Origin: Anagrus nilaparvatae
Taxonomy: Eukaryota; Arthropoda; Insecta; Hymenoptera; Mymaridae
DNA length: 64,000 nt
NCBI GenBank assembly: GCA_022575985.1
Contig: JAKSXM010000231.1
Coordinates: forward strand, 25,582,501-25,646,500
Direction of reading: 5' to 3'
In this document: piece after piece, positions 1 through 64,000 of the stretch
Layout of the letters: each line of letters opens with the position of its first letter
Numbering within the stretch: the first letter of the stretch is position 1
The notes under the pieces: generated by a model
What the model saw: the letters and a program-made list of their open reading frames with translations, nothing else
What the model was told of the DNA's origin: nothing
Database searches by the model: none
Position numbers and translations under genes: made by a program

Positions 1-514
1 TGAGAAAGTAATTTAATTATACCTGTAATTGATTGTTGATGCAAACTGTAAAAAAAGAGGCATTTAAGAAGCGCGGATAAAAGGCGAAATACGTTTGTAT
101 CTGCATTCGAAAGTTTTTTGTATTTTAGGCTCAAGAATTTTCACCGAAATCCCGTCAATCAATTGTTCTATTCGTATTTTTCTGTAACAAAAAACACATT
201 TTACCCTTAAAATCACCCGAATCTGATAAAAATCCTCCTTGGAGTTGACAAAATGTTATGAAAGTTAATGGGTATTATTTTTAGTTAAAAATTGCCCTTT
301 TGCCAAATTTCAAGTCTTTAATTCAACTTTTATTTTTTAGGCATAATTTCAAATTTGTAAACAGATCGGGAATTAGGACAGTTAGAAGGTCCTATATTAA
401 GTCTTAAAAATCACTTTTTCCCCTTTAATATAATGTTCTAAATTTTTGAAGAGAAAATTTTTTAATAACCAATCCTATTTTATTTATTTTTTTTAAGAGC
501 AAATTGTACCTATA
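1..514. other. AT-rich intergenic or intronic DNA
   Basis: I see no coding region here. The sequence is A+T-rich, with poly-T runs and no open frame showing codon structure. If netrin continues past the left edge this would be netrin intron, which is inference. Confidence 0.4.
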
Positions 515-1040
515 GTAGAAGAAATTATTACAGACTCTTCCGGTTTTCCACCAACACCAAAAGCCTACGTAAATTTATGTGAAATTCGCTTCATCACAAC
601 CTTAGCCAAAATTTTGTGACATTTAAAATTTTTGGATTAGGCCCCCCATTGGGGTTGGCTTGCCCCTTTTTTGAGGGGGCAAAAGAAAATTGTTTAAAAA
701 GCGATGGGAATCAATTAAAGGTGAATATGAATTTTTTAATTAAATGCGCCCCTTTCAAGTTACAGCTCTTAAAACTTTGATTTTTTCCAATGAAATACTT
801 AAAGTATAAAATTTTTAAGGATTGTAACTTGAAAGGGGTGCATTTAATTAAAAAATTCATATTCACCTTTTCGTTTTAAAATGCCTAAACTAATTCATTC
901 CAATCGCTTTTTTAACAATTTTCTTTTGCCCCCTCAAAAAAGCGGCAAACCAACCCCAATGGAGGTTCATTCAAAAATTTTAAATGCAAAGACTTTTTGG
1001 CTAAGATAGTACTGAAGCGAATTTCACAAAGATTGAGGTC
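515..1040. mobile_element. Inverted-repeat MITE, copy 1 of the GGGGTTGG family
   Basis: The two halves are reverse complements over most of their length. Paired blocks include CCCCATTGGGGTTGG near 645-658, matched at 950-963, and the block AATATGAATTTTTTAATTAA near 724-743, matched on the other side near 841-862. The left end begins with a TIR (AGTAGAAGAAATTATTACAG). The right arm stops near 1040 and lacks that outer TIR, so this copy is truncated on the right. There is no coding capacity. Related copies lie at 5757-6298 and 35940-36065. This is a non-autonomous DNA element whose superfamily I cannot assign. Confidence 0.8.
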
Positions 1041-2229
1041 AAATTTTTGTAATGCAAAATTTTTCATGGAAATTTTTAGGTACACTATTTTTTTTTAATT
1101 TTACATTTACAGGTTTTAAAATATCTTTTTTTTTTTAAAGCAAATTTTAAAAACGACGTCCAGGCTATTATACCAAAAAATGTGTAAAATGAAATAAAAA
1201 AATTTTTGCTTAAATATATTGCTAACGAATACGAAGACAATCGTACAGAGAGAGAAAATATTTGTTGTGCTGTGATTTTAGGAGTTTATTATAAAAATTA
1301 TCGATCTTCTATTATAATTTGGGTCGTATTCTTATAACACGTCGTGACTTTTGTTTCTTTATTTTTATGGCAACTTGTATTTTTATAAATAATATTTACA
1401 TTCAGGCATTAATTCCGCATGTATGACGTTTAAATAAAAGTTGTTATCCAAATTAATGGTACTTTTTTTAAAAAGAAAGAAAATATTGTAATGATTGTAA
1501 ATGGGAGTAATAAATATTCTGTAAATGTAATTTTTTAGTCTTAAAATGTCTGAATTACTTGGCTACAATAAAGTACATAATTAAGTAATAAATAAAGAAT
1601 ACATTGAATAGAAAAAAAAATTTTATTCTTTTTAGTACTTAAAGAAAGTCGTAAAAATTAAAAGAAAATAAATGAAAAATATATAGGAAAAAGTTTAACG
1701 ATTAAATGAGACGAATGTATATTACTGCAACCGTGTAAGTTAAATGAATTAGTTAGTACAGTTTGAGCAATGGAAAAAGTTTCTACTTTAAGCTCTATGC
1801 TCTTAAAATTAAAACAGATGTCTTTTAAGTTATATGGAAAGAAAATTAAATAAAACTCATTTCTAAACTGAAAAAATAGATTAAACAATATTTATATCTG
1901 GAAAATTTACTACTTAATGTGTTTATCACTCATATTACCAATCATTAACTAATTTTAATTTAATATGTCCAACAAATCAATGTATCTGATAAACAAATTC
2001 ATATACACTGTAAAAACTCTTGAATGGGTATATTTACTGTCAGACAAAGACTACTATGCATATTTGAATACTGCTAACCTAAACAGAAAAAAAAAGAATG
2101 ACAAACCTGGGAACGCTGAAATGTTATGGCGCGAATTCAAATTTTAAATTAAATTAAAAATAAAAAACTTTTTTTAATTTTTAAAAAATCATTGCAAATA
2201 AAATAATATTGTTAAAATAAGCATAGATT
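1041..2229. other. AT-rich non-coding stretch
   Basis: Nothing recognisable. Short open frames at 1658-1888 (-) and 1965-2147 (+) are low-complexity, lack flanking splice sites of note and match no family I know. They are treated as chance ORFs in AT-rich DNA. Confidence 0.4.
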
Positions 2230-2230
2230 T

Positions 2231-2263
<33 letters not shown>

Positions 2264-2268
2264 ATGTA
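2230..2268. repeat. (GT)n microsatellite
   Basis: An uninterrupted GT run from about 2230 grades into GTAT units by 2268. Confidence 0.9.
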
Positions 2269-2384
2269 ATCGGTGATATTTTACAACCATTATGGTATTA
2301 AGACCTAATTTTGTTTTCCAAAATTTTTTCATCAAAAAAGCTCGAGGTACTTTTTTCTTTTTTTTAATTTCGATGTAATATCTC

Positions 2385-2685
2385 ATTTTTTTCCATGAAA
2401 GTACTAATGTATCGTTTTTACTCGGTATCTTGAATCTTATAATTTATTTTTTGAAAATAATTTTAGGACGTAGTACTTAATTTCTTTCTATGAAAGTACG
2501 AATATCTAGAATTATCGTTTTTAAAGGATTTCTCCATCAGATACGTAATTTTTCAAAATTTTTTACATAAAAAAATTATAAAAATAACAAAATTGTTTTT
2601 CTTTTTACATGTAGTACCTAATTTTTTCCTATGAAAATACTAATATTTAGAATTATCGTTTTTAATAGGTAAAATTGAGGGTTAT
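2385..2685. repeat. Degenerate direct repeats, about 140-bp period
   Basis: The block TAGTACxTAATTTxTTxCTATGAAA, followed by TAGAATTATCGTTTTTAA, occurs at about 2470 and again at about 2610. A weaker relative (CCATGAAAGTACTAATGTATCG) lies near 2392. The copies are diverged and non-coding. Confidence 0.6.
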
Positions 2686-3465
2686 TTTTTTTTTACAGAA
2701 ATAAACCTTTGTTGAAATTCAAGCAAATTGCAAAAAAAATGTTTAGCTAATTTCTAGCGAAGCAATTTGACATTAGTACTTTCAAGCCTAGAATTTCGTT
2801 AAAATTTCAGTTTCATTTAAAAGTACATCAAGCAGCTAATTTACTTTTTATTTTATTTCTTGGGTAATACTCCAGTCAAATCGCACGCGGTTGGGGTGTT
2901 TAGTTACTAGCCGTCGTGAGATTTAGTTTATTATAGGTTTTTGGATCGCTCATCACGAAAATGAGGGTCTTTTGCAGGAGATATTTGCAGAACACCCTTA
3001 AATTTTCAAAAACCACCCCCAAAAATGGGTGGTATTTTTAGTGTATTCGCAGAAATTTAGGGAATTTTTTTATGAAAAATTAATATGCCACCCTTAAGTT
3101 AGCAAAAATTATTCTTAAAAGAATTTTCGCTATTTTTGCAGTTTGAGTGTCAAAATTTGGTTCACATGGGTTTTTTGGGTTACTGATCAATAATTTCGGG
3201 GAATTTATTCTGAAATATTCATATCAAAACTTTATTTATTGTGTAAATTTTATAATAATAATTACTAAATACTTATAATTAAATGTAAACGGTTCTTCCC
3301 GTAAATTTGTTTGATAAATAAAAAAATAATTTTCACGACATTTTCGTGAATTCGTTATCTCGAATAGTCACTCTCGTGATTACTCAATAAACATTTAATG
3401 AATAAAAATTCGATAAAAATTTAAAATAAAAACATATTAATCTAAAACTTTTTAAATAGTCTAAA
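2686..3465. other. Non-coding flank upstream of the secreted-protein gene
   Basis: No gene is seen. A small hairpin formed by CCACCCCCAAAAATGGGTGG lies near 3013-3035. A candidate initiator (TCAGTT) lies at 3470-3475, 43 bases before the ATG at 3515, and could be the start site of the next gene. Confidence 0.35.
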
Positions 3466-3514
3466 AGTTTCAGTTTCAAAGTAATTGTTTACTCTAGATA
3501 AAAAACGTAAAATA

Positions 3515-4313
3515 ATGATGAAAGTTTCCATATGGATTTTAACATTGTTTATAAACGTTTATTCTGTAAGTAAAATATCAAACAATAAATTATCCTATGA
3601 TCGCAATTAAAAATTGTTTTTTTACGTCCTTGGACAATTAATTTTATTTAGATGGATCCAAATTATGAAAATAATATAAGGATAAATGAATTGAAAAAAT
3701 TTTGTAAAATGTTAATCGAAATCAATGAAAAATTGATAAATGCAGAAAGAAATTTAATAAAGATTGGCAATAAAATCGATAATGAATTTAATGATTTTAA
3801 AACTAATTTAATTAAATCTGTAATTTCACCTTATTATCTGCAGGTACGTTTTTTAAGTTATTTAAAAATTTCATTCTAAAAATAAACTACAAATTAATCA
3901 ACAAATTTCAGAAAAACGTAATTTCCTCCAATAAGGAAAATTTAGATAATCAAATAATCAAAGACATGTTTGAACTGTACAAAAGTAAAACTAATGCAAT
4001 GATTGTTGAGAGAATGAAATACGTTCAGAAATTATCCAATGATTTAAAAGAACAATCGATTATGCATAAAAAAAATAATGATTTTTCGATTATGCGTAAA
4101 AAAAATAATGATTTTATTAAAATTTGCGATGAGGATTTTATAAATTCGAAACATTTATCCATATCTGATAAGGTTTTGTTTACATTTATCATGAACGCAA
4201 AGCGCAATTCTTTGCTTATATCAGAACTTTTAGAATCACTGAATAATGATATCAGGTCTGTAATTTTACCTCAAGTTTATGATATTTCCAGAAACCAATA
4301 TGCTTTATTATGA
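3515..4313 (+). CDS. Small secreted, helical, lysine-rich protein of unknown function
   Basis: The three-exon model is 3515-3565, 3652-3843 and 3912-4313, giving about 214 residues. All splice junctions are GT-AG and phase 0 (donors GTAAGT and GTACGT; acceptors TTTATTTAG and AAATTTCAG). Exon 1 encodes only a signal peptide (MMKVSIWILTLFINVYS). The mature part is rich in Lys, Asn, Ile and Glu, with heptad-like spacing suggesting amphipathic helices or a coiled coil, and it has just two cysteines. Exon 3 holds a tandem 10-residue duplication (SIMHKKNNDF, then SIMRKKNNDF) near 4060-4113. AATAAA signals follow at 4350 and 4424. The architecture (signal-peptide exon, then phase-0 helical exons) resembles the gene at 56054-57102, but I cannot show sequence homology. 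I do not recognise the family. A lineage-specific secreted or venom-reservoir protein is a guess. Confidence 0.7.
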
Positions 4314-4429
4314 TCTTTATTTGTAATTGTACTTTTATGCTCTAGCAATAATAAAACTATGAAATGCTTTTTTTAATTAACAGCAGTTGTTGATTGATAA
4401 CACGTTAATAATTATGACATGCGAATAAA

Positions 4430-5756
4430 ATAAATTTTCAAAGAAATCTTCAAGTTTATGTGTGGTCTTTATTTTATTTTAATCAAGTTTTATTAGTTGC
4501 AAAAAAAGCATATGACACTTATAAAGTAATAAGAAATTAAGAAATATAGATAATAATTGAATACAAACTTTTTTATCAATCATTGATTTGCGCAAGTGCA
4601 TCTTTCGTGCAGAGAGTATATGAATTTCACACTGAAATAATTATATAATTTTTACTTTTGCACCTTTGATATTTTGTATTACAAGGAAGCTATAGCATTT
4701 ACAATCGGATCTTTCATTATATTTGGGTTTTCAGGCACAATAAAAACGAATTGGGTCCACCATAAGGTCAAGTAATGAAAATATATGCATCTGAAATTCG
4801 TTGTTATTGAGCTTGAAAACCCAAATTTCATGCAAAAAATTGATTTTTGGTTGGTTTTGGAATTTTTGGGTCCACCATATTGGAAAAATTAAATACTCTT
4901 TATTTAGGTTTATCGTCCATATTTATTAAACTTAAATTTTAGTGCTCAACGCTTGCACAGGATTTTTGTATATATACAGCTAAATAAAGTTTCTTTTTTA
5001 TGTAATTAAAGAATTGAAAATGTTCATGTGTAGTCTTGGAATTGCATATATGCAGCGTAACGCGTTCCTTAATATGCGTGTGTGGTTATTATCTTAATAC
5101 TCTTGATGCGTGTAGTAAAAAAGCAAAAAGAAAATTCATAATTAAAAAAGAAGTTAAAGCAGTTTCATAAGATTCTTATATATTTGTAATCGCGGAAAAT
5201 GAGGGTTAGATAAGATACGATATTCTCAGGTGGTCCTTTCTTTCTTTGCACACATGCTGACCTTGCTTTTAAACACCCACATACTACATTATCAGCTATA
5301 TTATAAATTTTATTAAAAAAAACTACCTCTTACGACTACTTTTTTTTCTTTTTTTTTATAAATCTTGTCTTCTTGCAGTTTATTTAAGTACGTCTTTATT
5401 GATTAAATTTTGAATATTTAAACCAGCGAGTATATTTATAAAACAAATTAGTATATTTTGACTCGACTCGTTTTTTTTTTGTTAATGAATTGTATTATTA
5501 TTCTTATTAGCATATATTTACAGCAAACATTAAATCTAGACGTATAAATGTCGAGTAGTTAACGGGTGTTGAATACGTGTATGTATTGTAAAGGAGAGAA
5601 TATAAAATTTCCAATAGTATAACTTTTCAAGTGTGTATAAGATCTTGATGGATTATTATTTGTTTTATGAGGATAAATAACATAAAATTCTTATATCATC
5701 ATTATGTATTTATAATTATATGAATCATTCCATGCGATAAGTTCATACAAGATTGA
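4430..5756. other. Non-coding stretch with a diverged repeat
   Basis: No gene is seen. Near 4752-4895 there are two loosely repeated GGGTCCACCATA blocks, each associated with TTGAAAACCC or TTGGAAAAATT. These resemble the tandem repeat at 30975-31340. The remainder is AT-rich. Confidence 0.4.
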
Positions 5757-6298
5757 AGTAGAAAAAATTATTACCCAAAATTAGGTAATTATTGGTTAAC
5801 CACCAACACCTAAAAGTGACCCAAATATTTATGAAATTTACTTTAGTACTACATTAGCTAAAAAGTTGTGGCATTAAAACTTTTTAGAAGAAGCCCCATT
5901 GGGGTTGGTTTGCCTCTTTTTTCAGGTGGCAAAAAGAATTGTTTAAAAACCGATTGATTAATTTTTGCGTTCTAAAACGAAAAGGTGAATATGAATTTTT
6001 CAATTAAATGCACCCCTTGAAAGTTACAGCCCTTAAAATTTTGATTACTCTAAGTAATTCATTCAAAAATATCAAAGTTTTAAGGAGTTTCAAGTTTCAA
6101 AGTTTCAAGTTAAAAAAAAAATTTATATTCACCTTTACCCCCAGGAAGGGGTAAGCCAACCCCACATTGGGTTCGTTAAAAAAGTTTAAATGCCCCAATT
6201 TTTGGCTAAGGTTGTAGTGAAACAAAATTCACAAAAATTTAGGCCACTTTTAGGTACTGGTGGAAAACTGGAAGGTCTGTAATTATTTCCTTTACTAC
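5757..6298. mobile_element. Inverted-repeat MITE, copy 2 of the GGGGTTGG family
   Basis: This copy retains both ends: AGTAGAAAAAATTATTAC on the left and GTAATTATTTCCTTTACTAC on the right. The inner blocks CCCCATTGGGGTTGGTTTGC and GCCAACCCCACATTGGG face each other. Order and spacing of blocks match the copy at 515-1040. It is non-coding. It identifies the outer TIR lost from the right side of copy 1. Confidence 0.8.
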
Positions 6299-6299
6299 T

Positions 6300-9200
6300 A
6301 AGAATTTGTTAAATAAAATTACCCTCAACCAATAAAGTGCAAAATTTTTAAAAGTTTTTTAAATTTGATAACATGTTGTCATTTTAGATATAATATTAAT
6401 GGATGTTCATCAATATTTTAAAATCAAATGGACTGATAGGTTGTTTGATAGGCACCATTTTACTATTTTAAAGTTTCAAAAAAATTAGATCCTTTGAAAA
6501 TGGGTTATTAAATGAACCATTTTGGAAAGAGTTATATTTCAAATGGAATAACTCATGCGAACATTATTTAAAATCGTTGAGTATTTTATGAATCAATATT
6601 TTCAAATACAATCATAACTATAAAACTAATTTTTTTTTCATATACACTTAAAAATTTACTAAATAAATATTACCTCTCTTATTTTATTTTATTTTTTTAA
6701 ATCTAATTTTTAAAAGTTTAAATATTTTTTTTGTATAATAATACTACCTACTTAAGAATTTTTTCGTCGAGTTTATATAATATTACTAATTTTATTTAAA
6801 TAATAAAAAACCTTTTTTTTTGCTTGTATATTTGTAAAATCTTTAGAATTGAAATAATATATCATATACACTTACTAATTTTAATATTTGTTTATTTCAA
6901 TCGTCTTTAATATAATGCAAAATCCATTAAAATTTCTATTTGTCATTTTTTTTTAAATATCATTGTATATATTAGTCGGAACGTTATTTTAAATATTTTC
7001 TCATAGACTCCAAATTTTCTAATAAATGTAATTTTTTTGTCATTGAATTTTCCGAAGTTTTCATTCAAAGACAAAAAAACTAGATCTCAGAAATTTTTGC
7101 AAAAATCTGTCGAGATCCAGAAAGTTCATTTGCTTTTGTTATTTTTTTTTTAGATTTCTAAAAATATTGAATTTTATAAAATACATTTAAAACTCTATAT
7201 TTTTAAAATTAGGCTAAATTTTAACTCGGCTCGAATCCTATAATTATTAACAACTTTAATACCGAAATTTCGAAACACTATTGTTATTGGAAAGCACATC
7301 TTTCTTGAAGCAGCAAATTTATAAATTAACTTTCAGACTAATGTACAAAAATACGTATGCAGTCTAGCACATATAATATTTATAATTAAGTATTTTGACA
7401 TACACCCAATAAAAAAAAATGTATAGGATAATAATTAATCATTTATATAAATAAGAGATTTAATTATTGAGAGAAAAAATAGTACATTGACCTTTTATTT
7501 CTGTTAATAAAAATACATAAATATGTAGAAAAATTCATTTGTACGACAAGATTGATGATATGATACTTTTTCTCTCTATATAATAATTTAACCTTAAAAA
7601 AATTCTATCTATTTTTTTATATTTTCTCATATATGTCAGTACAAACATTCTAAAGCTTTCATCTGGTAATATAAAAAAACACCCTTAACTTTCTCTCTCT
7701 CTCTCTTTCCTAGTTGTCAGATTTTTCACACTTATATTCTCTTATTACTGTATTTTTTAACATGATCTTGACAAATAATCGTCATCATTTTTTTTACTTT
7801 TGTTTTTTTATCCAAAAAAGTAAAACAAAAGTCTCAACGGACCGATATATCATAAAAACTAAAAACATACTAACTTTTACAAATATCCTCTTTTTTTTAG
7901 ATAATACAAGAGAAAAATTTAGAAAGTCATAAACAAACAACTATACTCTTTAACTTTTCTTCTTTTTTATAAAAAATTAGTCATATCTCTCTATTTCTCA
8001 AAATAGTCTACATGGATCAAAATATCAATTTCTTCAATTTTCTTTTTTTTATTTTTTATTTTTTTCAAACCAAAGAAACAATTACAGTAAGCAAAATGTA
8101 AAAATTACATTATTTGGTATACTGTAGAGGAGTAACGGTCAATATAATTTAGAACTGAAATGGTCTGAAAACCAAGCTGAAAACAGCGTATCTTTTCCGA
8201 GAAAATGTTAAACAATGAAATTTCGAGTCGTATATAAATATTTATATTGTATTATTATATGAAAACAAGAAATATAATATTTAATATACGGTAGAACGTA
8301 ATATGAAATATAGTAAATTTTGTAGATTAAAACCTCGAGGGGGTTACATACATTCGTACATGTAGTTTTTAAAAGGTAACATAATCGAGAAGGTAAGGAA
8401 CTAAAATTAACGAGGAACGAGATTTATCCCCGAGGCGTCAAGCAAAAATATACATTATATTCTATTTATTTTCACTTTATTTACAATGTGCCAAAACTTT
8501 TTAAATTATTTATTAAAAGTAATCAAGTTCCATTATAAATTTTTCCAATTTACCATCTAAGTATGTAGTTAAAGTGATGACGAGAAGAAAGGTTAAGCAT
8601 GACACGTGTTTATTTTCTCTTTACATACAAAGAAGAGAAGAAGCTTCCGATTATGGAAACTGTAAAGTGGGACCACCCATGAACCTGCTGTTATATGCAG
8701 TTCTGTAAACTCGTATTAATTTAATTACAGATAAATAACCAAAATTATTGTTGGATTTTTAACAAAATTATTTTATCACAAAAATTTTAAAATATTTAAT
8801 TTATTGATACATTTTTTTAGTTTTTTATTTTATTTTTATGTTATTTATCCTAAAATGTATGATAATGGAGTCAATTTTAAAAGGTGATTTTTTTATTGGT
8901 CCATAAATTTCAGAAGATAATGTGCTAAGTAAGTTTTTTACAAATTTGTATATTTTATAAAGTTGCGGATTAACTTAATTAAGTAAACGAAAATAACATA
9001 AAAGCAACAGAGTTTTTGTATCTGAGGTTTTTTTTTGCCAGCATTTCTGTGAGCCCATTTTATATCACCGAGTAAAAATTATGAAGTTTCCACCTTGACA
9101 AGAAATTAGAGAGTAACAAAATATGAGCAAATCATTTATAATTTTTCGATCGGAACTTAATTAAACAGTGAAGCAAGACTTAACTACAGTCCTTTTTATT

Positions 9201-12200
9201 TACAAGAAGATAAATTACACTTATAAACGAAATAATACACTGTATAATTCACACTTGATTAAAACATAACTTTTAGAAATATTTTTTAAACGATACCAAT
9301 TACACATTTCATCGATAAATCATTATTAATTCCATAATTACTTAATAATAACATAATATTTTATTCCAAACTTACTTTAATATGATAAACCCTTTCAAAT
9401 AAAAACACTTTTTTTATACCTGTAATTTTCATGGGTTAAATTAACCAAAAATATATTACCAGCTCTATTGCCAATATTAAACCATGATATTCTTAGTTGA
9501 TTGAGAGCTCAATCAAGACAGAAATACGGCTTAGCTTTTTTTTCAAACTCATCCTATTTTTGATACGAGTTCCAGCTGACGGGCGAGTATTATTCTTTTT
9601 TTTCTTTTTTTTGTAATGTTTGAACGATTAGAATGAATATACGAGTAATATTTATAAATATACGCAGGAAAAAAATTATTCCCCAGGCAACGCGAGGATG
9701 AAATTCGATGAAGATCGACGATGCACTTTGGCTGCTAGGTATTTTTTTGTATTTTGTTTCATCTATAAAAAAAAATATGGGAATTTGATTTTCGATGCTT
9801 TGAACTGTCGAAACGTAGTACAAAATATATACGATATCGACATTGTTTTTTTTTTTTATTTCAGAAAATAGGTAACATTTTTCTTCATTATCGTATTGAA
9901 AAAGTTAAAAAAAAAAACAGAAAAATTGATAAAAGTAAAAAAATATTAGATTTCATATGTTGTTTTACAAAAAAATATTCATTTGCATTTTTATTGTACT
10001 TTTTTTTTTTAATTACGTTTTAATTTAAAAATATTAAAATTTACATTGAATTTTACATTTTCTTATAATTTACAATTCCCATGGCACCCATCAAATTGTA
10101 TTATAATTTACTAATTGTATACCGACAAGTCATAAAATCCATTACCCTGTACAAATTAGAAATAAATTAAATTTTATTTTAACATTTGTTTTAATATTAA
10201 CGAATTCCCAAAGGATTAATATTAATTTTTTTATTTTCAGTGGAAGAATATTGCACTGCATAGTTTTTAAACTTTTAGGAATTTTAATGAGGAGATCTAA
10301 ATAAATATTTAATATCTGGATTAAAAGAGGTACTAATTAATTAAGTGCTAGTAAAAAAATAAGCCCAAATCAGCCAGTACATAAAATATTCCCATGAGAG
10401 ACTATAATACGAAAAATGCCCCAGAGAACAACCCGGTGGTAAATAGCCCCAAAAACAGATTAACAAAAAGAAGCCTCCTAAAGCAAATGGTAGTTGGTTT
10501 ATAAAGAAATTTCGTGCAAATATTATAAGGTAGCCTTACCAGGTCATGTCTCCCGATCGGAATAATTTTTTCACCACCTTTTAATATATAAAAAATATTT
10601 TTTCTGTGAAATTTTCAGCCATCTAGGTCCTCGGAAGCCGAGTTACACCGAAAAAAAGCTTTTTAAATTTCTTCGGTTTCTTAAAAATTTTGGCCATGAC
10701 GCGGGATCCAGAATGATTCATATGAGAATAATAAAAAATAGCCCCTTAAGGAAGTGGAAAAATAAAAGCTTTGGAGGAAGTCCTCATAAATAATTAGGAT
10801 ATATTCTAGATACTTACTAGTAGATTTTATAAAAATGTTTTTTTTTAAATTCGTATATAATTATTCTAGATTTAACGTTGACTTCAAAGATTAGTTCTCC
10901 ATAAAAGGGCAAGTTTTTAATTTTTCTTTTTGTCAAATTCTTCAGGTTTTCTTATTAAACAAATATCATCTTTATAAAAAGGTTAGAACTAAACATAAAT
11001 GTCAACTATTTAATTAAAATCTATAAGTATTATAAACTATATTTTATTCATTGGGATGTTAACATTAATTTAACATAATAACAAGAATAAGTTTAAGAAC
11101 CAACAGTTATAGATATCATTGAATAGTGATACTATATCTAAGGAAATTTACTACTGACCTGCAAAATCCTCTTTTGTTAGCTTTTCTAATTAGTACCGAA
11201 GAAGTAATCGAACCAAGTATAAGTACTCGAGTATAAATGATAAGGACTGTAGTAATCTTCTTTAGGGATTTAATGCAAATTATATATATATACCGCTAGA
11301 CGTTAAATAGGAACTTGTCTAAGATCTCGATATTATTAAAAAATTAATTATTAATTTTGCAAATAATTATAAAATAGATTTTATTTTAATTAACTTACTC
11401 GAAAGCTCTACCGATGCTCTTAAGTCTATTAGAAATTGAATTTTACAAAGAAAAGACAAAATCGATATGCAATTAAGATTCTGGGAGAGTAAGTAAGAGT
11501 TTCTCCGTGTAGGAGTAAAAATAAAAAATAAAAAATTTTCTAAATAAAAAGTCTTTTAGAGAACGAGCGAGATACATTAGTAAAAGCACGCCTAAGGCAG
11601 ATCGAACGTCGACGAGTCTCTCGCACTCTGACGCTTTCGTATCGAAGACACATTATTATTATAATAGCAGTTATCGCACAGTCAACTTATATATTATATA
11701 GACAGAGAGTCTGCGGCTAAAAGAGAGAAGAACTCCTCGAACAACATTTGCGGTGGGCATATGGAGCTTATATCATTGTGATTAGACTTTAACATTAAGA
11801 GGAAGTTTTGGAAAGTTTTAGCTGGTAGTACTATTTCTATATGCATGGCGATTTTAGTGTCACGCTCTATATTAGAAACTTGTGTAATGAGATCATTTGA
11901 TTAAACTCGGCTCACAAGGTGTCTTTTAGATTGTTAAACAAGATTTTGAATTAACATAGATAATACCTAATAATCGAATTTCTCCAACTCTGAAATAATA
12001 ATAACAACAGTAAGACACCTGTCGTTTTTCATCGTTTTAAATGGTTTTAAATAGTTTTAAATAGTTTTTATGATATATTACAGAGCTTAAGTGCATAATA
12101 GTAATACATAATTTTAAGAAGCTCAAAATCTAAATATACTTATTTACCAAAAATGAAATACACACTAATAATAATTCAGTCATGCAAATATATATATCTT

Positions 12201-12598
12201 TCTCACGTATCATATACTTCAAAAGAAAAAGCTTGTTTAAACTTTAAAGCTCATTTTACACGTACTTTAGATCATTAGCAATTTATAGAGGGAATCTAAA
12301 AAATCATTATTTTTATTCTATTATTATTTTTATTTTTATAATCAAATTTTCATTTTTTATTATCTACGCAGAGAAAAATCTTTTCACATATTTTTACTTG
12401 TATTTTTATGCAGACTTTAAAATATTCCTCTTCATCAACTCACATTTTTTTGTTTTTCTTTATACTTTTTGTCAAGCTTATGTTCATTTCCCTGTTTTTT
12501 ATCTGCATTTGGCTCATTTCGCGTCAGTTGAACTTTGGTAAAAAATTAAATACTTTTGTAAAATGTTTTATAAATTATTAAATTTTTCTATTATTAAT
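6300..12598. other. Long AT-rich non-coding stretch with small GC-richer islands
   Basis: No exon is recognised. Patches with less A+T stand out at about 8330-8450, 8570-8710, 9660-9740, 10370-10780 and 11560-11780. The 10370-10780 patch (with CTCGGAAGCCGAGTTACACC) reads like an old transposon remnant. The others have no inverted ends and could be regulatory DNA or untranslated exons; that is inference. A short 11-bp microsatellite (AAATAGTTTTA) lies near 12040-12070. Confidence 0.35.
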
Positions 12599-13108
12599 GT
12601 AGTCGTATCATAGAGCCTTCTTTCGTAGTATTTTTTTTTGCTGATAGGTCCATAAAATTTTCCAACGAGTATTTGTTTTTTGGCTCGCTGAATACGAATA
12701 TAAAATACGTTTTACCAGAAAATTGTGCAATTGCCCACAATAAGAATTTAAAGATTATATTTTGCAGTTATTTTCTGATATTTGTTGGTTAAATATGTGT
12801 CTTGAGTCGCTGAATCATCAGTTTGACATCACTTGACATCAGTTTTTACCTAAAATTTTCTATTTGCCTACTACAAGCAATTTCAGGTCATTATTTTTGA
12901 TTGAACTGAAAAAATTTAGGTAAAAACAAATATAATATTCGTGTTCAGCGACCCAAGAAATATATTTAACTGACAAAAATCATAAAATAACCGCAAAACA
13001 TAACCTCCAAATTCCTATTGTGGGCAACAAAAAACATAAATACTCGTTAAAAAATTTCATGGACCTATTGGCAAAAAAAAGTTACTACGAAATAAAACTC
13101 TACGACCA
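12599..13108. mobile_element. Foldback element of about 510 bp
   Basis: The ends are imperfect inverted repeats: GTCGTATCATAGAGCC on the left, with GGCTCTGTG and TACGACCAC on the right. Paired internal blocks include GGTCCATAAAATTTTCCAAC with its complement near 13050, TTGCCCACAATA near 12735 with its complement near 13015, and TCGCTGAA with TTCAGCGA. The left arm carries about 45 extra bases around 12685-12730. No ORF is present. Confidence 0.75.
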
Positions 13109-13687
13109 CACTAAATCTGGGGCTCTGTGAAAAAATATAATATAGTGTATCATAAATAATTCAGTTAGATCTTGGCTTTGCCCCTCTTGTAACTTTATAG
13201 GAAACAAGAATTGCATATTATTTTTTTGAAATTCTTAGTTTCTATACCAAAAACAGCAGAACTCTAAGCTACTAAGTTGACACGAAATGTCTCATATAAG
13301 TACCTTTATAATTGTTTCGCATTTTCTTTTGAGAGACCATACTACACAAATACATTTATATTTTGATATTTCCTTGTTCTAACTAAAAAAAAAGGTAAAA
13401 TAATAATAAATATATTTTTTGTTTGCAAGAATCTATGTTTTTTATGAGACGAAAGAAGGCGTTGTACGGCGTTATATTATAAAGCACCAATTTACGAGGA
13501 CGCGATACCCCGCGAACAAATTTAAAATTAACGAGGCGAATGCATACTGTACTACTTGTGAATAATATGTTATAACGTTGATTATTATTTAAAACAGACG
13601 TTTTTTTTCATCTTTTTACTCTCGTTAATTTTATTTTCCCATACAAAAAAATATTTTTTCTTTCTTTTGAAAAAAAATGTTGAATTA
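13109..13687. other. Non-coding gap between two foldbacks
   Basis: No gene is seen. A GC-richer patch lies at 13440-13560 (AAGGCGTTGTACGGCG and nearby). The reading frame overlapping 13585-13797 (-) runs into the foldback arm and is not a gene. Confidence 0.35.
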
Positions 13688-13689
13688 TA

Positions 13690-15095
13690 TGTGGGTAGAT
13701 TTAAATGAAGTGAGTGCGACTTACATGGTCGGGTCTTCAAAACTGCCCCAAAGTGTTTTTTTCTGAAAGCACTACCAAAAATAAGTAACCAGCCCAATTT
13801 TTAGCCTCCCAGAGCGAAATCTCGATTTTTGGCAGCCATTTTAGTGTTTTTGACTGTCGTAAAAAAAGTAAGAAAAATGAGTCATAATTTTTTTTATTAT
13901 TGCTGTAAAAAACTCACATTAGCATGAAAAATTTTTTCTTTTTAGGTCCGGATAGGAAATTTCCCTGGCTATCCGATTCCGGGGTCAAAAATTTTTTTTG
14001 AGTAGCGCATGCGCGTAGAATCGCTAAGATAGGATGTTTTTTTTCAAAAGTCGATTTCTCAAATGCCTATTAGTGAAAAATCTTGTAACCAGGCTTAAAA
14101 TTTTCGTTAAACCTTATATTTTTTGGCAAAAAAAAAATTTCGATGGGACACTGCTTTTTGGGAGCTCTAGATAAAAAAATAGCAGCTTTCAAAACCTCAT
14201 TTTTTACAAATTTCAAATTTCCCGCCAAGTCACGTGACCAATCAAAAATCTGACCAAAAATTTGGATTCCGCGGGAAATTTTACATAAGGATATATCTTT
14301 TCATGTTTTTAAGAGCGTTTATGTTAAAGCGGCGAAAAACAGTGAAATAATAAAGAATTTTCTGAATAATTTTGAATAATTTGGAATAATTTAAAAAATA
14401 AATAAATTCCTTAATAAATGAGATATTTTAATCTTTCAATTTAAAATTTCGCTGCTTTAACATAAACGCTCTTAAAAACATGAAAAGATATACACTTATG
14501 TAAAATTTCCCGCGGAATCCAAATTTTTGGTCAGATTTTTGATTGGTCACGTGACTTGGCGGGAAATTTGAAATTTGTAAAAAATGAGGTTTTGAAAGCT
14601 GCTATTTTTTTATCTAGAGCTCCCAAAAAGAAGTGTCCCATCGAAATGTTTTTTTTGCCAAAAAATATAAGGTTTAAAGAAAATTTTAAGCCTGGTTACA
14701 AGATTTTTCACTAATAGGCATTTGAGAAATCGACTTTTGAAAAAAAACAGCCTATCTTAGCGATTCTACGCGCATGCGCTACTCTAAAAAAATTTTTGAC
14801 CCCGGAATCGGATAGCCAGGGAAATTTCCTATCCGGACCTAAAAAGAAAAAATTTTTCATGCTAATGTGAGTTTTTTACAGCAATAATAAAAAAAATTAT
14901 GACTCATTTTTCTTACTTTTTTTACGACAGTCAAAAACACTAAAATGGCTGCCAAAAATCGAGATTTCGCTCTGGGAGGCTAAAAATTGGGCTGGTTACT
15001 TATTTTTGGTAGTACTTTCAGAAAAAAACACTTTGGGGCAGTTTTGAAGACCCGACCATGCAAGTCACACTCACTTCATTTAAATCTACCCATGT
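13690..15095. mobile_element. Long foldback element with palindromic islands (1.4 kb)
   Basis: Two arms of about 650 bp (about 13690-14335 and 14445-15095) are nearly perfect reverse complements around an AT-rich loop. The termini are GGGTAGATTTAAATGAAGTG and its complement. Each arm carries GCGCATGCGC (14005-14014; 14770-14779) and GTCACGTGAC (14229-14238; 14546-14555), 224 bp apart. No coding capacity. The same two palindromes at 225-bp spacing occur in the diverged foldback at 59157-61390, and the terminal 100 bp resemble it too (AAAAATAAGTA, then a CAATTTTTAGCxTxxxAGA block). I infer one non-autonomous superfamily; I do not recognise it. Confidence 0.9.
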
Positions 15096-18000
15096 ATAGA
15101 AAGTATAAAGGTACAATTCTTATGTAGCATAAAAAAGCTCTTGCACATAACAGTAATTTAGTGAAAACGAGATCTCATTATTAATAAAAATTTATAACAT
15201 AATAAAATAATTTCACATTTTTTATTTTCATAATTATCTTTAAGACAAATACGGAGCGTAAATTTTATGAAAATTTTTCAACAGTATTATTAGAAAAGAT
15301 TAATAAATAATATCAAGGATTAAAGCAGATATCGGTTTTAAATATATAATCTATAATAATAAAGTGAGAAAAAAATGCATTCGTTAGATTAGATATTTAA
15401 TGTCTTTTAATTTTCTCTTTCTCATTATACTTATTATCGTTCAATACGGAATTCATACTATTTTTTATATTTTTAATTAAATGTTCTATATGAACCGTTC
15501 CAAGCTAAATGTACAATTGTTAAAAAATGAAAAATTCATAGCAATTTAAATTTTGACTTGGTAAACAAGTACTTGATTATTTTAAAAAAGTTAAACTATA
15601 ATGTAATAAGCGAGAAGTTTTTGTTGTAATTTTTTAAAAAATTTAATAAATGGGGTACTAGATTTAAAGACTGGAACAAGTTTTACTGGGACCCTGCAAT
15701 TTATTTATTATCTATATAATTTTTTATAAAAAGAGTCCTTCATAAATCAGATACTCTAGAGTAATTTATTTAGCCTGAATTAGAGAATTTGATACTTGAG
15801 AGTTTGAAAATTTTAGGAAACTTAATATTCCATAAAGATAAGAATCTACCTAAAGTAATTCTTTGAAACAGTGTAGATTTAACAGAGAACCAATCCTATA
15901 TATTTTATTAAAACTTGTATGTAATTTTAATTTAAATTTATTAGTATGTAATTTACATTTGAACAATTGATGTTCAATAAACTACTTATATATTAAATTA
16001 AAAGATAATCATGAAAATTTACTCACGTAAAAAATTATTTATACTTATCAATCTTATTAAAAAAAAATCTCATCTAGATTGTAAAACCTGATTAAATACA
16101 TAAAAGGCGCATGTTAATAATTTAATGAAAAAAATAAAATTATTTGAAAAATCAGGGATTAATAAAAAAAAGATTTTCGTACGCTGGTGATAAAATTTAA
16201 GTTTATTGTTCTGGCAATTGAAAAAAAAGGAAAAAACAAGTTCGATTTATAATAGAATTTCTATCTACTTACGTGAACAGCGACCCATAAACCTCGTAAT
16301 TTTTTTTTTTATTTTTGTTAGACCATAAACGTAAAACTCGTATGTAATAAAATTGTTATTTAAAAAATTTTTTACTTGTACTAAAAAAAAATAAACAAAA
16401 GCCATAAAAATATCAGATTTTGTTTATATAAAAATTCATTAGAAAAAATAATAAAAATAGAAAATTTCTCTCGTCTATTTAATTAAATAAAAACAAATAA
16501 AAAAATACGGCCATCATCATCAATATAAATAAAATAAAATTAAATAAAAGTTCTATTTTATTTTTTTAAATGCTTAATGTTTTGGGGCCGCAAAGATTTA
16601 AATATAAATTTTGTTTGTCTCTAAAATACAAGCTATTTTGTTGAATATCTACCAAAAGAGCAAAATAAACTCAATTAAAATCTAATTAAAATAAAATAGA
16701 AAAAAAAATCTTTTAATAATTTCAATTTATATTTTTTAAAAAAATGAAAAATTTTAAGTAAAAAAGTCTAAAATATGCGGATGTGTAAAAAAAGATGAGT
16801 CGAGTGCAATTTATCTGGGTTTCTCGTATAATGTGCAATATAAATAGAATCGACTGTTACGTCAAGATTCGTTGCCGATGCCACGCGGTCTAGCATTTCA
16901 TTTGAGTAAGAGCCAAAAAACGAAAAAGAGAGAATCTCCAAACCCATATAAATACGCATGTAAAAAAGCATTTTTTGCATATCTTCTATTTATTCTTTGA
17001 CCGATCGTACCATACAGACAAGTTGACGCTCTACTTTGAGTTCGAAAAAAATATATTTTTAAATTTTTAAACCTTTTTATTTTTTATTGCCTTTGTACTG
17101 ATTAACCTCAACGTCATTTTAATAAATTTATTTTTATTTTTTAGATTTATGGCAATTTCCTAAAAAAGGGTAATATTCTATAAATCTCAGCTTACAAAAC
17201 ACCTTTTTAAAGGTTCCGCCAATATTGTTATGACTATAAAATTTATTTTTTCACTAAATCCAAAAATCCCAAAAAGAGCAATTCCTTAAAACAACAACCC
17301 AGCTAGTATACAACGCACTTAAAAAATTCAATTGTGAAGAAAAGGCAGCGAGAGAAAAATAATTAAAAATAGCAGATTATATTTTACGCAATAATTTATT
17401 AGCATTTTACACTTGATATTTTGCACCATTTAAAGAAACAACAGATATTTAAAGAATAACAAAAGAAAAGCGCAATGAAAATATTTTTAATGGACCTGAA
17501 CAAATAAGCATAAGAAATGTTTTATACTTTAATTTTCAAAAGTAATTTTCTAAAAAACAATTTAAAAACAATTCTGTAATATTTTAAATGCGAGTAAATA
17601 CTATAAAGCTAGTTATGTAGACTTTCAAGTTATAGGTAGAAAGGATTATGAAGAGGTCCTTGCGGCTAACTAACACGTTATATATTGAGAAGTTAGTTTT
17701 GAATTGGTACTACAACATGCTCTTATACTCCCATCACCAAAATTACCATTTTCGATCAAAACTTATATAATACAAATTTCTCTTGACAACTTAGATTATG
17801 CTCGTGTTTAATCTATTCACTGCTAAATTTTCATATTAATTTACTCTTACACGATTCCTTTTTTATTTAAGTCTATAAAATTTAAAATTTATGTACAAAA
17901 CAGTTAATTTTCCTCGTACTTTAAATTATTTAACAAAATTGCTCAGTGTGGTTAGTTTAAAATGAAAAAAAACGCCATTCCTGGAAACAGTACGTGCAAT

Positions 18001-21000
18001 AACTTTTAAGGTTCGGTACGTGATTGTAGAAAGCTTTTTCTGTTGGTAATTCCCTCCATATGCTCAATACATCTTTTAAATTCTAGAAACTTGAGCTAAG
18101 TATTTACTTCTTATACTTTTTGGACTAGGCGAGAGATATCAACTTATAATTAAGGGCTAAAAACTTTACCTTTAAGATATTCCTACTATTAATGGCCATT
18201 AAGTCTATTAGATTTATTTATAGATAAGAATTATGAGAAATTACTGTGAGGTAAGTTTTCTAAATTTGCCTTTTGAAACTTTAAGAGATTATCATTTACG
18301 CAGTAACGACATGGAAAGAGATGTAATTAATGAAAAAGCTCTTTGCTTTAAATATCAAAAAATATTTATAATTTGATAATGCGAAGCTTGTTCTTAATGG
18401 ACTTGCAGAGCTTGGGGTATCAAATTACTTGAATTATTGTAAAGCTTTTAAAGTTTTATTGGCTCGAAACTGGAAAGATAAAAAATAAGGTCATAAAATA
18501 GAATACAACTGTTATCACTAAAATGGCTAAAAAAATATTATCAGTTAGAATTCACTTCGCATGTCACCTTTTATGATATAGGAAATGCTGACAATAAAAC
18601 GAAAACGATTATAGCATATATAACTTCAAAATGGTTTAGATAAGACTCAGTTTAGCAATAAAAAAAAATCAATTAGTTTTTTAACAAAGTTTGGCAATAC
18701 TGAAGGCTAAGAGTATAAAAATTCAAGCACGTATGAACCGAGACTATTGATTTTTTTTTTAAATTCTATTTAAAATAGTAAATACAAAAATACTCTCTAA
18801 TTACTGAGGGGGTGTCTCATTGCTAACGAAGCTCATCATAGGAAAGGGATGATGGTACATACAGTGACTGAATAAAATAACATACAAGAAAAAGAATATT
18901 TAAAAAAAAAAAACGTTTGATTCTATAGGCAAAACTTATTTTAGGCAAATTACACGAAAAAAAAACGAAGTAGTTTTTTAAGCTTGGAGAAATTCTGATG
19001 TAATTTAAATAATGGTTACTCCTGTTTGAATTTCATGAAGTCAGGTAAAGTAAAAAGGAGTAGAATTTATTGGATACATTTTATTCCCACATTACTGGTC
19101 AATACCAACTGACGAGTATAAATAAAACATTAAATGCTATTTTAAATCGAATGGAGCAGCTATTTTTATAAAATACTTGGTAGTAGTAATTTGAAAAATG
19201 AAATGTTTTAAATTCGATAAAATATTAAATTTTCAATGGGAATAAAACGTCTGCAGTGATTTTTATATCCTGGTCAATGAATAAATAAAAATAAATAAGA
19301 AAGATCGAAAGTCTTGAAATTATATTGGAAATGTGCCTTTTTCTTTTATAACCACTTGGAATTCCTCCTTAAAACTGCACCACGAAACCTCCTCGAGAGA
19401 GAAGAAATGTCCTCCCGTGTTTTATAGAGAATTTTTTTTTTCTTCCCTCAGCACCTTCCTTATTTTTTTCCCTCCTGTATATATTCATCCTTTTTTTTTT
19501 CATCGGTCTACATACTTGACGTTTCTTCGTTCTTCCTTTTTCTTCGCCTCGATGCTCTCTTCGTTCATTCCGTCTGTACTACTTGCTTCTTCTTATATTA
19601 TTTTTTTTTTCTCATTTTGATTTTTTGACGTGCTTATACGGTATTCTTCTTCTTTTTTTTTATAATATCGCGTGCAATCACTTATTCTTTCATCCTCGGC
19701 ACCTTCACGATGTCGAAAACAATGACTATAAAACATCGAATTCTTATACATAAAAGATGACCATAAAGAGATAAATTTCAGTCTTCTTCTTTTTTTTTTA
19801 TATTTCGCTTATTTTTGTGCACAATTTTTTTTTCCTTATTTTTTATTTTTATACGTGATAAATATAATGTTTAAAAAAAATTATATTTATGTAACGCAAA
19901 CCTGTTAAAAAAATTTAGGACTTAATAACTGAAAAGTGATGGAATATTTAAACTGCAAACAAGCTGTGAAATTTATATGAATTGCTCAAGTTTAAAAGAT
20001 GAAAAATCAATTTAAAAGCTCTCCCTTCGTATTATTTTCGGTGAATAACTTTGATGCTGACGTTTGCTGCTTACTGTAGTTTCTATGATTGTTTTCTTAA
20101 AACTAGCATTCAACCTCTGTCACCAGATATTAACTTTCGTATCAATTGATATCTAATATATTTTCAAAAAGATGACTTTAACTTTGCTGATTTTAAATTA
20201 TCAGGTTAGAGTTCGCTTACTTCATCCACCAAGTCATGACTGAATCTTCAATGAGTGTTTTTACTGTATTTTTATGCTTGTAAATGTTTTCTTCATCAAT
20301 CATAGACTCAAGTATCAAATTTCAAAAAGAAAAGGCTGATTCAAAGTTTCTTCCCACAGTTATATTATTTTTATTACAAATGAATCTGAACCCATCAGTA
20401 TTAAAAACAGTACTCATGTTTGCACCAAAAATGAGGAAAAATTACAATTAAATATTGGCTTTGTAATTTTTTTTTAGTTAAAATTTTGAAGAGTAACTAG
20501 CAAAAAATAAAAGACAATTTTCAAGAACCCAGCCTAATATGTAGAAATATATATTTAGGACGCTAATTTCTTAACACAATAGCATGTACGTGTCTCTATG
20601 TACAAAATATATTCTTAAAAAGTTGACAAAAAAAGTACACAATAAAGAAGATGGAAAAGAAAGGAAAGGAAAGGTTGGTATTCCCAGGGGAATAGTAAAT
20701 ATACACGTCGCGGCGACTTTTTTATTGGCCGGAAAAATTGAGTTTGCGGCTACGAGACGATAATGAAACGAAGCACGTAGTACTACATAACCTGGCTACC
20801 TTTTGCCTAACTTCAAAATCGACACGAATGTTAACTTTGTGGTAAATTTTTCATATATATCGCAATTTTTTTTTTTACCTCAAAATTATATAATAAAACT
20901 TTTTAATATTTTTTTCTCTCTGATATTCACGTGGGCAAAGTTTTTTTTCTTTCAAAGTTTGAGAAAAAAAATAAATTTAAAAAGATAATCAATTTATTTT

Positions 21001-23407
21001 ATCTAAAACATGACATTTATGTATATCAGAATATTTAATAACCGGATTAGTAGAAATCAAGTAAATATAGCGTTATTTATCTTTTTTAGTCACGTGTGTT
21101 TAGAAATCTAACAAAAGAAATTTAAATTCTTATACCAAGAAATACAAAATTAAAAACTTTGTTAAAAATGTAATTAATTAAGATTTATAATCATCTGCCA
21201 TAATATACATCTAATTAATATGTTAACATCATATTTAAAAAAAAAATTTTATATACACATTGTCATTTTACAAACGAAAAGGAGAATTAATGAGGAGAAA
21301 AAAATATGTAATATGAATTAGAATAACAAAACAAATAATTTTTTTTACACAAATCTGGATGTGTATGCTAGCTTGGGAGTTATTTTTAAAATTTGTTTGT
21401 TTTTTAAAAGCTTAAATATATAAACAAAAAAATTTAGTTCACGAGAGCTTTTTGCAAAAGCTCCAAAAAATACATGCTTGAGTTCTGTATTATTAATGAA
21501 ATAAAGTTAGAAGCATTTTGAAAATTCGTGTTTAATGCATCTAAGACTCTTTTGCACTACCAAAAAATATGTAGCTAATTTTCAATCAGATAAATTTTTA
21601 AAAGTTATATTTTTTCGCAAATGGCACCAGCCACAATATTGGCTCGGTATAATTTTTTCAAACAACTCCCAGTCTAATATATAATACAAGGTGCTGTAAA
21701 AAATAATATAAAGTAAATATCTCAGCAAACTTCCTGTACAAATATAATATGAAAAAGAAATAATTTTTTTTTGTCTCCAGGGCAGTTATAATACAGGCTA
21801 TACAATATTTACTTACATACTATTTTGCTTATTTGAATTTTTTTCTTCGGTAGCGTATATATTACAAATATGATTTCATGTTTTTACGAAAGCTCATTAA
21901 AAATTTCTTATTATCTCCTTAAAGGATTTTTATCTAAAATCAAATATCCATATTTGAAAAGTTTTACATGAATTACATATAATTCTATTCAAAAGTTTTC
22001 AAGTGTGCGTAATGAAAACCACAATCGCGCTTTAAAGCATCGAGCCGATTTCCTGTGGGTACGTGATTTTTCCTGTTTCTGTGGTTGAGGAAACTTCTCT
22101 CGAGGGACAATCCAGGAAAACTCTAACAACAAGTGAGATGGAGAATAAGAGCGAGAGAGTTCCAATTTTATCAACGCTAGGGTTTTTAAATAAAATATAT
22201 TAAAGTTTAAATAATCTAATTTATATTAAAAATATGATTGGGTCATCAAATATTCATTCATAAAAAAAGGACAGAGGAAATTTATATTCAACAAAATATA
22301 TTAGATAATCTCTTACTTAATCGTAAAACTTTTTCCAGGTTATTTTCATAAATTTGACTCTCAACGTACACACTAATTCTGAACTAAAAGTCCCATCCAA
22401 TTTGGAATGTAAATTCTTTCTCACTCTTGACAATTCTAGTTTTATACACAAACATAGACTTATATTCAGCTGAAAATGGGAAATAGCCGCGAAATTAAAG
22501 TATAATTTAATTCATAGTCTCGTTTTCGTATTATATACCATATATATATATATATTCTGATATTACCGAGACTAAGAAATTATAGCAACGGGGAAACACG
22601 ACTCTTCTCATCTTTTCTCGTCATTTATATATACTTAAACATCATTTCTCTGAGTAAAATTTTCTTAAACAGCGTATTATAAAGTTATCGAATATAAGAA
22701 AATTTCTGAGTAGATGTATGTTCTGCGTGTACACGATGATAAGAAAGTGCACTCAAAACTCTTTCGAGTGTTTGATAATCCTATGAACGTCTCTTATATG
22801 GAGATATATGGTTTTAACCTAAGCTCTAAAGTAGATCTCTTCGCGTTTTAACTTTAAAATTTTTATTTTTCATTGGAGTACACAAAATTTATTATATAAT
22901 TTTATTTCATTATATTTTCTTATGCATACATACAAAATTTTTATCAATTCAAATTTCATCGCTGTTTTTTGTTTCTGGGCAAAAAATAAAAATTTTAATG
23001 TAGAATAATTTTTTTACTTTTTTATCCGTCTTGAGAATTTAAAATAATATACTACAAAGGCACTCTCAAGACGAATATTAAGGTAAAAAACTTGTTTTAA
23101 ATAAGCTGAATTCTAAAATTTTAATACTTCGAAATCGATTTTTTTTCACAACCAATTTTTACAAAAAGTTGACTAAAAACATGTACAGAAAGAAGAGAAT
23201 TTTCATTTGCAAACAAAATAGCAAAATTTATTTTGAAGATAAATGATTATTACAAATTTTAGCGCACTGAAGAATTTATTTTACAAAGAATTAATGAAGC
23301 AACCTTATTATACATGCGTTCTTTATATAATTAATGAAATACATTTCATTTAAGAGAAAAATAAGCGCCATCTATGCAAATTATATATTATTAATTTTTG
23401 TATAAGA
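15096..23407. other. Long AT-rich stretch without a recognised gene
   Basis: No exon, RNA gene or clear transposon end was found on either strand. A pyrimidine-rich tract lies at 19420-19680, GC-richer patches at 16790-16990, 20660-20800 and 22010-22150, and a TA microsatellite at about 22540-22557. Open frames of 60-95 codons here (for example 19333-19620) are low-complexity and are read as chance. Confidence 0.35.
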
Positions 23408-23409
23408 GA

Positions 23410-23677
23410 GAATCCACCTCTAACTAGGCCCATGCTGGACTATTAAAGGGTCGTAGAAATCGGCCGAAACTATTTTTTCCGAAAGTAAAACTAAAAATAA
23501 GTACTCTTAGCGAATGATTTCGAATTTTATGGGAAATTAACTATAAGCACATAAGAGTAAAATATTTTTAACTGCGAAGCATTTGACAACAAAATTAATT
23601 AGATAGGAAAAAATAGTTTAGACCGATTTCTGCAATCCTTCAGTTAAATTTGGGCCCAGTTGGGGTGGAACCCTTCA
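23410..23677. mobile_element. Short TIR element (about 270 bp), related to the 53.5 kb element
   Basis: TIRs of about 65 bp face each other: the left arm carries CTAGGCCCATGCTGGACTAT, AGAAATCGGCCGAAACTATT; the right arm carries AATAGTTTAGACCGATTTCT and TTTGGGCCCAGTTGGGGTGG. The interior (AAAGTAAAACTAAAAATAAG) matches the element at 53458-54418 and loosely the long foldbacks. It is non-coding. Confidence 0.7.
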
Positions 23678-23679
23678 AA

Positions 23680-24600
23680 TGAGTCTTACGATTATAATAT
23701 AAGGGAATATTAAAATAAAACACATTAACTATTTGATATCGCTATTTAAATTTTCTTTGTTAAAAAAAATATTTATCACTAATTTTTGCAAAGAGGAAGA
23801 TTTTAATGGATACAATAAAATAGAAAGTTATATAATATTTATTAACCAAAATCTTCAACTCTGAATTCAAAAATATTTCATTATTTCTAGTTGCTTTCGA
23901 TTCATAACTTTTTACACGTGTATGGATTATTACAAGTGAAGCGATCAAGTTAAAAAATGTTGAAAAAATGTTATTTTTCTAGATTTAAATTAAGATAAAC
24001 TTAAATTAAGATATTCAAAAATGAGTAATATTTTTTTCTAATCTTATTTAGTAAAGACACAGTTTGTTAAAGTAATTAGCAAAAAATGTTTAATTCAGCT
24101 ATTGGCTTGAAATGGCCCATATATATACTTATTTAAATATATATTTATTTCATAAAAACATATACTTTAGAAAGTTGTATTTGTATTTTTGAAGTAGTAA
24201 TAATTATCTCATTCCGAAAGCTCAAGTGTACATATGCATAATTTTATTCCAAATTCCTTCCGTTCGTGCGTTCAGTGTCGTTTTCGAGTACCCTTTTATG
24301 ATAAAAAATACGCTCGCTTGTTTCTCCCTCCTCGATCACTCGTGTATAAACTTTAGCAGATATTTTCGAAACTACCTTCAGCTATGCATAATATCAGGTG
24401 TACAGGGAAATGATCTTAAAAGAGCAGCCACGTGTAAAGCTAACCCTCTTTTTTCCAATTCCAAACCAGCCAGTATAGATTATTTTTAATTTTAGCGAAT
24501 CATCTTTAACTTTTCTTTCAACGTTTTTGAAAAATTCAAAATTATTATTATATAGACACTTTAGATTTTGTTCATCCAACGTTATCAAGACGCGCGGGTA
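23680..24600. other. Non-coding, GC-richer toward the right
   Basis: No gene is supported. From about 24240 the composition becomes less AT-rich, leading into the candidate promoter at 24649. The frames 24226-24489 (+) and 24394-24588 (-) overlap each other and lack family similarity or splice context. Confidence 0.3.
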
Positions 24601-24648
24601 TCACCATAGCGACCGTTTAATTGGAAAAGGAACCCCCGTTTCTCTATG

Positions 24649-24828
24649 TATATATAAAAAGCCACGAGACCTCTCAAGAGAGTGTACGTATAAAAGTGAA
24701 TGAAATTCCAAAAGATGTAGGAGTATTGAAGTTTTTATTAAGTATATATATTTTGTATATACCTAAACGCAAAGGGAAGATTTTTCTCCCTTAAACAGCT
24801 TAAGCGAAAATAAAATATCGTTAAAATG
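24649..24828 (+). promoter_or_regulatory. Candidate TATA promoter and first exon
   Basis: TATATAAAAAG lies at 24651 and a canonical TATAAAAG at 24689-24696. About 130 bp further, an ATG at 24826 is followed immediately by GTATGTA, a good splice donor. A start codon ending exon 1 is a known insect arrangement. The surrounding 250 bp are GC-richer than the neighbours. I found no convincing second exon, so this remains a candidate. Confidence 0.3.
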
Positions 24829-24835
24829 GTATGTA

Positions 24836-27800
24836 TATGGGCTCAGATTTTCTGTATCATTCAAATGAAATTCTATTTATGTATTGTTATTTTTTGTAAT
24901 TACGCAAATGGAAAAACATGCGAAAATATATACATTAGATTGATTCTTATCTTACAAAAAGGCACGGATGATAAAGCCACCTTTTACTCAATTGAATTTT
25001 ATTTACTTCAGCTCATGAAATCAATTTCAAATAATGACAATACATATGTCGCATGATTTATTATTTTCAGGTACCAAAACGTAATTAATGGTACCTTTTA
25101 AAGTTATATGTGTTTAGAAAAAAATTGTCAGTTTTCTGATGCTTTCCCCAATCGTAATTTAAGTAACTAAGAAATGAAAATAAAAGCTCAGCGTTGATTT
25201 AACACCCCTGTCAATCTATATGAAAAACCACATTTAAGATTTATGTATATTTTTTAAAAATTAATAAGCAGTATTAATTTTAAAAATATTTTTTAACGCT
25301 GGAATGACTACGTAATATTTAAAACAAAATTAATAATTATAAACTTTTATGAAAAAGCTAAATAATTAAAATTCGAAAAATAAAATAAACATATAAATTC
25401 ATACACGAGATACTTTACATATTTTCATTTAAATATTCCCCTAAATATAATAATTTGGTTAAAATTTTGTAATAAAATGAAAATATTATATTTATATGAA
25501 AAGTAAACATAGATGATAATTTTATTTTATAATACGAGATTCCATTAGGAAAAAATAATAATGTGCATAAAGTTCAGTTAACCGAATATAAACTGTTTGA
25601 TAATTAAATAATATGTATATGAATATTGGGAAAACCACTTAATTAAAATAAAATACAAATAATTTACATACATATGTAATAATAATTGATATTCGATCAA
25701 GTTATTTTAATTAAAACAATTGCTCCAACATTTAGTAACAAACAAACATTAAAATCGACTACCGAAAACACTGTTATATTATTCACGCGATGTATACCCT
25801 CAGGCCCTTTGGACCTTGTATTAGGAATTCAAGGTAGCGATGTCAAAAAGATCAAAGAAAACACCATTCTGTTCTTCTCGTCTCTTTGCTATTTCTCTTT
25901 TTATCGAACATTGTAAGGCTAAAATTTTTTTTTATTATTGGTTTTAACTAATCTAGAAAATATTGAAAAAATGGAGCTTTTGAGAATATTAAAAAGTATT
26001 TATTATTTAATTTATTATTATTGTTATTTAGTTTTTAATACTGTCGCATTTTCAATAATCACTCTAAAAGCTTGTGCGCTTAATCCCAAATAACGAATGA
26101 TATATAGAAATTATACAGCTACAATGGCAACAACAAAAACAACACAAGCTTATATTATATTATAATATAAACAGAAGCTAAAATCTCTCGTTGATTATTC
26201 AAACGAGCTTTGGTCCGTCAAAATTACGTGGCAGCTTTCCTAGTAATCAATAATATCGCGTGAAACCAATGTCTATATTACTCTATATAGATATATATAT
26301 TTTACCTTCCTGCGTTTAAGTTTAAATAATATTTTTTTTTTTTTTTAATGCAAATAATGATAATAAACGCATTTATCATTTTGGTCTAGCCATAAATAAA
26401 TATATCCTCACGCGGTGAAAGATGTGTGTTTTCAATTTCAAAATTTTATGATTTATCATAATTAGAGCTTTTACAACTACTACTCTACTATTTTAAAGAG
26501 AAATATTTTACATTTCAAACGAGTTTCCTATGGAATTTCGAGTACTGAAAACGTTTGCATGTAAACAGGTAAAAATTTTATGTGAAATAATTTTTGCAGT
26601 CAATATACTAAAGTTTTTGTGAAATTATATAAATGTATTGGAATTAATTCCTAAAATTTAGAATTTTTGCATAAGCTTTTATATTCAAAGCAAATTTACT
26701 ACAAAGTTTCATATGTTGTATTATTGGTTATTATTTTAGTTCAAACTGTTTTATTTCAATAAAACTAAATTTTGAGCATAAAACTGATAAAAATATTATT
26801 TTACTTGTATTATTCATTTATGTATATTCATAGTTCAAAAGATAGAATTTATTTTTTTTATATTCAGCAATGAAAAATTTTAAGTTAATTTATTGTTCAT
26901 ATTAAAATATAAATATCATTAAAATGAAAATAATACAAAAAACTCTTTCATTGTCCTCTCTCACTTATGTACAATATAGATTTTATTTGTTTCATGAGAA
27001 AGTAAAACGCCATCTAGCTGTAAAAGATTAATTAGAGCATTTCGTTATCTATTAAAAAATTTCGTTCTCCAGAACAAAAGAAAAATTTATTTCGAAGGAT
27101 GAAAAGGATTCTGGCAATAAAAATCAAACAATAATGCAATATTTTTTTCTTGAGATAAATTTTGAAAGTAAAAATATTAATGGTTTATTAAAATTGTGAA
27201 AAAAGTTCATTGTTTGTAATCGACATCTTGACGCATAACTGTTTTTGTTTATGAATTAAACCAGTTTTATATCAATTAAAATAATTAATTTAAAATATGA
27301 TCCGAGGGGGTTGGCGCTCTTCAGTGCGCAGGGGGCTTGGCCCCTAATTATTAAAAAAAAAAAGTAATAATTTAATTTTATAGGAAAATATTTTTTTTAT
27401 TATGTAATCAATAAATTTTATTTTTTCCTGGTAATTTTTTCATGTTTGATAAATAAATTTTGAACATGCGCTGTTAGAAATTTAACGTCACTCTGGCCTG
27501 TAATCTTAAGTCGTTGAATGATAAAAAAAATAATACACATTTAACTATTTAAATGGTACGAATAATACTTTATAAATTCAAAAAATTAATTTATTAAATA
27601 ATTTTCACAAATTCAATGATAAATATCTCTTAACTTTACTAATTTACATTTAACGTGTTATTACTATTTTTATGGCGCAATACTTTTGCAAAAGAGCAAA
27701 TTCAAAACTCAAATTTTATAGGAAAATGTCCATGTATATATTTATCAAGTAATTATTTTAATATTTTTTATTAAATGCAGTTTACAAACAATTTTAAAAA

Positions 27801-27880
27801 AATTAGAAAAAAAATTTATTTTAAAATAATAAATTATTACTTAATTTGGAAACTTATTGGTCCGAACTTCCGACTAATTT
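24836..27880. other. AT-rich non-coding stretch
   Basis: No exon is supported. The frame 25686-25916 (+) has no recognisable domain. A GC patch at about 27300-27350 (GGGGGTTGGCGCTCTTCAGT) resembles transposon-end sequence but has no partner here. Confidence 0.3.
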
Positions 27881-27887
27881 AATTCGA

Positions 27888-27895
27888 TATAAATA
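27888..27895 (+). promoter_or_regulatory. Candidate TATA box of the first phospholipase gene
   Basis: TATAAATA lies 60 bp before the second in-frame start region at 27955, leaving room for transcription to begin near 27918. In such AT-rich DNA chance matches are common; only its placement supports it. Confidence 0.35.
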
Positions 27896-27954
27896 AAAAT
27901 AAAATAATTACAAAACATAAAATTTTTTTTTTTAATTTAAAAATTTTTCGCTTA

Positions 27955-29345
27955 ATGATGTTTCTGATTTATTTTGCTTTAATATTTCAATGTTTTTTTT
28001 GGAATATAATAGAAGCAGAAAATAAAATTTATAAATATGAATTTACAATTGCTGATACTGAAAAAGGAGAAGATGGAAAATTGATAGCTTGCGAAGTGAG
28101 ATTAAACCATAGTTCATGTCATCCTAACGAGTAAGAAAAAAATTATACTTCTTTTGTCGAATCTTGATTTTAAATTTTCATTCAAAATTTATACTTATTA
28201 TAGGACAATCAAAGAAATAGAGGGAGACATCAGTTACTTGGAAGGCAAGCCCACGATAAAACTTGATATGCCTTCAATGATACAGCTTATAAAAAAATGT
28301 GGAGAGCTTACTAATACTACAAAAAAAAGCAAAGAATCTGACTTGGGTGCTGAGAATTTGACATCACAAAAGCATTCCCATGGTTCTAAAACTTTTCTAG
28401 GTTTTACGGAAATTTTTCCAGGTAACGTGTATTTGTTGTAATAATAATATGAGAACTGTATTAAAACATAAAATATCTTTTTAGGTACTAAATGGTGTGG
28501 CGCAGGAAATATAGCTAAAAATTATCACGATTTAGGATACTTCAGTAACGTCGATCGGTAATTTATGATTTACTTGTAGTATAAAATCATTTTTGCTTCT
28601 AATATTTCATTCACATTCCTCAAGTTTATAATATTATAATTCTATCACAGCTCCAAAAAAATGGTATAATGCTTTTCTACAGATTTGGCCACAGATACTT
28701 CTCTAAAAAATACTATAAGATTTCGAAAATTTTAAACTTCATAATAATACCCTACGAAACTAGTGATATTCTAAACTCGAATTTTAAAAATCTAATTTTT
28801 TTAACTGATATTTAATTTTGCCTAAAAGTAGTCAGTAAGAGCTATTTTCTTGGGAGACTCCTAATTTAAAATTAATGGATAATAAAAATATAGATAAATT
28901 ATTTTTAGATGCTGCAGAGCTCATGATTTGTGTCCCATTAAGGTTACAGGAAATAATGTGTGTTATAATTTAACTAACACGCATAGTTCCACAGTGTGAG
29001 TTAAATAATTTAAAATTTTTAAAACAATAACTAAATTTTTTTATTGACTTTTTCAGAAGCCATTGCGACTGCGACGCAGAGTTTAAAAATTGTTTGGAAA
29101 AATGTAACCATATTTATGCAGATTTTATAGGATACTTATATTTTAATGATTTATTAAAACTTCCATGTATTACTGGTTATCCAAATAAAAATAATATTCA
29201 AGAGTCAGATAACCAAGTAGTTGGTAATAGTATGGGTATTCAGAAATCTGAATTAGATTGGAAACCGGGCCTTAAAAAAATTTTGCATGACATTAAATCA
29301 AGTATTGGTGATTTCTTCAAGAAAGATAAGATATCTGCTAACTAA
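27955..29345 (+). CDS. Secreted group III (bee-venom-type) phospholipase A2, copy 1
   Basis: Five exons are 27955-28130, 28204-28421, 28485-28557, 28909-28995 and 29057-29345 (about 280 residues); every junction is GT-AG and keeps frame. The start has two ATGs in tandem. Residues 1-21 form a signal peptide. A long N-terminal region of about 110 residues precedes the catalytic domain. The calcium-loop motif WCGAGN falls near residue 135, and the active-site motif CCRAHDLC, with the His-Asp pair, near 157-164. HCDCD and the following cysteines match the disulphide frame of the family. The enzyme class hydrolyses the sn-2 ester of phospholipids in a calcium-dependent way outside the cell. The tail after CITGYP is Lys-rich. 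AATAAA occurs at 29442. Whether it acts in venom, gut or immunity cannot be read from sequence. Confidence 0.9.
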
Positions 29346-29763
29346 AAATTTATTTGTTCCTGTAGAAGAGAAATGACATTAAATTAATTACTTATTGAAA
29401 TTAATGTAATTGTATTACTTTTTTATTGAAAACTGTTTGAGAATAAATAATAGTTAGATTTAAAGAATTTTCAAAAAGTATGAAAAAATGAAAGAAATTA
29501 TCGTCAAAAATCAAAATTTTATGTATAAACCAAAAATCGGTGTAATGCTTTTATTGTCATCGGAAAACGGGTCAAAAAGTTTACAAAAAAAGGCATATTA
29601 GATTTGTAAATTGCTTGATAAAGTAAAATATGCTCAATCACAATAATCGTAGTAAGGGCGAAAAGTCCTGAATAATTTTTTTTTATTTTGAATTACTCAC
29701 ATGATAATGTTAATAAAATCATACAAGCATAATAAATCAAAACACCTTTCTTGCATTGTCACT

Positions 29764-29871
29764 ATGGATTCATTATTTGTCTTATTTTTAATATTAGCAA
29801 CTTTGACTAGAGCCGAACTATCCTATAGGCACATTAGGCCAGTGCCCACAGGCCCCCACCAAGTTCAATAA
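29764..29871 (+). pseudogene. Signal-peptide-like 35-codon frame, possible gene remnant
   Basis: The frame begins ATGG and encodes MDSLFVLFLILATLTRA, then about 18 further residues and a stop at 29869. The hydrophobic core and Ala-containing cleavage region look like a secretory signal. The following DNA (GGCCAGTGCCCACAGGCCCC) has the look of a transposon end and is partly echoed near 30068. One reading is a secreted-protein gene interrupted just after its signal peptide; another is chance in AT-rich DNA. It lies between the two phospholipase genes on the same strand. Confidence 0.3.
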
Positions 29872-29993
29872 TTTCACTAGAAATATGTCAAGATTGTCAG
29901 ATATTTTTTATTCTAAGATAGAATTTTTTCCTAAACATTATGCAGCTGAAATAATTAAAAAATATCCGTCAATCTTGACATTAATGGGTTAAT
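29869..29993. repeat. Inverted repeat of about 120 bp
   Basis: TGTCAAGATTGTCAGATATT near 29886 is matched by its near-complement AATATCCGTCAATCTTGACA near 29963-29983, around a 45-bp loop. It is probably a short transposon remnant. Confidence 0.6.
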
Positions 29994-30339
29994 TTTAAGT
30001 TTTATTTTTTAAAAATTACCAAAATTTCTTAATTTTATAAGTAATTTTGTTTTTCGCTCGCCTTAACTAGGCCCCCACATTATTAAATTTTATCAATTTT
30101 AGAAAATGCAAGAGCTTTTCTGATAGTTTTTACTTAAATTATATCGCTTACTACTTTATTAGTTTGCTGCATTTGCAATTTCAAGCAATTAAATTACACC
30201 TTGAATACACTTATAAAAATTTTCGTGTATTGCAAATGCTCAAATATATAATTTTTAAATATGATTTTAACCAATTTTTATGTTTCAAAATTTTTCTAAA
30301 ACTACGTGACCGATTTTAATTTTTTTGATCTAGAGTTTT

Positions 30340-30700
30340 CTGTTATAAATTTCTCTAACGAAAAAAAAAAAATTTATAACCGATTTGTGTAACTACACAA
30401 CCAACGAACATGGAACATGTTCATGTCACTCATAACAGTAATAAATCCAAAAACCGAAATTACAATAAATCCTGAAATTTAAATTATCGTAAGTCCATAA
30501 ACATAAAGTAATCCTCTAAGATCTTGTTCTTATCAGGGCCTGATCAGGCCCATATCCACTTTAAATTATTCTAAGTCCCTAAATCAAAAATATTCTAAGT
30601 CCATTTCACCCCCCCCCCCCTAAAAACGTCACTTTTTTACCCCCCCTGCCTAGCCAAACTTTTTGAAATACCCTATCTAACGAACATGTTCCATGTTAAA
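30340..30700. repeat. Dispersed repeat shared with 57700-58230
   Basis: The block CACAACCAACGAACATGGAA is followed about 170 bp later by TAAATTATTCTAAGTCCxTAAATC. Both blocks recur in the same order at 57719 and 58168. A poly-C run of ten lies at 30610-30620. It looks like an old interspersed element without visible termini. Confidence 0.55.
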
Positions 30701-30974
30701 ATAAATAATTTAATAACTAAAAGTACCGAAACTCGAAACAGCGTTTTTGAAAAGTAATGCGATAAAATCTGCACCAATTTACTTTAAACTTACTAAGGAA
30801 CTTAATAAACGCACTAATTTCGGGATGTCGTTGAGTTTTAATATTTTTATGTTCTCAAAAAATTTTTACAGCTATTTTTACAATCCTCGGCCATAAACAA
30901 AGAATGATCCAAATCCAAGGCTTTCGCCTCGGAAGGTAATTTACGTGGCCTAGGACCGTAATATACTATTCTCG

Positions 30975-31340
30975 AGCCCGAAAACCCCTAGGTAATGTAG
31001 AAAGTTTTTATTTTCATGTTTTTTGGTCCACCAACTTGGAAAATTAGAAAAAATGCTGGGGCAGAAAAATTAAAATTTTCATTAATAGAAACGTTTTTAA
31101 GACCTCGAAAACCCCCAGGTAATGTAGAAAGTTTTTATTTTCATGTTTTTTGGTCCGCCATCTTGAAAAATTGGAAAATATGCTGGGGCAAAAAAATTAA
31201 AATTTTCATTAATAGAAACGTTTTTGTGAAACTCGAAAACCCCCAGGTAATGTAGAAAGTTTCTATTTTCATGTTTTTTGGTCCACCATTTGGAAAATTG
31301 GAAAATTGTTTAGGATGAAAAATTTAAAACCTTTTTAATT
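30975..31340. repeat. Tandem repeat, three units of 127-128 bp
   Basis: CGAAAACCCCxAGGTAATGT starts units at 30979, 31106 and 31234. Each unit contains ATGTTTTTTGGTCCxCCA and TTAATAGAAACGTTTTT; the third unit decays after about 90 bp. An open frame at 31016-31255 simply reads through the repeat. A diverged relative lies at 4752-4895. Confidence 0.9.
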
Positions 31341-31488
31341 AGTCATTCTTAAGTTTCAGAGCCAAAAGAAGTAGTACATAAAAAATTACTAATTACAATA
31401 ATATAATAAAATTCATTCACTTTTAATTGATGCCCTCATCATTTTTTACCCTGTACTATAAAAACGTCGTTTTTATTTTTTATTGTAG

Positions 31489-31597
31489 CTTTTGGTTGAA
31501 TTTCGCAGTTTTTGGTTTAATATTCAAACAATTGGTTGAAAATTCAACCAAAAATTGCGAAATTCAACCAATTGGTTGAATATTTAACCAAAGCAGC
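31489..31597. repeat. Compound palindrome of TTGGTTGAA motifs
   Basis: AATTGGTTGAA and TTCAACCAATT alternate at least five times, so the 108-bp block is a dyad made of smaller dyads. It lies about 1.3 kb upstream of the second phospholipase gene. Confidence 0.7.
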
Positions 31598-31599
31598 TC

Positions 31600-32740
31600 T
31601 ACCGTGAAACCTGAGTAACGAACTGAGTAATAAACTTTATTTAAACTACTTAATCACGATAATTGTCAAAAAATTTTTAAATTATCATTGAAACGTGTTT
31701 GATTTTTAACATTTTATTTTTTAATTACACCGTTAAAATCATTTTTATATTGTTACCTGATTTTTTTATTGGTGCATTTGGAAATAATAAAATTTTATTA
31801 CAAATCATGCATTTCGTTTTATTAATTTTTATATTAATATTTATAAAATTGTTAAATTTAAAAAAAAGATTTTAAAAATTGATTACAACATTTACTACTT
31901 GCTATTCATTTAAAAACTTTAATAAATTATCATTTTCTAGCTGTTAAAATTTGGAGACATTCGCTCGACATATTTTCAAATTTTTGTTTTAAACAAAGAG
32001 TAAAATTAATATTTGCTAATTTACAATCAAGTTTTCTTAAAATAAAAAATGACGCTGTAAAATTCAGACGATTACTATACATTTAAAAAGAAATATTTAA
32101 GGATTTTTGGGTGCTATTTGAACGCTATTCTTTAGAATCTAACTAAAAGATTAGATGAAGTCATTGATTGCACAGTGAAAAGCAAATTTAAGGTCACAGA
32201 AATGGAGATCAAAAAAGAATTCTAATTCTAATCTAAAAGTGAGTTTAAAAAATTTATATTGATTAAAATATGTCAAAACTTCCAATTTTTACAGTTTCCT
32301 CACATATTTTTGATGGAATGCTGTTTCAAGGTTAAATATGGTAATATTTGTTTAAATGATTTCACGCATTCTTAGAGGGTAAGTAAAGGTAAGTGAAGGA
32401 TATAATATTAATATTTATTGTATTAGTCTATGTACTAATGGTTTAATCAGTATAAAGAAGGTAGACGTAAGTATTATATGCAATTACAAACTCTTTGATA
32501 AAATCGATTACGGAATTTTATAATAAAAAGACAAAAATATTGTATTTCTTATTTCCATATTTTTAAATCATTTTTAATATATTTAATCAAAATAATAAAA
32601 ATTAAATAACGCGCGAGCGTATGTAACCAAAAAATTTCTTGTATTTTACACCGCTAGCACCAATAAAAAATATGAGTAGAGCGCATGACAAAATCAGCGC
32701 GACCAATCAAAATGAGAATAAATCAAGGAACAGATTCTGA
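31600..32740. other. Non-coding flank upstream of the second phospholipase
   Basis: I looked for a signal-peptide exon for the downstream gene. A hydrophobic frame starts at 31807, but its only nearby donor would give the wrong phase for the acceptor at 32800. A GC-richer patch at 32605-32730 contains ACGCGCGAGCG and AGCGCGACC. A TCAGTT initiator-like site lies at 32748. Confidence 0.35.
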
Positions 32741-32800
32741 TCACACATCAGTTATTTTATTTAAGAAATATTAAATATTATTTTCATTTTTTAACTCAAG

Positions 32801-33895
32801 AGACGAAAAATCAAATATACATTTATGAAAAGACAATAGCTAATGAAACTGTAACTGGAAGCTCCAAAACTTGCATTTTGGTAGAAAATGAAGAAAAAAA
32901 TAATAAGTGTGCAAATTCTCAGTAAGCTTATAGAATAATTATAATTTATCTTTAATATTTATTGATTAATAATTCCATGCCCTTTTTATCGCTTTCATGC
33001 AATGAGACCACCTTGTTCTAATTGTTATTTTCATTTTAATTCAATAAGATTTAATAATAAAAAACTTTAAATTAAAATTATGTTTATCTAAAACAGGCTT
33101 AGGTTAAATTTTATTTTCTAATTTATTAAATTATCAATAAATTATAGAAACAGTACTGATGTTGATCCAAAAATTGAAAGTTCATACAATAATTATGTAA
33201 TTTTCGATAACATGACATCGATGTTGCAGAAAATAGACGAATGCGATGAATTAAATAAACAGTATGGCGGATTTGATAAAATTGGGCTTCTTATTTATCC
33301 AGGTAAGAATATTTCATAAAAAACTACGTTTTGAATAAAAAATTACTATAACTCTTTCTTAAGGCACTCTCTGGTGTGGCTCAGGAAATATATCAGAAAA
33401 TTACGCTGACCTTGGATATCTTACTCAAGATCGGTAATTTATAAAATTATTTGAAAATTTTAAGTAATATTTAAAAAATTTTTAATTAAACGAGACACTT
33501 TTTTCAGATGTTGTAGAGCTCATGATTTTTGTCCAATACATATTAAGCCACACTCTGAATGTTATAATTTAACCAATACTAAAGACTATACTCTGTAAGA
33601 AACTTATGAAAATCAAATTTTGAAAAAATTATTTTTTAAATAATTTAATATAAACTTAACTTTCAGGAGCCACTGTGATTGTGAAAAAAAATTTTTCAAT
33701 TGTTTATTAAAATCTGATGGCATCAATTCCTATTGGATATGGTCAATATATGTACAAAATATTGCGCAATGTATCACTGGCTATCCAAAAATAAACAGTA
33801 ACGAAACGATGGATCTATATGGAGATATGAAACTTGAAAATTTAACCCTTGTATGGCCTAATTATGGTTATGAATATATTGGACATCTTGGATAA
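32801..33895 (+). CDS. Group III phospholipase A2, copy 2 (5' end unresolved)
   Basis: Visible exons are 32801-32921, 33148-33302, 33364-33433, 33508-33594 and 33667-33895. Intron positions and phases match copy 1; exon 4 is 87 bp in both. The catalytic domain keeps the calcium loop (WCGSGN), the active-site motif (CCRAHDFC) and the CDC signature. The N-terminal region aligns with copy 1 around IYIYEKTI. No in-frame ATG exists upstream of the first exon before a stop, and a polypyrimidine acceptor (TTTTTTAACTCAAG) precedes 32801, so a signal-peptide exon may lie further upstream, or the copy has lost its start. The C-terminal tail differs wholly from copy 1 and is shorter. AATAAA occurs at 33932. 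It is evidently a tandem duplicate about 3.5 kb from copy 1. Confidence 0.8.
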
Positions 33896-33939
33896 ATGTA
33901 TTTATTACAGTAATATAAAAAATTGAAAAGAAATAAAGA

Positions 33940-35938
33940 AATTTTCAAATGATGACAAATTAAATTTTTATGTTTAATTTTTGCAAATTGAACCATTTAT
34001 ATAAGTTTTTAATTAGTACCCTGATCAGTCCCAAAACAAGTGGGTGTAATTTTTTGCGCACGTGTTTTAAAATGATTTATAAATAACAAAAAGTTGATGA
34101 ATACAAAAATTGGGTACATTGAATTTTGAAGTATCAAAGTGAAGAGAAGGTGGATTTTGTGGCACGCAAATTACGTACACTCGTGCACATACAACTGATG
34201 CTGATCATATAAAACACACACTTATATACACAAAAGACCCTCTTTTGGCTCGTTATTGCATGTTTCGTTCGAAAACCACGCTATGAAATTGGCTTGTTCA
34301 ATCTATAAACTAAATCCTTTGTGGTAATATTTTTTTTATATTTTATTTAAGCTTTTGAAAATCCATTATTGCGTTAACTCTAAAGATGATGTTGATAAAA
34401 TACTCAGTTTTAAATAATTGTAATTTTTATAATAAGTGAAACTCATGAATAACTTATTGTCCTTTATTATTATATATCGGCCTTGATTTTAATCGAGAAA
34501 GCAATGATTAATTTTGTATGAAGTTATAATAAGATTTTTATCCTTTTAATTCATCCAATTTTCAATTCAATTTTATATTTTAAAATGATTTAATTTAAAG
34601 ACTTATTAACTTTTTATACATTTTATAAAAGTAATTATATACCGTGCGGTAAGCAAGCGTGGTTAAGTTGACACACTTGCGATCTTTTCTTTCTATCAAT
34701 CTGATATCATCTTTTTTATTTAAATTACTACTGTAATATTTGAATTAATCAATTTTTTTACTTGTTTATTCATAATTTTTTTGACGTGGATGCATTTTTC
34801 AGCTTTTGAATTTATTTATTGATTTTTGCAGTTATTTTGGTTCCAAATTTTTACGTGTCTTTAATTGTTAGGACTTTTTGTCTTCTCAAAAATGTCGTAA
34901 AATTTAAAATATTGAATTTGAACTTGAGCCTAGTGCACTTAAAATTCAATTTTTCGGAATAATCTAAGGTTCCCATCATTTATTTAATCCAAAAAAATCT
35001 AAAAAAAAATGACAAGATGTTTAAGTTTCCCACCTGCGTTTAAAAAAAAGCCAAAATTAAAAAAAGTATGTCAAACATAAACCATTGTACTAAGATTTCC
35101 CATAAAATAAAAAAGATGATTATCAATGAAAACACAGGGTAGCCCAAAACAAACAAACATTAATTATATTATGGAAAAATTGTAGATATTTCCATAAATA
35201 AATTACCTGCTTCTTTATCAGTTTGAAAAATTTAAAAAGATTCGTATCAAAACGACGAGAATGTAAATAAAAACTGGAAAAGAATCAAGGTTTTTTAACT
35301 TTTTTTGATAGCATCTGCATAAGTTAAAAACTAAAAATTTAAAGGACAACAATAGATTTATTTATAAACCCCCTGCAACCGTTTTTTAAAACTAAATCGA
35401 AACTAAATAATAAGTATGTATCTGGTCCATTCAATACAAATTTTTTTCTCCATATACCATTCAGTCATTCCTTAATTTGATTTCTAATGCTTTTATAATA
35501 AAAATAGGAGTATAAGGAAACTATTATAATATTTATAAGGGTCTTCTGAATTCAATATTATAGAAATGTGCATTATAGACATTACCAAGCACTTTCTTTT
35601 CTTTATACCTGTATCAATACTTTTTATTGTAACTTATAATAAATAACAAAATAAAAAAACACACACACATACACAAAATTGCGTCTTTTGAATATATGAG
35701 CATTGTTAAAAATAAAACTTATACCGTAACCAACAAAATTTTATTCATATTGTAATCAATAATAATAAACTTTTTTCTCTTTTTCTCAGACGTGTAAAAA
35801 TTGGGTTCAATATGATTTTTTTTTATATTGATTAATTTTTAATTGATTATTTATTGGATGATTGTAATTTAGAAATTGGCAAATTATGGCAAATAATACA
35901 CTTTTGATTGATTTTACAGACAAGTTTACAGATTTATT
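33940..35938. other. AT-rich non-coding stretch
   Basis: Nothing recognisable beyond a slightly GC-richer patch at about 34180-34320. No netrin-like laminin-EGF exon is seen on the minus strand. Confidence 0.35.
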
Positions 35939-35939
35939 T

Positions 35940-36065
35940 AGTTCATTAGCCAACTTTCAAATGCCATAAATTTTTGGCTAAGGTTGTAGTGAAGCGAATT
36001 TCACAAAGATTTAGGTGGGTTTTTGGTGGAAAACCGGAAGGGTCCGTAATGATTTCCTCTACTAC
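35940..36065. mobile_element. Solo end of the GGGGTTGG MITE family
   Basis: Only the right-hand 125 bp of the element is present: TTTTTGGCTAAGGTTGTAGT, AGCGAATTTCACAAAGATTT and the terminal GGTGGAAAACCGGAAGGGTC, as in the copies at 515-1040 and 5757-6298. The left half is missing. Confidence 0.75.
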
Positions 36066-36069
36066 ATAA

Positions 36070-37620
36070 TCATACCAAATTTAAATATCAAAAGTGCATG
36101 GAAATTAATTTACTTTATTTGTTTGTATGATTTTTAAAGTTTAAAATCCTTTACAGTCTGGTACTGTTTGCAAACTGAATGTGAGTATTTCTCAGCAACG
36201 GAAGTTAAATTGTTGATCAGAGTATTTTTTAGCGCAAAAAAACTTATAGGTACATCAATAATTATTTGATAGATAATTTCCAAGATTTTTCTTAATTACA
36301 TCGTATTAGCTTATTTTGCAACCATAAATTTTCAAGCGGAAATGGGAATGCAACATATTGCATCTTCTTTTTAGCCTTGCATTTATTATAAAACTGCAAA
36401 TGCTATTGGCCCTTTAAATTTTTGCTGTTTTGTAAATCTACGTATCTATAACTGCCAATTAGTTGGAAGTACATTTTCTTACTTAATATAGCTGAAGTGG
36501 GCACCCGTTACCCACCTTGAACTCAAATATTTAAAATCTTAATTGAAAAATTACTGGTAAAAAAAAATAAATAAAGCTTATTAAAATAATAATAATAATT
36601 TGAAGGCCTTAAAAGATAATATTGATTTCTTTACTCGTAGGTATTTCCTATATAAAAAATGTACAGTTATTTTAGAAATTATGCAATTATGTATATTATA
36701 ATCCATAGATATAATTCAAACGAGTAGAGAATTAATACTATTTAGCATTTGAAATTTTCTGCTTATTAGAAATATATATCATTGGCTTTTCGTACGTGCT
36801 TATACTCCGAGAACGCGAATTAAGACGATACAACTAAAATATTTTTAATAACATTTCAATAACTAGAAAATAAAGATTTATTTTTATTATTATTAAGATC
36901 GATATTATTTAATTACATTTTTTCGAAAAACATTTTTTACGACTTTTACAAGATTTTTTTTCAATTTTTTTACTCTCTATAAAGTAAATTTTTTTCATTG
37001 CGCTCATTTAAAACGAATTCGTCTATACACTTTTTTTAGAGTTTCAATCTTCTCGATTGCATAGTATTAAAATAGATAAAAATATATACACAGTCACATT
37101 TTGATCGTTTCTCTCAACTTTTATTTAGATATTTACAAATACCTCAAGCTTTTTTTTTTATTCCTACAAAAATACTCAGCTTCAATGCTTTAATGAAAGT
37201 TTTTATAATACACGTTGTACTTATTATCTGACGATTTTCCTATGTGCGTGTTGTTGTTACTACTGTATTAAGATTTTTTTTTTATTATTATGTTTTTTCT
37301 TCGCGCTTCATTGTCTATACAAAATCTCAATTTGTTAAATTGGAAAAAGCTCGAGAAAATAAAAAAAATTTTATTATTATGATATAAAAAAATAAAGTTG
37401 ATCAATTATTTTTATTGAAATTTTTTTTTCTATATTTTTAAATTAAAGTGGATTTTTTGTTTATTTAATGCTTATTTTAATATTGTATTGAAAATATTTA
37501 TTTTTTTATTTAATTCGTATTTTTTTTTAATTAAAATTGGTAAATCTTTTATTAATTTTTTATCCGAATTAATTTAAGATTTTAACTGTTTTTTAAAATA
37601 AATTCTAGAGGAAAATCTTT
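36070..37620. other. AT-rich non-coding stretch
   Basis: No gene, RNA gene or repeat boundary is recognised. Confidence 0.35.
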
Positions 37621-37624
37621 TAGG

Positions 37625-38015
37625 TACAATGTAGAAAGTAACTTTCTTAGATTTATAAAAAAAATAGAATTTTTTCGAAAAATTAGTGAATTTTCAAAAA
37701 GTTTTGTAAATATTCGATAAAAATCGTAAATTAATTATCGAAAAATTCTAGAATCCTCGATTTTTTTTTGTCATTTTACGAAAAAAGTTGTAAATTCACA
37801 ACTATTTTTTGTAAATTTTCGAAAAAAAATGGTAAATTATCAATTTTTCTTGGAAATTCACAAAAAAAACTCGAGAATACTCGAATTTATTGTTAATATA
37901 CTAGATTTAGTAAATTTTTTATTTTTTTCGAATATTTACAAATTTTTTCAAAAATTTACAAATTTTTCAAAAAAATTCTATTTTTTTTGTTAATCTAAGG
38001 AAGTTACTTTGTATA
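37625..38015. mobile_element. TA-CACTG-type MITE, copy 1 (diverged)
   Basis: The inverted ends are AAAGTAACTTTCTTAGATTT on the left and TAATCTAAGGAAGTTACTTT on the right. The interior is a ladder of TTCGAAAAAATT-like blocks reading symmetrically. Better preserved relatives are at 46050 and 46320. Confidence 0.7.
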
Positions 38016-38019
38016 TAAA

Positions 38020-40061
38020 AATAGTCGTCATGAATTTAAAAATTATGAACTTGATTTGACATTATATGCGAATTAAATTGAGCATTTAGCTTACAACAGC
38101 CAAAAAAATGGTAACGATTGAACAAACAAAAGTTATTAAATAAATTAAAAAAATAAATAAATTATAAATACTCAATTAAATAATTAATTGAAATTTCTTC
38201 GTGTATTAAAATATTTTATAAAATATAAATTAAATGTTAATTATAATTGCATAAAATATGTACATTTTCGAATAATAATAATAATTATCAATAATTTCAT
38301 ATATTTTAGAAAATCCTTTATTAAATATATATAAAGCTGCTTAAGCATAAATTCAAACTAACCATTATAATATTTTAAATTACATGCGCTTTCTATTTTA
38401 AAAATTATCCTCATTTGTCTTTGATAAAGTATTATTTTTTATTTACAATTAGTACGTATTAATGTTTAAATAATTTTCAGCTAAGCTTCTTTAAAATAAC
38501 AAAAATTTAGGCAAATATTGAAATTTATTTTTATTACTCATTACCTTTGTTCCAAAAGTTCTTAAATTTAGAAGTTATTAAAAAAATTTAAATATATATT
38601 CTAAATGTCTAACGTTTAATCAAAACTATACTTGCTCAATCTACTAGACTAAATTAAAATATGCGGTATTTACCAATTTCCTTTATTCAAAAAAGGATTA
38701 CACACCTGTTTTCTATTTTCTAAACTAAAATTTTGTAATTAATTTTCTGTATAAAGACATCAAGTTTAACCATAACCATTTTATCTTTTCAAATTTTTTC
38801 ATCAACTCATATACCAAGACTGTAAACTAGGACTGTGCAGTCTTCGGATATACTCAAAAAGCTTTAATGATCCGCAGGTATGGTTTTTTTAATTTTTTGC
38901 TATTTCCAAACTATTTTTCCTCCTTTTTAAGCGTCAACAAAAAATTTTTTAAATAAAAATATTCATAGAATCGTAAAAGCAGAGAAATTTCCGATTCAAA
39001 ATTGCACTTGCGAAACTCTGAAGCTTTTCGGGTATACCAGTAAACCTAAACGACCAGGCCTAAAAAAAATATTGAAAATAACCGCGCACCCCTGCTATAA
39101 ACTTATAAAATTAAAAACTCTCTTCTAATAAGAAAATCGTATACTTACAGCTTATATAAAATGATTTAGTACATTTGATAAAATTTTAAAATTCAAAATT
39201 AAATCTAATATTCCCTTTTTATACAACGTTAACTGTATAAATTATTTTCAAATTTTCTTTTATACTTTTTCTTTTACATAAAGTTAATTGATTTTTCTAA
39301 TCTCCTATTTAAATTAATTTATTACGCCTTGTGCTATCTTGTAAAGTTTTTCTCGAAATAATCAATAGACTTACTTTCTAGTCTAAATTTTCCTAAATCT
39401 TTTGTTTCTCCAAGCAATTTCTTTTTTTTTAGAAATTTTTTTTCTTTGAAAACTATAAAATAATATAAAGAATATTCATAAATAAATATAAAAATTTTTA
39501 ATTAACAAACTAAATTTTATGTATATTATAGCGGTCATTATTTTAAAAACAATTCCCTATCCTGAAGTTATAAAATTTACTCTCCTTTAGTAACTTAGGG
39601 CTAATCTCGCCTTTGGGGCATTTGACAAGACAATATGATTCGCATTAAAGCTCTACAATTTTGAATCCTACAGCAAAATTTTAAAACAATAAGCAACTTA
39701 TCACATCGCTATCCAGGCTAATATACCCATAAATATTTATAAATTTAAGTAAACAGAACTTTTTCATTTATTAAAAATTTCCCATAATAAATTAAAATTT
39801 CTATCAAATATATAAGATGTAAATTAACATATTTTACAGATTTTACATTAAACATGCATATAATAAATCTTTAATAGTAAAATATACTTAATTAAATTAT
39901 TATGACAGCTTTATAAGAGACTCTCTATCTATTTTATTTAAATAAAATTTTCATTTGCAACTACTATGCTAATTAAATGATATGCGCGAAGAAACTTGGG
40001 ATAAATTCTTATCTCATTACAAAGTAGTCATTTCAGATATTCATGGATATTCATGAAAAAA
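38020..40061. other. AT-rich sequence downstream of the netrin exon
   Basis: On the minus strand this follows the netrin splice donor, so it should be netrin intron. No laminin-EGF or NTR-module exon is seen. Confidence 0.4.
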
Positions 40062-40111
40062 CTACTTCTTTTCTTTCTTAATTAGATAATTACATGTCAA
40101 TATTTTCTTAC

Positions 40112-41426
40112 CTTTGCATTCGTTAGCGTCTCTTGCCGTTGCTCTTGCCCATGGTCTGTCGAAATAAAATGGTTTACATTTTTCACAATCTCTTCCTGCT
40201 GTATTGTGCTTGCATTCGCACGCTAAAACCCCGTCTTTACTGGTAACGCATTTTGATGCGTGTCCATTGCATTTGCATCTTCCACCAACAGCAAAATCCG
40301 ATACAGCGTAATGGTGTGCTGGACTAGACATACCCATATTATTCGAATTGCTGTAGTAAGTTGTTGTTGGGGCAGATACGTAACTCATTTCTCTAAGTTC
40401 CAACATGGGTGTATCATCGTTATTTTGCAACATTTCTTGAGGCGATAAAACTTGGTGAACCGATGGCACAACTGTACCTAACCCATTGGCGAATAAACTA
40501 TTGCCTCTTGGTCCTTTAATTCGTGATTCTTCTCTTTCTCGTTTACCTTTCTCTTCAAGAGTCACCAAATCTTGGTTTTCGTTACTGTTTGGATTTTCTT
40601 GTGGCATATACAATCTGTTGAATATTACGCGGATATCGGTTGCTGTGACCCAATCTTGAAGAACCGGTGAATTGTCGAAATCAGGAGCGGATGGTCTTCC
40701 TTCTAATGTACTGAAAGCAATTCTTCCAGTTGTACCAAGCGCTTCGTTAGCAGAATAACGATGGCTGTCGGTACATCTAGCTTCTTGTTCGTTAGCTCTT
40801 GTTATGCTAGCGCGGTTTGGTCGCCCATAAACTTTTCTGCACATTGAAGAATAAAATTGAAATGGTTGCCAAGTTTTTCCGTAATCCATAGATTTATAAA
40901 TAGCAATTGAATCTGGTTTGGCAGCTTTTGGACAAAATTGTAAACTCACGTAAGTTAATTCGTATTTTTTACCAAGTGACAATGTCAATGTCACATTGTC
41001 AGGTGGTGACAATGGGCTTTGAGGTGCAACAATCGGATCACTTCTCCAACAAGTTACGTTGTTAGGATTATTTAAATCTGTTAAGTAACTAGCAGGGAAA
41101 CGACGTCTCGGAACGCCATCGTCACAGGTATGACACTGGCCTAAATTAGCATGATTCGAGTTACCAATTAACGATTGATCAACTGGAGGGTCGCAGTAAC
41201 GAGTTGGACCACCGAGTCCACACGTTGACGATGCAACAACCGGGCGTTCAAATGCGGCATTCACAAAATCTGGTATACATCGACGTGGACGATCTTCATC
41301 GTAACATGGATCATTTGGTTGCGTTTGACTGGAGAACATTTTATAAATTTCACTACCACCATAAACAACATCAAGTCTATTGATCACGAAGATCAAGAAA
41401 AATATCGTTACAGAATACTTTGGCAT
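40112..41426 (-). CDS. Netrin, first coding exon (partial gene)
   Basis: Netrins are secreted, laminin-related axon-guidance cues that bind DCC/Frazzled and UNC5 receptors. The ATG at 41426 opens a 438-codon exon ending at a GTAAGA donor (40111-40110 on this strand) in phase 1. Residues 1-23 form a signal peptide. Residues about 35-385 form the laminin N-terminal domain ([20 protein letters not shown], then TCGLGG, RYC and CHTCDD). A Ser/Asn-rich insertion of about 90 residues sits between RLYMPQ and [13 protein letters not shown]. The first laminin-EGF module begins [10 protein letters not shown] and runs to ANECK at the splice site. The remaining laminin-EGF modules and the NTR/C345C domain are not recognised in 1-40111, so the gene probably continues past the left edge. 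Codons are much less AT-rich than surrounding DNA. Whether it is netrin-A- or netrin-B-like cannot be decided. Confidence 0.95.
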
Positions 41427-42085
41427 TTTTATTTATTTTTGTCACTTTTTTCTATTACTTTATTAGAAAAAGATTATTACACTTTTTTTTATTTCGGTAT
41501 AATTTTGATGGGTACTTTTACTTTCTACTTTTTTTTATTGCAGTTACCAGAAACTTGAGGGTAGTAAAAATGTATGAGCTTAGTGAAGTTTCATGTTTTT
41601 TTTTATTTTGTTTTTCTTTATTATTTTTTTTTTATAACTTAAAGATCGTATATGTTTTTTTTTATTTTTTATGGCACTATAATACGTTACAATATAACGC
41701 GAATTTCATTACATTTTATAAAGTACTAGATGGCTCAGATCACTCGATGAGTTCCCCGGCACTTTTCCACAAGTGTAACCACGGTGGCATAATACTTTTT
41801 TAATGTATTTTTTATTTTTTTTTTGTTGAAAATACTTTTTTTTTATTATCAAACAATTAAAAAAAAAAAATTGACCACAAATGTTATTTTGCACACGATT
41901 TGGAAAAAAAAATTAATAAATATTAATAATTCAAGACATATTAAATAATTGCTTAAAAAGTAATTATTTTTTAGCACTTAAAAAAACAGCGAAATTTTGA
42001 AAATTTTTTTTACATAAAAAAAGAAATGTTATTACTTAGGAACTCGAAGGTATTATAGGTACGAACCGTCATGAGTGGCGGCTAG

Positions 42086-42145
42086 CCGGTAACTAAATAC
42101 TTCTTTGACTGAATTTTCTCTTCTGCTCTTGATCTTCTTCTCTTC
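42086..42145 (-). promoter_or_regulatory. Candidate netrin core promoter (initiator plus GAGA tract)
   Basis: On the minus strand an (AGAAG)n purine tract (about 42115-42155) is followed by TCAGTC at 42112-42107, an insect initiator consensus, placing +1 near 42110 and about 680 bp of leader before the netrin ATG. GA tracts next to TATA-less initiators are typical of regulated developmental genes in flies. No clear downstream promoter element was found at the expected distance. Confidence 0.3.
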
Positions 42146-42159
42146 TCTTCTCTTCTATA

Positions 42160-45100
42160 CATACACCTATGTGTTGTAGTAGTTTTGTTACCTCTCTACC
42201 CATATTACTATACTACCACCCTCAAAAAAAAAAAATAAAATAATATTATGTGCTTTCTCTTTCCCATTCACGCTGATGTTTCCTCTAGAAATGGGTGATC
42301 GCGCGCGCATCCCGTTATTTTTGTATTATTGCACATGGGCTATTTTATAATACCCGGCTTTTTTTTCGCGCGTGTATTTTGTGCTTTACATAGAAAATAC
42401 ACATTTTATTTTTTAACATCCCTTAATATACACGTGTATCTCAAAAATTTCTTACATACAAGTCTTTTTGTGTTGATTTTTTTTTAAGGGCTGGTCATAC
42501 TAACATAACGAATAAGATTTTTTTTATAGTCATGTGCACTATTTTATGAAAAAAAGCGCGTGCATATTACAAGGGAGGAAAGATATTTTGAAAAGAGAGT
42601 GTTTAGTTACTTTTTTTATTTTCATTTTAGAGGGTAAAAAAAAATAAAACACTCAGGAACGATACCGAGGTTGTTTTTTTTTTATATAAAATGAGAAAGA
42701 ATGGCTTAAAAAAAGGAAGATTCATGGAATTTATGTATAGTATGTACTTGGAATGAGTTTAAGAAAAATTGTTAGGGTGACAAAAAAAGCAGAGAGAAAG
42801 TTGGAAATTTCAAAGATCTTAATTAACTATCATGAATGATATACCTGAGATACAGAGTTTTTGAAGGAGTGTACTATAGAGTTAAAATTTTTTTTTTACT
42901 ACTTGTTTTTATAAATAGTCTATCGTTTAGTGTATCATACTTTTGAAGTTTTATGAAATAGTTGTACATTTATTTGAAAAAAAAGGTATGACATATTTAT
43001 TAAAAGTAGAAACGTCAAAAGACAATAACGTTGTTGTTTTTAAATCGTTATTCATTTGAATATACTTTCTTTTTGTTTTTATGAATCATATTTTTTTTGT
43101 GTTTACAAATTAATTTACGCGTTTTTAAAATATTTTTTTATTCTCTATTTTGTAATGCCTTTGTGATAATTAATACACCTTGCGTAACCTCGATCTTGCT
43201 GTGGCCGAGATTTATCACTTGAATGTTTAACAGCCTAAATTATTTTTAAAAAAATTTTTTCAGAAATGATTTCCAAATGTTCACTCACTATCGCGTTATT
43301 TTAGACACTCAAAATTAGCTAAAAAAAGGGAAACTTATTTTTGATGAATATGATTTTATGTTAACTAAATTATTAATTTTTGAGTCTTTTTGGACGATTT
43401 TACCTTGGATTTTACTGACAAAAATATTATGCTGTCACTGGTATAAAAAAGTAACACCACTCTCACCTTTTTAATGCATTCTTAGATACTAAATTAATGA
43501 CTGTAGGTGAACATTGGGGAATCATATCTTAAAAATATGTTTGCATTAAACTCATACGGCTGACATGGGCTAACTTTTTGGAGAAATTGGAAATATTTAA
43601 TAAGTTGATTTCCAGCCAATTTCCGAAATTCGAACCCCATCAAATAATATCAAAGATACTCAAAAATCAAAAAAAAATTTTTGTTGAATAGCCGGACGAA
43701 AAATAGAACTTTGTTTTAATCAAATGTATTAACAAAATGCTCATTAATTTAGTACTCATGAAGTTCTGAATATTAAAGAAAACAAAAAAATCAAATTTTT
43801 AAGCTATGAAGAGCTTTTTAGAGTACATGTTAATATTTTCCTGTGAAAATGCAAATTCAAGATCTAAAAAAGGCGTAAGAAAGTTTTGGCTTTGGTGATA
43901 TTATAAGATAATATATCTAGATAACTAGACTTGAATTTATATATATACGTGTACTCAAAGTACTTTTGCAGCTTTTGGGACTTTTTTCCAGCATATAGTT
44001 TTTCAGACTTTTTAAATTATAACTTCAAAAAAATAATTTTGGATGCATTTTAAAATGATTTATTAATTACTAAGCTCCATATTAATTAATCTAATTATTT
44101 TTCGTTCAACTGTAAAGTACACATATACTTGCCACTGATTTTAGTGCAAAGTTGTAAAATTTAGTTTGCAAATGATGATTACAGTTTAGTTGAAAGCTTA
44201 AATTAAACTAATTCCATTTTACATAAATATTAAGTAAAGTTTTGTCTTCAGATTTATTGTTTGTTTAATTAAAATCTAAAAATAATTGAATTTCTATTTT
44301 TCTTTGTCGAACATTTTTTGTAAAATAAAGTCGTATGAGCTTTTTAAAACAATCGTTAACTATAATTTATCAACTATTTTTATATTTTAAATGGAAAAAT
44401 TAATAATCCTTATTTAATTAATAAATCTGATTTATCTGTGTAAATTTAAAGTTTCTCCAAAAATTTAAATATTTAACCACATAAAGAGCCAGACTGTATA
44501 GATAATTTTAAGTAGTATATTTTAATCCCTATGGGCTTAAGTTTATCTACTCCAAGTTTGTTTAGCTATACTACTTAGCTCTCTGCAACGAATAATTTTT
44601 TTTATTTATCTAGATCTATCTTTTACTTATAAAACTGGTAAAAAGCAATTTTTAGGGCTATACGTATAACCCTCAAAAAAGTTAGTTTACCTTACAGAAA
44701 TATAATTTCAACCCCTCTGTGTTCCTTGAAAGAAAAATAAATTTTTTTTCTCCATATAGTTTCAAATTTTAGATAATAAAAAAGTATTTTTACTTATATT
44801 TCAACTTTTTTATTGCGTTTTTTAAATGTGCAATTCATATACGAGAGCATAAAATAGTTAAGTCATAAATAAGTCTTCAACTCCGCTGCAACAATGAAAT
44901 ATAACAGTTATAAAAAAAGTTTACGAAAAAATAATTTACCTGTGAATTATCAAATTTTACTATAATAAAATTTATCTCGTTAAATTTAGCATTAACTTTA
45001 TCCAAGATTTTTTCTCTCTAAATTAAGTCTGAAAAAAAGTAATTATAAAAATTACAAGTTATCTAGTAGTCTATTAAAAAATATAAATACGAACACATGA

Positions 45101-46049
45101 ACTCATTAAAAGTACAAAATAAAAAAAAATAACTCACTTTATTTAATGCCGATAATTTTTTTCATATTTTTGGATTATTTCCAAGTTTGTATTATTATCT
45201 TTTAATAGCATGAAGATACAAAGTAAATTTTTATTCAAATAATTTAAAATATCGGATTGTGTAATAAAAAAAGAGTTAAATGATAAAAAAAACGTATATT
45301 TAGTACTAATAATAAAGATAAAAAATTCTTACGACACTCTTTTTTATTGGGTATCACAATGTAGAAAAAAAATGAAGAGGAAGAAAATATTATTTTTTTG
45401 AATAAAAATATTATTTTTAAAAATTAATTAAATATTCATCAGATTTGTTATTACAAGAATAAAAGATAACATTAGCATTTAAAAGTATTGTAGTATCAAA
45501 AAAAGAGATATCTCATCGTTAAAAACCTCAAAGTTTATTATGCAAAAGCTCAAGGAAAAAAGATGATGAAGAGCGTTAAATTTCTTTTTTTTTTACAGCT
45601 CTTTTAATATATTCGTTGTTGAAGCTTCGTACACTTTTATTCTTTTTGATACATGAATAGCTAATACTCGTAACTTTTAAACATCGCTTTTGCTTTGTAT
45701 AAGAAACGAATATATTATCAAGTACTTATACGCAAAATAAAAAAAAGAAATCAAGTCATCTTTTTTTTTAATACTCATCATCTGTATTTATATTATTGTT
45801 TTACTTTTATTACTGCTTATTTTTTTATCTCCCAGAATTTACATTGTTAGTAATTTTTTTCTAGGCTATCAAAATATTTTAAAATACTGGGAGTCGATGA
45901 ATGATTTGCAAGTTGCAAGTTGCTCACTATAACTGCTTTCATTTTTTTAATCCTTTGGCAGCTTCCACAACAAATAATGAAGTTTGTGTTATGGTTGATC
46001 TGTAGGAAGGAAATGTGCCGATTAATTTAATTTTTGTGTATGGTACACG
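42160..46049. other. Non-coding region upstream of netrin
   Basis: No exon is seen. A GC-richer block at 42270-42390 contains GATCGCGCGCGCATCCCG and CGCGCGTG and may be regulatory. The remainder is AT-rich without clear repeats. Confidence 0.35.
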
Positions 46050-46302
46050 TACACTGTAAAAAGTAACTTTCTTATATTCACAAAAAAAATCGAAAATAAT
46101 CGTAAATTTACTAAATTGATTAACAACAAATTCGAGAATTCTCGATTTTTTCTTGTAAATTTACGAAAACAAATCGGAAATACTCAAATTTTTTGTTAAT
46201 ATACTAAATTTAGTAAATTTACGATTTTTTTCGAAAAATTACTAACTTTTCGAGAATATTTTATTTTTTTTGTGAATCTAAGAAAGTTACTTTTTACAGT
46301 GT
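46050..46302. mobile_element. TA-CACTG-type MITE, copy 2 (intact ends)
   Basis: The element is bounded by TA on both sides. The TIRs are CACTGTAAAAAGTAACTTTC and GTTACTTTTTACAGTG. TA target duplication is typical of Tc1/mariner-like elements, an assignment based only on that. It has no ORF. Confidence 0.8.
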
Positions 46303-46319
46303 AGATATACATTTTCATA

Positions 46320-46740
46320 TACACAGTAAAAAGTAACTTCTTTAGATTCACAAAAAAAATAGAATTTTTTTGAAAAATTAGTAAATTTTCGAAAAAATTT
46401 GTAAATATTCGAAAAAAATCGTATATTTACTAAATTTAGTATACTAACTAAAAATTCGAGTATTCTCGAGTTTTTTTTGTGGATTCGCAAGAAAAATTAA
46501 TAATTTACAATTTTTTTTCGAAAATTTTCAAAAAATAGTTGTAAATTTATGAAAAATAGTTGTGTATTTACAACTTTTTTGGTAAATTCACAAAAAAAAA
46601 ATCGCGAATTATCGAATTTTTCGATAATATACTATATTTAGTAATTTACGATTTTTATCGAATATTTACAAAATTTTTTGAAAATTTACTAATTTTTTGA
46701 AAAAGTTCTATTTTTTTTTGTAAATCTAAGAAAGTTTTGT
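46320..46740. mobile_element. TA-CACTG-type MITE, copy 3 (right end damaged)
   Basis: The left end TACACAGTAAAAAGTAACTT begins 18 bp after copy 2 ends. The interior matches the copy at 37625 more closely than copy 2. The right end keeps TAAATCTAAGAAAGTTTTGT but loses the last bases. A frame at 46287-46490 is a by-product of the repeat. Confidence 0.75.
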
Positions 46741-46810
46741 AAATCTACGAAATCATAAAATTAACAATTTTTATAATTAATTTGTTGTAAAATTACTAAT
46801 CTGTACACGG

Positions 46811-49424
46811 TAGGCTTAAAAAAATTTAAATCCGATGGAAAATTACCTCGACTTTTTTTTTCTAGAAATTTTATATATGATGTAAATAGTGCGTAAAAAA
46901 ATTTTTGAGCTGATTCCCCGAGGGATTTAAATTTTTTGTGGGCGGATGTGAATTTTTGGTTGCTTTGAGATGCAATATTTTTGAAAAGTTTTTTTTTATA
47001 AATACTATTATTTAAACAAATGTGTGTACTCAAATATGAATGAAAAACTATCTTTGCGCATGAACATACTTAAATTTGTATGTATGTTGGTATGTGGGTA
47101 CGTATATGAGCTTGTATGTGTGAGTTAAATGACAATTAAAAACTTATAATTTATAAAATAAAAACTAATAAATAGATAAAAAAATATATGTATAATTAAG
47201 TATGTGTGGCTATGTATGTGTATATGTGAGGGCGTGAACTTATGTGTGACTTTATGTGTATTTGTGTGTGCATTTGTGCATTTCCACGAGAAAATACGTC
47301 TTATGAGCACCAAAAATGAAAAAAAAAAATTGACGAGGCCGCGATTACCACCATAATTTTCTGGTAGTTTGGACTCTATAGAATGCAAAAAAAAAACGTG
47401 AACATGGAATCGGCGATGGATGCCAAGAAGATTTTGCCACTTTTATGTCAAAAAGCACGTTTTTCGTATCTCAGCTACCCCAAATTTTTAAAAAAAATTT
47501 TTAGGTAAATAAAAATTAAAAAAATAAAGATAAAAAATTTTATTTCCAGGGAAAAACCACTCCAGAAGAAAAAAAACTTTTCTTTTTACGATGAAATTTA
47601 GCCAAGTTATCATCAATTTAATGTTTTACTCAAATTTGTCTTAAGAAAGATTGAAGTTTTATATTAAAAAAATCTTGTTTCTGAATTTTAAACATGCATT
47701 ACTCGCTTGATTTTCATCGTAAAATAACAGTTTTTTTTTAATATCGATTAATTTTTTCCCGAGTATTCATTTCTTGAAGAAAAAAAACATTTTTTTTTAC
47801 CACATTTCAACTCTTAGGTCAAAAATCAATGAAAATCTGTGTTAAATAAATTTTGCTACTTACAGCATTCAAAGTTTTTTGATCTAAAAATTAAACTTTT
47901 GTCAATAAAAATGATTTCTTTTTTGAAGAAATGAATACTCTGGGAGAAATTAATCGATATTAAAAAAAAATTTATTATTTTACGATAAACATCAAGCTAG
48001 TAATGCATGTTTTAAGTTCAGAAACAGGCTTATTACAATAGAATTTCAATCATTTTTAAGACAAATTTCAGAAATAATATGCATTATTCGCTTGATTTTC
48101 ATCGTAAAATAATAAATTTTTTTTTTAAATCAATTAATTTTTCCCTGAGTATTCATTTCTTAAAGAAAAAAAAATCATTTTTACTGACCAAAATTCAGTT
48201 TTTAGCTCAGCAACTGTGTTAAGTAAATTTTGCTACTTACAGTTTTGACCTGAAAATTGAAATTTTGTCAAAAAAATGATTTTTTTTCTTAAAGAATTGA
48301 ATACTCAGGGAAAAATTAATTGATTTAAAAAAAAAATTTATTATTTTACGATGAAAATCAAGCGAGTAATGTATACATTACATATGTTTAAAGTTCAGAA
48401 ACAGACTTTTTTTAATATTTTTTAAGACAAATTTGAATAAAATCTTAAATTGACGATAAATTGGCTAAATTTCATAGTACAAAGAAAAGTTTTCTTTTAT
48501 TCTGGAGTGGTTTTCCCCTAGAGATCATTTTTTATTTTACATAAAAATGAAAAATTTGTTATTTATTAAATAAAATTTATTCCCTAAAATTAAATTTTTT
48601 AAAGTTATTTAGATTTCCCACTCTCCCCAAAATGTATTTACGCATAAATACCCACACAAATACACATACAGTAACATATACGTTTACACTAACACATACA
48701 CACATATACAGATACACATACATACTCATACATACACTGAAAAAAAAATCCGCTTGCCGCAAGCGGAATAATTCCGCTTGCGGCTAGCGGAATTCCGCTT
48801 GTGGCTAGCGGAATTTTTTTTTCTTTGCAAACAATTGCAAATGATTTGAAACGTAAAGAAAATTTAAAAAAAACATTTTTTCTTTTCTTTTTCCAAAATT
48901 TTCTCAAATCTCGTCATACCGAAATACGCATATCCCAAGTAAGCGGGAAAAAATTTTTTTTTAAATTTTCTTTACGTTTCAAGTCATTTGCAATCGTTTG
49001 ACGAGAAAAAAAATTCCGCTTGCCGCAAGCGGATTTTTTTTTCAGTGTATATTTTTTTATCTAAAAATTAGTTTTTTTTGCATAAATTATAAGTTTTTAA
49101 TTGTCATTTAACTCACACATACAAGCGCATATACGCATACACATACCAACATACATACAAAATTAAGTACATTAATGTGCAAAGATAGTTTTTCATTCAT
49201 ATTTGAGTACACACATTCGTTTAAATAATAATATTTATAAAAAAAAACTTTTCAAAAATATTGCATCTCAAGCAACCAAAAATTCACATCCGCCCACAAA
49301 AAATTTAAATCCCTCGGGGAATCAGCTCAAAAATTTTTTTACGCACTATTCACATGATATATAAAATTTCTAGAAAAAAAAAGTCGAGGTAATTTTCCAT
49401 CGGATTTAAATTTTTTTAAGCCTA
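46811..49424. mobile_element. Large foldback element (2.6 kb) with a nested insertion
   Basis: The TIR starts TAGGCTTAAAAAAATTTAAA and reads ATCCGATGGAAAATTACCTC inward; its complement closes the element at 49424. The arms match over several hundred bp, including a stretch of GTAT-rich microsatellite and GGGCGGATGTGAATTTTTGG. The centre (about 47540-48530) is a further inverted repeat around 48050, itself built of four alternating copies of a CATCGTAAAATAATAAATTT block. A separate element at 48735-49047 interrupts the right arm. Reading frames here are shadows of repeats. Confidence 0.85.
48735..49047. mobile_element. 313-bp MITE nested in the foldback arm
   Basis: TA flanks both ends, with TIRs CACTGAAAAAAAAATCCGCT and its complement ending CAGTG. 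GCTTGCCGCAAGC lies just inside each end, and the left side also has two further copies of the GCTTGxGGCTAGCGGAATT block. A second internal inverted repeat uses AAATTTTCTTTACGTTTC. The flanking foldback arm resumes its symmetry on either side of the insertion. Confidence 0.85.
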
Positions 49425-49447
49425 CTACATGTAGTAATATATTGTAA

Positions 49448-50049
49448 AGGAGAGTTCACTACTTTTGAAACACCAAATTACATCAAATGATTAAGGATGT
49501 ATTTATTATGTTGGAAAAACACGCCGACCACTCTCCATTCATACCAATAGGTCTTCTGGGCCTAGAAAATTAGGGCCTTAAAAATTAGGCCAAATTCTTC
49601 TGGTTATTCTATTTTTTTAGTGTATTAGCCAATTAATCAACTGGTCATTTTTGGTCCAAAATGAACAATTTTTAAATTTATTTAAATCGCTGCTGTAATT
49701 TTTGAGTAAATTAGATTAATATTTATATTAAATTATTATTATATTTATATTTTTATAGGTTTTACAAGTTTTCTACAAGCTTCAAGTTCTCAAAAATTAT
49801 TTACTTGTCACTTTACGATAATTTGTTAACCAGATATGATCATTTAAATCAAAAGTATTTTTGTTAATTTTTGAGGTTGCAGCGTTTTATTAAAAATTAC
49901 CAAAAAACCCTATTTTATATAATATTGCTGTGAGCTTTGCGTTTCTAGAACCAAAAGGCCCATTGGTGGTCGGCATGTTTTTTCAATATATTAAACTCAT
50001 TCATAATCATTTGATTTAATTTGGTGTTCTAAAGGTAGTGAACTCCCCT
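49448..50049. mobile_element. TIR element with TGTAA target duplication
   Basis: The TIRs are about 80 bp, starting AGGAGAGTTCACTACTTTTG on the left and AGGGGAGTTCACTACCTTTA on the complement of the right end. TGTAA occurs directly outside both ends (49443-49447; 50050-50054); a sixth base (T) also matches. No ORF is present. It starts 23 bp after the foldback ends. Confidence 0.8.
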
Positions 50050-50162
50050 TGTAAGTGCACATTTTAATTACTCATCGAAAATCGTTTAATGTTTAAAACT
50101 ATCTTGGTTATTAATAATAAGTTATGTCACAAAAAATAGGACGTAATTCGTAAATTATGGTT

Positions 50163-51988
50163 CCCATGTAAAAAAGTTGATCATGATTATATACAAATTG
50201 TATACATCAGTGAATACAGAAAACTGTATACTAAAATGATTCTAAACAATTTTTCACTTAACTCTAGATTTTACGGCTCCAGGAACCCTAGAAACCTAAA
50301 ATTAAAAAAACGCTATTTTCTATAATTTTTCCAATATCTTTAATTCCAAATCTGTATAATCTTCTTATTAGTTTTACATTAAATTTTTTACAGATTATTA
50401 ATCTTCTAATGATTAATTTTACAAAAGCTTCTTTTATTTATCACATATTTTCAAAGACTTTTGTTCACAAATTGATTTCGAAACACACTTATGAAAAAGT
50501 TCTTCCGAGTCTTAATTTGTGCACATAATTATTTTGTTTATTAATTTTTCAATTTAAAATTAGTATTTATTTTTCAAATTTTTTTTTCATAAATATAACA
50601 TTTTATATCTTCTAGATCGTATATAATTGAAAAATTGTATAGAATCATTTTATATACAGCTTTTCTGTATACAATGATGTATATGTTACACCCGATTTGT
50701 GAAATTGACCATGAATTGGTCAAGTAAAATGACCAATTCGTGAACTGGTCAAATTTAAGAGATGTGTTAACCAGTTCGTGAAATGGTTAATTTTTTTTTA
50801 CCAATTCGTGAAATGGTAAAAAAAAATAAAATTTATTTCACAAATGGGTCAACGACATTTTATTCTTTATTTTGGATACTTGTAAAAAATTATTAGGAAC
50901 TATTTTTTTTTTTATAACTGAAATCAACAAACTTTATTTATTTCTAAACCAATATAATTAATAATTATTATAATAAATAATATAATAATTTTTTTTTAAT
51001 TTTATTATATTTTTAGTACATTTCACTTTTCAAAAAATTTTATTTTTCCCAAAAATAGTAAAAATTGAATATCTCCAAAAGTACAATAGCTGAGTCGCAA
51101 AACTATGGCCTATGTCACCCGCAATAGTACATTTTAAACCAAGGGAGCAAAAAAAAAAGAATGGCCCAGATCGCTCGTTAATTATTATTCCAGTAGGGTG
51201 AAAACGCGATCTCGTTGCGGGGCAAAAAAAGTGTTTTCGGCCCGCTAGGAAGAAAATATAATAACGCTATCTATTATTAACGTTATAATTAAGAGATTCT
51301 GACTGTAAAATGGATCGCTTGTAAATTTTTTTATTTCAAACTAATTTAAAGTAGCGCGGGTAAACGGCGAAACTTTGATGGCTCGACATACTCGTCGAGA
51401 ACCCAAATATCGAAAAATCTCATAAATAAACTGAGTATGTTTTGGCCTAATCTAAAAATCTAGGCTATTCCGGGCTGTCATACTTTAACTTTTTGTTCCG
51501 AAAAATTGGCCAACTTTTTGACCTGTAACTTTTTCCAGAACCCGCGGCCAAAAAAACCAGGATACGAAAGTGAGTATGTTTTGGTCTTGGCTATCTCTGA
51601 AAAGAAATTCAGCTGTCAATTTTTGTTACAAAATTTTTAAAAACGTTATCAAGTTCAAATATAATAAAAATTGAATATCTCCAAAAGTACAATAGCTGAG
51701 ATAAAAAACTATGGCCTATGTCACCCGCGAACTTTTCTTTATTTTCTTTATTATAAATTTTCAAATATATATAGTATAGTAAGATAAATATATAAATAAT
51801 TTTTTTTCCTCATATTTATTTTAATATTTTCCTACTTTTGCAGCTTGCAATTTTCAAGAAATACGCTTAACGTAAACAAACCGTTGAATTTTCTTAGCAT
51901 TGACCAGTTCTTGAATTGGTCAATTTCACAAATGGAGTGTAACATATACAATTTGTATATATAATCACGATCAACTTTTTTACATGGG
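50163..51988. mobile_element. TIR element split by a nested insertion
   Basis: TIRs of about 100 bp begin CCCATGTAAAAAAGTTGATC and continue through ATACAAATTGTATACATCA and AAAATGATTCTAAACAATTT. The right TIR is cut in two: its inner part is at 50622-50683 and its outer part at 51945-51988, with another element between. Without the insertion the host element would be about 565 bp. Confidence 0.8.
50684..51944. mobile_element. Nested 1.26-kb element with palindromic subterminal motifs
   Basis: The ends are TGTTACACCCGATTTGTGAA and the near-complement finishing GGAGTGTAACA, with TA on both sides. Four imperfect palindromes of the type ACCAATTCGTGAAATGGT lie in 50706-50820 and one more near 51901-51930. 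An internal direct repeat of about 80 bp (AAAATTGAATATCTCCAAAA ... CTATGGCCTATGTCACCCGC) occurs at about 51058-51124 and 51667-51731. The DNA between these repeats is GC-richer (51140-51640). No long ORF was found. Confidence 0.75.
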
Positions 51989-51989
51989 T

Positions 51990-53150
51990 TGTGCGGATCT
52001 TTATAAAGCTAAAAGCAGAAGAATTTGTAGTTTTTATTAATCTATAGATATAATTATGTTAACATAAATAATTTTCAAAGCAAAAAAAAAAAAAAATAAA
52101 TAAAATGTCATAAAAATTAGTGTAAGCATAAAAATGAAACTAGCGTTTATAAATTGAATTAATTAAATCTTAGAAGTATGTGTCCAAGCACGGTTTAAGC
52201 CGTGTTAGTATTTTTAAATTTCAGATTAAATAAACTAAATATAAAAAAGTTTAAAGAGTCAACATGCTGTTTTCATAAAAAAAGATTATGAAAAAATATA
52301 AAACTTTTAAAAAACTATCACTTTCAAATTTCTTTTTCTATATAATTTTTATATCTTATTCACACCTTTCTTTACAACTTCTCCATATGAAACTACCCTT
52401 AAAAAAAGTTTTTATTCAGCAAATGTATTATCAGATATAGTTACACCAAAAAAAGAGAAACTCTATTTCAAAACTTGGTTATATTTCTCCATGGATTTTC
52501 TCCAAGAATTTCAGTTTATTTTATTTAGAAAAAAATATATATATTTATAAACTTTAATACGTTATAGCTAATATATTATAAGTTTTTTCTTTTTTATTAG
52601 TTCAGTCTTGAAACACTTTAGTGTATACTAGTTGGGATATTCAAGCCATTGCATTTTACCTTATTTTATTTCTTTGCAGTTTTTAAGAATTTAAAATACT
52701 TTTTATAAAAATTTTTTACCAGATCAATGACTTCTTTAATTTTTCTTTTATTTTATGCTTCATTATTTTTTTTTTAATCTTAATGCGATTAATTTGCATA
52801 ATACAAGTGAGAATGTTATTTTTTTTAAAGATTATATTTAAATGTTAATAAATATTATTGTAGAGCGAAGCTCTTCTTAATTCTTGTCTATACGATTTAG
52901 AGAAAACTATCTATTAGATGAATATCTATTCTAACTGTTATATACTGTCTATACTGTTTGTCATTCTAAATACGAATGTATTTGAACTTTAAGCTTTTAT
53001 CATTGAATTAATGAACTGTGTAAACTTTTGTTACAATCCAATAATCACGCATAAACATATTTATTAGATTATGCATAATATAATCACCTTGATGATATTA
53101 TATCATTTTATGTAATCGTGACAATTTTGCATTATTTTTATTATTATAAA
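51990..53150. other. AT-rich non-coding stretch
   Basis: Nothing recognisable on either strand. Confidence 0.35.
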
Positions 53151-53335
53151 GTTGGTCCCTTTACTTATGTACCAAATTTTTCGATTATTTATTATCGAAA
53201 AATTTGGACCCTTTACTTAAATATCAAACTTTTAATTATTTATTATCTCAAAATTTGATATTCATAATATCAAAGTACCAAATTCAACTGTGGTTTCATA
53301 CAAACCTCCCTTCCTTAAATACCAAACTTTTGTTT
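53151..53335. repeat. Short tandem repeats with hairpins (52-bp period)
   Basis: CCCTTTACTTA followed by a CCAAATTTTTCGAT / ATCGAAAAATTTGG hairpin starts at 53157; a diverged second unit starts at 53209 and a third partial one (CCCTTCCTTAAATACCAAAC) at 53308. Confidence 0.6.
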
Positions 53336-53449
53336 ATATAAAACATTTAAAAATACAGAATAATTAAATATAACAACTACAAGAGACAGTTATTATCTGC
53401 ATTATTTTTTATTAGAAATTCTAATGTTTGTACATGATGGATTCTACGC

Positions 53450-54418
53450 TGATTCAGACCTCAATTGAGCCCAAGTTATAGGGACGCGGAGATCAGTTAA
53501 AATACCTTTTGCTAAATGTAAAACTAAAAATAAGTCTTTACAGCAATTTTAAGCTTTCTAGATCCAATTCTCATTTTCGAAAGCCATTTTCATGATTTTT
53601 TAAAATTGTTAAACTATACAACTTTGTAATTCGAGTTGTAATTTCTAAAAAAAAAAAACTAAAAAATTTCATCAATTAATCTTTTGATTGGTTCTAAAAT
53701 TTCAATATACTCTTTGTAAGATTTCACCAAAAATCCAAATTTAAAATCAGATTTTCATTTAACAAAGTGGCTTAGCAAGACATTTCAATATTTGAAAAAC
53801 TGGTAATTTAAGAAATTTTATTTTTTTATCTGAAGCATTCAGATCAGCTAATGCCCCAGAAATTTTTTTATTTATTTTAGTGTTGTTTATACCTATAAGT
53901 AGGTTATAAAACAGCAAAATCAAGCTCAATTAGAAGGAACAGTAAAAATTAGGAATCTGTTGATCTGTAACAGATCCATTGTCAAATGAACTAACAAGAA
54001 GCTTCCCTTAGAATTCATTTTTGAGGCTCTCTGAACTCAAATACACAGGCACCTTTTCTTTCTAACTGAAAATGCAATAGCGACGTACATTACCCATTAC
54101 AAAAATTTAGTAATGTAGTAATGGCCATTTTCTATTTCAAATTGCAAAGAAGTAAAGAGTGTTACACTACAGCATATCAGTAATTAATTTTTTTTAAAGT
54201 TCAAATTTTATTGAAAGTAAAAAAATGAGTAAGTAACCACTCGTATTTGTAATTTGTAATAAATAATTTGGTTGTAATAAATAAAAAAAGTTAATAATAA
54301 TTTTAATAAGTAATGGTAGAAGGAACTTATTTTAGATTTCTCGTTTGGCAAAAGATATATTGAATCGATTTCTGCGACCCTTCAGTCAAACTTGGGCTCC
54401 GTTTGCATGAAACCCCTG
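53450..54418. mobile_element. TIR element (about 0.96 kb) related to the 23.4 kb element
   Basis: The left end reads GAGCCCAAGTTATAGGGACG; the right end reads CGATTTCTGCGACCCTTCAG, then CAAACTTGGGCTC. The ends pair imperfectly. The right end matches the element at 23410-23677, and the left interior (AAAACTAAAAATAAG, then TTTTAAGCTTTCTAGATCCA) matches both that element and the long foldback at 59157. It is diverged and non-coding. Confidence 0.65.
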
Positions 54419-54419
54419 A

Positions 54420-54924
54420 AGAAATAAATTCAAAATTTAAAAAAGTCAAAAGGATTCAAATTACATATTTATATTATTATCACTTTTATTATTCGCTTTT
54501 TATTCTTTCTTTTTTTGCTGTGGAATTGCTGGATTTCACAGCAAAAAAGAACTTGAACTGTACATGTTTTTATATTACAACTAATTTTTTTTTTTTATTT
54601 ACATGATTTTTCCTTTGCATTGTTTATTTTAATTTAATTTTCAGTATTGGAATATTAAGAGTTTAAATTTTATTTACAAATTAACATAAAGATAGAACCT
54701 AAACAATTTTACAAGAATATAGACTCTTCTAACAACTGTTAAAAAATCCCTGAATGTAAAGAAATTTTAGTTCAGATCCCTTACACATAAGTACATTTAA
54801 TTTTTCTAATTATTTTCAGAGCAAAAATAATTATGTATAAATTTTTACGTCATAATTTTTAAAAATTACTATTAAAATAATGTAGAAAACTTTATCAGAA
54901 GCCTTCCTCGAAAACTTCAATTAA
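54420..54924. other. AT-rich non-coding stretch
   Basis: The open frame 54403-54606 is low-complexity and starts within a transposon end, so it is not counted as a gene. Nothing else is seen. Confidence 0.35.
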
Positions 54925-55978
54925 TATATATGGGCGATTATTTCTCAACCCGGCCACCCCCCTCTGTCCAAAAATGGTGGCAACTTAAAAAGATTTTGGT
55001 TTTCTCAAATTGACTGGAAAAGGGTCTAGTTTTTTATTCTCATTGGCCTTTTCAACTCTGTAAATCTACTGTGCCCATTTTAGGCACTGAGCGGCGGCAG
55101 GTCGACATTTTAAAAACAGAAAAATTGAAATAAAAGTAGATTAACGGTAAGTTTTTTGAAATTTTTTTCTCTTAAAAGTTGTTATTTATTAAAACAAAGA
55201 AAATGAGACCACTTGCGTGGTAATTGGTTGATTTTTTAAAAAGTTTTGTGGGTGCTATGTAGTTTTTAAAAATGGGTTAAAAATGGCTACTTTGACTGAT
55301 GATATCTCTGAACCTACATATCCAAAATAAAAAAGTTTTAGTGCAAAATGGTAGTCTTTTGATACATAATAAGTGTGCCAAATATCAAGGGATTTGATTG
55401 AGTAGTTTCGGATTTAGCAATTTTAAGGGTAATTCTGAGACAAATTTTGACCCATTTTTTTAAGAGAATTAATACCCGAAAATTGCTAAATCCGAAACTA
55501 CTCAATCAAATCCCTTGATATTTGGCACACTTATTATGTATCAAAAGACTACCATTTTGCACTAAAACTTTTTTATTTTGGATATGTAGGTTCAGAGATA
55601 TCATCAGTCAAAGTAGCCATTTTTAACCCATTTTTAAAAACTACATAGCACCCACAAAACTTTTTAAAAAATCAACCAATTACCACGCAAGTGGTCTCAT
55701 TTTCTTTGTTTTAATAAATAACAACTTTTAAGAGAAAAAAATTTCAAAAAACTTACCGTTAATCTACTTTTATTTCAATTTTTCTGTTTTTAAAATGTCG
55801 ACCTGCCGCCGCTCAGTGCCTAAAATGGGCACAGTAGATTTACAGAGTTGAAAAGGCCAATGAGAATAAAAAACTAGACCCTTTTCCAGTCAATTTGAGA
55901 AAACCAAAATCTTTTTAAGTTGCCACCATTTTTGGACAGAGGGGGGTGGCTGGGTTGAGAAATAATCGCCCATATATA
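54925..55978. mobile_element. Near-perfect foldback element (1.05 kb)
   Basis: Arms of about 497 bp (54925-55424 and 55480-55978) are reverse complements with almost no mismatches; one is CCCGGCC against the complement of GGCTGGG. The terminus is TGGGCGATTATTTCTCAACC, flanked by TATATA. The loop is about 55 bp. No ORF is present. The near-identity of the arms suggests recent insertion or gene conversion. The right end abuts the polyadenylation signal of the next gene. Confidence 0.9.
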
Positions 55979-56053
55979 CATATTTTATTATTGCCTGATT
56001 CAGATAATTTCTTTATCATTATCTTATCACAGCTTTATGAATGAATTTCGTTT

Positions 56054-57102
56054 TTATGGTATTTGATTTAGTCTTTTATGGTCAAGACATTGCTTGATTG
56101 TATGAGCGATTCTACGTTCTTCAGACATCCACTGATTTATTTTTTTAGTATTTGAACACTGAGAAATTTCTTTTTTTAATTTGATCATGCTTTGCTTAAC
56201 TTCAGATAATTTTTCATGCAATTCTGTTGGAATTTCTGGTTCAGGCATAAGTGATTTTCCTGTTTTCTGTAAAATATATATGATTAATTTAAATATTGAA
56301 ATTCTGTACGAAAATTAGAAAGATTTTTTTGTTCATTTTGGACAAAGTCTTACCAATTTCAAACATTTCATGTTTTTTTTACTTTCCGGATTGACACAGC
56401 GTTCAATAATGTTTTCTGCATTTTTCAATATTTCTTCTATTGAGTATCGAATGAATGAAGTTCTTTGAAGAAAATCATCAGCTAATTTACTCTTTTTTGT
56501 TATGCACAAATTTATCTTCTTCGTATATTTTTTTAATTTTTGATTCGAACCAATGCAACTCTTGTAATTCAAATTTTGGGACTTAGCATGTCTTAGCGAT
56601 GTCAGATATATTTCTTTAACATTTTTTAAAGAAGTTCTTAAAAATATCGTTGATAATTTTAATATTTTTTCTTTTTCAATGTTCAATTCCTTGTAATCGT
56701 TGTTAATCTCATCTACTGTCGTATTCAAATAGGCTCTAGATGCTCTTATTTTGGTATCAAATATTTCCTTTTTGGATAAAAATGTTTTTGAAATAGGAGA
56801 ACTTTCATCAACAGCCACCTATGTTAGAAAATGTACATGAAGTTTAATGAATATCGATTATTAACTTTTTTTATTTAAAAAGGTTTTTTTATTTATTTAA
56901 AAATCTAATTTCCAAGTAATTTATTTGCATAAAATAGTTTTTTCTCCTATTTATTAGAGATTTAATTAACCAAATAATTTTTTTAATAAATTTTTTAAAA
57001 TTAACAAACTCAGTACTGATCAAATAGTTTAATTTTAATTTTAAAATTACTCACAGAGTTGCTGATGAGAGCGACAAAGCAAAAGACGATTATTAACTTC
57101 AT
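56054..57102 (-). CDS. Small secreted helical protein of unknown function
   Basis: Exons on the minus strand are 57102-57055, 56818-56354 and 56266-56054, about 241 residues, with phase-0 GT-AG junctions (donors GTGAGT and GTAAGA; acceptors AACATAG and TTTTACAG). Exon 1 encodes only the signal peptide (MKLIIVFCFVALISNS). The mature protein is Lys/Glu/Ile-rich and predicted to be mostly helical, with six cysteines spread over the second and third exons and an N-glycosylation sequon (NTT). A TATA box lies 54-61 bp upstream of the ATG. AATAAA occurs 65 bp past the stop (55989-55984). I do not recognise a family. The exon plan matches the gene at 3515-4313, and common ancestry or a shared secretory role is only inference. 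Confidence 0.75.
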
Positions 57103-57155
57103 TATTCTTCGAGGGTTCTAAAAACACTTATGGTAATCTAAACTCATGGCTATCA

Positions 57156-57163
57156 TTTATATA
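57156..57163 (-). promoter_or_regulatory. TATA box of the secreted-protein gene
   Basis: TATATAAA on the minus strand, with room for a start site near 57133 and a leader of about 30 bases before the ATG at 57102. TATA promoters in insects often belong to strongly expressed tissue-specific genes. Confidence 0.5.
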
Positions 57164-57169
57164 CCTTAA

Positions 57170-57690
57170 AAATTTTATCAATTTTATGAAAAGTTAAATA
57201 AAATTTTCATAATACTTTCAAAGAATTTTTGTTAGTTTTGTTTTTAATTTTACGAAATTTTATTGCCATAATAATATAAAGAATAGATAATATTAAAAAT
57301 ATTATTTACAAACTACGCATTAAGAATATTTTACGATTAACATAGAGAATCCCAAGAAGAAAAAAATTTAGATTTTTATATTTATTACACTGTCAATTAA
57401 TGAAAAGTAGATGTTACCCTTGAGAGTACTAATTGGACGCCATTTTTTCAGATCTAGGCCAATTCCGTAAACGGATGCTTTCTCACGGTCCAATCAGCTT
57501 AATTTTAATTAAAAAAAAAAAAGGAAATTAGAAAAATGATCTATGGAAAATTCTGCAGATGCGATAACTCTCCCTTTTCACGGACAATTTTCCTAAAACA
57601 CTATAACAAAAAAAGAAAATTCTGTATCAAAAAATCGTTTGCTCTACCATTTTGCGCTCTTAAGTTTTTAACTTCAAAATGAGTTCAAAA
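57170..57690. other. Non-coding, partly GC-richer
   Basis: No gene is seen. The patch 57420-57600 (GAGTACTAATTGGACGCCAT, CGGATGCTTTCTCACGGTCC) looks like eroded transposon sequence. Confidence 0.3.
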
Positions 57691-57699
57691 ATAAAAAAA

Positions 57700-58230
57700 A
57701 CCGGTTTGTGTAATGCTTGCACAACCAACGAGCATGGATCATGTTCACTAATTATTTCCGCCTGAGACATTGAAACAGCACGCAAAAAAAGCATAGTAAA
57801 ATTAACCTTTACAAATGTAGTAAAAACAAATTATTATATATTGGTAAATATGTACATTTTAAATATATTTAGTCAAGATCAGTTTATTTCAAAATTTTTA
57901 AATTCTTTTGTGATATTTGAAATGTGAAACTCAGTTTTAATTTAAAGAAAATTCAACATGTGTAAAACATGAATAAAGTTATTTTGCTCAAAAATTTTTT
58001 TAACTCCACTGAAAAATTGCTTATACACTCAATGATCAGGGTTTGAAGTTATAAAAAAAAGTACTACATAAACAACTTGCATGGAACATGTTTACATTTA
58101 CGAAATACTTATATATTAAAAACCTTCTAGCTTACTAAAGTACTTTGTAAAACCAAATACGTCCTAAATTTAAATTATTCTAAGTCCTTAAATCGAAATT
58201 ATTTTAAGTCCCATTTGATCCTCCCTCAAT
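57700..58230. repeat. Dispersed repeat shared with 30340-30700
   Basis: CACAACCAACGAGCATGGAT lies at 57719 and TAAATTATTCTAAGTCCTTA at about 58168, in the same order as at 30.4-30.6 kb. CATGGAACATGTT also recurs. Interspersed element, unclassified. Confidence 0.55.
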
Positions 58231-58269
58231 TTCCAGGTCTTCAGGGACACCCCTCCATTTAAATTATCT

Positions 58270-59155
58270 CTAACCACTCGCTAAGTAGCTTTAATATTAG
58301 TAAAAAATCTTAGTATTTAATCTGTTAAAACTAATAAAAAGAACAATTGAATTTTTTTAATAAATTCTTGCAACAAAAAATTATAGAAGAATGAATTGAT
58401 AAAAGATTATATTTTTTCAGCTTTAACTTTCTTTACACGAAAAGAAAAATTTAATTACATTAGGCAAGTTGCACGTATATATGAAAATTATTTAAAAATG
58501 AAAAATGATTACAATAATTTATGATTGCATAATAAAAAACAACTTTGTATATTTAATAAAACTACATCTGTTCTTCAAAAACAGCTATATTTATGGGTAA
58601 TTTTTTAAAAATAATTTCGTAATTAAATTAATATCATTAATAGATACTTTGTTTACTATTGGTTTACTAGTATAAACTTACTAGTATAAAGGCAAATAAA
58701 AATACTTTGCCTACACGGTAAATCCGGCACTGATTTATTTACTCAAATTAAAAATTTTCAGAAATGTGGAAATATTCCTCGTTTTTATGGCTATAATAAA
58801 TTGCTACTTTTTTGGTATAAAAAATAATTAAAAAGTTTTGGAATTAATTTTTTTTTTCCAAAATTTTAGCTTAAGCTTTTAGCTTTTATTGTTAGCTAAC
58901 AAGTGTTAAAAATGATTTTTAAATTTTTTAATTATAACGAAAAATCCCCTGTTTTGGACATATTTTTAACATTTATATGGAGAATTTTTTTCACATGGGT
59001 TTTGTTTTACGTACCTCAGTCATTACTTCAATCCCTCTAAAGCATACTTCAACTGAATACTTTTATTTACAACTGCTACTTTATAATTAATTATATAATC
59101 ATTTTTTAGTCATTTTTTTATATGGGTCAATATTTGTGAATTGTATATGACTTTG
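58270..59155. other. AT-rich non-coding stretch
   Basis: Nothing recognised. Confidence 0.35.
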
Positions 59156-59156
59156 C

Positions 59157-61390
59157 ATGGGTGGGTCTCGAAATGTACTCCAAAGTATGTTTGGTCGAAA
59201 GTATATATTAAAAAAATAATTTTCCCCAATTTTTAGCTTTTTAGATCCAATCCTCTATTTTTTACAGCGATTTTTGTTTTTTTCAATTTTTTGAAATTTT
59301 TAATTTTTGAGAAATTTATGTTCATTAATTTTTCTCGCAAACGCGCACTTTACAATAAAATTTTTTTTCCTTAAAGTACCCCATAGGAAATTTCCCGTAG
59401 AATTCGATTCTGGGGTCCAAATTTTTTTTTGAACTGCGCATGCGCGAGAAAATCAACTTTCTTGCTTTGCCTTTTCTAGCTTATATGCCTCAGCTGCAGA
59501 CAGCTCAATTTTCATCCTGTTGGTCTCAAATTGTAGGTTTTTTCATATACTTTCAGCATATGAAATCATTTTTTTGGGTAAATTTATTTTAAAAGCACTA
59601 AAATTGAAAAATAGCGATTTTTAAAAAATCATTTTTCACAAATTTTGAATTTTCCGCCAAGTCACGTGACCAAATGAAAATCTGACTAAAAATTCGGATT
59701 TAGCGGAAAATTTTACATAAGGACACGAATTTTCGTCTTATTTCATTAAATAGTTTCTAAGATATCCCATTTTAAAGATAAAGATTAAAATTGACTTTTT
59801 TTAAAAAACCCTAAAAATGGGACTCTGACTTTAATTATCATATCTGTTTAACAAATAATTATAAAAAGACGAGTAAAAATTTTTTGGAAACTAAGGGCTT
59901 GTAAAAAATTTTTGAGGCCTATAGAACTCGTTTCTTTTAAAAATTAGAATTTTGGCAGCAATTTCAAAATTGGTCATTTTTGGGTAGGAATAGGGATTTG
60001 GTTTATTGGCTATCGGCATGAGAGATTTACCGACAAATAATTGCAGTGTACGGTAACTGAATGGTGACACTTATACCAAAAAAATGAGACCAATTGGAAG
60101 TATTTTGGTTAACTGGCAAGTTTGCAGCTTCGTATTAAGGATTACAAAAAAATCCTATTTGATAACATTGTGGTATTTTGTAGTTATTTAGTATTTTGCT
60201 ATTTCTTTTATTTCTATAGCGTTACGGAAACATCCAAAACTTTTCCAAAAAGGGGGTTTTTTGTAAAATTTCTCGAGGAATCCGAAAATTTCGTCAAAAT
60301 TTTCATTAGGTAACTAGAAAATTCGGAAAATTGAAAATAAGATAGAATAGCTACAAAATACAACAATGTTATAAAATAGGATTTTTTTTTCATAATCTTT
60401 AATACAAAGCTGCAACCTCGCCAGCTAACCAAAATACTTCCAATTGGTCTTATTTTTTCGGTATACATATCAACATTTATTTACCGTACACCACATTTAT
60501 TTGTTGTTAATTCTCTCATGGCGATAGTCAATAAACCAAATCCCTATTCTTACCCAAAAATGACCAATTTTTAAATTGCTGCCAAAATTCTAATTTTAAA
60601 AAGAAACGAGTTCTATAGGTCTCAAAAATTTTTTACAAGCCCTTAGTTTCCAAAAAATTTTTACTCGTCTTTTTATAATTATTTGTTTAACAGATATGAT
60701 AATTCAAGTCAGAGTCCCATTTTTAGGGTTTTTTAAAAAAAGTCAATTTTAATCTTTATCTTTAAAATGGGATATCTTAGAAACTATTTAATGAAATAAG
60801 ACGAAAATTGGTGTCCTTATGTAAAATTTTCCGCTAAATCCGAATTTTCAGTCAGATTTTCATTTGGTCACGTGACTTGGCGGAAAATTCAAAATTTGTG
60901 AAAAATGATTTTTTTAAAATCGCTATTTTTCAATTTTAGTGCTTTTAAAATAAATTTACCCAAAAAAATGATTTCATATGCTGAAAGTATATGAAAAAAC
61001 CTACAATTTGAGACCAACAGGATGAAAATTGAGCTGTCTGCAGCTGAGGCATATAAGCTAGAAAAGGCAAAGCAAGAAAGTTGATTTTCTCGCGCATGCG
61101 CAGTTCAAAAAAAAATTTGGACCCCAGAATCGAATTCTACGGGAAATTTCCTATGGGGTACTTTAAGGAAAAAAAATTTTATTGTAAAGTGCGCGTTTTC
61201 GAGAAAAATTAATGAACATAAATTTCTCAAAAATTAAAAATTTCAAAAAATTGAAAAAAACAAAAATCGCTGTAAAAAATAGAGGATTGGATCTAAAAAG
61301 CTAAAAATTGGAGAAAATTATTTTTTTTATATATACTTTCGACCAAACATACTTTGGAGTACATTCTGAGACTCGAAAATCCAAACTGTA
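59157..61390. mobile_element. Long foldback element with palindromic islands (2.2 kb)
   Basis: Arms of about 1.03-1.05 kb (59157-60190 and 60345-61390) are close reverse complements. The terminal block reads TCTCGAAATGTACTCCAAAG, then TATGTTTGGTCGAAAGTATA. Each arm has GCGCATGCGC (59436-59445; 61092-61101) and GTCACGTGAC (59661-59670; 60867-60876), 225 bp apart in the left arm. Blocks around these sites (CCATAGGAAATTTCCCGTAG, GGGTCCAAATTTTTTTTTGA, TTTCCGCCAA) match the 13.7-15.1 kb element while the rest has diverged. Frames at 60122-60468 are repeat shadows. It ends about 240 bp from the stop of the F-box gene. Confidence 0.9.
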
Positions 61391-61625
61391 TACACTTCAC
61401 AAATATTGACCCATATGCAAATAAGTTTCTACGCATACAAAATTAATTAAATGCAAAAAAATATATATATTTATGCCAAAATTATACAATAATCAAATAC
61501 AAAAAATTTAATAAACAGAAATTGTTGTATAAAATATGAATTATTTAAATAGGATCTGTTACATGTAGCAAAATTTCATTTGCAAAAAGCATATTTTTAG
61601 TATATTTTAAATTAACATTCAGCTA

Positions 61626-63148
61626 TTAACAGAAATCAAAATTAATATCTTCGGCAAAATCTAAGAATCGCGATTTTTTAATATTTTTTAATTTTTTAGT
61701 GTCCATGCTAAAATTATAAAGAATGCCTTTATTAATATATAATACAATATTATTTGTACGTTTTTTTGTTATTTCGTTGGCAAACAATAACAAATCTTCT
61801 GTAATCGAACATCCTTTTATTTGTAGACGGTCAAGTTTTTTTGATATTCTCAATACTCTTTTAAACCCTCTATTTCCAATCTTATCACAATAAAAGCAAT
61901 TTAATTTTTTTAAATTTTCTATTTTATTAAAACCTGCCCCAGAGATATTTTCTATACATTCTAGAGTTAATTCTTCTAAATTTTCCAAACTTGTTATTGC
62001 ACGAAGTCCGATATTAGTTACCTTAGTACCAGAATAACATGACAACCCGAATTTTTTTAGATTTTTTAAACTTTCTGTAAAAATTAGTAGATCGTTATTT
62101 GTAGAATAAGGACCATTTAACTTCAAACTATTTAAATTCGCCAGTTTAGAAATTAATTTTATTAGCTTATTGTAATTACTAATACTTAGTGTATCATAAT
62201 CATAATGATACTCAAATTCAATTAAATTATTTAATTTTAATAAATATTTGGAATCGCAATTTTCTAATCCAATTAATCTTAATACTTTTAGATCGTTACT
62301 TAAGCTGTTTAAACATTTACCTTCATGATAAATATTATATAAAGATACAATTTTAAGATTTTTATTATTTTTAAATAAAACATCAAGTTGTTTGTCTACA
62401 TAATTTTGTCTATCGTAATAACTTTCTATTTCTAATTCTTCAAGATTTGTGAAATTTTGCAGTGCTACGAACACATCATCACTATTAATATTTAATTTTA
62501 TTACTTTTAAATTTTTCATTATTTTTAAAGCTTTTATAAGGTGCTGTGATTCAAAATATACCCATGATAATTCAAGAGTATTTAATAATGGTGCATTTAT
62601 TAAAAATGATCCATTAATGGATATATTTCCTAAAGCAGACGTTATTATTTTAAATCTTTGTAAATTTTTATTATTATTAAATAAGCAAGATAATTCATCA
62701 TCTGTAGACTTGCAATTTTCAAAATCTAATTCTACAATATTTTTACAGTTCCTAGCCAATTTAGGAATACCATCAAAACCGTTACCAACTTTAATTGACT
62801 TAATGTTTGGACAGTAAGTTGCTACAACCTTTAGTATATTTTTATCATGAATTTTCAACACGTCGATTTCCTCCAAAAACCGTCCACATCTTTCGAGTAC
62901 TTTCACAAGTTCATTCAATTTAATAATTTCTGGACCATCAGCTAAGAATCCTCTAGGCATTAAACCCCAAGAATAAGGATCTAAATTTAATTTTTTTACA
63001 TTGCCCCATGATGATTCTGATACTTCATTCCAACGCTTGCATACTCTCTCGATCTTTATTCTTTCGATAATCGGTAAATGACGGAAAATCGTTGTTAAAG
63101 AATCATCGTCAAGTCTTTCTATTAAGGCTATGTTCTTGTTTTCAGCCA
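61626..63148 (-). CDS. F-box/leucine-rich-repeat protein (start codon in an upstream exon)
   Basis: The open exon gives about 507 residues. Residues 8-50 (IERLDDDSLTTIFRHLP, then KIERVCKRWNEVS) form a clear F-box, the Skp1-binding module of SCF ubiquitin ligases. The rest is about a dozen leucine-rich repeats (LxxLxLxxC/N patterns such as LDFENCKS and LNTLELSW) expected to bind substrate. No in-frame ATG lies upstream before a stop. TTTTTGTTATAG, a good acceptor, sits directly before the exon, whose first bases are TGGCTGAAAAC, so an A at the end of the previous exon would complete ATG. That exon is not identified. No signal peptide is visible, implying a cytosolic or nuclear protein. F-box-less, secreted LRR relatives are known in aphid-parasitoid venom, but this copy keeps its F-box. 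Confidence 0.85.
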
Positions 63149-63149
63149 C

Positions 63150-63834
63150 TATAACAAAAAAGAGATTTTTTAAATTTTCATTGCATATTCATCTAGAAAC
63201 ATTCATGAAACTTTTACAATGAAAGATTAAGGTAACGTGATAGGAAAAAATTTTTTGTCCAAAATGTCTCAACTTTTTTTAAACACTAAAAAATTTTAAT
63301 AAAGATACAAACATTCTTAATAAAATTTAAATCCCCTTTTCTAAAGATTTTAATTCGTTTCGGAATTTACACACTAAAACATAAAGATTGTTTTTAATAC
63401 TACTTTTTATTAAATTTTGAATTTAATATTTTAATATTTTAAAAATATTGATTTTAAAAATAAATTTTTCAAACTATTGAATTTCATTTTCAATCTTTTT
63501 GTTTTTATTTTTGTAGGCAAAAGATTGTTTTAAAAAAAAAATATTTTGAATTGACTTAACCTTCATTTTAATTACAAATTATTAAGTTTATGAGTGTGTA
63601 TACTTGTTTATTTTTTCGAGTTTTGCAATTGCGGAAAAATAAATTTCTTATTCAGAAAACTTTTTCAATTTCTAATAATAATGATTAAACAGTATAAATA
63701 CTGTTTTACGTTCCAATTAATTAAAATTAATTCGATAAGTTTATTATGAATAATAAAACGATCTACATGGAACTAAAAATATATAACTTTTTTCATTATT
63801 GTTATCTGTGTTTCTGAGGACTGAGCCTCCCTTT
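63150..63834. other. Region upstream of the F-box exon
   Basis: This should hold the intron, and perhaps the first exon, of the F-box gene. I could not identify a donor ending in A|GT with confidence. AT-rich, nothing else seen. Confidence 0.35.
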
Positions 63835-64000
63835 GTCACACAGAATAATTATTGAAAAAAAGTTAGATGGTGTAAAAATTTTATTTTTTGATTTTAAAAA
63901 TGTTTAAAAAATGATTAAAAAAATGAAAAATCTGATTGTCCATAACATCAAAAAATAAAATTTTTACACCATCTTTTTTTCAATAATTATTCTGTGTGAC
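63835..64000. mobile_element. Short inverted-repeat element at the window edge
   Basis: GTCACACAGAATAATTATTG at 63835 is matched by its complement ending at 64000, with arms of about 58 bp also containing TGGTGTAAAAATTTTATTTT. The loop is about 50 bp. The right flank is outside the window, so the true end and target duplication are unknown. Confidence 0.75.

What the first reader, a model, noticed from the sequence alone, without database searches (positions are those of the whole stretch)
13690..61390. Foldback superfamily carrying two perfect palindromes at fixed spacing
Elements at 13690-15095 and 59157-61390 differ over most of their arms, but both keep GCGCATGCGC and GTCACGTGAC in the same order at 224 and 225 bp spacing, in both arms. 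Flanking islands are also conserved (a GGAAATTTCC block, a GGGTCxAAATTTTTTTT block, and GCCAAGTCACGTGACC, then a TAxxGGACAC-like block). Islands kept at constant distance while the rest drifts suggest sites used in mobility or replication. Because each palindrome also sits within a foldback arm, one element offers four binding sites. I do not know a described family with this layout.
Basis: partly seen in the sequence, partly recalled or inferred. Interest (0 to 1): 0.8.

Follow-up and report, generated by a model that had tools for sequence, protein, structure and literature searches.

The report
Foldback DNA transposons with regulatory-type palindromes
These are real, numerous, recently active jumping-DNA elements in what is probably a wasp-like insect genome; their long mirrored arms keep the same short symmetrical DNA motifs, two of which match known gene-control sites, so they look like a new family of a familiar kind of mobile DNA with an unusual set of built-in binding sites.

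Summary
E1 (13693-15091) and E2 (59124-61412) are foldback (long inverted repeat) DNA transposons, each carrying GCGCATGCGC and GTCACGTGAC twice, 224 and 225 bp apart. The own genome holds 1,158 exact palindrome pairs and 3,210 copies of the 20-mer around the second palindrome; backwards-read controls gave 0. Of 18 distinct elements delimited, 17 have a perfect 4-bp target-site duplication, 12 of them ATAT. At least four subfamilies exist; arm consensuses are 62-73% identical with invariant islands, also outside the palindromes used to find them. Spacing is not fixed (about 220, 224, 225, 231 bp by subfamily).

GCGCATGCGC is the NRF1 homodimer site; GTCACGTGAC is the CLEAR E-box. Subfamily B lost the flanking CCAAT and TTTCCCGC but kept the palindromes and a dyad changed on both sides. 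I read the islands as lineage-conserved protein-binding sites in transposon ends: part transposase recognition, part promoter. Neither is tested. The transposase is unproven; a DUF7869 gene beside one D-type arm is a contested candidate. Best filed as a new member of a known kind.

The parts
13693..15091 (.). Element E1 (subfamily A), foldback DNA transposon, 1399 bp, termini GGGTAGATTTAAATGAAG, TSD ATGT at 13689-13692 and 15092-15095
59124..61412 (.). Element E2 (subfamily B), foldback DNA transposon, 2289 bp, termini GGGTCAATATTTGTGAA, TSD ATAT at 59120-59123 and 61413-61416
14005..14014 (.). Palindrome GCGCATGCGC, E1 left arm (NRF1/Ewg-type site)
   Evidence: site identity
14770..14779 (.). 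Palindrome GCGCATGCGC, E1 right arm
59436..59445 (.). Palindrome GCGCATGCGC, E2 left arm
61092..61101 (.). Palindrome GCGCATGCGC, E2 right arm
14229..14238 (.). Palindrome GTCACGTGAC, E1 left arm (CLEAR/E-box type site)
   Evidence: site identity
14546..14555 (.). Palindrome GTCACGTGAC, E1 right arm
59661..59670 (.). Palindrome GTCACGTGAC, E2 left arm
60867..60876 (.). Palindrome GTCACGTGAC, E2 right arm
14215..14293 (+). Conserved block of E1 left arm: AAATTTCCCGC dyad half, E-box palindrome, TGACCAA twice, GCGGGAAATTT dyad half, ACATAAGGATA
14491..14569 (-). Same conserved block, E1 right arm (limits mirrored from the left arm)
59648..59725 (+). Conserved block of E2 left arm; dyad reads AATTTTCCGC / GCGGAAAATT, CCAAT absent
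60812..60889 (-). Same conserved block, E2 right arm (limits mirrored from the left arm)
13955..13964 (.). Third perfect palindrome GGAAATTTCC, E1 left arm
14820..14829 (.). GGAAATTTCC, E1 right arm
59386..59395 (.). GGAAATTTCC, E2 left arm
61142..61151 (.). GGAAATTTCC, E2 right arm
54932..55971 (.). Third foldback (I3) with GGGCGATTATTTCTC termini and TSD ATAT; none of the three palindromes; possibly moved by the same kind of transposase (inference)

Best explanation
Shown: E1 and E2 belong to one large superfamily of DNA transposons with long terminal inverted repeats (foldbacks) that carry no long gene of their own, start GGGT or GGCT and have a 4-bp, mostly AT target-site duplication. At least four subfamilies (A-D) exist in this probably hymenopteran genome, with thousands of arms. 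Inferred: the arms are the inherited end region of a parental autonomous transposon. The islands (CCAATTTTTAGC, GGAAATTTCC, GCGCATGCGC, and the roughly 75-bp block around GTCACGTGAC with its dyad AATTTYCCGC...GCGGRAAATT) are protein-binding sites that the four lineages seen all kept. The outer motifs and the dyad most likely serve transposase recognition. The two known-type palindromes most likely bind host factors (NRF1/Ewg and a CACGTG bHLH-ZIP protein) as a promoter or enhancer placed inside the inverted repeat, as in MuDR, so that each foldback copy carries two. The transposase is most likely of the 4-bp-TSD Sola kind; this last step is unproven.
For: Inverted arms and boundaries. Perfect 4-bp TSD in 17 of 18 distinct elements (19 rows, L001 and L027 being one element): ATAT 12, CTAT 2, ATGT, ACTT, AAAT 1 each. 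Abundance: 1,158 exact pairs and 3,210 20-mers at up to 2 mismatches, reversed controls 0. Recent activity: L009 and L010 are 99.9% identical with different flanks. Islands: with the two searched-for palindromes left out, four invariant runs of 9 or more columns remain (0 of 5,000 shuffles) and the longest is 14 (12 of 5,000); the last block is invariant at 58 of 70 columns against 207 of 510 elsewhere. Known binding: NRF1 homodimer on GCGCATGCGC, Drosophila EWG a homologue (passages); CLEAR motif GTCACGTGAC (passages). Dyad kept by change on both sides in subfamily B. Precedents: MULE inverted repeats carry transposase sites and promoters (abstract and passages); piggyBac and piggyBat ends carry palindromes bound by transposase dimers (passages). 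Sola2 TSDs are AT-rich 4-bp, among them ATAT and AAAT (passages).
Against: No intact autonomous element with these arms was found. In the three transposase-gene copies whose 5' side I could look at, no palindrome-bearing arm lies there, so the promoter role has no direct support. Subfamily B lacks the CCAAT box and TTTCCCGC, which weakens a full promoter reading. The fetched copies were found through the exact palindromes, so 0 of 680 changes in them and the longest invariant run (20 columns) are partly ascertained, and subfamilies without the palindromes would be missed. Column shuffles ignore that neighbouring columns are correlated. Inserted copies show no clear protection (51 of 80 against 0.695 expected; 2.5% against 3.6%). 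Four of the 17 TSDs (CTAT twice, ATGT, ACTT) do not fit the AWWT of the Sola2 elements. Recombination between families could also spread an island.
Confidence: 0.5

Rival explanations
1. All islands, including the two palindromes, are transposase-binding sites: a dimeric DNA-binding domain of the transposase reads palindromes and the dyad in the sub-terminal region. The resemblance to NRF1 and E-box sites is coincidence.
For: piggyBac and piggyBat ends carry palindromes bound by paired cysteine-rich domains next to a core motif (passages). The dyad keeps its symmetry while losing the TTTCCCGC letters in subfamily B, and CCAAT is absent there. AAATTTCCC-like half sites recur at three places in the A, C and D arms.
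Against: Two different perfect 10-mers both match known homodimer or E-box sites exactly. They lie about 311 and 535 columns inside the end, further in than most core transposase sites (recalled).
Confidence: 0.3
2. The islands reflect exchange (gene conversion or recombination) among coexisting families rather than selection.
For: Near-identical short blocks sit in arms that are otherwise 62-73% identical. B-core-like repeats recur in several other places.
Against: Subfamily-specific fixed differences lie inside the block, including the two-sided dyad change. Several separate invariant runs of 9 to 20 columns would each need their own exchange with sharp limits.
Confidence: 0.12
3. The elements are moved by the DUF7869 (integrase-fold) transposase seen beside a D-type arm at L026, that is, the autonomous parent is an L026-like element.
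Against: The 170-bp link is unique in the genome, and the two other matches to that edge start exactly at its inner side. The gene's 5' edge is another repeat. The guessed last exon has no convincing second copy and no convincing relative among the 120 listed proteins. No second arm was found in the 18.7 kb read. That other DUF7869 family begins CTGTGG, not GGGT.
Confidence: 0.3

Closest known systems
Sola DNA transposons (especially Sola2)
   Same: 4-bp AT-rich TSD of the kind reported for some Sola2 elements (AWWT; ATAT, AAAT); 13 of the 17 perfect TSDs here fit AWWT. Sola inverted repeats are reported from 11 to 1124 bp, a range comparable with these arms.
   Different: No Sola transposase was shown in any of these elements. 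The GGGT ends could not be compared with Repbase entries.
MuDR / Mutator-like elements with long TIRs
   Same: Long inverted repeats that carry transposase sites and promoters are the model for my reading.
   Different: 9-11 bp TSD there, 4 bp here.
Galileo and Drosophila FB foldbacks
   Same: Foldback architecture with long inverted repeats.
   Different: [quoted passage not shown] FB is recalled as 9 bp and MULE-related.
piggyBac / piggyBat ends
   Same: Palindromes inside the transposon end read by transposase dimers.
   Different: TTAA TSD; other palindromes, much closer to the tips.
NRF1/Ewg and CLEAR-type host promoter sites
   Same: Exact 10-bp letters.
   Different: Here in mobile-element arms; no expression or binding data.

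Membership tests
Long-TIR / foldback DNA transposon | Near-identical inverted arms spanning most of the element, with direct TSD of one length | tested here: met
   17 of 18 distinct elements with perfect 4-bp TSD
Sola (Sola2) | 4-bp AT-rich TSD | tested here: met
   13 of 17 fit the stricter AWWT, 4 do not
Sola (Sola2) | Encodes a DDD transposase of the Sola kind | tested here: inconclusive
   E1 and E2 hold no ORF of 110 aa or more. A DUF7869 gene lies beside one D arm but the link is contested, and DUF7869 was not compared with a named Sola protein
Sola (Sola2) | Terminal sequence of the group | not testable with these tools
   No Repbase or Dfam entries at hand; GGGT ends only described
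MuDR / MULE | 9-11 bp TSD | tested here: not met
   4 bp; definition
P superfamily (Galileo) | 7-8 bp TSD | tested here: not met
   definition
piggyBac | TTAA TSD | tested here: not met
   definition
Tc1/mariner | TA TSD | tested here: not met
   4-bp duplications, some without TA (ACTT, ATGT, AAAT); definition
MITE (as in iMITEdb) | Length under 800 bp | tested here: not met
   the 17 distinct A-D elements delimited are 1240-2977 bp; definition

The most novel reading that the evidence does not exclude
A foldback transposon superfamily whose inverted repeats each carry a ready-made host-type control region (NRF1/Ewg site plus CLEAR E-box about 225 bp apart). It ties transposon activity to metabolic or growth state and, by spreading over a thousand such pairs, has seeded a wasp genome with paired NRF1 and bHLH-ZIP sites.
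Probability: 0.2. Interest if true: 0.62.

Novelty: new member of a known kind. Interest (0 to 1): 0.4.

Why it matters
Here four separately amplified foldback subfamilies keep the same interior motifs, two of them exact host-factor sites, in both arms. If the sites bind host factors, each intact insertion delivers four such sites, and the family becomes a direct test of how transposons borrow host control DNA and of how a genome's NRF1 and E-box landscape is reshaped by mobile DNA. If they bind transposase instead, they give a new example of palindrome-reading ends.

Tried and rejected
Fixed spacing as a constraint: rejected; it varies by subfamily. Other gap windows were asked for and never answered, so pairs outside 220-250 bp total are not counted.

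E2F / CCAAT promoter reading of the whole block: weakened; subfamily B keeps neither. The names E2F and CCAAT/NF-Y are recalled, from no call.

The B-family core as a captured piece of the transposase gene (first idea): dropped; core-like repeats also sit in a nested foldback outside the gene.

L026 as proven autonomous parent: not accepted, although the loop colinearity has no better explanation.

aut1 (C1:7931538-7939324): a worn D-like arm without the palindromes lies 5' of the gene and points away from it, no proof.

Rows dropped: the script kept one left arm per locus, so a second (C-type) arm of L023 was overwritten and not aligned; L001-L008 were not aligned. In one search, L004, L006, L018, L019, L020, L023 and L026 gave no row (altered ends, or the second end outside the stretch).

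Full report
Observation. GCGCATGCGC and GTCACGTGAC each occur four times in the window, only in the two elements; 100 shuffles gave none. They sit once per arm at 224 bp (E1) and 225 bp (E2). The arms are long inverted repeats (652 nt at 98%, 1001 nt at 96%). A third foldback, I3 (54932-55971), has 500-nt arms at 100% and none of these palindromes.

What kind of element. Elements were delimited by matching the termini of subfamilies A-D and I3 (up to 3 mismatches) in the window and in 23 fetched loci. Nineteen rows resulted, 18 distinct because L001 and L027 are one element. Seventeen of 18 have identical 4-bp flanks (ATAT 12, CTAT 2, ATGT 1, ACTT 1, AAAT 1); L017 matches 3 of 4. Seven loci (L004, L006, L018, L019, L020, L023, L026) gave no row. 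Ends are GGGT (A, B, C), GGCT (D) or GGGC (I3). Inverted ends with a short duplication of one length mark a DNA transposon of the cut-and-paste type (established knowledge).

Abundance and age. The genome (488.7 Mb, 393 contigs) holds 587 + 571 exact pairs within a 200-230 base gap and 1583 + 1627 copies of CCGCCAAGTCACGTGACCAA with at most 2 mismatches; the backwards-read controls gave 0 in both. These are arms, so whole elements are roughly half (inference). Copies are 92.3-99.9% identical within A (five compared) and 90.4-95.3% within B (four compared). L009 and L010 are 99.9% identical with different flanks, so activity is recent. The viral and prokaryotic collections hold no exact 20-mer. 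The host is probably a hymenopteran: among the 120 listed of 1,559 netrin matches, the named ones near the top are mostly wasps, bees and ants, though a beetle ranks second.

Islands. Thirty-four arms from 22 elements (E1 and E2 included) were aligned and reduced to four consensuses. Pairwise identity is 62.3-72.7%. Invariant runs of 8 or more columns are CCAATTTTTAGC, ATAGGAAATTTCCC, TGCGCATGCGCGAG, CCGCCAAGTCACGTGACCAA, AAAATCTGAC and AAATTTTAC; the longest (20 of 604 columns) was reached in 0 of 5,000 column shuffles. The genome copies were found through the two exact palindromes, so the two runs that hold them are partly ascertained. I therefore repeated the test with those 20 columns taken out: four runs of 9 or more remain (0 of 5,000 shuffles reach four), the longest is 14 (12 of 5,000), and the last block is invariant at 58 of 70 columns against 207 of 510 elsewhere. 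Within subfamilies, islands outside the palindromes changed at 49 of 1,999 cells (2.5%) and the rest at 626 of 17,524 (3.6%): little protection after insertion.

Spacing. Of the 71 pairs listed on contig C1, total lengths are 234/235 in 47, 230 in 8, 241/242 in 5, others in 11. By inspection of the printed letters the modes, start to start, are about 224 (A), 225 (B), 220 (C), 231 (D). Of 80 exact 20-mers listed on C1, 51 have the exact partner palindrome in range; a neutral 10-mer would be intact with probability 0.695. Distance is inherited with the arm, not held exactly.

What the motifs are. GCGCATGCGC is the consensus bound by the NRF1 homodimer, whose fly homologue is EWG (PMC10810270, passages). 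GTCACGTGAC is given as the 10-bp CLEAR motif (PMC9562866, passages). Around it lies a dyad AATTTCCCGC...GCGGGAAATT. Most subfamily B arms, those of E2 included, carry AATTTTCCGC...GCGGAAAATT: both halves differ from A, C and D and the symmetry stays; they also read CCAAA where most others read CCAAT. This is one event in one lineage. It argues for a dimer-read site and against conserved E2F or CCAAT boxes (names recalled).

Mechanism. Shown: inverted arms, 4-bp TSD, subfamilies, islands. Inferred: islands are binding sites kept because elements that keep them are the ones moved. Precedent exists for both uses: MULE repeats hold transposase sites and promoters (PMC3310237, abstract and passages), and piggyBac-type ends hold palindromes read by transposase dimers (PMC11707139, passages). 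I lean to a mixed reading, with the NRF1-type and E-box palindromes as host-factor sites and the dyad and outer motifs as transposase sites.

Verdict. A real, abundant foldback family of a known general kind, for which I found no described counterpart in the searches I could make. The paired palindromes are the interesting part, and their role is open.

Noticed in passing
window 54932-55971: Third foldback I3: 500-nt arms 100% complementary, TSD ATAT, GGGC termini, none of the palindromes; looks very young.
   Followed up: partly
window 37618-38016 and 46049-46718: Related AT-rich inverted and direct repeats (GTACA-TGTAGAAAGTAAC...) about 8.4 kb apart; by eye a similar repeat lies in aut1 (2027-2396 of the joined L063+L035+L064 stretch) and in L065.
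   Followed up: no
window 46810-49425: Nested inverted repeats (arms 235 nt at 91% and 156 nt at 99%) around a cluster of smaller ones; probably another composite foldback.
   Followed up: no
window 40062-41426 (-): Exon of a netrin (Laminin_N, E 1.5e-64); named relatives near the top mostly Hymenoptera.
   Followed up: partly
window 61626-63149 (-): 507-aa single-frame F-box/LRR protein whose frame ends about 200 bp from E2.
   Followed up: no
L017:3-5325: Two long frames that look by eye like a gypsy-type retroelement polyprotein and an envelope-like protein; described only.
   Followed up: no
L041, L051, L052, L053, L061 (own genome): DUF7869-like transposase genes with open frames of 720-797 aa in several families, some copies 97-99.7% identical: another apparently recent transposon group here.
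   Followed up: partly
L026:2038-2210: Single-copy stretch of about 170 bp between a D-type arm with loop and a transposase gene; why the homology limits fall just there is unexplained.
   Followed up: partly
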